A stretch of DNA of 64,000 bases from Sinonovacula constricta (lineage: Eukaryota > Mollusca > Bivalvia > Cardiida > Solecurtidae), in contig CM017564.1 in the NCBI GenBank assembly GCA_007844125.1, positions 17,132,362-17,196,361 on the forward strand. Direction: 5' to 3'. The stretch's first letter is position 1, and each line of letters opens with the position of its first letter. The notes beneath the pieces are model-generated. The model ran no database searches. It had not been told where the DNA came from and worked only from the letters and a program-made list of their open reading frames with translations. Positions 1 through 64,000 of the stretch are shown in pieces. The position numbers and the translations under genes are program-made.

Positions 1-5
1 TATGT

Positions 6-188
6 CTATTTCTTCAGCATTATTTGGTCCTTTTTTAGTTTGGAAGTCGCTCTAAATTCAAGTAATGCTATTTTCCATTCATCGCACAAATTTGAAGTCC
101 TATTCAATCGCACTTTAAATCTATTTGCCCTATTATCGTTAAAGAAAGAGTTACTATCCGTGCTGCTGACAAAGATATATCGATCCAT
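6..188 (-). CDS. N-terminus of a Polinton capsid/spike-type structural protein (partial)
   Basis: The frame begins with an ATG at 188 and runs off the left edge. About 60 residues are visible. The start contains a stretch that reads as 'N-rich, phenylalanine, then ...FKVRL(N)R...WKIALLEF'. This resembles the conserved N-terminal pattern of structural proteins encoded next to integrase in invertebrate Polinton-like elements. It sits directly downstream of the integrase on the same strand. No domain can be confirmed from so short a piece, and the assignment rests on position plus this one motif. Confidence 0.4.
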   Translation of the reverse strand: MDRYIFVSSTDSNSFFNDNRANRFKVRLNRTSNLCDEWKIALLEFRATSKLKKDQIMLKK

Positions 189-209
189 AGTAGATAGTAA
201 AAGCCAAGA

Positions 210-1330
210 TCAATTAAATGTGTCACTTACGTCTTCGGCATTTATCCATCTATTAAATTTCTTTGGAAAGCCTTCCCACTTGACATAAACTTGAACTTTA
301 CCGTTCCGTCTACGACGTTGTAAAACCCGTTCTATGAACCATAGACTCAATTGATCTTTGTGCACTATCTGAAGTTCGTTACTGCAAAAAAGACCGTGAA
401 TAGGCTCTTGTTCAAGATCTTCCAACTCGTAAATAGGTATGCCTTGCTTATAGTGTCGTTTGTAAGCCTTGAATACTTCAGTAGTAAACTGTTCTTCGTA
501 TGCTCTTTTAAATTGTCGTTTTGAAATGCTGATGCGAACAAGATCACCGATTTTAAAGGTAAACTTTGGTCAAGATTCGGTACGTTTTGTTTCCTTTAAG
601 TACAAAAAAGCCCATATATCAGCCTCGTTATTTGCATTAACCTCATTTGGTGTTATACGCCCTGAAGATCGGTGTGGTGAATTGTTGTAACTGGAAACGA
701 CGTCACTCAGATGATCAATATACCTGTGGGAAGGTCTTTTTTTCATCAATCTATAAATTGTCGTCTTCAAAGTCCGCTGAACTCGCTCTACATGGTTTGC
801 CTTTGTTGGAATTTGGGTCGTAAAGAAGTAAATGTTATTGTCTTTCATAAATTTCCATTGATTAACAAACTCTGATTCTCGATCTGCACGGATTATTTTA
901 GGGTTTATTACACTGATCATAGCCTGTATGGCTTTTATAACCGACTTGGATGTTTTATCTTTAAACGGCTGTACTTGCAATCTTCTCGATAAGATATCTT
1001 TACTACAGAGCAAAAACGCTTGCCATCATCAGATGCGATGTTTTCCATGGATAGTAAGTCGATATCCCACTGATCATTTATATGTGAAACCCTTACATAT
1101 AGCATATGGGTCTTGATAACTTGACCATCGTCTAATGTAGTTCAATGAGTACTCACCGGGATATCGCTTTCGCAATGCTTGAAAAACTTTGTGCGGACCC
1201 AAAAATGCAGCTGCATTTGATGCTTTAAAATATTTTTTTTACGTTTTAGTTTCTCGTCCTTTTCCATCTTAAGCAATTTATAGTCTGTAGTTAATCCACT
1301 TTCTCAATGTAGAAGCACGGCGCATCTTTT
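210..1330 (-). pseudogene. Polinton integrase (rve-type DDE with C-terminal chromodomain), frameshifted
   Basis: A retroviral-type integrase in pieces. The N-terminal part (about 1330-1080) contains the motifs WSSYQDPYAI and, after an in-frame stop or shift near 1080, QWDIDLL with the first catalytic Asp. The core (1013-570) holds the second Asp in IRADRESEF and the Glu in NHVERVQRTLK. A shift near 550-570 leads to a basic region and the chromodomain (425-210), with VKWEGFPKKFNRWI as its signature. Integrase plus chromodomain is the standard Polinton arrangement. At least two frame breaks (near 1010-1080 and 550) make it non-functional. All three catalytic positions are still readable across the fragments. 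Confidence 0.8.
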
Positions 1331-1384
1331 GAAGTCCAAAATTCATATCTGACATTTTCTGCTTCTTCAACACAAAAGGTCCTT

Positions 1385-1675
1385 TTAAAAGCTTTCTACT
1401 AGTTTTATCCACATCAGAGATAGTGATATCCGAACTGTTAGTTCTAATGTTTGTTCAGACCGTAGCCAAATCACTATGTTCACCACTATTTCACCACTAT
1501 GCTGACTGTCTTTTTCCTGCGAAAGAGAAGACACATCTTGATTTTCGTCGTTTTGTCGGGATTCGCATTTGTTTTTACGCACGTCTTCAACGATTGTTTT
1601 AGACTCGATGTTAGTTTCTTTTTTCAAAAGATTATCATATTGTAGCTTTGGTATTAACACTAGATCTTCTGCCAT
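1385..1675 (-). CDS. Small Polinton-associated protein of unknown function
   Basis: An open frame of 96 codons starting MAEDLVLIPKLQYDNLLKKE, then low-complexity charged sequence. Proteins beginning with this kind of 'LVLIPK..Y..LL' motif occur next to integrase in invertebrate Polinton-like elements. No enzymatic motif is visible. The tail after about residue 60 has a different composition and may already be out of the original frame. It abuts the next ORF upstream, with the ATG lying just beyond the neighbouring stop, so the two were probably expressed from one transcript. Confidence 0.4.
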   Translation of the reverse strand: MAEDLVLIPKLQYDNLLKKETNIESKTIVEDVRKNKCESRQNDENQDVSSLSQEKDSQHSGEIVVNIVIWLRSEQTLELTVRISLSLMWIKLVESF

Positions 1676-1861
1676 TTAGAGCTCTTTTTCTATTACTCTC
1701 AACAAAACTGGAAATATATCCAGATGCTTAATTAGCAAACGTCTTCTGTCGTCCAGTGTAAGCTCCTTGGCAATAAATCTGCGAATAAGAATTCTGAGTT
1801 TGCGCATTTCATTTTTGATCTTTTCTGGCAATGTGCGACTACCCATTAGCACATTATACAC
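1676..1861 (-). CDS. Small basic Polinton protein, core/pX-like
   Basis: About 61 codons are clearly open, and the frame stays open upstream to about 1920. No ATG is certain at the left-most start; an internal Met (in NVLMGSRTLP) is possible. The protein is rich in Arg and Lys (KLRILIRRFI, DDRRRLLIKH) and ends in a hydrophobic segment (DIFPVLLRVIEKEL). This basic-then-hydrophobic layout resembles small proteins in Polintons that have been compared with adenovirus core protein X. It lies between the ATPase and the integrase-side small ORF on the same strand. The glycine-rich patch typical of that family is absent, so the assignment is tentative. Confidence 0.4.
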   Translation of the reverse strand: MYNVLMGSRTLPEKIKNEMRKLRILIRRFIAKELTLDDRRRLLIKHLDIFPVLLRVIEKEL

Positions 1862-2112
1862 AATCTGAACAATAGATCGGAGCTGGGTGCTGCGACAGTT
1901 TTCACTAAGGCCAATCTTTGTTTGTTATCTGTCCTCAATAGTAGACTTAAGAAATGTCCATCTCGCTTTTTAATATCTTTCATTTTCTTTTTTTTTGCGG
2001 TAGAAATAAACTTATTACTTCACTGGGTAGAACGTGTGTACGCAGATTGTACAACAGTTTCGTGTGAGGAGATAAGTCAACAAGCAATTAGCCGTACTTT
2101 TCAAACGTTGCC

Positions 2113-2694
2113 TTATTGTAGGCCTCCATAAAAAGGCGTTTTGACCTGGTAATATCTGTCGTCCAAAGGTTTGGACCTGCAAGGCATCACGTGAAATTCG
2201 AAAAATGACAAAATATGCGTATTCAAACTGATGGTTCGTAGTCCTTGATTAATGATATTTTGGGTCACAAACCAGGATTTAAAATTAAAATGATGCGATA
2301 GTTGGCAATATATGTCCACCAAATCTTCATTGTTGGCTCCTTTCTGAAGCAAGTCATCCATTATTAATATTTTGTGACCAGGTTCCTGTATGTTCCATGA
2401 TTGTAATCAATCTTTCGTAGGTGAAACTTCAACAAATTAAATGTTATTTATTTCCGATTTCATCTGATCAAACGTAGGTTGATAAACACCAAAACAATAA
2501 TATATTCGAACGGGTGGTTGCTCAAATAGTCGTTCAGCATATTTTAAAGCTTTAAAGATAAATGTTGTTTTACCGCAAGATGTTGGACCACAAATCATTG
2601 CGGTGTGGAGAACAGGTAGTTTTAGTACACTTGCAATAATCCCTAGCACCATAATTAACAACAAAAAAAAAAGAAAAGAAGCACACATATACAA
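2113..2694 (-). pseudogene. Polinton genome-packaging-type ATPase (FtsK/HerA class), broken
   Basis: The N-terminal fragment (2694-2437) carries a clear Walker A motif, GPTSCGKT, followed by FIFKALKYAE. The C-terminal fragment (2380-2113) carries a Walker B-like ILIMDD just before QKGANNEDLVDIY, then SHHFNFKSW and VTQNIINQG. This order matches the A32-like packaging ATPases of Polintons and related viruses. The two fragments are in different frames, with the break between about 2385 and 2440, so no full protein can be made. The hydrophobic run before Walker A (MYMCASFLFFLLLIMV) is probably not native sequence of the gene. Confidence 0.75.
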
Positions 2695-2874
2695 GAGATC
2701 GCTTTAATGTCACATTCAACGAAATCACATATACAATCCTTTCTATATTTAACACGTTAATGTTCCACAAACGTTCAGAATGTATCCACTGTTGCACTTT
2801 ACTCTTCAAACCGAGACTCCAGTTTTAAAATACGCGATTCCACATTAATCAATTTAATCTTTTATGAGTCTGTC

Positions 2875-2885
2875 TTCATATCTGT
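2875..2885. repeat. Target-site duplication, left copy, of the 2886-6120 LINE
   Basis: TTCATATCTGT occurs here and again at 6121-6131, exactly flanking the LINE. An 11-bp direct repeat is typical of target-primed reverse transcription and fixes both ends of the insertion. Confidence 0.8.
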
Positions 2886-5800
2886 ATTGGTATTTGTTTT
2901 TTGGGTTGTACGGCACACCGACACTTGATAGGTCATACGGCGCCGAATACACTGACATTTAACGGCAAATAAAAAGTGATAAATTTTTAAACGGTTTATT
3001 ATGCTAACGGTATACATTGTAACTGTTTAATATATTAACCTGTTTTCACTTATATTTCAGATTTTAACCCGATAGATTATTATTTCTACTCACGTATTTT
3101 AGTTTTAACCGGCAATTTATCACTTTTTAAGAATACCAATCTCGTTCAGGAAGTAAGCAAGCTTGGAATCGGACACTGTTTTAAATAGTTCGTGTATGTT
3201 ATTGACATTAAAATATTTTGACCGAATATGGTCTGTGCCATTACAATGTAGTAAAATATGATTAACTGTAAGAGGTTCTTGGTAAGGTACACATTAAGGT
3301 TAAACTTCTCATTTTAAGAGATTTGAATGAGTTAATCTAGTATGCCCAATGCGACAGCAGGTAAGAGCTACGTCTTCCCGCCTACTTTCTCTGAAAGCAA
3401 AGATACTGGCACCGACGTTAGGTTTAATGGCGTGTAATTTGTTATAAACAGTATTATCCCAACTGGTTTGCCATTTGGTTAAAATATATCGATTGATAAT
3501 GGGTTTAAATTCGGTGTGGGGGATGCAAAGATCTGTCTCAGTAAGGGCTGAAGTAGATTTAGCACTCTTGTCTGCATCCGAGGAAACGAGGATGCCTACA
3601 TGACTAGGTAGCCAACAGAAAACAATTTTCTTGTTAAGACACGCTTCAAAGAGTCAGTAAATACTACAAATTTATCGCCAGGATGATTTGAAATGAAATC
3701 AAGGGAAAGCTTAACAGCCTGAATTTCGGCTGTTAAAATGGACGAGTCGGGTGGAAATTTTTGTTTAAAACAGTGAAGTTTACTTACGGAAGCACAGTCA
3801 ACATATGAACTTGCTTTTGAGCCATCAGTATAAATTTCGAGGTAGAGTATTTCTTGTTGCGCAGTTCGTTATAATTTTAGCGAAGTACGAGAGGGACTGT
3901 TTTTGATTTAGTACTTATACTGAGAGATAAATCGACTTCGAGAATTTTCAATTGCTACGGTGGAAATTCTAAAACATTATTTTCAATAACTTGATTTTAA
4001 TTTACGTTTGATGAGTGTACGATTTCTAACATTCGCAAACCAAAATGTTTGCCTTTGGTTTACGCTCGTACAAGTGTTCATATTTAGGATCTAATATTAC
4101 ACTATATGCGAGATTTTAGATTTAACTTTAGTAATGAACTGAAGCGCAAGTTTCTCTCGTCTTAGATATAATGACGGCTCATTAGCTTCAACGTAAAGGC
4201 TCTCTATAGGAGAGGTCCTGAAAGCTCCAAGAGCCAGGCGGAGTCCCTGGTTGTGGACAACGTCTAGCAACAGGAGATATGATCTCCTGGCAGAGCCGTA
4301 AACAATACTGCCATAATCTAGTTTTGATCTTACTAGTGATCTATAAAGTTGCAATAAAGGTTTTCTATCAGCTCCCAAGTCGGAATGGGATAAAAATGTC
4401 AATAGGTTAAGAGACTTAAGACATTTAGTTATTACATATTTAATATGAGGTATAAAATACAAGTTGGTCGTTGTGCAAAGTTCTTTTCTGACAGAAATGT
4501 ATGCAGTTTGTTTTTCCTGGGTGAAAATTTAAAACCATTGTTGTTACTCCAAGTTTGTTATTTGTTGAGGCATTGTTGTAATTGCCTTTCAATAGTGTTC
4601 AAATTTTTGGAGCGATAGCATATAAGGAAATTTTTCACATATATTGAACAATCAACTCCATTATTCAGAGTTTTTACAATGTTATTTATTTTGATGTTAA
4701 AGAGAGTAACTGACAATATACTACCCTGAGGGACACCTTGTTCCTGTTTATGAACAGAAGACAAAGACAAAGAAAGCGATTGGTTGTAGTTTTCATAATT
4801 GTTTGACTTAAAATTGATTTTATTTTTTTTCAACCCGATTCTTCACATTTTTGAAATTCTTTCGAGTAATTTTCCGAAGATGAATTTTTAGCAAAATTTT
4901 ATGGCAAGAGTATTCGGAAATTTTTTTTGTTTGTTTTTATTGAGTCATTACATTTTAAGTGATTAACTGAGGCTAAAGAGGATTTACCGCTAATTTTCCT
5001 CATGGCTGACCAGACATTTGTGACTGAAGTTTTACTGGTTATACAAGAAACAAATTTCTGCCAAGATGTACTTTTGGCTTGTTTAATGATTTGCCTTGTC
5101 TTTGCCCTTTCATTTTTGACATTATTTAAATTAACAGTAGTAGGAGGGATATTAAATTTCTTAAGTGCCGCTCTACGTTTCCTAATGGATGTTTTGCATT
5201 CATCAATAAACCAAGGTTTGTTACGATTTGACTTTGTCGTGGTCTTAGGTATACACTTTTTTGAGAATGAATGTATTTTATCATCAGCATTCTCAAATGT
5301 TAAAGTAGTCAATTCTTCAGTACAAAATATTGAGAATAATTCCCAATTTGCTCTGTTTAATCTCCAATAAGTACTATTGTCATTTAAGTTGACAGAATCG
5401 TTGGTTAATATTACAGGAAAATGATCACTTACACATAAATCGTCATGTAGATCCCAGCTATAATCAAGATATATATAGGGATGACAAAACGAGAGATCAA
5501 GAGATGAATAATGTCCTGTAGCAGGATGTAAGTAAGTTGCCCTTTTATTATTCATTAGGCATATATCATTTGGAGCTATAACGTCCTTTAACGTTTTACC
5601 CATATTAGTATAATCAGGACATCCTCATAATGGGTTATGTCTATTAAAATCCTCTACAAGAATATAAGGGGAAGGTAATTGATTTATTAAATCATCTAAT
5701 TTTGATTTTGAAATATCTGAATTAGGTGGGAGATAATCAGAGCAAACTATTACTTAATGACTTTATGGACTGTTAAACGAATGGCAACAGCCTGTAAATC

Positions 5801-6120
5801 TGTATAAAGGTTAACCTTTGAATGTAGCAGTTTGGAGTTGACAAGTATTGTCGATCCTCCAGACGCACTATCACACATTGTATGAATTTAAAGTCAATGT
5901 TATCATTTTTTTCTCAGGAGTGTCTGCTAAAGGCATAGCACAGCTTGGTTTAAAGTGGTCAATAAAAGTAAATTTTCTTTAAGATTGGCTCTTAGACCTC
6001 GACAATTCCAGTAAATTATTTTGTTATTCATGGGATTTTATTTAAACTGTTTAAAATATTATCTTAGAGCCTTTACGAGTGACCTTGTTTTTATATCAGG
6101 CGACCTTGATTTACGGCTTT
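2886..6120 (-). mobile_element. I/Nimb-like LINE inserted in the Polinton fragment
   Basis: A non-LTR retrotransposon on the minus strand. The 3' end is at 2886 with an A-rich CAAATACCAATAC tail. The 5' end is at 6120, about 90 bp upstream of the ORF2 ATG (6031). It is bounded by an 11-bp perfect duplication. The 3' terminal sequence (TGTATTCGGCGCCGTATGACC...GTCGGTGTGCCGTA) recurs at 7195-7447, 55379-56011 and 56222-56282, so the family has been active repeatedly here. ORF1 is absent, and internal deletions shorten ORF2. Confidence 0.85.
3120..6031 (-). pseudogene. LINE ORF2: AP-type endonuclease, reverse transcriptase, RNase H (degenerate)
   Basis: The frame starts at about 6031 with MNNKIIYWNCRGLRAN, the usual endonuclease start. 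Endonuclease sequence continues to about 5000 and includes DLSFCHP and SDHFPVIL. Reverse-transcriptase sequence lies at 4862-4097 and includes GVPQGSILS. The catalytic YxDD position reads YVKNF, so both catalytic aspartates are gone. RNase H-type and C-terminal sequence follows at about 4000-3120 and ends ...FLNEIGILKK with a TGA at 3120-3122. Many frameshifts and stops (around 5760, 4870, 4480, 3900) make it a pseudogene. RNase H after RT points to the I/Nimb side of the LINE tree. Confidence 0.8.
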
Positions 6121-6449
6121 TTCATATCTGTTTTTCTCCAATCAGCACATGTAACTTTTAAACGATACATATATAACAGCTGTTGAGAAATATTTAGTTT
6201 CGATGCATATTGTTCCCACTTTTCTAAAACAAGGCTCTCATTAACTGATGCAATAATCTCGTCGAAATGATCTTCTAATTGGCGGATTTTCAATATATCC
6301 AAACCAAAGTAATCAGTGTGCGATAGCAATTCATTATGACACCCTTCAGTTTTTCTGCTATACATAGAACGCATCATCGTAATCACCTCCTCAGCATAGG
6401 AAAAGGACCAGTAAAAGTCAAGAAACATCACTGTTATTCTGTCATCCAT
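6111..6449 (-). CDS. Hypothetical protein cut by the LINE insertion
   Basis: 112 codons starting with ATG at 6449 (MDDRITVMFLDFYWSF). The last ten or so nucleotides lie in the LINE, so the present stop comes from the insertion. Across the direct repeat the original frame would have ended a few codons later on the far side of the LINE. The protein is mixed charged and aromatic, with no recognised motif, signal or membrane segment. Its position upstream of the ATPase on the same strand suggests that it belongs to the Polinton, but I cannot match it to a known Polinton gene. Confidence 0.4.
   Translation of the reverse strand: MDDRITVMFLDFYWSFSYAEEVITMMRSMYSRKTEGCHNELLSHTDYFGLDILKIRQLEDHFDEIIASVNESLVLEKWEQYASKLNISQQLLYMYRLKVTCADWRKTDMKKP
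6121..6131. repeat. Target-site duplication, right copy, of the 2886-6120 LINE
   Basis: Second copy of TTCATATCTGT, perfectly matching 2875-2885. Confidence 0.8.
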
Positions 6450-6459
6450 TTTGAAGTTA

Positions 6460-7190
6460 TTATGTAAACTGTTTCAAATCAATACTTGATAAATGCTCAT
6501 ACAATCTTCGTTGATTAGAATATCCACATTGCTTGTATTATACCAAATCATTTTTTAAGAATATGCAATCTTTTGGGTCATTTATTCATGTTCTATCAAT
6601 GCATTGTTCGTTTATGACCATTATAACAAACCAGCAACACAGTCGAAACAACAGAATACGTCACTTTGCTTGCTGTAAAAAATCCCGCTTTTGTCTAGCT
6701 CTCTTTTTGTAGGATGAATTTGTTGCCACGTTTCAAACGTCTGCAAACGGTCCTCGTAAAATAATTTCTCCTCGAGAATATACACTTTCCTGTAGACAAT
6801 AAACTTCCATGACTAAATTAAAAACTTTTTTCTTTGGTACTAATTACCATGTTCTATAATCAAACCCTTAAAGTAAAAAAAAACAAAACAAAACAAACCG
6901 GATCTTATCTTTGAAGGGACGCAAACGCGTCACGCCGAAGTACTACGCTAGTACGATTAACCTCCCATGAGCCACAGAACATTTTTGCTCAAACTGGGAG
7001 CAAATTGTCCTCTGCTTTTTCTCTTACTCATAGTGAATTCACAACTCTAACTAAAGAAAACTCAATACAAATACAATGTAAATCGGCTGGGCTACACGTT
7101 CCAAAACTTATTTACAGTCCTCTCCGTAAACTATTAGTAAAAAAATAAAATACAAAATACTTCTTATTTATTCGTTTAATTATTTAGATT
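6460..7190. other. AT-rich stretch without recognised genes
   Basis: No ORF or known repeat is recognised here. There is an A/C-rich run at about 6880-6900 (AAACAAAACAAAACAAA) that may be an old retroelement tail. Confidence 0.5.
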
Positions 7191-7194
7191 TAAC

Positions 7195-7445
7195 GACACA
7201 CCGACACTTAACAGGTCCTACGGCGTCGAATACAAAGAAGTTCAATGTGAATAGAGAATAATTAGGTAAAAACTAAACCATGCTTATAAAATATAGAAAA
7301 ATATAAAAATCTACAAGGTTGAAATAACTATAATTGAAAGATGTTAATATATTAAACGGTCTATAAATGTATAACGGTTGCTAAATAAACAGTTTAAAAA
7401 TTTATAACTTATTAACAATATTATTCTCGTTCAAGAAGCAAACAA
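7195..7445 (-). mobile_element. LINE 3' end fragment at the left edge of the palindrome
   Basis: Minus-strand reading ends ...VCFLNENNIVNKL and stop, matching the ORF2 C-terminus of the LINE at 2886-6120. A 3' UTR and the terminal motif GTATTCGACGCCGTAGGACCTGTTAAG follow, with a tail rich in AAATAATTAAACGAATAAATAA. Only the last dozen or so ORF2 codons are present. Its 5' break is exactly where the palindrome's own terminal sequence begins (7446). The outer part of this LINE end (7411-7445) is mirrored at 43791-43825. Confidence 0.75.
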
Positions 7446-7700
7446 TAGTTCGCTGCGCTTCGGCCCACATTACTCCCTCGGCTGACTAGGGTCCTCATTG
7501 ATGTGAATTATTTCTTAAATAAAATAAAATGTTATGTAATGTAAAAGACAAGAATGCAATTGATTACTTCTCTCAATAAACAACTTAAATGTCCTCATTA
7601 CCCATAATCTAATATAATCTCCGTAAATATATATTGTATGGATATGAAAGTTTATAACTGTGGACAAACAAAATCCTTTTAGACACTTGGTCGAAAAACA
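7446..7700 (+). repeat. Terminal inverted repeat of the palindrome, left end
   Basis: Begins TAGTTCGCTGCGCTTCGG and runs through CCTCGGCTGACTAGGGTCC into AT-rich sequence up to the minisatellite. Its inverse is at 43545-43790 with few differences. The first bases contain a small self-complementary motif (GTTCGCTGCGCTTCGG). Both ends join LINE ORF2 3' ends in inverted orientation, so the true element boundary could be here or slightly outside. Confidence 0.6.
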
Positions 7701-9112
7701 TTACAATGTCTCAATCCTGGTAATAGAGTTAGTACGTGTACAAATATAGTACCAACACATTACAATGACTCAATCTTGGTAATAGAGCTAGAACTCGTAC
7801 AGATATAATACAAACACACTATAATGTCTCAATCCTGGTAAGATTGTATAAATATAGTAAAGACACATTACAAAGTCCCAATCCTGATAAGAGAGTAAAA
7901 ACTCGTATAAATATATTACAAACGCACTTTAATTTCTCAATCCTGGTAATATAGTTAGAATTCGTAAAAATATAGAACAAACACATTACAATGACCCAAT
8001 CTGGTAAGAGCGTTGCAACTCGTACAGATATAATACAAACACACTATAATGTCTCAATCCTGGTAAGAGAGTTACAACTCGTATAACTATAGTACAGACA
8101 CATTACAATGTCTCAATCCTGGTAAGAGAGTTACAACTCGTATAAATATAGTAAAGACACATTACAATGTCTCAATCCTGATAAGAGAGTTACAACTCGT
8201 ATAAATATAGTACAGACACATTACAATGTCTCAATCCTGGTAAGAGAGTTACAACTCGTATAAATATAGTAAAGACACATTACAATGTCTCAATCCTGGT
8301 AAGAGAGTTACAACTCGTATAAATATAGTAAAGACACATTACAATGTCTCAATCCTGGTAAGAGAGCTACAACTCGTATAAATATAGTACAAACACATTA
8401 CAATGTCTCAATCCTGGTAAGAGAGTTACAACTCGTATAAATATAGTAAAGACACCTTACAATGTCTCAATCCTGGTAAGAGAGTTACAACTCGTATAAA
8501 TATAGTAAAGACACATTACAATGTCTCAATCCTGGTAAGAGAGTTACAACTCGTATAAATATAGTACAAACACATTAAATGTCTCAATCCTGGTAAGAGA
8601 GTTACAACTCGTATAAATATAGTAAAGACACATTACAATGTCTCAATCCTGATAAGAGAGTTACAACTCGTATAAATATAGTACAGACACATTACAATGT
8701 CTCAATCCTGGTAAGAGAGTTACAACTCGTATAAATATAGTACAAACACATTACAATGTCTCAATCCTGGTAAGAGAGTTACAACTCGTATAAATATAGT
8801 AAAGACACCTTACAATGTCTCAATCCTGGTTAGAGAGTTACAACTCGTATAAATATAGTAAAGACACCTTACAATGTCTCAATCCTGGTAAGAGAGTTAC
8901 AACTCGTATAAATATAGTAAAGACACCTTACAATGTCTCAATCCTGGTAAGAGAGTTACAACTCGTATAAATATAGTAAAGACACATTACAATGTCTCAA
9001 TCCTGGTAATAGAGTTAGAACTCGTACAGATATAATACGAACTCACTACAATGTCTTAATCCTGGTAATAGAGTTAGATCTCGTACAAATATAGTACAAA
9101 TAGTTGCAGCAT
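7700..9112 (+). repeat. 59-bp minisatellite, left subterminal array (about 24 copies)
   Basis: Monomer includes ACAATGTCTCAATCCTGGT, AAGAGAGTTACAACTCG and TATAAATATAGTA; successive ATTACAATG motifs are 59 bp apart (8102, 8161). Central copies are almost identical, while the first and last few copies are more diverged, which indicates recent homogenisation in the middle. Each monomer contains a perfect TATA-box-like TATAAATA. The mirror arrays in the right arm are at 34128-34488 and 43252-43545, with far fewer copies. Confidence 0.95.
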
Positions 9113-9310
9113 TAATCAAACGTAAGACAAAACCTTATAAACTAGTAATGCAAAAGTATCTCCTACTTTTCAGACATTATAGTTTAAACAGGGTGTATTA
9201 TATAATACACAAAGCTAGAAATTGTCATGACGTAAAGCAGATTTTATACACACTTTTTCATTATTTTAATCATGCAAAACAAAAATTACAACAAATTCGT
9301 GCACTATAAC
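9053..9310 (+). CDS. Small ORF beside the minisatellite, conserved in both arms
   Basis: The frame from about 9053 to the stop at 9308-9310 emerges from the last minisatellite copy. It encodes a basic, aromatic-rich peptide containing KTKPYKLVM, FRHYSLNRVYYIIHKARNC and NHAKQKLQQIRAL. The mirrored frame at 33919-34107 is also open, with only a few substitutions. No ATG is obvious at the 5' end in this arm; the right arm has one (MTKPYK). No domain is recognised. Open reading in both diverged arms is weak support for a real coding exon. Confidence 0.3.
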
Positions 9311-9416
9311 ATAGTCTCTGTTATGCCGTTCCTTAACACATTAAATTATAATAATCATTTCTAATGTGCAGCTTTTACACACAAACAAGTTAACTGTATG
9401 AAGCACGTTTAATTTT

Positions 9417-9650
9417 ATGTTTTTAAAAGAAATAAAAACAAGAGATGAACACATTGACAGGTTAATATTCAGTCTAAGAACGGTTTGTATATATAACAAT
9501 TCGTCTACTTCAGCATTATGCGTGTTGGTAGATGTACATCAAGAAATGACAAGAAGGCACAACGACACGACCAGCCCAGATAAATGTTCAATACTGCGTG
9601 TTTCAATGGGGTATTTCTGTAAAAAAAATAATAAATGCCACCCTAGGTAG
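9417..9650 (+). CDS. Hypothetical 77-codon ORF conserved in both arms
   Basis: Starts MFLKEIKTRDEHIDRLIFSL and ends CKKNNKCHPR. The mirror at 33574-33810 (minus) is open, with one extra codon and few changes. No motif is recognised. It is oriented opposite to the EEP gene. It could be an exon or chance; persistence in both arms is the only support. Confidence 0.25.
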   Translation: MFLKEIKTRDEHIDRLIFSLRTVCIYNNSSTSALCVLVDVHQEMTRRHNDTTSPDKCSILRVSMGYFCKKNNKCHPR

Positions 9651-9717
9651 AAAACAAATCATCTAAAAATGCTCAAATTACATACCAGTGTACAATAGTG
9701 AGATATATTATGTTAAT

Positions 9718-9797
9718 AAGGTTTACCGTCCCACCAACTGTATTCCAGTTTTCTGGAGACGGTGTTCGCTTGAAGCAGACATATTTTTATAGGTTCA
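9718..9797 (-). mobile_element. MetaSINE-like 3' tail fragment (left arm)
   Basis: AGGTTTACCGTCCCACCAACTG...TCTGGAGACGGTGTTCGCTTGAAGCAGA is the reverse complement of the 3' part of the complete SINE at 50837-51154 (CTGCTTCAAGTGGACACC...CTGTTAATGAGACGATAAACCC), with moderate divergence. Mirrored at about 33430-33512. Confidence 0.6.
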
Positions 9798-9917
9798 CAA
9801 TATCTAAAAAGAACATTCACTGATCAAATGTATTTACGAAAAGAACTATCATATGCATCAATCATACATATTATTTTTTAATAACACATCTAAGTCCAAG
9901 TTAAACAGATTTTTTCC

Positions 9918-10160
9918 CTACGACAAATCATAAACGGATTGGATTGTCATTTGCAGAGTTTTATGTTCCAATGTTGAAAATGTTTTAAAATTCTCGGAAG
10001 TCATTTTGACATGTGTTTTGTCTTGCAATATATAACAATAACCGAGGAGAGAATTTGGAACTAAATCAATAAGATTAATTCGAAAACGTTTTAACCCATC
10101 AGGGTAATGTGACATCGGGGAAAGGGAAATCTTTTAAAGTTTCCAAACCTGCAATTTCAA
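9918..10160 (-). CDS. Possible downstream exon near the EEP gene (left arm)
   Basis: Starts after an acceptor-like TTTGAAATTGCAG. A later frame contains MSHYPDGLKRFRINLIDL and continues with KMTSENFKTFSTLEHKTLQM. A one-base difference near 10112 puts the first part in another frame relative to the right arm. It lies about 100 bp downstream of the EEP stop on the same strand, so it may be a 3' exon or UTR. No domain is recognised. Confidence 0.3.
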
Positions 10161-10255
10161 AGTACAATTTTAACAACCACTACTAAGACTAGACTTTCTG
10201 TAAAGAGAAAACAACAGTTATAATTTAGAAGTCAGTCTTGACAGTGATGTATACT

Positions 10256-11524
10256 TTACAATGCCAATGTATTACACCCAAGTCCAAAAACAAGTGCACA
10301 GTGACAATCAGAGAACTTATTGTGTGTGGTCACATCTTTCACCTCAAATGATTTAAAGAGTTCCAAACACGTGTCAGTTGCAATTAGATAGTCGATAACT
10401 GATCCTTTGCTATTTTTCCTTTGTGTGCATGTGATTTCCCCTTTACCTTTGTCACTAAATAAGCGACCATTTAAAATAAATAAGTGTTCTTTTTGGCATA
10501 GTTCTTCAATTAGGCGTTTTCCATAATAGCATGGGTAATTTTTATCTAGAGATGATCTGTCTAGTGGAATGGACAGCCGTTTAAAAATGTTGCAGGTATT
10601 CATAAACCATTCCATTGAAGCATCGTTTACCTTGTAATCTGGAAGCGTACCAGTATAGCATTTAAAATCTCCAGTTAATATAACATGCTTAAAAGAACTG
10701 CAATAACATTGTACTTCACGTTCAAAATCCTTCATCATGTTTGCCTTATCAAACTGGTCTCCAGGCGGAATATATACGGCTCCTAGTACCACAGTTTTGT
10801 TGAAAGTTGGAAAAACGTTTTTTATTTTTAACCACGAGACATAGTCACATTTACCGTCAAGTACTTCAACATTTTCTTTGATTTTTGAATGAACGTATAT
10901 GCAAATACCTCCCGATCTCCGGCCTGTATCGGGTCTGCATTTTAAATAATGTTTATATCCTTTAACTTTCAATTTGTCACCATCAGTCTCATAAGCGTGA
11001 ATTTCTGTAAAGCACAGAATTTCGTGCTGCTTAATAAATTCGGTAAATGGCTGGTTTCTTAAGCGTGATTCCAAACCATTTACGTTAAGAGAACATACTT
11101 TAATTATTGATTGTTGTTCAAAATTGCATGAGATTCTTATGGATTCTAAGACACTACGATCTACATTTACATAAATTGTATTAATAGTAATGTCCTGATA
11201 AAGCCTGGCCAGAGACTGACAAGAGTTTGTTACTGCTTCAGCGTTACTTATCGAATCTTCTATTGTATGTGATGCTATCTCATGTTGCCATTCTTCCAAC
11301 TTTTTTTCGTTTTCTTCTTTGTGCTTGTTAACCTTGCAAAGTATTTCTAACTCTAGTTGCATTAATCTATTGTTTACATCTTCCCGAAACTGATTAATTA
11401 CATCCATTGTCATATCTAGAGATTTTTCATTTAATGACCGACAAGCATCTACAGCCTGCTGACATCGCTCCTTTAACTGGGTGTGCATATTTGCTTCTTC
11501 CCTTCCATCCAGTGTTTGTCCGGG
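10256..11524 (-). CDS. Coiled-coil plus EEP-superfamily nuclease protein, left-arm copy (active-site Asn replaced)
   Basis: 410 codons from ATG at 11488. The frame is open upstream to 11524, directly after an acceptor-like TTCAATTTAG, so an earlier exon is likely. Residues 1-125 are charged and helical, like a coiled coil. From about residue 127 comes an endonuclease/exonuclease/phosphatase domain: IIKVCSLNVNGLESRLR, HEILCFTEI, RRSGGICIYVHS, VYIPPGDQFD, VILTGDF, EITCTQRKNSKGSVIDY and FSDCHC. The catalytic motif GDFN reads GDFK here, which should abolish activity; the right-arm copy keeps GDFN. The final SDH motif reads SDCH in both arms. EEP domains of this kind occur in LINEs, but no reverse transcriptase follows. 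Confidence 0.75.
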   Translation of the reverse strand, partial: PGQTLDGREEANMHTQLKERCQQAVDACRSLNEKSLDMTMDVINQFREDVNNRLMQLELEILCKVNKHKEENEKKLEEWQHEIASHTIEDSISNAEAVTNSCQSLARLYQDITINTIYVNVDRSVLESIRISCNFEQQSIIKVCSLNVNGLESRLRNQPFTEFIKQHEILCFTEIHAYETDGDKLKVKGYKHYLKCRPDTGRRSGGICIYVHSKIKENVEVLDGKCDYVSWLKIKNVFPTFNKTVVLGAVYIPPGDQFDKANMMKDFEREVQCYCSSFKHVILTGDFKCYTGTLPDYKVNDASMEWFMNTCNIFKRLSIPLDRSSLDKNYPCYYGKRLIEELCQKEHLFILNGRLFSDKGKGEITCTQRKNSKGSVIDYLIATDTCLELFKSFEVKDVTTHNKFSDCHCALVFGLGCNTLAL

Positions 11525-13800
11525 CTAAATTGAAGATAAAATAAAAACACATCGTCATAAATTGTGTCACTTAAATAAATAAATCCGACATGTATAATAA
11601 GATATTTCTTATTTAATATAAAAGAGAGGTTTGTATTATCTGGTCATGCCAAACAAACTTTACATAGACATCTACAGACGCTGTACATTCACTTATGAAT
11701 GGTTAAATGTTTTATTTAAGTATATTTTAGAAATATATTCTAATTACATTTTGTAAAACGTATATTTATGACGACATAAAGAGTCTATTACAAAGATAAA
11801 AAACAATTTTGAAAGATGACAATTACAAAAATGTGGGTGATTTTATGTCATTTTCCAATTTTTGTTACGAAAAGCAAATTGTAACGTGTCCAACTGTCCT
11901 GGCTATGCTCAAGTCACGTAAATCAACAAATCCCTACTGAAAGTGGCACAATCTGATCATATGTAACACCTCCTTAGTCTTCCTAAATTAATATGTGTAT
12001 TTGTGGTATATGGGTAAGTGTGTATGTATGTACAGTTGGCACTCATAGTCTTGACTTTGATCGGTCAAACGTAAAGCGCTCGGCCTAAGAAATTTTCGTT
12101 ACGTAATTACAGACCACAATTATCGGATCTTGAAAGTATTCGATGCTAGTCAAAATTGGTGAAAAAAATATAATCGAATTCTTTCAGTGCTCTTTCTGTT
12201 ATCATTTGCGATTTTAAAATAGATACTAGATTAGAAGTTAAAATTTAATTTACAGATATTTTTTGCAGAAAAAATCAAAATATTTTTCATTTTGGAGCAT
12301 GACCCTAGCCTAAATTCCTTGTCAGCCATTTTGTACATCCGCAAATATGACATCGTGATATTTACTAACGCAAGGGTCAACAAAAACCACAAAAAGGAGC
12401 CACCAGTTCAAGTAACTTTCTTATATTATATACAGACAATACCGGAGTAAGGTCATGTTTTAAATCAATCCATCTGGATAAAGAGAGCTGAAAGATGCCG
12501 GTGAAAAGTGAAAAAACAAATAGTTTATATCAAATGTATTATAAGGACTTTACATGAAATAAGAATATCTGTAGTTAAGATTCAGATTTTTAGAAAAACG
12601 CAGCACATGTCCCAGCTTATCTTTCATTCCTTTTGATGATTCTCGGATTTGATAAGTCGTTAAATTTCGATAAAACAGCACATATTGATGTACAATGTAC
12701 ACTGGTTCCGCTTAAGGTAAAAATCTTAACGTCAAAGATGGTGATTAGTGAGAAAACGCATAAAAAATATGCTTTAATGTAAAATACATTGTAAATTATC
12801 GGAAACCATAACATAAAAAAAAGTTTTACACAGCGGTTTTCAGTGACTAAATTCTCTTAAATGACAAAGACTATATCTTAAGGTAAAATACCTGTAATGG
12901 GCAATTTTCAAAATCATAAATATATTTATACCATGGAGAAGTATACCACTTGATTGACTTATGTGCACATTTTCATAAAGTTTTGCCATAAAAGAACATA
13001 GTTTTCTGCAATTTTGCATTTTTACTCCTCTCGGTCAAAACTGTCTACGTAAAATCAGGACCTTGGAACAATAAATACAAGTGAAATTTGGATTTCTTGA
13101 TTTTTTATCATATAATTTAGGTTTATTTGATTTAGAGATGATCATTTATGAAAAAGAAAATGAAGACAATGAAAGTTGTGCAAGCAAATTGTATTTTTTA
13201 ACATAAATTATGACACAATGCCATTGAAAATCAACAATTGTGTACAAAATGAATTTTTATCACACAAAAATAATAAAAAAAATTGACCACTGGACATGTT
13301 AGGGCATTAAAGTTATGCCTTTAAGAAATTGTTTTGTTATGTTCTTTACAAACTTGGTAAATTTTATGACAAGTTTCCATGTGTTTTTTTTTAGAAAATA
13401 TCCATCTTAATGTTATGGTGTCCACAATTGCTAAGACAAAATATATTTAAAAAATGTCTATTTCACATTCCTAATCATCACAACACCAAAAATCAAATTA
13501 CACAAACAAATGGTTAAATCTTCACATGTAACCAGCAATAAATATAAACATGTATTCATCTAAACATGATAATGAAAAAACTTTAATGGACACTATTTGA
13601 ACACTGTTTAACAATCCTGTTGTTAATGCTAGATAATGCTTCTACCTTTATTAAACTCTGAATAATAAAGAGTTTTAATTTCTATCAATACAATTAATCA
13701 TAATTAACATTTTTAAAGTGTCAATAATATGTAGTTTACATAAAAGAATGGCAAGTTTTTAACTCATGGTTCATTTTATAACATATTCGATAACTTCAAA
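11525..13800. other. Non-coding part of the left arm
   Basis: AT-rich sequence mirrored at 29240-31514 with many small differences. No convincing ORF appears, since small frames are not preserved between the arms. A conserved stretch around 12900-13450 (TACCTGTAATGGGCAATTTTCAAAATCATAAATATA) mirrors 29640-30180 and could be an untranslated or regulatory region. Confidence 0.5.
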
Positions 13801-14345
13801 AACGAAGCTAGTGTTCATCACCAACCACTACACATCACTTTGTGAAATATGCTGCCGTTTTTGGATTGACTTCATCCAAGAACTTTTTGACATTTGTCAG
13901 CCTTGGTGCACCATCTGAATTCTTATTGGTTAATATACCCCTTAGACCTATAAAAGGTATTCAGATGGTAAATATTCAGTCCCGAGCCAGCGATATTTTC
14001 AGCTGTTCTTACACACATCGGATGATACAAGGCATTTTAAATGAAGGTTCTTGTTCTTTTCTAAATTAAACAACATGGAGTTGTAGACATCTTAAGGTGG
14101 ATAGCTATAACCAAGTAATTCTTTTGATGACAACTGAGTGTGTAGATATTTCAAGGATGTGACATCTGCTATGGCATTATGTGCCTCATAGGTGATTCCA
14201 AGAAGATTTGACACAAGATCTTCTTGCTTAGGAGAACCCTTGGCGGCAAAGTTTCCTAAATATTGAGAGGAAATCAATCATTCTGACACATCATTCTAAA
14301 CAATCTTTCAGTTTGCTGACTGACTGAAAGCTATTTATCAGAACA
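13801..14345 (-). pseudogene. DEDD (DnaQ-like) exonuclease, 3' remnant in left arm
   Basis: Minus-strand reading gives MIDFLSIFRKL, then QEDLVSNLLGITYEAHNAIADVTSLKYL (14230-14150). The latter contains the ExoIII-type HxAxxD motif. C-terminal pieces ENIAGSGLNIYHLNTFYR follow near 14010, with a deletion and frameshifts. The first two exonuclease motifs, present in the right arm at 27372-28690, are missing here because about 1.39 kb is absent near 14345. It cannot encode a working enzyme. Confidence 0.6.
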
Positions 14346-14631
14346 AAAGGGATTGTGTTGAAAAAACTTTCTAAAAGGAATTTTCATTTTTTATTGTAAT
14401 GAAATGTTTCACTGTCACGCATGTCTTTTTGTGTTGTTTTTTTTTTTTTGGTGCAAAATACACAAAATAAACTTAACAAGATATCCATACTTTGTTAAAA
14501 AGAGATTATGTGTGCTTTTAGATTTATTAATATGCAAAACATGCATAGAATTAATAACAGCCCAAATCTCAAGCATGGCTTCACAGCCTCATAGAATGGT
14601 CCAAGTAAATAACATTGACTTATCTGACTGA

Positions 14632-14946
14632 TTGCAGTCTCTTAATGTTTCTCCTAACTGAATGTTTCTGTGCACCCTTGTCCCAATCTACAATGCTGAC
14701 AATACTGTACTAGTGTAGATTTTTCAGCAAAATATCAAGCTCGATCACTCTCTGTCCATGCCAGCTTTCTAACCGGCCATTTGTCTGCTTTCGGTGCGAA
14801 AATACCGGACAGTTCTGTGTTCTACACTTACAAATACTTAGTATGTCTGCATAGTTGTGCTGTACGATTATGTTGGATTTCTTTCCAATCTTTCTTGTTT
14901 TTTGCTTTAAAACGCCTTTTTGGAAGTAAGGCATGTCAATAAACAA
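14632..14946 (-). pseudogene. Mutator-like transposase N-terminal fragment (left arm)
   Basis: The ORF from 14946 has a basic start (KQKTRKIGKKSN), then ILSICKCRTQNCPVFSHRK, and ends in WHGQRVIELDILLKNL. 'GxRVIELDILLKNL' followed, with a shift, by CQHCRLGQG matches the beginning of the Mutator-like transposase domain common in molluscs. The rest of that domain, including any DDE residues, is absent. At the exon end the sequence corresponding to a donor reads CAG/ATAAGT, where the right arm has CAG/GTAAGT, so the splice site is also lost here. Confidence 0.5.
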
Positions 14947-14959
14947 GTAATTGAAATAG

Positions 14960-17585
14960 CATGGTTAGGGAGAAAATGGGAAAGACTTAACATATGCAAT
15001 ATGACAGGATCTGATTGGCTACGCGGTCTTTCTTTATTCCTGTAAGTGCTGTAAGATTATGAAGATCAGGAGATGATGAGTAGGGGGTAGTATGTCAGCA
15101 CACACTTTTCTTACAATATGCGCCAGCATTCGACTCTGACTCGATTATGTTTTTTTTTATTTTGAAATTAAGTACACAAATATTGTTTTCTTGAGAGTAC
15201 TCGGTTAAAGATGTCCATACTCTAGAAACGGATGTTCAAGAATTTAAATAACCGTATACTCGTTGACATCCCTAAAGTATACAAATAGCATCTTATTTAT
15301 AAAATACATGTAAAACAGCTTCAAAGCAAAGCCGTTTTACAAGAGTAGCATAGATTTGCCTGTGCCTTGTTGCTTCTTAAACCACATTTTACAAACACAC
15401 ACACACGGACGCACGCGCATACACACACTTACACACACCAAGGCGCGCATGTATATCTCAACTTCCTTATGTTCCCCACAGAGAGAATATGCAGCAAACA
15501 GCTGCAACTGGTTAAAACGAAGGATCACCAGCTATGGTCAATGTATGTTGCCGCCGTTGTAGAATATAAAATATTAAACTTATTGAAAACGTTGGGAAAT
15601 ATCAATTGGGAGAAAACAGTTAATTCTCACTGTACAAAAACACATGTTTTAATTTGTTTATCTCAAAAATATATGACAAAATCAACGAGCATTGCAACAT
15701 ATACCAAAATTTGAAAAGGCACAGGACAAAGGTATTCACATGCAAGCCAAATGTAAAAGTAAGAACAAATCTGTGATGAGTCATTTAACAAAATTAGCGA
15801 ACCCGGCAGTTACCGCCTTGGAACGGTCAGTCGGCAATATGGACCTTCTTGGGTGCTTAAATCGGTTTTAAAGAGCTCTAACCTCGCACTTCCCGATAGG
15901 TTTCTCAAATGCGAACAAGTAAAAGACAACCGATCTGTTTGAATACAAAAGTCAAAGCGCACGTTTTCTTTGATAAGTTTTGACGAATGTAGTGACGTCA
16001 TAGAAAAATAATGTCCACAGTGTGTTTAAAGGAGAGGGATTTTATTTCAATCAGAAGAACTACATATGTTGATTGACGAAATCCTAAAAGCATTGCAACA
16101 TATACCAAAATTTGAAAAGCCATTGTAAATGTTAGACATATGCAGAAGATATTTATTATGTCGTGGAATATATTTTCCACATTAAGCTGTACTATACCTT
16201 TTCTTTTACAAGAAATTAATGTTAACATTGCTAATATTGATTGGATAATTTTTAGTGACACATAAATACATCATAAAAAGAACTCCATCATAGTTGTTAA
16301 ATCTGCACGAAATGTGAAGCTCGGTTATGATGTGGTAATATTAACGGCGAAAGTGGCTAAACTGATATATGTAGGTTTTATTATTTGTCTGGTAAATGAG
16401 CATTGACTTGCTTCTTTGCCGTGGGAAAATTGTCCATTTATGATGAGTTAGAAATTATTTAGATTTTTGTCCTATCAGTCAATCTTGCTCCATTATAATA
16501 TTTTCTTCTTTATAATCAGTAGAGGATTGTCTGAGCGGAATAAATATCTGTTCTAGCCTTCTGTATTTGTTGTCTACATTCTGTGAGACGAAATCGCGAA
16601 GCATAGCGATCCTTCTTTAAAATTCCCGTTAATGGGATGTTGTTTACGTGCAGCGCATTTACTGAGTATTTAGTTTTCAAAATCAGGTAGTAAGTCTTCT
16701 TTCAAGTAGTTGGGATTTTTTAAGTGGTATATATACTGGTAATAGGAGCAGAGATTTATTTATAGTGGTCTTGTGGTCTTGTGATTTAATGAATAATATA
16801 TATTCATAAAGACTATCTTGTTAGATACATCTCAGCAACACAATTATGGTCATTTCAGCAACATCCAACTATTTTGGTGAATGGACGCCCAAGCCAAATA
16901 TCTGAGTAGAAAAAAATGGTATAACAGAGTTCTGCCTTCCTACATTATGTCGCATATCTGAACCTTGAGAAGAACCCAAGCGGCAAAAAAAACAACTGGG
17001 ATATCAGAGAAGTGTTCGTCGTCTATGTGTGTAGCCGAGCGTCAGTTTGTCCATCTGTACGTTCGTCTGTGTGTTTGTTTATACAGATCAACGTGAAAAT
17101 ATCTCGTCTTCTATTGTTGATCGTTGACCGTTGCTGATTTATTTTAAAGTCTTAATTTTATTGAATTTTAATTTTTATTCATAATGCTGATAAACTCTCA
17201 ATCAAGCGTACGTATAGGTATAACCTTTGATAGAAAAAAAGTATTCCACATAGTCAGGGATTATGGGTAAAAGGATTTTAACTTACCTGCATAGAATTGA
17301 AGAAAGTAATTACGTTGAAGGATGTAAGATAATGAAAATAGAACCACGTTTCTATATCAATATTGTTGAATACAGAGAATATACTTAAAATTGACACATA
17401 CATAAATGATATGTATACATTTTGTCAAAACGTGTTTTAAACAATTTTAGAATTATTTATGAAATATTCCGTTAACATAAAAGGCTTTTGATAAGCCTTA
17501 GATTTTGGATTAAAATAAATGGATTACAATATATTTACAACGTTTAATAAAGTAGTATTTAAGAGAACAATCCGTAAACTGATTT
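14960..17585. other. Left-arm intergenic region
   Basis: Mirrored at 23430-26100. It contains a short CA-rich run (15391-15440, ACACACACACACGG...), a repeat copy (15715-16000) and otherwise AT-rich sequence. A mirrored small frame at 16497-16690, open in the right arm as 24333-24524 (with CRQQIQKARTDIYSAQTILY), is frameshifted here and is not called as a gene. Confidence 0.5.
15715..15995 (-). repeat. Interspersed repeat with the motif CCAAGGCGGTAACTG, left-arm copy 1
   Basis: Contains GTTACCGCCTTGGAACGGTCAGTCGGCAATATGG and ...CTTCCCGATAGGTTTCTCAAATGCG. Related copies are at 25060-25370, 27950-28330 and more distantly 17930-18190 and 22800-23060. Short traces appear at 45255-45275. No ends or coding capacity are recognised; it could be a non-autonomous DNA element. 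Confidence 0.6.
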
Positions 17586-17586
17586 T

Positions 17587-17668
17587 GTTTTGGATAGCCT
17601 GGACTGACCTCATGTGTATCCATGCTGTCATCAGATGAAATTTCAATGACTGATTCGGATGACGACTG
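17587..17668 (-). CDS. Candidate short exon with SUMO-interaction-like motif (left arm)
   Basis: Minus-strand reading after an acceptor TTATTATTTCAG gives SSSESVIEISSDDSMDTHE and then GTCAGTCC, a plausible donor. The core VIEISSDD, hydrophobic followed by serine and acid, matches the SUMO-interacting motif consensus. The exon is identical in the mirror at 23373-23440. The polypyrimidine tract is made by the adjacent (TTA)n repeat. No flanking exons are identified. Confidence 0.3.
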
Positions 17669-17669
17669 A

Positions 17670-17719
<50 letters not shown>
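17669..17719. repeat. (AAT)n microsatellite, left arm
   Basis: About 17 uninterrupted AAT units. Mirrored as (TTA)n at 23318-23372. Confidence 0.95.
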
Positions 17720-17722
<3 letters not shown>

Positions 17723-17741
17723 TCAAATAATAATTATTTGA

Positions 17742-17908
17742 CTGACCACGTGCAAGATGACAGCAGCTGCCTGGCGACGCGCAAGATGACAGCAGCTGAC
17801 TGGCGACGCTCAAGATGACAATAGCTGACTGGCGACGTGCAAGTTGACAGCAGCTGAATGGCGACGCGCAAGATGACAGCAACTGACTGGCGACGCCCAA
17901 GATGACAG
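17742..17908 (+). repeat. 29/30-bp minisatellite, left arm
   Basis: Five to six units of GCAAGATGACAGCAGCTGAC-TGGCGACGC with point variants (CTGCCTGG, ATAGCTG, AGTTGACAG). Mirrored at 23103-23285. Confidence 0.9.
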
Positions 17909-17929
17909 TCTAAGTCTAAGTCATCACTT

Positions 17930-18200
17930 GGAAATTTTTTAAGAGGTTGTTTTCTTTTAACTGCTTTTATTTGAGAAACCCGTCATGAAGTGTGGCGCTA
18001 GTGCTGCTTGGTTTGCTCTCTTTATTGTATCATGTCTCGTCACAAGCTTGTTTTTAACTTTTACAAAGGACAGGCATGTGAATGCCTTTGTCCTACATCT
18101 TTTTTATTGTTTATGTTTCTATACTCACGGACTTTGTAATGTTTTCTTATCATCTTTTTATTATCTTTTTCAGATAAATGCTATAGGATTATAGAAATAA
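17930..18200 (+). repeat. Diverged interspersed-repeat copy 2 (left arm)
   Basis: TTTGAGAAACCCGTCATGAAGTGTGGCGCTAG...TTTACAAAGGACAGGCATGTGAATGCCTTTGTCCT resembles the GAGAAACC(C/T)(G/A)TC-(A/G)GGAAGTG repeat family. Mirrored at 22790-23060. Confidence 0.4.
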
Positions 18201-19285
18201 AGAGATGATTTGATACGACTTTATCGTAAAAGTTGCGCAAACATTCGTCTTTGATTAAAGCAGTTTTTTTTTCTCTGTGTTACAAAGCTGCTTCCTAAAC
18301 CACACTTTACACACGAAAGAACAAACGCACATGTAAGTGATTATCACTTATGCTTAAAAGCATTTTTGTATGCTGTGAATGTACTTGAATTATGTGCTGT
18401 TCATAAAGACTTTGAACTTCAGAACGTCTGATGTTCACTTTGTTTAATTTATTATATAGTTTGAGATTTTAATTCAAAGAAAAGTTGATGGTTATTACTC
18501 CACCGAGGAACTTCGCGATGACGTCAAATTATTCCAACAGTTTAACAGATTTAATAATTGCATTAGTCAAGGAATGGTAAAATTGTTATTATTTGTTTAG
18601 TTCGTTTGATTTTATGTATCGGGTAAATCTTCCATTTAACATGAAAGATTTATTATTTTGACAAGTATCTACTATTCTGGATCCATAAATGTACTTTATT
18701 ATCAGCAGATGATCGTTTTGACCGAAATAGCTAGCTGTTCCAGTGTTCTGTATTTGTCTAAATCATATTGATAAACTCAAGAAGCAAAGCAGGTCCACGG
18801 TTCAGAACCTCATTAATACCCGTAATTGTCAATATTTATAAACATATTACATCAAAGTTACACTTCTATCAACGTTACTGCTGCTCCTGTTTTCACCTAA
18901 AATAATTTCTACAAATTATATCAACAGTAACAAAACATCGTCTTTTTGCAGTATCGCCAAGAAGACGCCATCTTTGTGTCCGACGTCAATAGCTGGAGAT
19001 TAGATTAGTTGTTAATGCAAACAAAATTAAAGTAAAAAGGTGCTCATAAATACAAAGTGTCTTTAAAACAGTGGATTACACTTGTGTATGCGTGTGCAAT
19101 ATCACTATCACTCATTGCAATAGCACCTGATACAATTTTCTACAAAGTTTAACTGCAATTTAAATTGCATCAAGTAAAAATAAAACTCTTCTCTATATCT
19201 CAATGTACATGTTTAAATGTTCCAGAATTTCAGCGTTGATAATTATGTAGATCTCGACGATGAAATATAGATGAAACAGCGTTAA
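18200..19285. other. Inner left-arm non-coding sequence
   Basis: AT-rich and almost identical to the inverse of 21705-22790. No ORF, RNA or transposon motif is recognised. Confidence 0.5.
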
Positions 19286-19288
19286 TTT

Positions 19289-19525
19289 GTGCAAAGCAAT
19301 GTGAAAATCGGCAGAATTGGTCCCTGTTTTACAGTTCAAACGGATATATTCAAAGTCTCTTCACATAAAACAAGATCAAGTTTTTTGTACATACCTGTAA
19401 AGTATTTTCGTACATCGTTTAGTGTTTTTACCAAACCAATATGGTATGTATTTCGCCCTGAATTAGAGAAAATAACAGAAAATTTATCGTTACGTTTAAA
19501 AAATATTCTGAACAAAACATATTGA
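19289..19525 (+). CDS. 78-codon ORF next to the loop, identical in both arms (left)
   Basis: MQSNVKIGRIGPCFTVQTDI... to LKNILNKTY. The translated mirror at 21464-21700 is identical over all 78 residues. Moderately basic, no recognised domain. The surrounding non-coding DNA is equally conserved, so the identity reflects recent duplication or gene conversion rather than proven coding function. Confidence 0.3.
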   Translation: MQSNVKIGRIGPCFTVQTDIFKVSSHKTRSSFLYIPVKYFRTSFSVFTKPIWYVFRPELEKITENLSLRLKNILNKTY

Positions 19526-19791
19526 TATAAAAATAGTTATCAGGTAAGGCTAAACTGATCTATTAAAAAGACACGATTGGAAACAGCAGTATTATTGGCG
19601 GAATCATTATCTACAATGTTCTTTACCAACTACATATATAATGATTTTTTTTTAAAATGTGCTGTTATGCCGTCAAATAAACACACACAAAATACCAGGC
19701 CAACATTGGCACAGACCGAGACAGAGCTCAAATATGTGACTGGCCATATTAAAATCAGTCTCAAGTTATAAAATAATATTAAAAAAATAAA

Positions 19792-21054
19792 TATAAAAAA
19801 ATATTACATAATAATAAGATTTTTAGTTTTTATATGTATTTTATAGAGCATAAATAGACATTTAAAACGATACAAGAACCATCACGATAGCATAGTCCTG
19901 TGGAAAGTTATTTAAATTTAGGTAACACAGTTTAAGGACTACACATAAATGTGGAAAAAACGGCACTGAAACTTGTTATAACATTTCTGTTTTTTATTTA
20001 AAACGAATTGCCACAACAACCGACATTTTCTATATTAATTACACCATCATGTCAGACATTGATGGAAAGAGAAAACACAACTTTATTTAATGCTCCTAAT
20101 ACTAATTTATTAACAAAGCAACCATTTAATGCAACAGTGATCATAGAAAATCATAAAAGTGTCAATTTCTTTAACGTTTTGTCTCGCGAACTGTATAAGG
20201 GGGACACTGTTTTAAATGAATCCATAGCATTTACTTTAATAGAAATACATGTGAGAGTTAGTTAGAGAATGATGTCTGTAAATGTTTCTTCAATATAATT
20301 ACAGCTTTCATTGTCACTTTCACTGTCTCAATCCAACGTACCACTTGCACTTGTAAAGTTAGTTGTAATCAATTCATTCCAGTTTCCGATACCTTTGAGA
20401 TTTGACCAATTTACTGACTTTTTGAGGCATTAAGGCACTTCTTCTGGTTATGGATCCATTGTGTTTATTATTTATTTCACTGATATATCTATAAAAACGT
20501 AGTAAACAGCAAAGACCGGTGAAAAAATAATTTAAACGGCATAACGGAAGTAGAGAAAAAAATCACGTGACGTCCATTTGACCAATCAGAAAGGCCGATA
20601 GGTTTATTTAGCAACAGGTGCGCGATTTCCTTTGTGTTGGTCACTTGTTTTAAGAGGTTGTCGTGGCTTCTTGAATAATGATAATGTTTAAAAATAGAAT
20701 AATTAAATTTTCCCAGGAATTAACCTTTATTACGATACCAAATACAACCTCTCTGTCTCTTTCTTTGTGCTTTAAATGCTCTAATGAATTGGGCTCATTT
20801 TCCATTGTTCGTTGCGTAATCTCGATAATAACGTAAACGTAAACTGTGTATAGGGTCCGATCAATGTTAAAATAAACAGTCAAAAACCTATCTAATTCGA
20901 CTATTTCTTTTCAATTTATTCGTAGTTAAGAGTCTCAACATTAATTATATAGCAAAATCTAAACATCGATATTTTGCACCTACATGCCTTTGCGCGGATT
21001 ATCTCGATAATCTGAAATGCTACAAAGCACAATATGTCATGCGCACAGCTAAGG
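19792..21054. other. Unique loop between the palindrome arms (1263 bp)
   Basis: The only part of the palindrome without an inverse partner. One frame is open at 20008-20265 (+); its first ATG is near 20061 (MERENTTLFNAPNTNLL), it contains TVIIENHKSVNFFN, and no motif is recognised. A minus-strand frame at 20650-20883 is unremarkable. There is no transposase, origin or RNA gene that I can identify. A unique spacer argues against a simple hairpin-closing assembly error. Confidence 0.7.
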
Positions 21055-21463
21055 TTTATTTTTTTAATATTATTTTATAACTTGAGACTGATTTTAATAT
21101 GGCCAGTCACATATTTGAGCTCTGTCTCGGTCTGTGCCAATGTTGGCCTGGTATTTTGCTGTCTACCTGTGTAGTTGCAAGGTTTATACACTACAGAGAA
21201 ACAACTTCAGTCACTGAGCACATAACTACAAGAGCGGTTCGTTGTCGATTGCTGACAAAGGAAAATTAAATGGTTGAATCATACCTGTTCGTGTGTGTTT
21301 AAATGTTTATTTGACGGCATAACAGCACATTTTTAAAAAAAAAATCATTATATATGTAGTTGGTAAAGAACATTGTAGATAATGATTCCGCCAATAATAC
21401 TGCTGTTTCCAATCGTGTCTTTTTCATAGACCAGTTTAGCCTTACCTGATAACTATTTTTATA

Positions 21464-21700
21464 TCAATATGTTTTGTTCAGAATATTTTTTAAACGTAAC
21501 GATAAATTTTCTGTTATTTTCTCTAATTCAGGGCGAAATACATACCATATTGGTTTGGTAAAAACACTAAACGATGTACGAAAATACTTTACAGGTATGT
21601 ACAAAAAACTTGATCTTGTTTTATGTGAAGAGACTTTGAATATATCCGTTTGAACTGTAAAACAGGGACCAATTCTGCCGATTTTCACATTGCTTTGCAC
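21464..21700 (-). CDS. 78-codon ORF next to the loop, identical in both arms (right)
   Basis: Inverse copy of 19289-19525, with the same protein at every position. Points away from the loop in mirror symmetry with its twin. Confidence 0.3.
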   Translation of the reverse strand: MQSNVKIGRIGPCFTVQTDIFKVSSHKTRSSFLYIPVKYFRTSFSVFTKPIWYVFRPELEKITENLSLRLKNILNKTY

Positions 21701-22789
21701 AAATTAACGCTGTTTCATCTATATTTCATCGTCGAGATCTACATAATTATCAACGCTGAAATTCTGGAACATTTAAACATGTACATTGAGATATAGAGAA
21801 GAGTTTTATTTTTACTTGATGCAATTTAAATTGCAGTTAAACTTTGTAGAAAATTGTATCAGGTGCTATTGCAATGAGTGATAGTGATATTGCACACGCA
21901 TACACAAGTGTAATCCACTGTTTTAAAGACACTTTGTATTTATGAGCACCTTTTTACTTTAATTTTGTTTGCATTAACAACTAATCTAATCTCCAGCTAT
22001 TGACATCGGACACAAAGATGGCGTCTTCTTGGCGATACTGCAAAAAGACGATGTTTTGTTACTGTTGATATAATTTGTAGAAATTATTTTAGGTGAAAAC
22101 AGTAGCAGCAGTAACGTTGATAGAAGTGTAACTTTGATGTAATATGTATATAAATAATGACAATTACGGGTATTAACGTATTAATGAGTATCTGAACAGT
22201 GGACCTGCTTTGCTTCTTGAGTTTATCAATATGATTTAGACAAATACAGAACACTGGAACAGCTAGCTATTTCGGTCAAAACGATCATCTACTGATAATA
22301 AAGTACATTTATGGATCCAGAATAGTAGATACTTGTCAAAATAATAAATCTTTCATGTAAAATGGAAGATTTACCCGATACATAAAATCAAACGAACTAA
22401 ACAAATAATAACAATTTTACCATTCCTTGACTAATGCAATTATTAAATCTGTTAAACTGTTGGAATAATTTGACGTCATCGCGAAGTTCCTCGGTGGAGT
22501 AATAACCATCAACTTGTCTTTGAATTAAAATCTCAAACTATATAATAAATTAAACAAAATGAACCTCAGACGTTCTGAAGTTCAAAGTCTTTATGAACAG
22601 CACATAATTCAAGTACATTCACAGCATACAAAAAATGCTGTTAAGCATAAGTGATAATCACTTACATGTGCGTGTGTTTTTCCATGTGTAAAGTGTGGTT
22701 TGGGAAGCAGCTTTGTAACACAGAGAAAAAAACTGTTTTAATCAAAGACGAATGTTTGCGCAACTTTTACGATAAAGTCGTATCAAATC

Positions 22790-23060
22790 ATCTCTTTATT
22801 TCTATAATCCCATAGCATTTATCTGAAAAAGATAATAAAAAGATGATAAGAAAACATAAAAAAGTCCGTGAGTATAGAAACATAAACAATAAAAAAGATG
22901 CAGGACAAAGGCATTCACATGCCTGTCCTTTGTAAAAGTTAAAAACAAGCTTGTGACGAGACATGATACAATAAAAAGAGCAAACCAAGCAGCACTAGCG
23001 CCACACTTCATGACGGGTTTCTCAAAAAAAGCAGTTAAAAGAAAACAACCTCTTAAAAAA
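22790..23060 (-). repeat. Diverged interspersed-repeat copy 2 (right arm)
   Basis: Mirror of 17930-18200, nearly identical by eye. Confidence 0.4.
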
Positions 23061-23102
23061 TTTCCAAGTGATGACTTAGACTTAGACTTCAGATCGCGTC
23101 GC

Positions 23103-23285
23103 AAGTCAGCTGCTGTCATCCTGTCATCTTGGGCGTCGCCAGTCAGTTGCTGTCATCTTGCGCGTCGCCATTCAGCTGCTGTCAACTTGCACGTCGCCAG
23201 TCAGCTATTGTCATCTTGCGCGTCGCCAGTCAGCTGCTGTCATCTTGCGCGTCGCCAGGCAGCTGCTGTCATCTTGCACGTGGTC
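23103..23285 (-). repeat. 29/30-bp minisatellite, right arm
   Basis: Units of GTCAGCTGCTGTCATCTTGC-GCGTCGCCA, inverse of the left-arm array. One extra partial unit is present at the outer end. Confidence 0.9.
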
Positions 23286-23317
23286 AGTCAAATAATTATT
23301 ATTTGATTGTTTTATCA

Positions 23318-23372
<55 letters not shown>
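23318..23372. repeat. (TTA)n microsatellite, right arm
   Basis: Mirror of 17669-17719 with a slightly different unit number. Confidence 0.95.
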
Positions 23373-23373
<1 letters not shown>

Positions 23374-23440
23374 TCAGTCGTCATCCGAATCAGTCATTGA
23401 AATTTCATCTGATGACAGCATGGATACACATGAGGTCAGT
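23373..23440 (+). CDS. Candidate short exon with SUMO-interaction-like motif (right arm)
   Basis: TATTATTTCAG then the codons for SSSESVIEISSDDSMDTHE and a GTCAGTCC donor-like site. Mirror of 17587-17668. Confidence 0.3.
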
Positions 23441-25059
23441 CCAGGCTATCCAAAACAAAATCAGTTTACGGATTGTTCTCTTAAATACTACTTTATTAAA
23501 CGTTGTAAATATATTGTAATCCATTTATTTTAATCCAAAATCTAAGGCTTATCAAAAGCCTTTTATGTTAACGGAATATTTCATAAATAATTCTAAAATT
23601 GTTTAAAACACGTTTTGACAAAATGTATACATATCATTTATGTATGTGTCAATTTTAAGTATATTTTCTGTATTCAACAATATTGATATAGAAACGTGGT
23701 TCTATTTTCATTATCTTACATCCTTCAACGTAATTACTTTCTTCAATTCTATGCAGGTAAGTTAAAATCCTTTTACCCATAATCCCTAACTATGTGGAAT
23801 ACTTTTTTCTATCACAGGTTATACCTATACGTACGCTTGATTGAGAGTTTATCAGCATTATGAATAAAAATTAAAATTCAATAAAATTAAGACTTTAAAG
23901 TAAATCAGCAACGGTCAACGATCAACAATAGAAGACGAGATATTTTCACGTTGATCTGTATAAACAAACACACAGACGAACGTACAGATGGACAAACTTA
24001 CGCTCGGCTACACACATAGACGACGAACACTTCTCTGATATCCCAGTTTTTTTGCCGCTTGGGTTCTTCTCAAGGTTCAGATATGCGACATAATGTAGGA
24101 AGGCAGAACTCTGTTATACCAATTTTTTCTACTCAGATATTTGGCTTGGGCGTCCATTCACCAAAATAGTTGGATGTTGCTGAAATGACCATAATTGTGT
24201 TGCTGCGATGTATCTAACAAGATAGTCTTTATGAAAATATATTATTCATTAAATCACAAGACCACAAGACCACTATAAATAAATCTCTGCTCCTATTACC
24301 AGTATATATACCACTTAAAAAATCCCAACTATTTGAAAGAAGACTTACTATCTGATTTTAAAAAAACTAAATACTCAGTAAATGCGCTGCACGTAAACAA
24401 CATCCCATTAACGGGAATTTTAAAGAAGGATCGCTATGCTTCGCGATTTCGTCTCACAGAATGTAGACAACAAATACAGAAGGCTAGAACAGATATTTAT
24501 TCCGCTCAGACAATCCTCTACTGATTATAAAGAAGAAAATATTATAATGGAGCAAGATTGACTGATAGGACAAAAATCAAAATAATTTCTAACTCATCAT
24601 AAATGGACAATTTTCCCACGGCAAAGAAGCAAGTCAATGCTCATTTACCAGACAAATAATAAAACCTACATATATCAGTTTAGCCACTTTCGCCGTTAAT
24701 ATTACAACATCATAACCGAGCTTCACATTTCGTGCAGATTTAACAACTATGATGGAGTTCTTATTATGATGTATTTATGTGTCACAAGAAACTGTCCAAT
24801 CAATATAATCAATATTAACATTAATTTCTTGTAAAAGAAAAGGTATAGTACAGCTTAATGTACAACATATATTTCAAGACATAATAAATATCTTCTGCAT
24901 ATGTCTAACATTTACAATGGCTTTTCAAATTGTGGTATATGTTGCAATGCTTTTAGGATTTCGTCAATCAACATTTTTATGTAGTTCTTCTGATTGAAAT
25001 AAAATTCCTCTCCTTTAAACACAATGTGGACATTATTTTTCTATGACGTCACTACATTC

Positions 25060-25370
25060 GTCAAAACTTATCAAAGAAAACGTGCGCTTTGACTTTTTGT
25101 ATTCAAACAGATCGGTTGTCTTTTAATTGTTCGCATTTGAGAAACCTATCGGGAAGTGCGAGGTTAGAGCTCTTTGAAACCGTTTTAAGCACCCAAGAAG
25201 GTCCATATTGCCGACTGCCCGTTCCAAGGCGGTAACTGCCGGGTTCGCTAATTTTGTTAAATGATTCATCACAGATTTGTTCTTACATTTACATTTGGCT
25301 TGCATCTGAATACCTTTGTCCTGTGCCTTTTCAAATTTTGGTATATGTTGCAATGTTCGTTGATTTTGTT
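25060..25370 (+). repeat. Interspersed CCAAGGCGGTAACTG repeat, right-arm copy 1
   Basis: Mirror of 15715-15995, beginning in the region TGACGTCACTACATTCGTCAAAACTTATC and containing GAGAAACCTATCGGGAAGTGCGAGG. Confidence 0.6.
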
Positions 25371-26701
25371 ATATATTTTTATATAAACAAACTAAAACAT
25401 GTGTTTCTGTACAGTTGGAATTAACTGTTTTCTCCCAATGGATATTTCCCAGCGTTTTCAATAAGTTTAGTCTTTTAGATTCTACAACGGCGGCAACACA
25501 CATTGACCATAGTTGGTCGATATCCCTCGTTTTAATCAGTTGCAGCTGTTTGATGCATATTCTCTCTGTTGGGTACATAAGGAAGTGGAGATATACATGC
25601 GCGCCTGGGTGTGTGTTAGTGTGTGTATGCGAGTGCGCCCGTGTGTGTGTTTGTAAAATGTGGTTTAAGAAGCAACAAGGCACATGCAAATCTATGCTAC
25701 TCTTGTAAAACGGCTTTGCTTTGAAGCTGTTTTACATGTATTTTATAAATAAGATGCTATTTGTATACTTTAGAGATGTCAACGAGTATACGGTTATTTA
25801 AATTCTTGTTTATCCGTTTCTAGAGTATGAACATATTTAACAGAGTACTCTGAAGAAAACAAAACTTGTGTACTTAATTTCAAAATAATAAAAAAAAACT
25901 CGAGACAGAGTCGAATGCTGGCGCATATTGTAAGAAAAGTGTGTGCTAACATACTACCCCCTACTCATCATCTCCTGATCTTCATAATCTTACAGCATTT
26001 ACAGGAATAAAGAAAGACCGCGTAGCCAATCAGATCCTGTCATATTGCATATGTTCAGTCTTTCCCATTTTCTCCCTCACCATGCTATTTCAATTACTTG
26101 TTTATTGACATGCCTTACTTCCGCCCACTTGGCGTTTTAACTTTTACATGCTTAACGTTCCAGAAGAGGTTGATAAACTCGGATTGATTGAAAGGAAGGT
26201 CATTGGCATGTAAAACCTTTGCTCATTGCAATGCAGTTCACGTTCACTTCCTAAACTATTTAAATGAAATAACTGTTTATGTGCACGCTGTAATGAATGC
26301 ATGACATAATGTTGCATCTTTGGGGGGATAAATCCACCATGTAAACGTTTGTCCGAACTCACAAATATTGTTAAATGTCAATTCAACACTTCATTTATGT
26401 GGCTTTTAAAGAGACGTTAAGGTAGAATACCCGTATTGAGTTCGGGCGAATTCGCGCAAATTTGGCCGAATTCGTTAACGTCCGGTTGAATTCGTAGTCA
26501 TACGTATAATGTCGATCGGTTACAAACTTTTTATGTAACCTTGCTATTTTTTTGTTCTGACCCTCACAGAGGAAATGTTCATAATAAATAATACAGACTT
26601 GTCCCATTTTTGAAATAAAAACTCAAAAGAACAAAAAATATTTTATAAAAATCAAGGGAAATCACTCTGATCAAACTTCCGGTAATACAATTTGAGAAAA
26701 C

Positions 26702-27030
26702 TTGAAGGTCATGAAAGTCGATAAAAAAAGGCGTTTTAAAGCAAAAACAAGAAAGATTGGAAAGAAATCGTCCAACATAATCGTTGAGCACAACTATGCA
26801 GACATACTAAGTATTTGCAAGTGTAGAACACAGGACTGTCCGGTATTTTCGCACCGAAAGCCGACAAATGGCTGGTTAGAAAGCTGGCATGGACGGAGAG
26901 TGATCGAGCTTGATATTCTGCTGAAAAATCTACACTAGTACAGTATTGTCAGCATTGTAGATTGGGACAAGGGTGCACAGAAACATCCAGTCAGGAGAAA
27001 CATTAGGAGACTGCTATCAGTCAGGTAAGT
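26702..27030 (+). pseudogene. Mutator-like transposase N-terminal fragment (right arm)
   Basis: The ORF at 26702-26938 contains KTRKIGKKSSNIIVEHNYAD, CKCRTQDCPVFSHRK and WHGRRVIELDILLKNL, then a TAG. A +1 shift would continue as YCQHCRLGQG. A clean splice donor CAG/GTAAGT follows at about 27022. Only the N-terminal 80-100 residues of a Mutator-like transposase are represented, so this cannot be an active transposase. It lies upstream of the exonuclease remnant in the same orientation, and the two may once have been exons of one gene. Confidence 0.5.
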
Positions 27031-27371
27031 CAGTGTTATTAACTTGGACCATTCTATAAGGCTGTGAGGCCATGCTTGTGATTTGGGCTGTTAATGATTC
27101 TACGCATTTTCTTTGCATATTAATAAATCTAATAGCACAGAGAAGCTCTTTTTAACAAATTATGGTTGTCTTGTAAAGTTTATTGTGTGTATTTTGCACA
27201 CACAAAAACACAAAAAGACACATGCATGACAGTGAAACATTTCATTAAAAAATGAAAATTCCTTTTAGATAATTTTTTCAACACAATTACTGTTACGCCT
27301 TTTTTCATTTTTTTATTTCCTGCGTGTAAACAGAAGTTTCCTACATTTTCATGAAAACAAATCTTCATTTC

Positions 27372-29235
27372 AAGTATTGGTCATGTACCTGAACCAGATA
27401 TTGAGAAGCTGCCAGAGGCCACGCCGAAAGGACATTTCAAACCGGTCATGATTCCTTTAGGAGAGCCATCCTTCATATCTTTTGACTTGGAGACTACTGG
27501 CTTGAGTAAGAACATTTCTATAATTTAATTATGTTTAAGCATAGATTGTGTTTGTTATCCAGTCAGCAAAAAAAGGCTACATACAGATGGTGCGCAATTG
27601 ATTCCTGGGATTAACCAGTATTCTTTTCACCTATTTAACCAACGACAATCCACCATGCTGCTTTTAAACATAAATTTCTCTAATCCACCAGAAATAGCTA
27701 TATATTGTAGCTATATATTGCTAAAGATCTAAACTGGCACTAATAATTTTCATTTGTCCGCTGCTTTAGTGTGGCCAAATCTCAGTCGGCATATGTGTGC
27801 GAGGTATTGGACTTTGGTTCCTCAATTCCATCTTCACATGAACAGGATGCTGCAACCATTTATTCGTCTCTAGTCATGTTTGTTCATGATTCTAAGTTAA
27901 TTTTATTTATAGTCAACCATATTTGTGTAGTTTTTCAAATCAAATTAATACCACATTCTTTTCTAAACACTATGTGTTCATATTTCAATGACGTCACGAC
28001 TTTTGTCACAACTTATTATAGAAAATATCAGCGCTTAGACATTTTGTATTTAAAAGATCGTTTTCCTTTCCATTGCTTGCATTTGAGAAACTCGTCAGGA
28101 AGTGCGAGGTTATAGCTCTGTAAAACCGTTTTAAGGACCCCAGTCGGCCCATATTGCCAACTGACCGTTCCAAGGCGGTAGCTATCAGGTTTTCCCTTCT
28201 CGTTAAATGACTCATCACAAATCTTTTCTACTTTTCGCTTGGCTTGCATCTGAAATACCTTTGTTCTGTGCTTTTTCAGAGTTTGGTATATGTTGCAATG
28301 CTCATAGGACTATGTCATATATTCTTATATAAACCAGCCGACCATGCGTTATTGATTTTACATTGGCCTTTGCCTGATACAATTGAGTTATCAATTCAAT
28401 TTTTGACAGGTCGTTGTGGACATATGCCAGAAACACTCCAAATAGCAGCATCAGCTTTCAGCACTGGTGCCACTTTCAACCAGTATGTTTTACCCACCAG
28501 CCATATTACACCTGATGCTGAGAGAATTACTGGTATTAGAGTGTCAGACAGTCAAATGACAGTGCATGGAAAGCAAGTGCAGCAAGGAATTGGATTATTC
28601 TCTGGACCACTTTTGTAATTGGTTAAGTTTCCAAACCCTGTACTGGTGGCACACAATGGACGTCGGTTTGACTTCCCTATACTGATAAATAGCTTTCAGT
28701 CAGTCAACAAACTGAAAGATGTTTTAAAATGCTGTGTCAGAATGATTGATTCCCTCTCAATATTTAGGAAACTTTGCCCCCAAGGGCTCTCATAAGCAAG
28801 GAGATCTTGTGTCAAATCTTCTTGGAATCACCTATGAGGCAAATAATGCCATAGCAGATGTCACATCCTTGAAATATCTATACACTCAGTTGTCATCAAA
28901 ATAATTACTTGGTTATAGCTATCCACCTTAAGATGTCTACAACTCCATGTTGTTTAATTGAGAAAAGAACAATAACCTCCCATCTTTAAAATGCCTTGTA
29001 TCATCCGGTGTGTGTAAGAACAGCTGAAAATATCGCTGGCTCGGGACAGAATATTTACCACCTGAATACCTTTTATAGGAGATCTGGCGAAGATGGTCTA
29101 AGGGATATATTCACCAATAAGTATTCAGATGGTGCACCAAGGGTGACAAATGTCAAAAAGGTCTTGGATGAAGTAATTCCCAAAAAGGCAGCATATGTCA
29201 CAAAGGGATGTGTAGTGGTTGGTGATAAACACTAG
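27372..29235 (+). pseudogene. DEDD (DnaQ-like) exonuclease, more complete right-arm copy
   Basis: Exon 1 (to about 27507) reads ...MIPLGEPSFISFDLETTGLS with the ExoI motif DLETTGL and then a GTAAG donor. After an intron carrying an unrelated repeat (27950-28330), exon 2 (about 28408-28690) reads GHMPETLQIAASAF and ITGIRVSDSQM. An in-frame TAA (about 28616) follows, then KFPNPVLVAHNGRRFDFPIL with ExoII. A further piece gives MIDSLSIFRKL, and after a shift EDL-type sequence with NAIADVTSLKYL (ExoIII). The C-terminal ORF 28996-29235 has ENIAGSGQNIYHLNTFYRRSG. All three motifs are readable, but a stop and frameshift inactivate it. Confidence 0.65.
27950..28330 (+). repeat. Interspersed CCAAGGCGGTAGCT repeat, extra copy in the right-arm exonuclease intron
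   Basis: Same family: TGACGTCACGACTTTTGTCACAACTTATTATAG, GAGAAACTCGTCAGGAAGTGCGAGG and CCGTTCCAAGGCGGTAGCT, ending near TTTGGTATATGTTGCAATGCTCATAGG. It is clearly more diverged from the copy at 25060-25370 than that copy is from its mirror, so this is an independent insertion or an older paralogue. Confidence 0.6.
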
Positions 29236-31514
29236 CTTCGTTTTTGAAGCTATCGAATATGTTATAATATGAACCATGAGTTAAAAACTTGCCATTCTTT
29301 TATGTAAACAACATTTTATTGACACTTTTAAAATGTTTATTTTGATTAAGTGTATTGAAAGAAGTTAAAACTCTTTATTATTCAGAGTATAATAAAAGTA
29401 TCTCTTCATAGAAGCATTATCTAGCTCTAAACAATATGTTTGATACACAGTGTTCAAATAGTGTCCAGTAAAGTTTTTTCATTATCATGTTCAGATTGCT
29501 GGAAAGTTACAAGTGAAGATTTAACCATTAGTTTGTGTGATTTGATTTTTTAACATATTTTGGTGTTGTGATGATTAGGAATGTGAGATAGACATTTTTG
29601 AAATATATAGACATTTTTTAGCAGTTGTGGACACCATAACATTTAGATGGCTATTTTCTTAAAAAAATCAAATGGAAACATGTCATGAAATTTACCAAGT
29701 TTATTAAGAACATAACAAAAACAATTTCTAAAAGCATAACTTTAATGCCCCAACATGTCCAGTGGTCAAAACTTTCATTATTTTTGTGTGATAGAAATTC
29801 ATTTTGTACAAAATTGTTGATTTTTAATGGCATTGTGTCATAATTTATGTTCAAAAAATACAATTTGATTGCACAACTTTCATTGTCTTCATTTTCTTGT
29901 TTATAAATGATCATTTCTGAATCAAATAAAATTAAATTATATGATGAAAAATCAAGAAATCCAAATTTCACTTGTATTTATTGTTCCCGGGTCCTGATTT
30001 TACCTAGACGGTTTTGGTAGTGGGGGTAAAAATGCAAAATTGCTGAAGACTATGTTTTTTTACGGCAAAACTTTATGAAAATGTGCACATAAGTCATACA
30101 AGAGGTATACTTCTCCTTGGTATAAATATATTTATGATTTTGAAAAATTGCCCATTACAGGTATTCTACCTTAAGATATAGTCTTTGTCATTTAAAAAAA
30201 ATTAGTCAATGAAAGCCGCAGTGTAAAATCTTTTTTTGCTGTTCTGGTTTCCTATAATTTACATTGTATTTTACATCAAAGCATAATTGTTATGCGTTTT
30301 CTCACTAATCAACATCTTTGACGTTAAGATGTTTTACCTTAAATGAAACCAGTGTACATTGTACATCAATATGTGCTGTTCTATCGAAATTTAACGACTT
30401 ATCAAATCCGAGAATCATCCAAATTACAAAAGGAACGAAGATAAGCTGCGTTTTTCTAAAAATCTGAATGTAAACTACAGATATTCTTATTTCATGTAAA
30501 GTCCTTATAATACATTTAATATAAACTATTTATTTTTTCACTTTTCACCGGCATCTTTCAGCTATATTTACCCAGATTGATTGATTTAAAACATGACCTT
30601 ACTCCGGTATTGTCTGTATATAATATAAGTAAGTTACTTGAAATGGTGGCTCCTTTTTGTTGTTTTTGTTGACCCTTTCGTTAGTAAATATCACAATGTC
30701 ATATTTGCGGATGTACAAAATGGCTGACAAGGAATTTTTTTCTGCAAAAAAATATTTGTAAATTAAATTTTAACTTCTAATCTATAGTATCTATTTAAAA
30801 ATCGCAAATGATAATTAGATCTTATATTTTTTCATCAATTTTGACAAGCAATAAATACATTCAGGATCCGGTAATTGTGGTTTGTAATTACGTAACATAA
30901 ATTTCTTAGGCCGAGCGTTTTAAGTTTGACCAAAGTCAAGACTATGAATGCCAACCATACATACATACACACGTTCGCATAAACCACAAATACCGGATCA
31001 ATTTAGGAAGACTAAGGAGGTGTTATATATGACCAGATTGTCTCACTTTCAATTGGGATTAAATGGGGTTGTGAATTTGTTGTTTTTCTTGAGTTTATCC
31101 TATCCAGGACAGTTGGACACGTTACAATTTGCTTTTCGTTACAAAAATTAGAAAATGACATATAATCACCCACATTTTTGTTACATTATCTTTTAAAATT
31201 TATTTTTTATCTTTGTAATAGACTCTTCATGTCGTCATAAATATACGTTTTACAAAATGTAATTAGAAATTATTTCTAGAACTTACTTAAATAAAACATT
31301 TAACCATTCATAAGTGAAAGTACAGCGCCTGTAGATGTCTATGTAAAGTTTGTTCCGCATGACCTGATAATACAAACCTCTCTTTTATGATAAAATAAGA
31401 AATATCTTATTATATATGACGGATTTATTCAGCACATTTGGCTAAAATATTTAACGTAGTATTTAAGTGTCACAATTTATATGACGATGTGTTTTTATTT
31501 TATCTTCAATTTAG

Positions 31515-32783
31515 CACGGATATACACTGGATGGAAGGGAGGAAGCAAATATGCACACCCAGTTAAAGGAGCAATGTCAACAGGCTGTAGATGCTTGTCG
31601 GTCTTTAAATGAAAAATATCTAGATATGACAATGGATGTTATCAATCAGTTTCGGGAAGATGTAAAAAATAGTTTAAGGCAACTCGAGTTAGAAATACTT
31701 TGCAAGGCTAACAAGCACAAAGAAGAAAACGAAAAAAAGTTGGAAGGATGGCAACATGAGATAGCATCACATACAATAGAAGATTCGATAACCAACGCTG
31801 AAGCAGTAACTGACTCTTGTCAGTCTCTGGCCAGGCTTTATCAGGACATTACTATTAATACACTATATGTAAATGTAGATCGTAGTGTCTTTGAATCCAT
31901 AAAAAAATCATGCAAACTTGAACAACAATCAATAATTAAAGTATGTTCTCTTAACGTAAATGGTTTGGAATCACGCTTAAGAAACCAGCCATTTACCGAA
32001 TTTATTAAGCAGCACGAAATTCTGTGCTTTACTGAAATAAACGCTTATGAGACTGATGGTGACAAATTGAAAGTTAAAGGATATAAGCATTATTTAAAAT
32101 GCAGACCCGATACAGGCCGGAGATCGGGAGGTATTTGCATATACGTTCATTCAAAATTCAAAGAAAATGTTGAAGTACTTGACGGTAAATGTGACTATGT
32201 CTCGTGGTTAAAAATAAAGAATGTTTTTCCAACTCTCAACAAAACTGTGGTACTAGGATCAGTATATATTCCGCCTGGAGACCAGTTTGATAAGGCAAAC
32301 ATGATGAAGGATTTTGAACGTGAAGTGCAATGTTATTGCAGTTCTTTTAAGCATGTGATATTAACTGGAGATTTTAACTGCTATACTGGTACACTTGAAG
32401 ATTACAAGGTAAACGATGCTTCAATGGAATGGTTTATGAATACCTGCAACATTTTTAAGCGGCTGTCCATTCCACTAGACAGATCATCTCTAGATAAAAA
32501 TTACCCATGCTATTATGGAAAACGCCTAATTGAAGAACTATGCCAAAAAGAACACTTATTCATTTTAAATGGTCGCTTATTTAGTGACAAAGGTAAAGGG
32601 GAAATCACATGCACACAAAGGAAAAATAGCAAAGGATCAGTTATCGACTATCTAATTGCAATTGACACGTGTTTGGAACTCTTTAAATCATTTGAGGTGA
32701 AAGATGTGACCACACACAATAAGTTCTCTGATTGTCACTGTGTACTTGTTTTTGGACTTGGGTGTAATACATTGGCATTGTAA
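31515..32783 (+). CDS. Coiled-coil plus EEP-superfamily nuclease protein, right-arm copy
   Basis: Same 410-codon protein as on the left arm, ATG at 31551, open back to 31515 where TTCAATTTAG resembles a splice acceptor. About 23 residues differ between the two copies, mostly in the N-terminal helical part and few in the nuclease core. The motif GDFNCYTGT is intact, as are LNVNG, TEI and VYIPPGD. The C-terminal SDCHC departs from the usual SDH. No RT, zinc-knuckle or APE partner is nearby. The protein may be a stand-alone nuclease carried by the palindromic unit. Substrate unknown. Confidence 0.75.
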   Translation, partial: HGYTLDGREEANMHTQLKEQCQQAVDACRSLNEKYLDMTMDVINQFREDVKNSLRQLELEILCKANKHKEENEKKLEGWQHEIASHTIEDSITNAEAVTDSCQSLARLYQDITINTLYVNVDRSVFESIKKSCKLEQQSIIKVCSLNVNGLESRLRNQPFTEFIKQHEILCFTEINAYETDGDKLKVKGYKHYLKCRPDTGRRSGGICIYVHSKFKENVEVLDGKCDYVSWLKIKNVFPTLNKTVVLGSVYIPPGDQFDKANMMKDFEREVQCYCSSFKHVILTGDFNCYTGTLEDYKVNDASMEWFMNTCNIFKRLSIPLDRSSLDKNYPCYYGKRLIEELCQKEHLFILNGRLFSDKGKGEITCTQRKNSKGSVIDYLIAIDTCLELFKSFEVKDVTTHNKFSDCHCVLVFGLGCNTLAL

Positions 32784-33050
32784 AGTATACATCACTGTCA
32801 AGACTGATTCACGCCCTCTTAGAATGTTTTTTTTCGGTATAACCTTTCTTCTCCGGTCGATGATGGATGTTAGTTCTACTATCACAATGAGATGTCATCT
32901 AGAGTGTTTGTCTCAGAAAAAAATCTTCACGAAGTGCGTGAATGTGTCTCAATTAAATCCGGTTTTAAATGATCCAGTATGTCCAGCTGATTTACTTTCT
33001 AAATTATAACTGTTGTTTTCTCTTTACAGAAAGTCTAGTCTTAGTAGTGG

Positions 33051-33257
33051 TTGTTAGAATTGTACTTTGAAATTGCAGGTTTGGAAACTTTGAACGATTT
33101 CCCTTTCCCCATGTCACATTACCCTGATGGGTTAAAACGTTTTCGAATTAATCTCATTGATTTATTTCCAAATTCTCTCATCGGTTATTTTTATATATTG
33201 CAAGACTTAACACATGTTAAAATGACTTCCGAGAATTTTAAAACATTTTCAACATAG
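33051..33257 (+). CDS. Possible downstream exon near the EEP gene (right arm)
   Basis: Open from ATG at 33051 through FEIAGLETLNDFPFP and MSHYPDGLKRFRINLIDL to a stop at 33255-33257. In the left arm the codon at that stop is sense and the frame goes on to VYDLS. AATTGCAG at about 33078 could serve as a splice acceptor. Same orientation as the EEP gene. Confidence 0.3.
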   Translation: MLELYFEIAGLETLNDFPFPMSHYPDGLKRFRINLIDLFPNSLIGYFYILQDLTHVKMTSENFKTFST

Positions 33258-33429
33258 GAACATAAAACTCTGCAAATGACAATCCAATCCGTTTATGATT
33301 TGTCGTAGGGAAAAAATCTGTTTAACTTGGACTTAGATGTGTTATTAAAATATAATATGTATGATTGATGCATATGATAGTTCTTTTCGTAAATACATTT
33401 GATCAGTGAATGTTTTTTAGATATTGAGA

Positions 33430-33512
33430 ACCTATAAAAATATGTCTGCCTCAAGTGAATACCGTCTCCAGAAAACTGGAATACAGTTGGTGGGACGATA
33501 AACCTTATTAAC
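33430..33512 (+). mobile_element. MetaSINE-like 3' tail fragment (right arm)
   Basis: Mirror of 9718-9797: GTCTGCCTCAAGTGAATACCGTCTCCAG...TTGGTGGGACGATAAACC, ending in the SINE tail motif. Confidence 0.6.
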
Positions 33513-33573
33513 ATAATATATCTCACTATTGTACACTGGTATGTAATTTGAGCATTTTTAGATGATTTGTTTT

Positions 33574-33810
33574 CTACCTAGGGTGGCATTTATTATTTTT
33601 TTTACAGAAATACCCCATTGAAACACGCAGTATTGAATATTTATCTGGGCTGGGGGTCGTGTTGTTGTGCATTCTTGTCATTTCTTGGTGTACATCTACC
33701 AATACGCATAATGCTAAAGTAGACGAATGGTTATATATACAAACCGTTCTTAGACTGAATATTAACCTGTCAATGTGTTCATCTCTTGTTTTTTTTTCTT
33801 TTAAAAACAT
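33574..33810 (-). CDS. Right-arm counterpart of the 77-codon ORF
   Basis: 78 codons from ATG at 33810 (MFLKEKKTRDEHIDRLIFSL). It differs from the left copy by a one-codon insertion near the middle (TTPSPDK against TTSPDK) and scattered substitutions. Function unknown. Confidence 0.25.
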   Translation of the reverse strand: MFLKEKKTRDEHIDRLIFSLRTVCIYNHSSTLALCVLVDVHQEMTRMHNNTTPSPDKYSILRVSMGYFCKKNNKCHPR

Positions 33811-33918
33811 AAAATTGTTTAAACGTGCTTTATACAGTTAACTTGTTTGTGTGTAAAAGCTGCACATTAGAAATGATTATTATAATTTAATGTGTTAAGG
33901 AACGGCATAACAGAGACT

Positions 33919-34107
33919 ATGTTATAGTGCACGAATTTGTTGTAACTTTTGTTTTGCATGATTAAAATAATGAAAAAGTGTGTCTAAAATCTGCTTTACG
34001 TCATAACAATTTCTAGCTTTGTGTATTATATAATAAACCCTGTTTAAACTATAATGTCTGAAAAGTAGACGATCCTTTCGCATTACTAGTTTATAAGGTT
34101 TTGTCAT
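33919..34107 (-). CDS. Right-arm counterpart of the minisatellite-proximal ORF
   Basis: 61 codons from ATG at 34107 (MTKPYKLVMRKDRLLF) to a stop after LQQIRAL. Compared with the left arm there are several replacements (for example QKYLL to RKDRL, and YTLF to DTLF) but no frame break. Function unknown. Confidence 0.3.
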
Positions 34108-34127
34108 ACGTTTGATTAATGCTGCAA

Positions 34128-34488
34128 CTATTTGTACTATATTTGTACGAGTTCTAACTTAATTACTAAGATTAAGACATTGTTGTGAGTTTGTATTATA
34201 TCTGTACGAGTTCTAACTCTATTACCAGGAATAAGACATTGTAGTGAGTTTGTATTATATCTTACGAGTTCTAACTCTATTACCAGATTGGGTCATTGTA
34301 ATGTGTTTGTACTATATTTTTACGAATTCTAACGCTATTATCAGGATTGAGACATTGTAATGTGTTGGTACTTTATTTATACGAGTTGTAGCTCTCTTAC
34401 CAGGATTGAAACATTATAGTGTGTTTGTATTATATCTGTAAGAGTTGTAACTCTCTTACCAGGATTGAGACATTATAGTGTGTTTGTA
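34128..34488 (-). repeat. 59-bp minisatellite, right-arm inner part (about 6 copies)
   Basis: Inverse of the left array: TACGAGTT(C/G)TAACTCT(A/C)TTACCAGGATTGAGACATT with period about 59 bp. The copies are diverged, like the end copies of the left array; the homogenised middle is missing. It is cut at 34488 by the Gypsy insertion. Confidence 0.9.
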
Positions 34489-34506
34489 TCCAATCCAATC
34501 CAAACA

Positions 34507-35224
34507 TGTAACCAGGGTTTTATAATGATAAAGAAAGTAATTTCTTTTCCAAGGTCTTGTTTATTGTGTATTTGAAGAACGGGAGTGTAACTCAAACTGT
34601 AACCTAAAATAAAATTAACAATTCTAAGAAAAAGGAAAATATCTTGCATTAAGGAAGTGAAAAACATTGTTATAGAGAGTTGTAGAAATAGGTGGAAATA
34701 GAAAGATGGAGAAGTAGATACAGAGAAGTTCATTACAATAATTCTATTTCATTACGGTAATTCAAAGTAACAATTCACATATTGCTAAACATCTCAAACA
34801 TTTCAATTAAACAATTCAAACTATTGCATTATACAGTAATACATATATTTAAAATAAAAAGAAACTCACCAGGTTATTCATAAAGTAGTAGGCTTAGTAA
34901 TTCTTAATAACATGGCAGTGACTTGCTCGATTGGTGGCAAGGAGAGGACTGACTTTAGATAGAGACGGCTAGAGAAGGTGATGAGAAAGCATGTGAAAAG
35001 TGTGCAAGAGCGGGAAAATTAGTGGTGTCATGAATATTAATTAGAAAGATATTGTCTCATCCAATCCAAACATCTTGCATCCAAACTAATGAATATTTAT
35101 ACTGGAAAGATATTTATAGAAATACAGGTATGGACAACTGGATATTGACTGTGTAATTTAAGTGAGTAAAGTATAGGGGTATAATATAGGGATGTATGAT
35201 ACACAAATTATGTACTGGGCTACA
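34507..35224 (-). repeat. Gypsy 3' LTR
   Basis: 718 bp. In plus-strand reading TGTAACCAGGG ... CTGGGCTACA. Contains a 7-bp TACTGGG stretch near its element-5' end that is absent from the other LTR, which has instead an extra GATATAGGGATAT-type duplication. Confidence 0.9.
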
Positions 35225-35238
35225 TACTTTCCCACTTC
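35225..35238 (-). promoter_or_regulatory. Polypurine tract
   Basis: Minus-strand GAAGTGGGAAAGTA lies immediately upstream of the 3' LTR start (TGTAG), the expected site of plus-strand priming. Confidence 0.6.
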
Positions 35239-35766
35239 GTGGAAATGGCTCCTGACATTTCAAAAGCAATAAACTATAACTGCGACTATATACAACTTAC
35301 ATCTATACTATCTTAGTCATAGTTAAACTTATAATAAACATTTATAGGTAATATTGCATACTAATAATGTACAACATTATTGCATACAACAGTTATTAAA
35401 CAAATCCCCTTAAAGCGGCATCATCTTATTATGCCTGTAAAGGAATGTATACATTAATACAACACTACCATCTTATTTAACCCGCAAAAAAAAATGCATG
35501 ATTTCAATGAACATCTGGTAATATGTATTGAACAATTCAATAAGATATAAATTCTTATCTAAAATATAAAATCACATTAATTATATCAAACAATAAATAG
35601 TTACACAATATAGGCAATACACACTGACAATGTGCACATCTGAAATTAAGGAACAATTGTATAGACATTGAGTGATTTCTTTAAAGACTTCACTTACAAT
35701 CTTCCAATTTCATAGTTACAGTATAGTAAAACAAAACATTGAAAAATATTTACACGAAAAAGATGA
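35239..35766 (-). other. Gypsy 3' untranslated region
   Basis: AT-rich sequence between the pol stop and polypurine tract. Nothing coding, and no env-like ORF present. Confidence 0.5.
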
Positions 35767-38700
35767 TCACCTGAAATATTCAAAATCAAATTCAAGGTCT
35801 GAAGCATTTGCTTTGATTGGTGTGACCCATTCACCATATCGTTTTGGTGGTACTCGTTGTCGAACTGGTCGAGTAGGTAACACTCTAGGCGAACTAGAAT
35901 TTGGTGCGTTTGGTTCAGGTTGTGTAGCAGACTGTGCTACAGAAGATTCAATAGGATCAGTACTGGGACTTGTCATTTCTGAATGATTCAAAGAGTGTGA
36001 ACAACTTTCAGATAGATTGTTCCTATTTGTCCGATCAAGAGTACGGGACTTACAGAAATTTGTTTGGGTCTCTGACACTACATTATAATTCTGTAAATCA
36101 GGTAAGTGTGAACTTGACTTGGTAGAACGGAAAGTAGGTACATAGGCAAACATTGACTCTTCTTCATCAGAATCTGATGACGTCTTACCTTCCTTATCTT
36201 CGTGAACAGTGGATGGACAACTAGTATGTTTCAACAAAGGTTTGCATCTTTGTTTACCAGAGATACACTGCGACTGTTCAGAAACAAGATTTGGACAAGA
36301 CAAAAGTAAATTTCTATGAAGAGTCTTGATTGGTCCTCTCTTACCCTCTAATTGTACTTGTACGACAGGATTGTCTGGATTGGGGATAGAGACTACAACA
36401 TAGATATCTTGGTCCCATTTGTCTGCAAGTTTGTTTGTTCCTTGTAAACCAACCTTACGTTTAAGAACCCGATCACCAACTTCTAACTTGGTGTGCCTCA
36501 CTTTGCTATCATAGTATTGCTTGTTTTTGCTGACTTGCTTCCCAGCATTTTCGGCAGCTGTTCTATAAGCAAATTGTAAACGTTGCTGAAGCTTTTCTAC
36601 ATAGCCAGTACGCGACGTTGATCCAGTGTTTTCATCAGAAGGATCGGTTCCCAGATAAGCATCTACAGGAAGTCTTGGGTGCCAGCCGTACATGAGATAA
36701 TGCGGTGCATAACCAGTCGCGTCATTCTTTGTTGCGTTATACGCTTGTACGAGTGGTGCTATGTACAGCTTCCAGTCAGACTTTTGACAGTTGTCTAGCG
36801 TACCGAGCATTTTTAAGAGCGTTTGATTCCATCGTTCTGCTGAACCATTACCCATTGGATGGTATGGTGTGGTTTTTGACTGTTTAATACCTGCAATCTT
36901 ACATAACTCTTTGATAGTGTGGCTCAAGAAGTTACGGCCTTGGTCACTGTGGAGTTGTTCAGGGAAACCGTAATATCTAAAGAAACCTTCATAAAGAGCT
37001 TTGGCTGTTGTAAGAGCAGATTGATTGTGGCAAGGGATAGCCTGTGCAAAACGTGTGAAATGGTCTACAATAACAAGAATGTTTTCAAAACCTCCTTTAC
37101 ATGGTTCAAGCTTCAAGAAATCAATCGAAACAAGCTCCATAGGTCTACTGGTATGAATAGTTTGTAACTCTGCAAACGGTCTCGAAATTGGAGTTTTCCG
37201 ACGGATACAACGATCACACTGTTCAACCCATTGTGAAATATCAGCATCCATACCAGGCCAATAAAATCGTTGCTTGGCTAACCATGTAGTCTTTTCCTTT
37301 CCTTGATGACCTGCATCATTATGAATTCCTCTGAGAGCAATATTCCGATGAGAAAACGGAAGAACAAGCTGTCTAACCTGATTACCATCTACTGTAGCAG
37401 ATCTATAAAGAACACCTTTATCTATAAATAGACGATCTGGATGTTTCAGGCATTTTCTCACTGCAAGTGACTCTTTAAAAAGTGTCTGTCTAGAAATTTT
37501 ACCAGCTTCAATTAGTTCTATAACTCGCTGTAAAACTTTATCTGAACTCTGCTCTATCTTCCAATCTATCTTGGCTACAGCCTCAGTTGCATACAACTCC
37601 TCACTGGCCACATGAGGAGCAGCAGTGTCTGACAAGCTACCAGCTAATGGAGCTGAGATAATGGCTGCCTGATAAATTGCCTTCACTTCATCTTGGTAGA
37701 TGTAACGCCTGGAAAGACCATCTGCATCAGCATTCAGCTTGCCGCTCCGGTATTCCATACTGAAATTGTAATTTGCCAATTCTGACAACCAACGGTGCAT
37801 TGTTGCATCTAACTTTGCAGTTGTAGTCACATAGTTCAAAGGATTGTTGTCTGTTTTAACAACAAATTCATTGCCATACAAATAGTCATGAAATTGATCA
37901 GTGACACTCCATTTTAGAGCGAGAAACTCTAACTTATGTGCAGGATAATTTCTCTCATTGGGCCGAAGACTTCTACTGGCATAGCAAATAACACGCTCTA
38001 TACCATTCTGCTCCTGTAAGAGAACAGCTCCAAGACCACTTGAACTGGCATCGGTATGAACGATAAAAGGAAGAGAATAGTCTGCATAACCCAAGATAGG
38101 TGGAGTAGTCAAGACCTCTTTCAACTTATCAAAAGCTTTCTGTTGAGCTTCATCCCAGTGCCATTTAACAGGAGAAGTGATTTTCTTTCTAGACTTGTTT
38201 GAGCCTTTGTTATTCGAATGACCATGCAGAAGATCATGCAAAGGTCGAGCAATTTGAGCATAGTTATGGACATACTTCCGATAATACCCTGTAAAACCAA
38301 GAAATTGTCTCAAAGTTTTGACATTTGTGGGAACAGCCCAATCAACAATACTGGAAATCTTCTGTGGATCAGTTGCTATACCATCTGCAGAAACAACATG
38401 GCCTAAATATACAACTGATGGTTTAAAGAACTCACATTTGGAAGGCTTTACCCTAAGGTTATGGTCACTAAGTCTCTGAAAAACAGCATCTACTCTGGCA
38501 AGATGATCCTCAAAGCTGGTAGAGAAGATTAGGATATCATCAAGATATACAAGACATTCTCGTAAGTGCATATCGCCCATACACTTCTCCATGCAACGCT
38601 GAAAAGTAGCAGGTGCGTTTACCAGTCCAAAGCCCATTCGATTCCATTCATAAAAACCAAGATTTCCAACTGAAAATGCAGTCTTTTCACGATCACTCTC

Positions 38701-39963
38701 ATCAAGACCAATTTGCCAATACGCAGAATGAAGATCAATCTTGGAAAAATATCTAGATCCAGCAAGAACATCAATAGTATCATTGAACCTAGGCAGCATA
38801 TATGCATCTTTCTTTGTACGGTTGTTGAGTATTCTCCAGTCAATACAGAAGCGAAGTGTTCCACAAGGCTTTCTGACTAAAACAACGTTTGATGAGAAAG
38901 GAGACTCTGATTCTCTAATAATACATGCATCTAAAAGTTCTTTGATGTGCTGTCTTACTTCCTCATACATTGCTGGTGGTATCTTACGGTAAGGATCCTT
39001 AAATGGGGTCTCGTCCTCAAGAACAATACGATGTTTGGCCGAATCAGTGACACCAATTTCTTTAGTAGACCTACAAAACACATGTTCCAATTTGTTCAAC
39101 AGGCTGAAAAATTGAGTTACCTGTTCTGGAGTAAGATGCGATACATCTACAGAAATATCATTGATTGGAGATTCAGGGTTAGATACATGTGATGTCATAG
39201 AGGTGATGTCATCAATTACATGAGCTTGAGAGATGGTACAAATATTTGACCTGGGATTGATTGAAATGGTTTTAGCAGTCATGTTACAAATCATCACAGG
39301 GAATTTTGCAAGAGAATTATTTGTGACATTTATCACCCTAGGACAAACTGAGTATCCATGGAATATATCTGGAGATTCTGTGACAACTGAAAAAATTGAG
39401 GGATCAATATTCCTTGCTATACCATTTACAGTGACAGTCTCAAATGGGGAAATGTTTATGGTTTTCTTACCACATAATTTCACTGGATATGTATGTGAAA
39501 CCAAAGAATCAACAGCAATCTGCCATTCTTCTGAAAGATGAATCCCAACAGTTGACTCACCAAGATACGACTTGTACCTTCTCAGAACATTTGTTCCAAT
39601 GATCACTGGACATAATCTGTTGAACTCATTGTCAGGAATTACTAAAATTGGGGTGTCAAGTTTGAAACAAGACAAAGATGGAATAGAGACTTCAATCTCT
39701 GCGTATCCCAGATAACTGAGAGATGAACCATCTGCAAGTGAAAGATTTAGTCCAAGAGAATCTAGAGGATGAAGTATAACACTAGGACTCAGAGATCTAA
39801 AAAGTGAATGACTTATGGTGGATACCATTGAACCAGTGTCCAACAGACATTTGTAGTTTACACTATTTAGAGAAACAAACTGTTCATTTTCAGTACCAAT
39901 GAGTCTATCAACTAATATCTCATCTTTCTGGGCAACCCCTTTACCTTCCCCTGTATTGCCCAC
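35767..39963 (-). CDS. pol: Gypsy pol polyprotein (protease, RT, RNase H, integrase)
   Basis: 1398 codons without a stop. Aspartic protease: LLDTGSMVSTIS at about residues 41-52. Reverse transcriptase: about 320-500, with FSKIDLHSAYWQI and the catalytic LVYLDDILIFS at about 472. RNase H: about 630-750, with VHTDASSSGLGAVLL. Integrase: zinc-binding HHCC around 880-920 (QWVEQCDRC) and catalytic Asp, Asp, Glu in VSIDFLK (about 949), HSDQGRNF (about 1006) and SAERWNQ (about 1042). The C-terminal part has VGDRVLKRK, then a Ser-rich tail. The listed start is GTG; the frame is open a little further upstream and overlaps the end of gag, so pol is probably expressed by frameshift. All catalytic residues are intact. 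Confidence 0.95.
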   Translation of the reverse strand: MGNTGEGKGVAQKDEILVDRLIGTENEQFVSLNSVNYKCLLDTGSMVSTISHSLFRSLSPSVILHPLDSLGLNLSLADGSSLSYLGYAEIEVSIPSLSCFKLDTPILVIPDNEFNRLCPVIIGTNVLRRYKSYLGESTVGIHLSEEWQIAVDSLVSHTYPVKLCGKKTINISPFETVTVNGIARNIDPSIFSVVTESPDIFHGYSVCPRVINVTNNSLAKFPVMICNMTAKTISINPRSNICTISQAHVIDDITSMTSHVSNPESPINDISVDVSHLTPEQVTQFFSLLNKLEHVFCRSTKEIGVTDSAKHRIVLEDETPFKDPYRKIPPAMYEEVRQHIKELLDACIIRESESPFSSNVVLVRKPCGTLRFCIDWRILNNRTKKDAYMLPRFNDTIDVLAGSRYFSKIDLHSAYWQIGLDESDREKTAFSVGNLGFYEWNRMGFGLVNAPATFQRCMEKCMGDMHLRECLVYLDDILIFSTSFEDHLARVDAVFQRLSDHNLRVKPSKCEFFKPSVVYLGHVVSADGIATDPQKISSIVDWAVPTNVKTLRQFLGFTGYYRKYVHNYAQIARPLHDLLHGHSNNKGSNKSRKKITSPVKWHWDEAQQKAFDKLKEVLTTPPILGYADYSLPFIVHTDASSSGLGAVLLQEQNGIERVICYASRSLRPNERNYPAHKLEFLALKWSVTDQFHDYLYGNEFVVKTDNNPLNYVTTTAKLDATMHRWLSELANYNFSMEYRSGKLNADADGLSRRYIYQDEVKAIYQAAIISAPLAGSLSDTAAPHVASEELYATEAVAKIDWKIEQSSDKVLQRVIELIEAGKISRQTLFKESLAVRKCLKHPDRLFIDKGVLYRSATVDGNQVRQLVLPFSHRNIALRGIHNDAGHQGKEKTTWLAKQRFYWPGMDADISQWVEQCDRCIRRKTPISRPFAELQTIHTSRPMELVSIDFLKLEPCKGGFENILVIVDHFTRFAQAIPCHNQSALTTAKALYEGFFRYYGFPEQLHSDQGRNFLSHTIKELCKIAGIKQSKTTPYHPMGNGSAERWNQTLLKMLGTLDNCQKSDWKLYIAPLVQAYNATKNDATGYAPHYLMYGWHPRLPVDAYLGTDPSDENTGSTSRTGYVEKLQQRLQFAYRTAAENAGKQVSKNKQYYDSKVRHTKLEVGDRVLKRKVGLQGTNKLADKWDQDIYVVVSIPNPDNPVVQVQLEGKRGPIKTLHRNLLLSCPNLVSEQSQCISGKQRCKPLLKHTSCPSTVHEDKEGKTSSDSDEEESMFAYVPTFRSTKSSSHLPDLQNYNVVSETQTNFCKSRTLDRTNRNNLSESCSHSLNHSEMTSPSTDPIESSVAQSATQPEPNAPNSSSPRVLPTRPVRQRVPPKRYGEWVTPIKANASDLEFDFEYFR

Positions 39964-39974
39964 TACAGAGGTGG

Positions 39975-41107
39975 TTACCAGTTTGTTGACCTCAGGTTGT
40001 TACTATTTCTCCTTGGATAACGGTTGTTTGGTTGACCACGTCCACCTCCACGACCTCTTAAGTTGTTCTGTGCCTGAAAAGAAGTACCATAGTGTGTGAC
40101 ATTTCTATTGACCTCAATTTGTTTCATAATTTGGTCGAATTTGTTATCAATTTTCTTATCTAACTGCAATACAGTTTCAGACAATTTCTTTTCAAGGGAG
40201 ACAATTCTAGTCTCAAACGTGGATTCTGCAGATACAGGAGTATCGCACCAGACGACATGCATGAAGTCTGCGTAGAACTCAACTCTTTTTCTACCTTCCT
40301 AACTTCTTTCATCAGTAAGTTGTAGTCCAATACCGAGTCATATTTGTGTCTTGTGTTTAACTTTAGCATTTCTGAATGCAAACCAGTCCAAAATTTATGT
40401 CTGAGTAAATCATTCTTGGCTAAACCTGGCAACTGACCTTTGGAAATAATTGACTGTAAGAGAGTTTCAAGTCTACAGGCAAAGGCAGTCACTGACTCAG
40501 TAGGGTTCTGTCTACTATTGAAAAACTCTGCAATCAAGTCTTCTTGAGATGCAGCATCTGCAAACATTACATCTAACTTCCCAACTATTTCATCAATAGT
40601 GGCATCCTGTCCAAGTGGTATAACCATCAATCTAGCAGTACCCCTCAGAGAACCTCTCACCACATGCAGAATTTGTGCCTCAGTCAATTCATTATTACTG
40701 TGAATGCATTGCACTTCATATTTCCAGATTGTGTAAGATACCTCACCCTTGGGTAGTGGTTCATCTCCTGAGAAGCATGGTAACTTTGGCAAAGACTGTG
40801 AATAGGCAGTAAAGGGTCTAGATATACCAGGAGTTGAAGAAAAGAATGACTGTCTAGAATTGACATCTTGCTCTGGTGCTGTAATTTTACTCAAAGGAGG
40901 CGGTACTTTTGGTTTTGCTCCTTGATTACACACCTTTATCAGATCAGCTAAGCGAGGCTGGGGAGGAGAAACCTTTTCAGCTTTGTCATCCTGATCCACT
41001 TGTAATGACTTAAACTTATCATCAATGTATCTGAAAATAAGATTCAAATCATGCTTACCATCAGTCATATTCAGATCCTCCGTACTAATATCTTTTGTCT
41101 CTGCCAT
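39975..41107 (-). CDS. gag: Gypsy gag, read in two overlapping frames
   Basis: The first frame runs 41107-40160 from MAETKDISTEDLNM and holds the capsid-like region, with CFSGDEPLPKGEVSYTIWKY, GSLRGTARLMVIPLG, FFNSRQNPTESVTAFACRL and LRHKFWTGLH. The coding sense shifts near 40255-40285 into a second frame, ending at 39975. That frame is coiled-coil-like (VSLEKKLSETVLQLDKKID) and ends in an RG-rich tail (RGRGGGRGQPNNRYPRR) in place of CCHC knuckles. The shift could be a one-base mutation in this copy or natural recoding. The second frame overlaps pol by about 40 nt in the -1 relation. Confidence 0.8.
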
Positions 41108-42507
41108 AGTATCTGGTACTATCCGTCATCAACCTAAACTGCTAAAATTCTATGCAAAATGACATTACAAAACAATGTTCAATGTTAAAAAATCAAATAT
41201 AAACTCATTTGTAAACAATGATGTATGCAAGTTATTAAACACATAAAACCCCTGAAAAATAATTGAACTATAAAGTTTCAATATCAACAGTGCAAAATAT
41301 ATTAATCACCATTCGAAAGCACAGCTGTAAACCATACTGGAATTTCCCAGTGCTAAAAATAGAACCCTGTGTACCTAGCTAACTGACACTTATGTAATAC
41401 ACAGCACAACTAATGTACTGTCTAGCATCTACTCTTCACTGCTGACCTAATCATTCAACACACTAACTAGCTATTTACACCTGCAGACTGATCTCCACTG
41501 TGTCCACTAACTCTACACTACACTATACTACACTCTACCTGGCCTTATCATTGGGAAAAGTAATAGGGGACTCAATGTATTTCAGCACATGACATGAAAA
41601 CAGTGTAAACGATGATCATAAAGGATGATATAAAACGGATCAAAGCAATATACAATAATATAATCTCTCACTCATTCAAATAGAGAAAACAGAAAGATAA
41701 CTGTGTTAATATGTCAAGTTTTAGATGAGATAGAGGGAAGGAAGAATAAACAGACAGAAACAAAATATAATAGATAAATTTAAGCACACAATTACAACTT
41801 TTAATATCTTATTGAAAAATAAACTGCAAACAAGCTTTCTTACTCTATCATTTCACTTCATATTTGTTTGTTTAATCTCAAGAATAAAATGTATGTTTAA
41901 AAGAAATTTTAGTATCAAGCTATATGATCAAAAAGAATTATCTATAAAAAAAAAAAGATTTTGAAAATGTTTAAGAAATAACTGAAATCTCTGAAAATTA
42001 GATTTAACTAGCTTAGATTTAAAAATGACTGTCTTCAGAATATTTATCAGGAAATGACTTTGAATGTTTTATGAAAACATGTAATACTACATATTTAATT
42101 CAATAAAAATGGAAAGTATCTTTGAATAAGAAAAAATAGTAATAAATCACAAACAATATCTACAAAATTGTATTTTTAAACACAAAATTCACAAACACAG
42201 GTTCAGTTCGCGAATGAGTCCACATCCGAAGCTCCAACGCCGAAAACGAAAGCACGTGCTTAGCACTTTCTGTCACTCCATCTCGAGAGAATACACAAAG
42301 AATATTGGCCCAATACTATTAAACACAACAAAATATTATCAAGTACAGATAATATCAGCGCGTGTAATGTGTGCACACAGAAAAAAAATCGCTAGCTAGC
42401 TCTCTAAAACAGGCAAACTCACTCGTCTTCGGGTTGACAAACCTCTGGTCCGTTGAGTCGCTCAGGATAGGCTGAATACCTGGCTACGCTGTAGTTTCAA
42501 ACTCCCG
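41108..42507 (-). other. Gypsy 5' untranslated leader
   Basis: AT-rich sequence between primer-binding site and gag ATG (about 1.4 kb). Small frames are not conserved motifs. No extra gene recognised. Confidence 0.5.
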
Positions 42508-42525
42508 TTCCCGGCCGGGGAGCCA
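42508..42525 (-). promoter_or_regulatory. Primer-binding site (tRNA 3' end match, Asp-like)
   Basis: On the plus strand TTCCCGGCCGGGGAGCCA, two bases from the 5' LTR. This has the form of a tRNA 3' end with CCA, so its complement is the primer-binding site. The acceptor part GGGGAG-CCA is like tRNA-Asp, but the exact tRNA cannot be fixed by eye. Confidence 0.7.
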
Positions 42526-42527
42526 TA

Positions 42528-43251
42528 TGTAACCAGGGTTTTATAATGATAAAGAAAGTAATTTCTTTTCCAAGGTCTTGTTTATTGTGTATTTGAAGAA
42601 CGGGAGTGTAACTCAAACTGTAACCTAAAATAAAATTAACAATTCTAAGAAAAAGGAAAATATCTTGCATTAAGGAAGTGAAAAACATTGTTATAGAGAG
42701 TTGTAGAAATAGGTGGAAATAGAAAGATGGAGAAGTAGATACAGAGAAGTTCATTACAATAATTCTATTTCATTACGGTAATTCAAAGTAACAATTCACA
42801 TATTGCTAAACATCTCAAACATTTCAATTAAACAATTCAAACTATTGCATTATACAGTAATACATATATTTAAAATAAAAAGAAACTCACCAGGTTATTC
42901 ATAAAGTAGTAGGCTTAGTAATTCTTAATAACATGGCAGTGACTTGCTCGATTGGTGGCAAGGAGAGGACTGACTTTAGATAGAGACGGCTAGAGAAGGT
43001 GATGAGAAAGCATGTGAAAAGTGTGCAAGAGCGGGAAAATTAGTGGTGTCATGAATATTAATTAGAAAGATATTGTCTCATCCAATCCAAACATCTTGCA
43101 TCCAAACTAATGAATATTTATACTGGAAAGATATTTATAGAAATACAGGTATGGACAACTGGATATTGACTGTGTAATTTAAGTGAGTAAAGTATAGGGG
43201 TATAATATAGGGATATGATATAGGGATATATGATACACAAATTATGCTACA
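42528..43251 (-). repeat. Gypsy 5' LTR
   Basis: 724 bp, nearly identical to 34507-35224. Plus-strand reading TGTAACCAGGG ... TTATGCTACA. As the 5' LTR on the minus strand it should hold the promoter; no confident TATA box was assigned. Confidence 0.9.
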
Positions 43252-43545
43252 CTATATTAATACGAGTTGTAACTCTCTTACCAGGATTGAGACATTGTAA
43301 TTTGTTTGTACTATATTTATACGAGTTGTTACTCTCTTATCAGGATTGAGACATTGTAATGTGTCTGTACTATATTTATACGAGTTGTAACTCTCTTACC
43401 AGGATTGAGACATTATAGTGTGTTTGTATTATATCTGTACGAGTTCTAGCTCTATTACCAAGATTGAGTCATTGTAATGTGTTGGTACTATATTTGTACA
43501 CGTACTAACTCTATTACCAGGATTGAGACATTGTAATGTTTTTCG
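43252..43545 (-). repeat. 59-bp minisatellite, right-arm outer part (about 5 copies)
   Basis: Continuation of 34128-34488 beyond the Gypsy element, starting CTATATTAATACGAGTTG and ending at the terminal repeat. Confidence 0.9.
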
Positions 43546-43790
43546 ACCAAGTGTCTAAAAGGATTTTGTTTGTCCACAGTTATTAACTTTCGTATCCATA
43601 CAATATATATTTACGGAGATTATATTAGATTACAGGTAATGAGGACATTTAAGTTGTTTATTGAGAGAAGTAATCAATTGCATTCTTATCTTTTACATTA
43701 CATTACATTTTATTTTATTTAAGAAATAGTTGATATCAATGAGGACCCTAGTCAGCCGAGGGAGTAATGTGGACCGAAGCGCAGCGAACC
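43545..43790 (-). repeat. Terminal inverted repeat of the palindrome, right end
   Basis: Mirror of 7446-7700. It ends ...GGACCGAAGCGCAGCGAACC and then joins ATTGTTTGCTTCTTGAACG, the LINE ORF2 end. Confidence 0.6.
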
Positions 43791-43825
43791 ATTGTTTGCT
43801 TCTTGAACGTGATTAATATTCTTAG
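43791..43825 (+). mobile_element. LINE ORF2 3' end stub at right edge of the palindrome
   Basis: ATTGTTTGCTTCTTGAACG then TGATTAATATTCTTAG reads TIVCFLNVINIL, matching the ORF2 C-terminus of the local LINE family. It is the mirror of 7411-7445. Homology to the LINE stops after about 40 bp. Confidence 0.6.
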
Positions 43826-43905
43826 GAATTTTTGGTTGCCGAGCCTTTGATGTCTAAAATAAAGAGAGAAAGAGAGAAATAATGAAAAGTAAATTAAGAG
43901 TGTAA

Positions 43906-43909
<4 letters not shown>

Positions 43910-43971
<62 letters not shown>
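43910..43971. repeat. (GA)n microsatellite
   Basis: About 30 GA units within a wider GA-rich tract, 43860-43985. Confidence 0.95.
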
Positions 43972-43972
<1 letters not shown>

Positions 43973-43989
43973 AGAAAGAGAGGGATAAT

Positions 43990-45745
43990 AAAATTAAATA
44001 AAAGATGAGAATACTAACTGTCGTAGGACTAGATTTTATATGCATCTGTTGATTTTTATCTTAGATACATGATCATTGTAAGTGTAGACTTCTTTAATAA
44101 AATTGTCTATTCGCATTATTTAAATCAATGGGCAAATGGAAATAACGTATTCTAGACTTACGTAGTAACATACTGATTATCTTTTCTTGGTTCATGATCT
44201 GTGTAGATTGTTTTTCATTGTCTTATGCTTCAACCACTGATCACTCGACAACCGGTCATTTTCAAATTATTTTCCGACATGAACCTTTTGATGTATAAGT
44301 TTATGCTACAGGAAATTATATTTCCTTAGTTAAGTATTTTACTTTGCTTTTTAATAAATTATTATTGGTAACATTTAACTGAATGATTAACTATACTCAA
44401 GGTCTTTCAAAAGAGTATTTGTAAACTTATTTGTCTAAACTGTTTTATTTTTATAAACATGATTAAAACATTGTGTAATGATATTTCCCTGTAGGCTTAC
44501 ACTAGAGCTCGAATCGATTATGTAAATACGTTTTACCTTCTTACATTGTGTTAACCATTTGTTATTTTCTATTTATAGATCGGTACTATTATGACGATCA
44601 TGAACCCCATCTTCCATTAAATAAATATACATTGATAGAAAGACGTTTTGTTGTTGAATTTGTTAAACCCAGCTAGTCCGGTAACATAACTACATGTAGG
44701 AAGCGTAGTATTGCGTTTGTTTTACTATCATTTTACGTTTAGAAGAATTTCTCGCTCGTGAACAAACATTTCCATTACGATTTGTTTATACACAGTAGAC
44801 GGTTAGAATTCAAACCGACCAATCGTCTCGCTTTTTTCAATGCGTTTCATAACAATCCAATAAGATGCAAAAACTTAAATACATATGAGCGATTTTCGTT
44901 AGCGTACTATCATTTAGCTAACGTCTGCAGTGGAGAACGCATCTTAAAACTATGGTTTGAGAAATGCATTGAACTCGTACATTTTTAAATAAACCAATCC
45001 CTTGACATAAAAGATGTGCATCAAAACCTGCGTATAAAAATACGTAGTCTTAGTCAATCTATAGCAAGAAAATAATCTGTAGAATCGGCATAGATAAATG
45101 AGTAAAAGGATACTTACCCTGTTATGCAAAAGTTCATCGTACCAGCTAATTGTGGTAATGTACTAACAAGCTCTATCACCTCTGAGCGGTGAAGGGAGAC
45201 GCACTTGTCCTTTCGCAAATACGAAATGTGGATCCCCGTCGAGTCTCTTAAAGAATTCCAAGGCGGTAACTGATGTTTTTTTCTTTATGTGTGTTATGTC
45301 TCGTCTCTGTGTTTTTGTCACATTTGCATTTACCTTGTTTGCCTTTGTCTACTGGTAGATAAAATTTAAATATCTGTGGAAATTTTGATAGGACATTTTC
45401 TTCTTTACCTATCCAAATTTAGTGGAAGCCTTAATTAGTAAATTATTGGCATGTTTTCATGTGCTTCATACTGTAGTATCAGCACATGTGATTACTGATA
45501 AATAAATACCGGCGCATGTCAACAGTAACTTTAAAACATATCCGCGCATGAAAGAACTGCGCCCAACGCCATATTGAAGTATTTATCGCAATATCAATGT
45601 TAATGAAGGAGGGTCTTCAAAAGAACGCAGAAGATATTACGACCGGTTTCGCTAAATAAGATTTATTTATTAAATGGCACGTTTACCAATCTACGAAATG
45701 GTTTAAAAGAATGAACAAGCCTGCAACAAACCAGTACAATATAAC
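43990..45745. other. Sequence between palindrome and pogo element
   Basis: No recognised gene. A 76-codon frame at 44758-44988 (+) has no ATG-supported start or known motif. A trace of the CCAAGGCGGTAACTG repeat lies near 45260, followed by GTCACATTTGCATTTACC, as in that family. Confidence 0.5.
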
Positions 45746-45948
45746 ACACTAGGGTAAATACGGACAGATTCCTCTGTCAATCATACGGATACTCTCAGCC
45801 AACCGCGAGTCCGGGTTATACACACCCACATGACATAATATAATAATAAAAATAACTTTCATTTAAGCAGAAAAAAAAAAATTATCGGGGTGCGGGTTTC
45901 GCCGAAGCCGTTGCGATTTACTTATTATTTCAAAATCCGCAAAGTGGG

Positions 45949-46035
45949 TAAATACGGACACCAAGAGGGAAAATACGGACACATAAAGAGGGTAATTTCG
46001 GACAACATTTTGACGGCGGGAAAGTACGGACAAAT
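45949..46035 (+). repeat. Subterminal ATACGGACA repeats, left end of pogo element
   Basis: GGGTAAATACGGACACC, GGGAAAATACGGACAC, GGGTAATTTCGGACA and GGGAAAGTACGGACAA follow in direct order. They match the terminal GGGTAAATACGGAC and may be transposase-binding sites. Confidence 0.7.
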
Positions 46036-46506
46036 CTATATCAGCTAAAAGATACTCCCAATTTGTTTACTATTACGCCAGAAATTAAGCAATTTATATT
46101 TTTTGCACATTGTTTTATTTTATGGTTTGAAAAATGCTGCTTATAGTGCGGAATTTTTACAATGGCAACTCTTTTCCCCAAACCATATTTATTTCTGCAG
46201 GACATTTTTGCCTACCTAATTATCTTCGTCGATTTTATTGAAACTGTCGTAAGAATAATATTATACATCGTTTGTTCTAATTATGTTATATCGTAGCATA
46301 GGTTGTAACTAACACGTTCACTTCTTACATCGATTACGTTACTTTGATTTTGTCTTACAGGCCACGTCTATAGCCTTTGTCAAATATATGTATTTGGGTA
46401 TAAATGTAACATATTCAAGTACGGGATTTTTGTATAACAATTTCATATTCAAGTAGTTCGTGTTTATTTGTTTGTTTTTTATTTTATTATTTCTTATTTT
46501 ATAAGG

Positions 46507-46507
<1 letters not shown>

Positions 46508-46542
<35 letters not shown>

Positions 46543-46552
46543 GTGTGTGTGA
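46508..46552. repeat. (TA)n/(TG)n microsatellite inside the pogo element
   Basis: TATATATA run of about 30 bp followed by TGTGTGTGTG. Confidence 0.9.
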
Positions 46553-46589
46553 AGAAGCGTCCGCCGATAATTGCTTTCTATTTTTTCCT

Positions 46590-48108
46590 CTATAGTTTTG
46601 TTTGATATTGTTTCCTTTGTTTATTTTGATTGCGTTCAGCCGTCAGTCGTTTTTCGGCAATCACCTCGGGACTTGTAAGTATGCGATGCCCGGTCTTTTT
46701 CCTTTCCTTATGTGATGTCTCTGGACGCATGTTGATCTTGGTTGGCAGAAAAACCGTTTCAACATCAGTTGACAACGTGCTGTCATTGTTGCCTTCCGGT
46801 TGAATCTCAATGGTCCATCTTGTATCTCGATGGTTGTTGATGAAAGAAGAGCAAGAAGCTGAGAAGCATCACTTATGCCAATGATCGGTAATATAGAATC
46901 ACTACTTGACGGCAACTCAGAGGGCTTCTGTTGAACTTCAGTTACGATGCTGGGTGCGAATGCAATATCCTTAATAGCTTGTCTGTCGAGAGGGAAAATA
47001 CCACAGGCAGCGAACCCGGTCGTAATGTTAGAAGGAGTCACGGTTTCTTCCCAGGCCTGTTTAAAAAGTGATGGAAATGACCATTTGTTAATCAAGTGAA
47101 GAGGGTGCTGCTGCATGAAGTCTGAGCATGCGCCATTGTATGAGCGCTTGAGCGGACCAGATACTGTTTTGTCCAGTGGTTGCAGAACATGCGTGCAGTG
47201 GGGCGGCAGTGCTAACACCTCTATGTTTTCGTCTATAACCTTTTCGAGAATAGAAAGGCTTTCGTGGGAAGAGTGGCCGTCTAAAATGAGCAACTGTGGT
47301 CGAGCTGTGCCACAGTTTTTTAGAAAAAAACTCGCTGAACCACTGCTGCCTGATTCGTCTGACATCCATCCATTTTCTTGGAAGGTCCAGACGGTACCAT
47401 CAGGCGATGAGTCGGTGTTGAAGCCATGGAGTGATTTTGAGGTTTTACCCTTCGTTATTATCATTGGTGGCATTCTTTCTCCGACAGATTTACACATGCC
47501 CTTATTGTGACATTAGACGACTTGTTCGTTGTTCTTGCCAACACGGTCTTCGTGCCTTTCTGAGTGACGATTTTGACTGGCTGGTGTTCATAGTTGAACC
47601 CGCTTTCATCGCAGTTCCTTATTTAGGCTGGTTTCTGTAACAGATTTAGCTTTGTTACGATGTTGGTTAAGTCGTGAAAGTATTTGTTTACGACTTCTGG
47701 ATTCATCAAAGATGACCTAACTGAAGAAAGACGCTGTGGCTTTCGGACAGTCAGTTCAGGGTGTCGTCTTCTTACGTCATCCCACCAGTCTTTGCCGGCA
47801 TGGAATTTGCGGTAGGAAGCACCTAATGCTGCCTTTTGACAAAGACGGTTTGATTTCAGCAGAATCTGTTTTCTGCTCAGCCCTACACCACATTGAGCAG
47901 CTTTTTTAATCGTTGCAATGATCTTATTCTCAACGTCGGCAGGAACAGCCGATGGCCGTCCATGCTTGACGTGAATACCATGCTTTCCGCTGACCCTGTC
48001 TCCAATGGTCGACTTGGGCAGGTTAAACTTTTCAGCTGCCTCTCTGATAGTCAGCCCAGCCTTGACGGCTGCTACTGCATTTTTAAGGTCAGCAATGGAG
48101 TATTTCAT
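46590..48108 (-). pseudogene. pogo-type transposase (psq HTH, CENPB-type DNA binding, DDE), inactivated
   Basis: Starts at 48108 with MKYSIADLKNAVAAVKAG and the psq helix-turn-helix IREAAEKFNLPKSTIGDRVSGKHG, followed by a CENPB-type region with KAALGASYRKFHAGKDWWDDV. Catalytic Asp 1 is in CDESGF (codon 47608-47610), Asp 2 in LLILDGHSSH (codon 47279-47281) and Asp 3 in LQPLDKT (codon 47171-47173). The C-terminal piece at 46775-46590 has RPETSHKERKKTG, the usual tail. An in-frame TAA at 47623-47625, a shift near 47495 and another near 46790 disrupt it. Confidence 0.85.
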
Positions 48109-48510
48109 GGTTTTCCCTCTTTTGGTTTACACATACTTTGATGGCATTGCTGGAATAAACAATGACTTGTACATAATGACGGAACAGTTAAAAGAACGGA
48201 CAGATAAACGTGCAACTACACAAATACATCTTACAGAAGACGAGACAGTTTTCTGTCTGTGAACAGACGGACGGACAAAGATTGAAAATTTAAACTGATG
48301 CATGTGGGTGAGAAAACAGACCAAGGACACATCAAAAGGAGAAAGAGTGAAAATATGAAGCACATTGGAAAAACATAGAAATTACTACGAATATGGGAAA
48401 AGTTTGTTTACTGCAAGACACTGATAATGGCCAAGACTGTAGAACTGAAAATACAACTGTGTTTGAGACTTTTTATTTATTTAAAATATTTTGAAAATCA
48501 ATTTCATATT

Positions 48511-48867
48511 CTAATGATGTTGACGGATTTCCTTGACCCGATCATCATTGTCGAGAAATCCAATACTGATATTCTGCTGTGGGCCAGTTCTTCTTGCAAA
48601 CTTTTCTGGGTCTCTCTTGGCTCTTAAGTAGCTCAGTTCGTCAATAAATCCCTTTTCGAAAAACATCTTGACAATCTTGGCGTCGTCTCTTCTTATATAG
48701 GCTGCAAGGGAGCGATGATCTCTGTCTTGATAAATGCCTATTGCATTGTCGTCGAACCTGTTGCTTTTGTCAGGCGCACAGTAGTAGACTGGACCGACTT
48801 TCAGCTGTTTGCTGCCGTGGTGATGCATCCCGACGGCAAACAAATTCCTGATGATAACATTCTTCAT
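48511..48867 (-). CDS. HIRAN-domain protein carried by the pogo element
   Basis: An intact frame of about 118 codons from ATG 48867 (MKNVIIRNLFAVGMHHHG), which follows an acceptor-like TTAACTTTCAG at 48869-48880. The frame is open further upstream to an ATG at 48891. The HIRAN domain spans nearly the whole protein: VGMHHHGSKQLKVGPVYYC, then NRFDDNAIGIYQDRD, LAAYIRRDDAKIVKMFFEKG. In RAD5/HLTF-type proteins HIRAN binds 3'-OH single-strand DNA ends; that function is assumed, not shown here. It lies about 400 bp upstream of the transposase ATG on the same strand. In contrast to the transposase it has no stop. Confidence 0.7.
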   Translation of the reverse strand: MKNVIIRNLFAVGMHHHGSKQLKVGPVYYCAPDKSNRFDDNAIGIYQDRDHRSLAAYIRRDDAKIVKMFFEKGFIDELSYLRAKRDPEKFARRTGPQQNISIGFLDNDDRVKEIRQHH

Positions 48868-48891
48868 TCTGAAAGTTAATATTAGATTCAC

Positions 48892-49930
48892 TGCCTCCTT
48901 GAAAATCAGTTTTGTCCTTTACAGACAAAATAAAACGAGACAGATTGACACAGTAAAAAACATATTTGCAATTTTGTATATTTTCTTGAATAGACTAATA
49001 TAGATGAGATAACAGTGCATTAGAAATGTATGTCGCAAGCGAAAAACGTAAATAGAAAGCAATTAGGAAAAAAAACAACAGAAAAAAACAACAACAGGTA
49101 GGGTCGAAGTCAGAAAAAGCGAAAAAAATCACAATTCAGATGCCAGTTATACTGTCAAATTTATTTGTTAATAATGCTATATCTAAAATCATTTACTAGG
49201 CGTTAAATTTACTCTGCACGTGTTACTGCTGAATAGTAAACAAATTACTATACTTAAGTACAGTGTAACATAAATGATATGAGAAAAGGTACAATAAAGG
49301 AGACACGTGTGATTTTAAATGAAGAGACAGACTACCTAATTATAAAGACATAAAGATAACAACTGATATACACATACATTCAAGCCTAACCAATGTAGAG
49401 TATAGATAGACAGACAAAGAACAAAAAAAGACGCGATAACCTACATAAAACGAGACAGGCATGATAACAACGCGATAGACAGACAAACATACACACGTAG
49501 ACAAACATTCAGATAAAGACACGAATATACAGACAAACTTACATAGACAGACATACAGACAGCCAAGCATGTGAAAAGGACATGTAAAGATCTATTAATA
49601 TAGATCTAGATCCATTTTTTATAAATATATTTAAAAACATCCAATAGATTTAAAAAAAAATCAAACCTGATTTATCTTATCTATCAAAATCAAGATTTAT
49701 ATGGATCTTTATCGATCTTTTATTTTACTATAGAGCCATGAAATTATAATGTAAAAGATATAGGTCTAAGCTAAATTTGTATTTATTTTTTTTAGATCTG
49801 ATAGCTCTAAATACTTTTTGTGTACACCTAACAGATCTAAATTACCATTACGAAATGTAAAATTAAATATTCTGTAGGCCTAGAGAAATAATTAAAACAA
49901 GTCAGCTTTAGCTATTAAGTCTGACCATTT
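48892..49930. other. Non-coding right part of the pogo element
   Basis: AT-rich. A purine-rich stretch around 49340-49570 with ACAGACAAA motifs has an opposite-strand frame full of Cys, Val and Leu that looks compositional. Nothing recognised. Confidence 0.5.
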
Positions 49931-49935
49931 TTCCA

Positions 49936-49990
49936 TGTCCGTATTTTCCCAGCTGTCCTTTGATAGTTGGTAAAAAATACGGACACGATA
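49936..49990 (-). repeat. Subterminal ATACGGACA repeats, right end of pogo element
   Basis: TGTCCGTATTTTCCC and GGTAAAAAATACGGACACG, inverted relative to each other. Confidence 0.6.
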
Positions 49991-50410
49991 TTATTTTTAC
50001 TTTCCTGCGTTGAATATTTTTTTTTCTATCTTTTTCAAAAATAGAAACACGTTTAAACATCAAAAATATGACGCAATAATAATATTTTAAGAGCGCGCTA
50101 AAACATACTTAAACTCTGTTATTATTGTGCAACGTTTGAATACGGCGGTTTTTCAAGGTTGGTTTCACCCGGGAAAAGGTCGCGACCTTAGATTATGTGT
50201 TGGTGGTTAAAAACGTCAGAGACTTGTGTGTATGACGTATGTATAAAATGTGGTTTCAAGATAAAATGTTCACAGGATAGTATTTAAGTGTTTTCAGTGC
50301 GCGACGCGTCAGTACTTTGCGTGAACAACTATCCTTTGTCGTAAACTCTTTTCTAGGTGAGAAGACTGTCCGTATTTTCCAGCGTCCGAATTAACTCCGG
50401 ATTTACCCTA

Positions 50411-50827
50411 ACAGTAATTCAAAGTTCAAAATACATGTAATCTTTTCAATAAACATGTTGTTATAACATATTGTGTCTTGTAATAACATATTGTGCCTCT
50501 TGATCCGGTTCCAGATGAATGAATTTCCCATCAATGTTACTCAGAATGTCCCGAATTATTCAGCAAAGTGGGACAAGGATCCACTTTGGTCTCGATTTCA
50601 CTGTCACTAACTGAATCATTAATGTCTAAGTCAGGTGGGACAGAGTAAACAATTGACACAGGTTGAAAGATGTAGTTTGAGTATTAATATCATATCTTTC
50701 TTTCATTTTTCCCTTCGCCGCTTTGAGATTTGAACTTGCTATTTCACAAGCTTGGAATAATGCAAAATAAATCACCAACTTACACACAGACAGTATCGAG
50801 CAACTGATTTTATGTAAAATTATACAC
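50411..50827. other. Spacer between pogo element and SINE
   Basis: Contains two copies of AACATATTGTG(T/C)CT at 50465-50498. A 40-codon minus-strand frame (50672-50541, with SVPPDLDINDSVSDSEI and SGHSE before its stop) looks weakly coding, but is too short to call. Confidence 0.4.
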
Positions 50828-50836
50828 TTTTACGTT

Positions 50837-51154
50837 TACCGGACCTGGTAGCGCAATCGGTAGAGCGTCGGCTCCAGGTACGGCAGGCCCCGGGTTCGAT
50901 TCCGTGCCGCGACATGCCAAAGTCGTTTAAAAAATGATAGTGGTATAGCTCCCTTGCTAACGCTCAAGCAAATATAAGGGTAGTTCCATGACTGGTTGGC
51001 CCGGTGTCAGGACAATGTGACTGGGTGTGGTATCATGCCAGGTGTTCACGGCATGCTATACACAGTTAAGGCAGCACTATATCTGCTTCAAGTGGACACC
51101 TTCTCCAGATAACTGAAATACTGTTAATGAGACGATAAACCCAATAAACAAACT
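50837..51154 (+). mobile_element. tRNA-headed SINE with MetaSINE-like body
   Basis: Begins with a tRNA-like head: A-box region TGGTAGCGCAATCGGTAGAGC and B-box GGTTCGATTCC at 50893-50903. The body contains ACTGGTTGGCCCGGTGTCAG and TGCCAGGTGTTCACGGCATG. The 3' end is CTGTTAATGAGACGATAAACC, then CAATAAACAAAC. The 9-bp TTTTACGTT occurs on both sides (50828-50836 and 51155-51163). This body is the type conserved in bivalve MetaSINEs; assignment from memory of the family. Confidence 0.8.
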
Positions 51155-51163
51155 TTTTACGTT

Positions 51164-51980
51164 AATGGTATGCAAAAAAACTTAAGCATCATATAAGTAA
51201 CCGCTGACATGTCATTTATAGATTGCAGATCGTTAAATTGATTTCAAGCCGACTAGACGATTAGGGTTTACTTTGAACAAATTATTTAACTTTACCATTG
51301 AGCTCCGATCACAGCAGATGATGCTGGCCTGCGTAAGTGGACAGGTTATAACCACTCCTCCTACATGTTCTCCGCACTCCACCATCTTACAGCTTATGGC
51401 TTCCTCTGATATTTCAATTAACACTAAATTTGGCAGTTCACTAATTAATAGTACCGAGTCTGGGAACAGTGGTTTCATTACTACTCTTGTAGTAATAGCA
51501 TTTTCATGTGTAAAGGAGTAAGTGCAACTTTCGCTGTATTCAATCACACACATTTATGTTGCGTGGAAGATTATGTCTAGTAATACTGAAGTAGCAAATG
51601 TACACTCCAACAGAGCGAACATGTACAGAATTAATACGAAATCCTTCATGATTTCAAGATTAAAATTCCCAAACGTAAAGCACGATGTTGAAAGAGCAAG
51701 ATGTCGAAAGAGCAGTGAATAGCATCTCAAATTGTGATTGGTTGAAAAAAGGGTTGAGTGAAAATCGCATTCGGAATCCGAAAACAGTATTTAAATAGAA
51801 CAAATGTATTCTCCTTCTTCTGCCAACTATGTACATGACCTAGCGATCGGTTTTATACCACTAATAAAATAGAAGTAGCAATACGTGGATAAACGAATCT
51901 GGTTTTAACCGTCATTCATATACAAATAGGTAAAAAAAGCAACAACAAAAAAAAAAAAAAAAAAAATTAAGAGTCACTCG
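51164..51980. other. No confirmed gene
   Basis: Frames open on both strands at 51233-51553, with no recognised domain; the minus frame contains VVMKPLFPDSVLLISELPNL. A poly-A run lies at 51949-51966. Confidence 0.4.
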
Positions 51981-51989
51981 AAAAAGAAA

Positions 51990-52760
51990 TCGACGCAGGT
52001 GTTCTTTTGTAAATGAAATAGTCTTAATTTACAAATATATACATTGACGCGAATAGATCGTATCTTATAATTAAATTCTTTATCATGTTAATGAAATGTT
52101 AATATATAAACGAATCGTGTTATTTACATGTAAACGAACCGTGTTTTTACATATACGACAACGCTCATTTATCAACCGCGGGTGTTTCTTTTTACAAATT
52201 AAATAGGGTCATCTTACACCTAGATAGATGAGCGTTTATACGATTACGTCGTATAGTTGATTTATTCATATGGCATATCGCATCTATCAAACGCAGGTGT
52301 TCTTTTGTAAATGAAATAGCCTTAATTTACAAATAGAAAGATTGAGGCGTATAGATCATATATATAATAGAGTCGTGTTATTTACATACGAGGGGGGGGC
52401 GGCACCCGTGGCGTAGTGGTAGAGTCGTCGATCTGTAACTCCTCTGACTGCTTAGCCTCTCACCGCGTGGGTTCGAGTCCCGTTTGGGACGAAGGACTTA
52501 ACGTGAGAAGGTCTTCCAGCTGTCTTGCGGGGCGCCGGTGGTTCTATCCAGATATGTGTCTGGGGTCTTCCTCCACCAAAAAAGCTAGACGTTGCTATAA
52601 TAATCATAAATGGTCGCTGCAATGTATTTACATAACAATAACAATTACATACGACAACTCTCATTTATCAACCGTGGGTGTTCCTTTTTGCAAATAAAAT
52701 AGGGTCATCTTACACCCAGACAGATGAGCGTTTATACGATTGTGTCGTATAATTAGATTC
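51990..52760. repeat. Tandem array with hairpin-forming units, period about 230-290 bp
   Basis: Unit part X, GCAGGTGTTCTTTTGTAAATGAAATAG, occurs at about 51995 and 52284. Part Y, ACGACAACGCTCATTTATC ... GATGAGCGTTTATACGAT-ACGTCGTAT, occurs at 52157-52262 and 52653-52752. Y has inverted ends that could fold into an imperfect hairpin. The second Y unit lies directly after the SINE at 52392-52644. Confidence 0.75.
52392..52644 (+). mobile_element. tRNA-headed SINE with (AACAAT) tail
   Basis: Head GGCACCCGTGGCGTAGTGGTAGAG with B-box GGTTCGAGTCC at 52470-52480. Body GGGGCGCCGGTGGTTCTATCC...AAAAGCTAGACGTTGC. Tail CATAACAATAACAA. The flanking TTACATACGA (52382-52391 and 52645-52654) is a target duplication within the tandem array. 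Body differs from the other two SINEs. Confidence 0.8.
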
Positions 52761-52852
52761 TTTTATGTGACAAATTACATTTATTTACCACACGTGTTCT
52801 TTTGTTAAAGAAAAAAAAACACATCAACTTAGATTAAGTAAGGTCTAAGTAG

Positions 52853-53720
52853 GGTAAAAACCATAGGTCAAAAGGGAGTAAAATGAGTAAGAGTAAAAGC
52901 CCAAACGGTCTCACAAGCGAGATAACTCTTCGTAATTGTGGGTAATCTTTTGGCAGAATGGTCTCCCTTGTTAATTATTTAGTTTATTCGTCGACATCGG
53001 CTCCCCGTTGGATAATTATGAAAAGAAAATCATCTCTCGGCCACTTTCCAGGTAGGCGTCATTACTGGAATAGGAACTATTTTTAAGTCGGGGATTTCCG
53101 CCGATGCCTGTACACATGATCCTAACTGTTGGACTCATGATCCGAACTGTTGGATTGTCCGACCATTTGCAACCGTGACGAATGCAAATTTCACTCCCAG
53201 TAAGTATGAGGTTGACTAAAGGCATAACCCGATAAGTATCTATTGTAAGTACTTTGTTTATAAAAGTTCTCAATAGCTATAGAAGATAGGTAGAAGACAG
53301 GTAGAAGATAGGTACATGTATATTAATAAAAATGTAAGTTTATTGATTACTAGCTATCACGGTCCAGATCTGTGCTGTTTTAAAAACAAATAATTACATG
53401 ACTAAATTCAGAATATTCTCTTATGTCATGAAATCAAACAACGACGAGTACCTAATCTGAAACTGTGCTGCTTGTACATTTCAAATGCATGCGATGGTTA
53501 GAATGTTATGTTACAGTGTAAGTTGAATCAGATACCCATTAATGTGTCTGAACCTGAAAAAAACTTGATACAAAAAGTACATCATCTGATATATGGGTCA
53601 AGTAAAAACTGGGTGTTGTGAGCATGTTATTCAGGTGTGTCGACCTTGTGTGGGTTTTGTCACTTTTGTTGGTCAAATGTAGCCTATAAAAATGGTCTTA
53701 GAGATGTGTAACAAGTCCAC
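52853..53720. other. No recognised gene
   Basis: Contains a local direct repeat ATGATCC(T/G)AACTGTTGGA-T at 53116-53157 and a GAAGA(T/C)AGGTAGAAGA repeat at 53282-53312. A minus-strand 85-codon frame (53273-53016) spans these and appears to be chance. Confidence 0.4.
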
Positions 53721-53767
53721 ACTTGCTTCATTGCTTCATTATGCATATAACATTAGGTACCGATTTT

Positions 53768-54019
53768 ATCAGTCTAGTTGGAATTGTCGAGCTGCATCAA
53801 AAGATGCAGAGACAGTATGGTGTGGCGAGAGAGGATGCAGATACTGATGTGATGACAACATCAGACGTGCAGCGTTGCATCGCTGGACTGAAGGTGAAGA
53901 TGCGGGTGAGTCAAAATCTGCATTCATCCCTGCTACAGGCAGAGCGTCTGCTTCAACAGACGTTTGCCAACCCCCTGTCCCGCACATCTGAAGATTGGTT
54001 TTGTGAACTAATCTTATAA
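53768..54019 (+). CDS. Candidate exon of unknown function
   Basis: An open frame with a well-mixed composition and helical character: IVELHQKMQRQYGVARED, TSDVQRCIAGLKVKMRVS and LLQAERLLQQTFANPLSR. An acceptor-like TTTTATCAG lies at 53763-53771, and an internal GTGAGT could act as donor at about 53905. The GC content is higher than in surrounding DNA. The opposite strand is also open. No family is recognised. Confidence 0.3.
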   Translation: MSLVGIVELHQKMQRQYGVAREDADTDVMTTSDVQRCIAGLKVKMRVSQNLHSSLLQAERLLQQTFANPLSRTSEDWFCELIL

Positions 54020-54029
54020 AATACATTAA

Positions 54030-55365
54030 TGATTAAATGAGGCATTTTCAAAAGGACAAAATGCGGGTGATACTGGATCAACTGTAAGACAATTAAGCAA
54101 ATTCACGACGGTTGTAAAAAGGGAAAACGCTGAAGTGTACAGCCAATTAACGGTCTTGATTGTTTGAAGGTCGGATTGATGTTTAATTGTGGTTGGCTGA
54201 TATCGCTAAGGGCGTTAATCCGAAACCATAACATGTCAATTAGGGACATTTAGTTACCAATACACAAGTGACATAACGTACCTGCTCGCCATATGCCTAT
54301 GGTATATGCCTATGGATGAAAGGCGAGGGTAAACAAAACCATTTGATGACGACAATTACCTGAGTGTTGATCAATTTATGAAGTACTAACAAATATATTA
54401 TAAAGAATTATTAAAATTGTAAGCTCGTGAGTTTTAAGTGTGTTAAGTAAACATATAACGATCAATGAAAAAATATGTAGATTTACAATTTTGTTATTCG
54501 GAGAAAACGAAGCAAAAACAGAGAACAGAAAATCGCGGTGACAAAAAATAACAGATGTCACGGTTTTGTATAGGAATAAAATAACAAGTTTGAAGTAGAG
54601 TGACAAAAACAGAAAGTGATTGCAAATAAAGTTTGTTTGACAGTGATCTATGTCCAAAAAGAAAAGAAGTTCTGGTGGACTGTTATCAATAAGTATAGCC
54701 TTTTATAGTGTATTTATTACACACTATCCCGACCGAAGCTGGGTAGAGTCAGTGTTACGTAATTGCTGTAGCTAATTGCCGCAGCATTGAACTGGCATGT
54801 GTGTTTCTTATACTTTGGCTACTGTTTCCATATCTGTATGGTGATGTTACTGGATCTAAGTGGGAGAGGGGGCAAAGAAGAGGCTGTGCGCGGTAAGGTG
54901 ATTTCATGTTGTTAACCAGATGGCAATTCGTTATCAGGAAACATGACCCACCCCCTTCTATCTTAGAGCGAGCGCAATCACATATCGCAAGCGTCTTAAG
55001 TCGTTTGGTAACAATACGATCAACTAAAGAATTGTCTTTTCAATTTTCCTTTAAACTTAACAAAAGTGAAATTAAAATGATAAAATATTCGAATCCCAAA
55101 ATCTCTTTTCGAATAGCGACTTGATATTCGAATATTCGTTAACTACTTATTATGTTTATCTTTTTCTGTAAATATTTGTATACATAGGACTAATGATCAT
55201 TGACCATTCTGGAGCTTAGGTATGGCATCCCGTACTTAACATCTGAAGTCTTCCTTAATTTTGTCATAATTAAACATTTATTATCTTTCAATATGAAATA
55301 CAGTTCTGTTTATAATATTAATGTAGGCCTTTAATAAAACATGTGAATAGATCTAATATAGTGTC
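54030..55365. other. No recognised gene
   Basis: AT-rich. A 93-codon minus-strand frame at 54376-54657 is composition-driven (long Phe/Leu/Ile runs). A 72-codon plus frame at 54906-55124 has no motif. Confidence 0.4.
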
Positions 55366-55378
55366 CATACCCTCCTTT

Positions 55379-56011
55379 ATCTTTGCATCCCCCACACAGA
55401 TTTTAAACCACTTATCAATCGATTTATTTTAACCAAATGGCAAACAAGTTGGGATAGTACTGTTTACAACAAATTACACGCCATTAAACCTAACGTCGGT
55501 GCCAATATCTCTACTTGCAGAGAAAGTAGGCGGGAAGACGTAGTTCTTACCCGCTGTCGCATCGGACATACTAGATTAACTCACTCATATCTGCTAAAAC
55601 GAGAAGTCCAACCTAAATGTATTTCTTGCCAGGAACCTCTTACAGTTAATCATATTTTACTACATTGTATTGACACAGACCATATTCGGTTTAAATATTT
55701 TAATGTCAATACCATATACGAATTATTTACGACAGTATCCGATGCCAAGCTTGTTTGCTTTCTGAACGAGATTGGTATTCTTAATGAGTTATAAATTTTT
55801 AAAATGTTTATTATGCTTACGTTTTACATTTTAACTGTTTAATATGTTAACCTGTTTTCATCATTCACATTTTTAACCTGATATATTTTTTATTTCTATT
55901 CACGTATCTTAGTTTTAACCTGATAATATTCTATTGTCGTTAAACTTCAATGTATTCGGCGCCGTATGACCTAACAAGTGTCGGCGTGCCGTAAAATACA
56001 AAATACAAATA
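55379..56011 (+). mobile_element. 5'-truncated LINE (RNase H/C-terminal end plus 3' UTR) with 13-bp duplication
   Basis: Starts inside ORF2 (TTTGCATCCCCCACA..., equivalent to the inverse of about 3530 in the first LINE), reads ...CISCQEPLTVNHILLHC and FLNEIGILNEL and stop at about 55793, then the 3' UTR and GGCGCCGTATGACC end. CATACCCTCCTTT is perfectly repeated at 55366-55378 and 56012-56024. The frame of the translatable part is nearly intact, so the insertion is fairly young. Confidence 0.85.
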
Positions 56012-56221
56012 CATACCCTCCTTTGCATGTGCAGAATGCAGAATGTATGCAAGCATCTGAAGTCTTTCCTTAAAATTACCTACTTCTGCCTTGATACCAA
56101 CATAACCTTAAATTGGAAGAGAAGAAAATAGTTATAGTAATATATTGTGGATCTACATATACATGTACTTCATACATACATATATAACGATAAGTCAATC
56201 AAAAAACTCTTAACACTGAGA

Positions 56222-56282
56222 TTGTATTCGGCGCCGTATGACCTGTTAAGTGTCGGTGTGTCGTAAAACCCAAATAAATAAA
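56222..56282 (+). mobile_element. Minimal 61-bp LINE 3'-end insertion
   Basis: TTGTATTCGGCGCCGTATG...GTGTCGGTGTGTCGTAAAACCCAAATAAATAA is the terminal 3' end of the same LINE family. TAACACTGAGA flanks it on both sides (56211-56221 and 56283-56293). Confidence 0.8.
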
Positions 56283-56335
56283 TAACACTGAGAACTAGAT
56301 GTAAATCCAACACAATCTAACAAATGTGGGATACG

Positions 56336-56425
56336 GACAAAAGCCCCTGAGGACAGAAGCCCCTGGGTCAAAAAGCGACAAGGTGGACAAAAGCCCCTGA
56401 ATGAATTTTGCAACTAGGACAAAAC
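56336..56425 (+). repeat. Short GGACAAAAGCCCCTGA repeat cluster
   Basis: GGACAAAAGCCCCTGAG, GGACAGAAGCCCCTGGG and GGACAAAAGCCCCTGAATG occur in 70 bp, followed by GGACAAAACC. Function unknown. Confidence 0.6.
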
Positions 56426-56452
56426 CTAGTCCTACACTCAACAAATGTACTT

Positions 56453-56863
56453 ACCGTTTATGTCAAACGACACTGTTTCAAGCTGTTTAACGTAGCCATC
56501 CTTAAACATACAGTATCCTTCTAACTTGTGGTATTCTCTAAGGCTAGCATGGGTAAACTCCTCGTAAGAAAATAGATAATTATAAATATCAAATATGCTA
56601 AGCTCCGGAAGTCCTGACATGTTTGCAGTTCCAGCCAAATGTTGCAGCGAACGTAAAACAAATCCATCATCGGTGGTTAGTTTAGTTGTTATGATACTAG
56701 CACTGTTTTCGGACAACACGTCTGGGTCAATTTCTATGTTAAGTTCTTCAGCATTTATGCCCAGTCTAACAAGATCTTCTTTTCTTGAACCACTAAAAGT
56801 AACACCTCTTTCCCTTAGGTAATTCTGTAGGTTTGCTACAGACAGTAAATGAAAACGAGACAT
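56453..56863 (-). CDS. First coding exon of a SAP-domain gene, probably of the YqaJ/SWIM type
   Basis: ATG at 56863 in context AAACATGT, then MSRFHLLSVANLQNYLRERG and VTFSGSRKEDLVRL, a SAP-like DNA-binding helix pair. The region LPELSIFDIYNYLF...KLEGYCMFKDGYVKQLE follows. The exon ends in ...DING with the donor GGTAAGTACA at 56453. This combination resembles the N-terminus of invertebrate SAP/SWIM/YqaJ-exonuclease proteins, but SWIM and YqaJ parts are not in the window. A LINE fragment starts within 100 bp upstream, so the promoter may be displaced. The frame also extends back to 57004, but that part is LINE-derived. Confidence 0.55.
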
Positions 56864-56949
56864 GTTTACACTGCTCACAAGTAGTTTGACGTGACCCGTT
56901 TGTTCCTGAAGCGCGTGCAGAAATATCGGAAAACCCCGAATAAAGGAGT

Positions 56950-57650
56950 TCCGAATAAAGTCTATTTGGAAAAAGGAAAAGGAAATTTTTCGTATCAAAA
57001 CCATTAATATAATTTCATATCCTGAAGCCAGAAAGTTACTAGAAACGCCAACAAAAACCTATTTTTCAGTCATAAAATCAAATACAAAAGTCTCCATAAA
57101 AGATGCCCAAACTCAAACAGACACAGAGTCAGTATCCGCGACAACAAACAACAAAATCCTAACCAAACAAACAGTGACTGCAACAGCACAATCAACTTCA
57201 CAGCGCAAACCGAACAAACCAGCAATAAACACAGGTCCACCCTCTGGACGGCAACAGAAAGGATCGAAATATCCCATCAAAGTTTCCAACAAGTTTGGCT
57301 CCTTGACTGGCGAAGACGATATGGATTGCACAGTTGCTGAGCATTTCATATCTGACTACAAAAGTCAAAAATCAAAATCGCCAGAATGAAGTTTTACTTT
57401 TATTGGCCACTTTAAACCCTGCTGTACTATGCCTTCAGGAGACATTCCTGAAGGAAAATGATAACATTGACTTTAAAGGTTATTCTATATACAATCACAT
57501 TCATACAATGTGTGATAAGGCGTCTGGAGGACCGACAGTAATTGTCAACCCCAAACTGCCACATTCAAAGATAAACCTTAATACTGATTTACAGACTGTT
57601 GCCATTCGTGTAACAGTCCATAAAGTTATTACAGTTTGCCCCAGGTCAGT
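56950..57650 (+). mobile_element. Nimb-like LINE fragment: ORF1 end and ORF2 endonuclease start
   Basis: Plus frames read SIWKKEKEIFRIKTINIISY and PEARKLLETPTKTYF, the typical basic end of LINE ORF1, then KVSNKFGSLTGEDDMDC before the ORF1 stop. ORF2 begins at about 57350 and gives LLATLNPAVLCLQETFLKEN, FKGYSIYNHIHTMCDKASGG and TVAIRVTVHKVITVC. The fragment ends about 57650 without RT. Related to the ORF2 start at 6031. Frame breaks near 57390. Confidence 0.75.
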
Positions 57651-57654
57651 AGGT

Positions 57655-58910
57655 CACCTTGGACATCATCAAGGCCATTTATCGAGAACACTGTAACCAA
57701 ACTAGGCCAACAAATACGCATGTCCTTGATTGAAGGTGAAGGTCAAAGTGATAAAAAGTCAAGGTTGAATTTGATTTCAAGGTTATGTTTACGAATGCTC
57801 GAGATCGGTTGAAGGTCGAAACTTGTTACAATGTTGATTTTCTTTTTTTTTTAATTAACCTTTGTACCTAATTTATATGAAAGATAACTCTTACAACCCT
57901 ATTTTAGTATGATATACCAAGTTATATTTGAGTTGCTTCCTTTACTTTTGTTTTGTTTATTTTCAGGTTGGAGCGCACCATGTTTAACATAGTACAGAAA
58001 AATAGTTTTATTTACAAATGAGCTATGGGTATGTCAGATTATACTAACGACTATAGTTTAGGCAGATGTCCTATAGTGTTTGTAAAGATGTATTACATCT
58101 ACACATACTTTTCACTGAACTGACATTCATGAACAGAACTTGATTTCCCACATAGACACCCAGTAAAAGATATAACCTAAAGACGGCAAACTTTTCGGTT
58201 ATGGCACACGTATTTACACGGACCAAATTTTGTACTTGTATATTTGTACAACTTCTAAGTACTTAAGAAATTTAGACTTGTGTACTTTTATTAAATTTGC
58301 GTCATATATTATGGTGAGTATATATATATATATATATATGCTTTGCTTTATGTGTCTATGTATGTATATTAAGTTACTTTGGTTTAAACTTTGAGTATCC
58401 ACCATTCACACAACACATTCCATTGATGTTGTATTTGTTATCATGTGTCCCAATTTCGTTTAACGCTTGTTTGCCAAAGTTTATGCGGCCCTGATAATAG
58501 TGTTGAACTGGTTATATAATGACCTGACCTGCTAACGTTACGATAACCGTGTACACCCATGTTTGAACTACCAAATATGGTAACACAAGTATTTGCCTTT
58601 TGTCCAACTCGATAGGTGATTTTACAAGGACAAGGTGACCACACGAGTAGTTGATGTGTTATGACTAAGATGAGATATCTTCTTAATTCCAAAGCTTGGA
58701 TATTTCCCTTTAGTTGTGAACTTTCAAAGTTTATGTTTAAACAGAATCTATGGTTTTGGAGGGAAAAACGATGGAGTACTTTTCACAAACTGTAAATTCA
58801 TCACAAGTTCATATTAGTATTATTTTTCTTTAAAAAAGAAAGTCTTGGCGGGAAAATGTGACACAACACATTGAACTCTATCACTACGTTTTATTTATAA
58901 ACAACACATC
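57655..58910. other. No recognised gene
   Basis: AT-rich, with a (TA)n run at 58318-58340. The frames here are not conserved families. Confidence 0.4.
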
Positions 58911-58916
58911 ACATAA

Positions 58917-59115
58917 AACATAAAATGATTGACATGTAATTATAAAAAGTTTAACAAATATAAAATGTTACATAATCACAGTGTACATAAAATGATTGAG
59001 ATCTAATTATACACAGTTTAACAAATATAAAATGCTACATAATGACAGTGAACATAAAATCATTAAGATCTAATAAAACACAGATTAACAAATAAAAGAT
59101 GCTACATAATTACAT
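58917..59115 (+). repeat. About 66-bp tandem repeat, three copies
   Basis: CATAAAATGATTGA-AT-TAATTATA...GTTTAACAAATATAAAATG-TACATAAT recurs three times with increasing divergence. Confidence 0.85.
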
Positions 59116-59209
59116 AAGGTGAAACTATGCTTTTCTCATAGCATCATTAAAGAAAATGACATTAAAACGCAATACTACACAGGGCTGCCTAACTACGAAT
59201 CCTTTATTT

Positions 59210-60005
59210 TGGTCTTCAACCATGCAGCCAAGTTTGTTAAAAGGAATTCCAAAAAGACAGAACAAAAAACTTAAAGATTAAATGTTTGTGACTAGTGTTT
59301 GTGACACTAGTCAAACTCCGACACAATCCTGGAATGGAGGATTTAGCATACCGCCTTGGTGTTAGTGTGTCGACTGTTTATATAATCTTCCATTTCTGTC
59401 TTGAAGCTCTTCACACAGCAATATCAGGATTAGTAATGTGGCCACCTCTGGATAAGGAAGTACAGCTACCAGATGTATTTTGTAACGAACAGTTTAGAAA
59501 AATGAAGTGCATCATTGACTGTTGAGAGATTTTTATAGACAGACCAACAGCCGTAAAAGCAAGAGCCCAGACATACTTCAATTACAAGAAACACAATACA
59601 TTAAGAATCCTGATAGGAATAACTCTATCAGGTGCAGTCTCATTTCTATCTGATGTGTGGGGTGGACGGGTAAGTGACAGGAAAATCACGCTGGAAAGTG
59701 GGCTTTTGGATCTATTTGGTCCCGGGGATGCTGTGTTGGCTGATCGCGGATTTAATATGAAAGAGGACTTCGGCCAGAGGTGTGTTAATTTAATTATTCC
59801 AGCGTTTACTCGGGGGAAAAATCAGCTCTCTTCTAGGGAATTCGTCGAAAGGTCAAGGAGGATGTCACGTGCAAGAATACATGTAGAACGAGTAATTGCA
59901 CGACTTTAAAATTATGTGTGGGTCAATGCCCATTTCACTCGTGCGGAAATCAGGAACAGTAAAAGTACTATTGTCGTTATTAGCGTTATTGTTAATATGA
60001 ACAAT
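59210..60005 (+). pseudogene. Harbinger/HARBI1-like DDE_Tnp_4 transposase fragment
   Basis: Frames at 59295-59525 and 59655-59909 join into one transposase-like reading: MEDLAYRLGVSVSTVYIIF (helix-turn-helix-like), then FRKMKCIIDC with the first Asp, KARAQTYFNYKKHNT, VLADRGFN with the second Asp and RARIHVERVI with the Glu. A TGA at 59523-59525 lies straight after the first catalytic motif, and the upstream and downstream parts are frameshifted. These are the DDE signatures of HARBI1-like transposases, frequently with N-terminal THAP domains in marine invertebrates; no THAP is visible. No terminal repeats were identified. Confidence 0.75.
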
Positions 60006-60020
60006 CCCTTATTGTAGGAC

Positions 60021-60298
60021 CGGCCGCAATAGCTCAATTTGTAGTGCGTCGGCTTGCGGATCGGGAGGTCGCGGGTTCGAACCCTGGCCGGGTCAAACCA
60101 AAGACTTTAAAGTTGTTAGTAGTGGCTTCCCTCCTAACGCACGGGGCTAAGGGGACAGCATTACGCCTGACTCGTCGGTGTCAGTATAATGGACCGGCCG
60201 GGTTCAGTCCTTGGGCACCTCATAAGTGCCCCTATGCTATAATAATAGATATGTCGCTGCACAGTATCGGCAAAAAATGCCGGCAAATCCCATCCCAT
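60021..60298 (+). mobile_element. tRNA-headed SINE with 15-bp duplication
   Basis: Head CGGCCGCAATAGCTCAATTTG and B-box GGTTCGAACCC (60074-60084). Body TAAAGTTGTTAGTAGTGGCTTCC and GGCACCTCATAAGTGCCCC, ending ATCCCATCCCAT. The flanking CCCTT(A/G)TTGTAGGAC (60006-60020 and 60299-60313) differs by one base, so the insertion is fairly recent. Confidence 0.85.
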
Positions 60299-60313
60299 CC
60301 CTTGTTGTAGGAC

Positions 60314-61245
60314 AACACTAACATGATGGATGTATGCTGATGATAGGAGTGTAAATCTTGTATGCATTTGGTGCCATTTTCTACCTGTTTTTGAAGTTGT
60401 TGTTTTTCTGCTTATAATTGTTATTACATGATGTTTTCATTACTTGTTGTATTTGTTATGTATAAATATGTGTTATGTATAAAAAAACAAGTGAAATAGT
60501 TTTTATTTTGTCATTGTAACACCAACCTTTATATCAAAAGAAAATCATGCAAAGTCCAATAAAGTGTGAGCGGCTATCACTGTAGTTAGGCCTATTTTTT
60601 AAAGTAAAACATCACACTGCCTGATGATGAAGTTAAGCTGGCTGTTGCTTCTTGGTCAGAAAGATAATAGATTTTGAAGGTGCAAATCCTTATCAGAGTA
60701 AACAGATATGCAAATGTTATCATAATACGCTGGTCCTCTATGACATATAAGCTGTATATCCAGTACAGTAACAGGTTAAATGATGCCTTTTTCATTTAAG
60801 TATAACTGATTATGTTTGTTTGTTTATTGGGTTTATCGTCCCACCAACAGCTAACTGATTATGGATAAGTTGACAGTCACAGATACTAGTTAATATAAAC
60901 AAGAATGATCTTATAAGATTCTTATGACCGATAAAGTTGAAGTGATCAGTATTCATTAATTGGACATGGCAATATAAAGTCTAGTTATCAATGATATTCT
61001 ATACTACATTCTTTTATCAGAACTATACCCCTTCAAGGAAAGAAACAACAACAGTATTTAAGTTACTGTTAACATTTTATCAAATCGTTATCGTGACAAT
61101 TTGATTTGGTGATAAAAGTTCCTTCTGTTTAAAAAATACAATTTTTCTGGTTATGTTAGATTTTATTCACACATACACAATAAACACTCAACAGAAAATG
61201 ACTGTCTCAGAAGATATTTTATTAGTTTATGTGTATACATTAAAA
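60314..61245. other. No recognised gene
   Basis: AT-rich. Contains a reverse SINE tail at 60816-60853 and nothing else recognised. The minus-strand frame at 60592-60795 is not supported. Confidence 0.4.
60816..60853 (-). mobile_element. SINE 3' tail fragment
   Basis: GTTTGTTTGTTTATTGGGTTTATCGTCCCACCAACAG is the inverse of the 3' terminus of the SINE at 50837-51154. Confidence 0.6.
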
Positions 61246-61289
61246 CTCAATTGCAAATCCATCATAAACCTTCAACATGTTTACGCCAT

Positions 61290-61590
61290 TATCCTCTGGG
61301 CGAACGGTGTAGATCAATATTAGCCGGCACATCTGTGCTGTCTGATCAGGATCTGCACTGTTCCTTTTTTATTTTAATATGGTATTTTAACCCTTTAACA
61401 TTTATATGTCCTTATAATATGGGTAAACAATGTAGATACAGACCAGCCGGCACATCTGTGCTGTCTGATCAGGGTTTGCACTCTTTCATTTTGATTCACT
61501 AGGTTATTTCTGACCTAGAGCCACAATGTTTATCCAGATCAGATGGCATAGATGTGAGGCGTGATCTGGATCTGCACCGGTTGCCTATGT
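61290..61590 (+). repeat. Tandem repeat, about 136-bp period
   Basis: AGCCGGCACATCTGTGCTGTCTGATCAGG(A/G)T(C/T)TGCACT occurs at about 61321 and 61447; a more diverged third copy (ATCTGGATCTGCACCGG) lies near 61563. The embedded small frame is repeat-derived. Confidence 0.8.
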
Positions 61591-61596
61591 CATTTA

Positions 61597-61597
61597 G

Positions 61598-61651
<54 letters not shown>
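61597..61651. repeat. (AT)n microsatellite
   Basis: About 27 AT units directly preceding the LINE 5' region. Confidence 0.95.
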
Positions 61652-61654
<3 letters not shown>

Positions 61655-63210
61655 GCCGGAAGGGGAATAGAATTATCCGGCTGCCGCTACCTGTTGCGGG
61701 GTAAAAACCCTCGAAAGGTAGCCCACCTGTTTGCCGTGGGTGGCAACCCTGTATCTATGTACGAGGGGATCCTGGTGGCCTTTGTTGGCTTGTCAGGATA
61801 TGACATATAAGTGAGCACTGGTCAACACACTACTTTGGTCCTTAGTTGCGGGGTAGACGGGCGGTTATATTGGTCCGGTATAACCAATCGGCTGGTTGCG
61901 TTGTTCATAGATTGCTACTATTTGCCTATTGTACACACTTACTAAGTCCTCCTACTATCCACTCTAATTTCTACTTTTTCCTTTATTGTATACCGTGCAA
62001 CGCAACACCTCCCTCTAATTGTCTCCTTTTACTTACAATCTAATGAACAGCCGGCTATACGGATCAATCGGGCATCATTTACGTTTTGTTTTTCATGCCA
62101 GAGTATAGCACTCTGATATCACTGGCGTTGGGAGTTCGGATACCCACTCCATGTCAACGTTCCCTTGTTGGGCTCTTAGGCGGGTAGTGACCCAGAGTGC
62201 CGAAATTTTAATTAAATTCACATGGATCACAAACGCAAATGTTTTGAACCGATTCCAACAATTTCTTCAGAAGACCCTGATACGGACACTGCCTCATCCA
62301 GCACAAATCTTCCAATCTTCCTCTTCATCCAGTCTCTCGAAAAAAAAACTCCAATTACTGAAATATCACCTTTTGTTATAGAAAAAAAAAAATTAAAGCC
62401 CTAATTGGAACTGTTGACTCTGTTAAGAAAATAAAAACTGCCTCTTAATTGAAACTCACAGAAAGCCCATCTCAGATAAAATGTCAAAAGTATGTAAGTG
62501 GTGTTAGGAGAATTTCTTTCTCCATAGACGGGAGCAGAATAACCACAAATATATTAGGCCTAACGTTTAACAACCCTAAACTTCCCACCATCATTAAAGT
62601 ATTTTACTTAATTGTCAAAATTCAGGTATATATTCCTAATCTATTACGTTGTTTTGATTGTCAGAAATTTGGTCACCATGAGTCTTCTTGCACAAACAAT
62701 ATCATCTGCGAAAGATGTTGCGAACCCGCTCACTCACCAAATTTTGAGTGTCAAGCGGATCCGAAGTGCCCGAATTGCTCTGGACCTTACGAAAGTAGAT
62801 CCAGAAAATGTCCAACCTGGTAAATTAGCAAAAGGGAAACTGACATCTGTCAATTCCAAAACTTCTTACGCTGCTATAACAAAATCAACCACTTCGGTTT
62901 GCCAGAACAGTTTCACACAATATGAAACTCTATCAGGTGACCAAGTATCTGACAAAATCATAATTTCGATCAAATACTACAGAGTCTTCTGAAAGAACCA
63001 TAACTTCAAAAACTACCTCTTCCAACCCATCTATCTCTACAAAATCTTATAAAACTACCGCTACCGAACCTTCCAAACCTTCTCCTAACCAACCCATAGA
63101 TCTTATTTCGAAGCCTAAGACAAAGGCACACAAAAAAGTGGCAAACACTTCAATAGAAAACAACAAGCCCTTCCGGAAAAAACACAATAACATTTTAATG
63201 TTATCATTTA
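61652..63210 (+). mobile_element. Nimb/I-like LINE 5' part with ORF1, 3'-incomplete
   Basis: GC-richer 5' leader (CCCTGCCGGAAGGGGAATAG, GAAAGGTAGCCCACC) of about 570 bp precedes ORF1. Homology ends near 63210; no ORF2 follows. Confidence 0.75.
62222..63190 (+). pseudogene. LINE ORF1 with CCHC zinc knuckles, frameshifted
   Basis: ATG at 62222 gives MDHKRKCFEPIPTISSEDPD. The reading continues through SLEKKTPITEISPFVIEKK up to a run of A at 62384, where the frame breaks. A second frame at 62449-62823 has LRCFDCQKFGHHESSC (CX2CX4HX4C), ICERCCEPAHSPNFEC and CPNCSGPYESRSRKC, the knuckle cluster expected of ORF1 nucleic-acid-binding proteins. Another break near 62820 separates a Ser/Thr-rich tail. 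The A-run shift may be slippage rather than old decay. Confidence 0.75.
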
Positions 63211-63214
63211 ACAA

Positions 63215-63630
63215 TATGCGCATTTTAAATATATGAATTATTGCTGTTTGTGCATGCCTTTGAAAACCCAATTTGAAAAATAATATTTTTATTTGAATTT
63301 AAAAAGCATATGCAAAAATTATGCTTACAGTATGAAAATGTTTGTATTTCAAATCATTTTATGGTGGCTTATGAGAACATATGACAACGTCGTAAGAGTA
63401 TCGCAACATTATTTTTTTAAGTAAATAAACAAACAATATTCTTAGAATATGTCAACTTTTTTACACTCTTCAACAATTTGTTGAGGTTCGTTCATTTAGT
63501 GTCACTGAAATAAAGTCACGTGGCCCAAGGAATCTGCTGTACACTGGAGGTAATGAAGTCCGCTATCACGCTTGAGTGTTTGTCGTCGCTGCTTGATGGA
63601 AATCTCTTTTTTCCGGTCTTTTTTTAATTT
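63215..63630. other. No recognised gene
   Basis: AT-rich sequence after the LINE fragment. No ORF or repeat recognised. Confidence 0.4.
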
Positions 63631-63638
63631 TGGTTATA

Positions 63639-64000
63639 CAGTGGAATCTACACAGACCGGATCTTCTACATATCGGAATCCCCTGTAGTCCGCCCTTTTT
63701 TCTAAGTCCCCTTTTTTACCTTATATGATCTTTGTAAAGTCATCTTCTATTGTCGAGAATCCTCTACACTCTGCACTCCTGCATAGTTTTCTTGACATTT
63801 TGTGTATTGTAAGTGCAAATCACACCCCACAGTCCGATGCTGATTTCATATTTCACAAACTACTAATTGTTTCAATGGATCCTTAAGTTAAATATGTTTT
63901 TTCTTCCACCGTTGCTATGGAGATCGCGTATAATTCTAGGTTTTTAGTTGACCAAGTTTGAGCCGTAATACACATCCCTCCTTACTCTTTGCCAAGATTA
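63639..64000 (+). mobile_element. Possible terminal end of a Tigger-like element
   Basis: Following TA, CAGTGGAATCTACACAGACCGG and CGGAATCCCCTGTAGTCCG resemble the CAGT(A/G)GAA-C(T/C)T... terminal repeats of Tigger/pogo elements. The other end lies outside the window and no transposase is visible. Confidence 0.35.

What the first reader, a model, noticed from the sequence alone, without database searches (positions are those of the whole stretch)
7411..43825. A 36-kb palindrome with a 1.26-kb unique loop
The left arm (7411-19791) is repeated in reverse in 21055-43825, with the same order of about a dozen landmarks. Arms of 12-14 kb with cargo genes, subterminal satellite arrays and a matching unique terminal sequence would, if mobile, be an unusual large-TIR element. 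Alternatives are an old inverted duplication or two haplotypes joined head to head. The unique loop and the unequal indels argue against a plain read-chimera artefact, though a haplotype join is possible in a highly heterozygous mollusc.
Basis: partly seen in the sequence, partly recalled or inferred. Interest (0 to 1): 0.85.

Follow-up and report, generated by a model that had tools for sequence, protein, structure and literature searches.

The report
Inverted copy in a gene cluster
The 36-kb palindrome is real in the assembly, but it looks like one block of a repeated gene cluster lying backwards next to a sister copy, with a small mobile element between them, and not like a giant jumping gene.

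Summary
The inverted repeat is in the assembly at the stated coordinates: arms 7411-19791 and 21055-43825, loop 1,263 bp, best segment 4.8 kb at 96.1%. It is not a large-TIR element. Four further arm copies were found, all on the same chromosome and in + orientation. The window's left flank runs on through the supposed terminus into the left flanks of two of them; its right flank, inverted, matches the left flank of the other two. In colinear pieces, 21055-63187 is an inverted second paralogue type with about 19 kb of its flank; normal order resumes at 63190. The loop is a dispersed MITE-like element (at least 40 places), also found beyond the arm in all four sister units. About 8.7 kb of the right arm is a young LTR retrotransposon. 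Outer arms group with different paralogues; the inner 3.4 kb of the two arms group together, with a switch near 16,277. I read this as an inversion inside a cluster plus arm-to-arm copying. Reads are needed to exclude a misjoin. The cluster's LINE-type endonuclease exon (at least 25 loci in 4.2 Mb) is the better lead.

The parts
1..7410 (+). Left flank, C-type: continues the homology of units C1 and C2 across the supposed terminus
   Evidence: 1-2787 at 96.7% and 4149-7420 at 97.5% to pieces of C10:20960459-20967958; 94.0-97.3% to pieces of C10:20999708-21006926
7411..19791 (+). Left arm (WL): C-type paralogue unit
7698..9098 (+). 59-bp tandem array, 23.9 copies
10256..11524 (-). LINE-type endonuclease (EEP) exon, left copy, open frame of 422 aa; K where the right copy has N in GDF[N/K]C
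16278..19791 (+). Inner tract where the two arms are each other's closest relatives (98.8% over 3,376 aligned bases, measured on 16300-19683)
19707..19731 (+). Host sequence left of the MITE, shared with units A1, B and C1; the ~1.23 kb that sister units have between 19706 and 19707 is missing in both arms
   Evidence: Letters aligned to A1, B, C1; spacing in A1, B, C1, C2
19732..21023 (+). MITE-like element (the 'loop'); its own right terminal repeat is missing
21024..21054 (+). About 31 bp of host sequence that lies right of the MITE in sister units; ends at the inversion junction
   Evidence: 25 of 30 letters to A1, 27 of 30 to B, 21 of 23 to C1; scores 20, 24, 19 against at most 14 in 1,000 shuffles of the A1 stretch
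21055..63187 (-). Inverted B-type block: ~60 bp of its own MITE, the right arm and ~19 kb of left flank (LTR element and other TEs included). Matched in colinear pieces; 45.75-50.40 and 50.99-56.10 kb have no match in the fetched loci, and genome searches of 49.2-51.6 and 51.2-53.2 kb did not complete
21055..43825 (-). Right arm (WR) of the palindrome, with the LTR element inside
28211..29235 (+). Apparent remains of a PML-type gene: PML_C domain at 28990-29232; the piece 28211-28615 looks to me like an exonuclease but its Pfam match is weak; pieces lie in different frames
   Evidence: PF25244 E=3.7e-9; Exu_RNase_H_like E=0.04, below its cut-off; frames; relatives
31515..32783 (+). LINE-type endonuclease (EEP) exon, right copy, open frame of 422 aa
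   Evidence: PF03372 E=3e-7; L1 endonuclease structures E=2.7e-5
34507..43220 (-). LTR (Gypsy-type) retrotransposon inserted in the right arm's 59-bp array
   Evidence: LTRs 99.7% identical; RVT_1, RNase H and rve domains
43826..50985 (-). Part of the inverted flank matched to the left flanks of A1 and B; about 760 bp that A1 has beside the arm are missing here
   Evidence: 43842-44919 at 92% (A1 and B); 44913-45738 at 94.6% (B); 50405-50985 at 94.8% (A1)
63190..64000 (+). Sequence that lies 2.8-4 kb beyond the MITE in sister units, back in normal orientation
   Evidence: B 20862183-20862560 at 92.1%; A1, C2 and B also match from 63500-63528

Best explanation
The palindrome is a by-product of an inversion inside a low-copy, same-chromosome gene cluster. 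A C-type unit (left flank, arm, MITE) is followed by a ~42-kb B-type block (60 bp of MITE, arm, left flank, with an 8.7-kb LTR insertion) lying in reverse. Both blocks contain the same arm, so they read as an inverted repeat, and the C unit's MITE is left as the loop. Shown from sequence: the two units with their separate flanks, both junctions (21054/21055 and 63187/63190), the shared 1.23-kb deletion, and the mosaic with a switch at about 16,277. Inferred: (1) the junctions arose by inversion with loss of about 4 kb (the rest of the second MITE plus ~2.7 kb) at the far end; (2) the MITE's inverted ends helped breakage or strand switching, since both near-centre breaks lie within ~60 bp of MITE ends; (3) the inner 3.4 kb was homogenised later by arm-to-arm gene conversion; (4) the LTR element came late.
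For: Copies and orientation. Left flank = C1/C2 left flank. Right flank inverted = A1/B left flank, in colinear pieces out to 63187: 20805659-20808135 -, 92-97%; 20802076-20805659 -, 92-96%; 20800684-20802010 -, 93-97%. Normal order from 63190. Junction letters. Outer tree joins WL+C1 (100%) and WR+B (98%); inner tree joins WL+WR (100%); each data set rejects the other's tree (AU 0.027 and 7e-8); best single switch 16277, score 400 against a maximum of 136 in 2,000 shuffles. The MITE follows the arm in all 4 sister units, with matching host letters in the three aligned. EEP paralogues in this cluster lie on both strands (10 +, 15 - by my count), so reversed units are ordinary there.
Against: A clean inversion should leave the reciprocal junction; the rest of the second MITE and ~2.7 kb are missing, so a deletion must be added. 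The flank that spans 19 kb here spans 43 kb in B, and two stretches of 4.7 and 5.1 kb have no match in the fetched loci. No donor closer than ~94% to the outer right arm was found. The window's MITE is only slightly closer to the sister units (90.5-91.7%) than to dispersed copies (89.3-90.2%). No reads, no second haplotype and no relative were available, so neither junction is verified physically. The AU value for the outer data is only 0.027.
Confidence: 0.78

Rival explanations
1. Fold-back duplication with template switching: a break just past the MITE folded back ~60 bp inside the MITE, copied the inner 3.4 kb in reverse, then switched to a B-type unit and copied on through its flank.
For: Both arms share the 1.23-kb deletion and near-identity next to the centre, and the loop comes from one copy, as expected of fold-back. 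Fold-back inverted duplication is described (PMC10622511, search listing and start of abstract; PMC10766186, abstract and outline).
Against: If all was copied at once, the outer right arm should be ~1% from its donor; it is 93.6-94.4% to A1, B, C1 and C2. The donor may be lost.
Confidence: 0.25
2. Assembly error: two paralogous or allelic segments joined head to head at the MITE.
For: The centre lies in repeat sequence. The inner tract divergence (1.2%) is what two alleles could show. There are no reads to check.
Against: Arms are not identical (40 mismatches in 3,376 aligned bases, and a difference of about 140 bp in length beside the centre), so it is no simple hairpin read. Flanks belong to different paralogue types, each seen elsewhere. 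The inverted block has a second, different junction where normal order resumes. Matches of the two arm pieces searched lie only on contigs C1-C19, none on the many smaller contigs (one search scored 40 of 219 candidates).
Confidence: 0.15
3. A mobile element with giant terminal inverted repeats, as first proposed.
For: Symmetrical arms with a subterminal satellite and a gene; similar end sequences.
Against: Homology crosses both ends in other copies. No facing pair was found elsewhere. No transposase domain was found in the arm and loop frames tested. I saw no clear target-site duplication at the ends. Loop-element copies lack arms in 7 of 7 inspected.
Confidence: 0.02

Closest known systems
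Inverted segmental duplications / palindromes with arm-to-arm gene conversion (mammalian X and Y palindromes; PMC8981503 and PMC3723533, search listing and start of abstract only)
   Same: Two inverted arms around a spacer, with a tract where the arms are closer to each other than to paralogues
   Different: Mammalian arms exceed 99% in those abstracts; here only the inner 3.4 kb is close (98.8%) and the outer arms are 94.5%
Fold-back / ODIRA-type inverted copy-number variants (PMC10766186, abstract and outline; PMC10622511, search listing)
   Same: Inverted copies joined at a palindromic junction, with further rearrangement
   Different: The outer right arm and its flank are an old, different paralogue, not a copy of the left side
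MITE-type non-autonomous DNA transposons (label from recall)
   Same: About 1.2-1.4 kb, 30-39-bp terminal inverted repeats, at least 40 places
   Different: Family not named; target-site duplication not determined
LINE (L1-type) endonuclease domain
   Same: EEP family by Pfam, matches L1-EN structures
   Different: An exon behind a stretch that looks coiled-coil-like, with no reverse transcriptase domain in the frame tested, and clustered on one chromosome

Membership tests
Large-TIR DNA transposon | Homology between copies stops at the inverted-repeat ends | tested here: not met
   Left flank continues in C1 and C2; right flank continues in A1 and B
Large-TIR DNA transposon | Several dispersed whole copies with facing ends | tested here: not met
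   Terminal query: 11 rows, 9 of 9 candidates scored; 8 rows are the two window ends and four same-strand sister units on C10 (two of them in two pieces), and 3 weak rows lie on C19 and C4
Large-TIR DNA transposon | Transposase gene | tested here: not met
   No transposase domain in the arm and loop frames scanned (2 arm frames, 10 arm and loop frames); not every frame was scanned
Large-TIR DNA transposon | Target-site duplication at the outer ends | tested here: inconclusive
   No clear direct repeat seen by eye at 7411 / 43825
Inverted paralogous block in a segmental-duplication cluster | Related same-chromosome copies that share flanks | tested here: met
   A1, B, C1, C2
Inverted paralogous block in a segmental-duplication cluster | Two identifiable junctions with order restored outside | tested here: met
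   21054/21055 and 63187/63190
Inverted paralogous block in a segmental-duplication cluster | Junctions present in single DNA molecules | not testable with these tools
   No reads available
Gene-converting palindrome | Arms closer to each other than to paralogues along their length | tested here: inconclusive
   Met for the inner 16.46-19.68 kb; not met for 9.1-16.28 kb, where the left arm is closer to C1
Joined haplotypes | Outer flanks allelic to each other | tested here: not met
   Flanks share only six short pieces at 73-90% in 2.9-7.4 and 55.4-57.6 kb, read as repeats
MITE | Short terminal inverted repeats and many dispersed copies | tested here: met
   30-39-bp inverted ends in 7 of 7 loci L002-L008; 40 places with only 40 of 293 candidates scored
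MITE | Target-site duplication | not tested
   Not worked out

The most novel reading that the evidence does not exclude
The arms carry one member of a young host gene family built from a LINE-type endonuclease domain: at least 25 loci within C10 17.08-21.24 Mb, few elsewhere, the right copy's exon preceded by a splice-acceptor-like site, under purifying selection (dN/dS 0.32-0.44 in 9 of 10 pairs among five near copies). It would be kept similar and reshuffled by inversion, gene conversion and MITE-associated breaks, so the palindrome would be a snapshot of concerted evolution of a domesticated endonuclease cluster.
Probability: 0.35. Interest if true: 0.55.

Novelty: new member of a known kind. 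Interest (0 to 1): 0.27.

Why it matters
It removes a candidate giant-TIR transposon and shows how a convincing one can be mimicked: two paralogous blocks in opposite orientation around a small transposon. The chromosome-confined cluster of LINE-type endonuclease exons would matter if it proves to be an expressed, domesticated gene family.

Tried and rejected
Large-TIR element: rejected on flanks and copies. Simple hairpin read: rejected because the arms differ. Loop as a host-unique spacer: rejected. Searching for relatives in viral contigs: 5 stretches matched a pattern and none was confirmed; terminal pattern 0. Protein database: 3 relatives, best 52% identity over 56% of the query, no context. 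Rfam: 0 matches. Paper searches: 'long terminal inverted repeats' with transposable, mollusc and bivalve, 0 papers; a five-term search on domesticated LINE endonucleases, 9 papers holding at least 4 terms, none judged relevant from the listing. These two searches do not show that such a family or element is absent from print. A search for the PML_C family in the genome did not complete. Target-site duplication of the LTR element: not clear. The claim that the organism is a mollusc was not tested.
Full report
Observation. Self-comparison of the window confirms inverted arms at 7411-19791 and 21055-43825 around a 1,263-bp loop. Identities of the five main segments run from 88.9% to 96.1%, with gaps counted. 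The right arm is longer chiefly because a Gypsy-type LTR retrotransposon with 99.7% identical LTRs sits in its 59-bp array.

Genome context. The own genome (1.22 Gb, 177 contigs; the window is C10:17132362-17196361) answered seven searches. The outer 266 bp of the left arm gives 11 rows: eight are the two window ends and four sister units on C10 (two of them in two pieces), three are weak rows on C19 and C4. The inner arm query (52 rows, 40 of 219 candidates scored) shows the same units; of the five closest other copies only the window's right arm is on the - strand. I name the sister units A1 (17.079 Mb), B (20.844), C1 (20.968) and C2 (21.007).

The ends are not ends. The window's left flank matches the left flanks of C1 and C2 at 94-97% in long pieces, straight across 7411. 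The right flank, inverted, matches the left flanks of A1 and B in colinear pieces: 43842-44919 (92%), 44913-45738 (94.6% to B), 50405-50985 (94.8% to A1), 56100-58400 (92-97% to B), 58400-61600 (92-96% to B), 61660-62205 and 62437-63187 (97% and 93% to B). The stretches 45.75-50.40 and 50.99-56.10 kb have no match in the fetched loci; genome searches of 49.2-51.6 and 51.2-53.2 kb did not complete. The flank is 19 kb here and 43 kb in B, so one or both have gained or lost sequence. Beside the arm the window lacks about 760 bp that A1 has. So the palindrome ends where two paralogue types stop being alike, not where an element ends.

The loop. The loop query gives 93 rows: 41 long ones (40 places, two rows being halves of one copy, the window included) and short matches, mostly to the ends. 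Only 40 of 293 candidates were scored, so this is a lower bound. In 7 of 7 copies inspected with 1.5 kb of flank (L002-L008; L002 is unit B) the only inverted repeat found is 30-39 bp at the ends. All four sister units carry the element, about 1.23 kb further from the arm. The host letters beside it match the window where I aligned them: A1, B and C1 on the left and on the right (25 of 30, 27 of 30 and 21 of 23 letters). Gap-free identity of the window's copy is 90.5-91.7% to the four sister units and 89.3-90.2% to six dispersed copies, a small difference.

Junctions. Both arms share the same loss of about 1.23 kb just before the element. The window's element has lost its own right end; about 31 bp of the host sequence that lies to its right in sister units follows. 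At 21055 the sequence switches to the inverted unit, starting about 60 bp inside that unit's own element. The far junction is at 63187/63190: inverted B flank on one side, and on the other normal-orientation sequence that in B lies 2.8 kb beyond the element.

Mosaic. Over 9101-16100 the left arm is 98.0% to C1 and 94.5% to the right arm. Over 16300-19683 it is 98.8% to the right arm and 94.5% to C1. Trees agree, and each data set rejects the other's topology (AU 0.027 for the outer data, 7e-8 for the inner). The best single switch is 16277: 331 C1-like and 79 right-arm-like sites before it, 17 and 165 after; score 400 against at most 136 in 2,000 shuffles. The tandem array and everything left of 9101 were left out of this comparison. 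In an earlier run C1 was poorly chained; replace it.

Mechanism. An inversion of a ~42-kb B-type block next to a C-type unit, with about 4 kb lost at the far end, explains both junctions. Later arm-to-arm gene conversion explains the young inner tract between old outer arms. Fold-back copying with a template switch explains the shared deletion equally well but predicts a close donor for the outer right arm, which was not found. Gene conversion in mammalian palindromes is described in PMC8981503 and PMC3723533 (listing and start of abstract only). Fold-back and origin-dependent models are in PMC10622511 (listing and start of abstract) and PMC10766186 (abstract and outline).

Artefact. The two arms carry different paralogue-type flanks, each seen elsewhere, and there are two unlike junctions. 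This is not what a hairpin read or a plain haplotype join gives. The flanks outside the palindrome share only six short repeat-like pieces. Reads were not available, so I leave 15% for a misjoin.

Cargo. The 422-aa frame is an EEP endonuclease of LINE type. It is open in both arms: 48 differences, 25 amino-acid changes. With the same substitutions placed at random, 95% of 2,000 trials gain a stop, the mean is 35.2 changes, and 0 of 2,000 have 25 or fewer. dN/dS is 0.32-0.44 in 9 of 10 pairs among WR, WL, A1, B and C2; the tenth pair, A1-C2, differs by one change. C1 was left out because of a 1-bp gap in the frame. The A1 and C2 frames hold one stop each, which appears to lie one codon before the usual end. 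In the genome, one search lists 104 rows (99 of 1,743 candidates scored). By my count 25 loci (30 rows) at 41% identity or more lie in C10 17.08-21.24 Mb, 10 on + and 15 on -. Three more such loci (4 rows) are elsewhere (C1:64.79, C10:41.8, C17:40.7), and the other 70 rows are at 40% or less, several in frames of over 1,000 aa, as LINE ORF2 would be (not checked). A PML_C domain and an exonuclease-like piece beside it lie in different frames and look broken.

Verdict. A real and well-observed structure in the assembly, ordinary in kind: an inverted paralogous block around a small transposon. The gene cluster deserves its own look.

Noticed in passing
10256-11524 (-), 31515-32783 (+), and C10:17.08-21.24 Mb: LINE-type endonuclease exon family with at least 25 loci on one chromosome, purifying selection among five near copies, and a splice-acceptor-like sequence before the right copy. 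Two paralogues (L035, L036) carry ESGKTETS-type repeats in frame.
   Followed up: partly
10256-11524 versus 31515-32783: Left copy has GDFKC where the right has GDFNC, a position I recall as catalytic in L1 endonuclease; both arm copies read SDCH near the C-terminus where P0002 reads SDH.
   Followed up: no
34507-43220 (-): Young Gypsy-type LTR retrotransposon, LTRs 99.7% identical, Pol frame open, gag-like frame matching PNMA.
   Followed up: partly
C10:17080902-17090000 and C10:21009385-21018300: Units A1 and C2, 3.9 Mb apart and with different flank types, are 99.4-100% identical in 9 of the 10 500-bp bins from 10.4 to 15.4 kb of the arm (one bin had no data) and each has an extra ~4.8-4.9 kb at the same place: this suggests recent exchange between the two clusters.
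   Followed up: no
28211-29235 (+) and 13811-14277 (-): PML_C domain and exonuclease-like pieces in the window's two arms and in A1, B, C1 and C2, with frame breaks or stops.
   Followed up: partly
46661-48126 (-), 48514-48918 (-), 59526-59909 (+): DDE_1 transposase with HTH_psq/Tc5 domains, a HIRAN-domain frame, and a DDE_Tnp_4 transposase fragment in the inverted flank.
   Followed up: no
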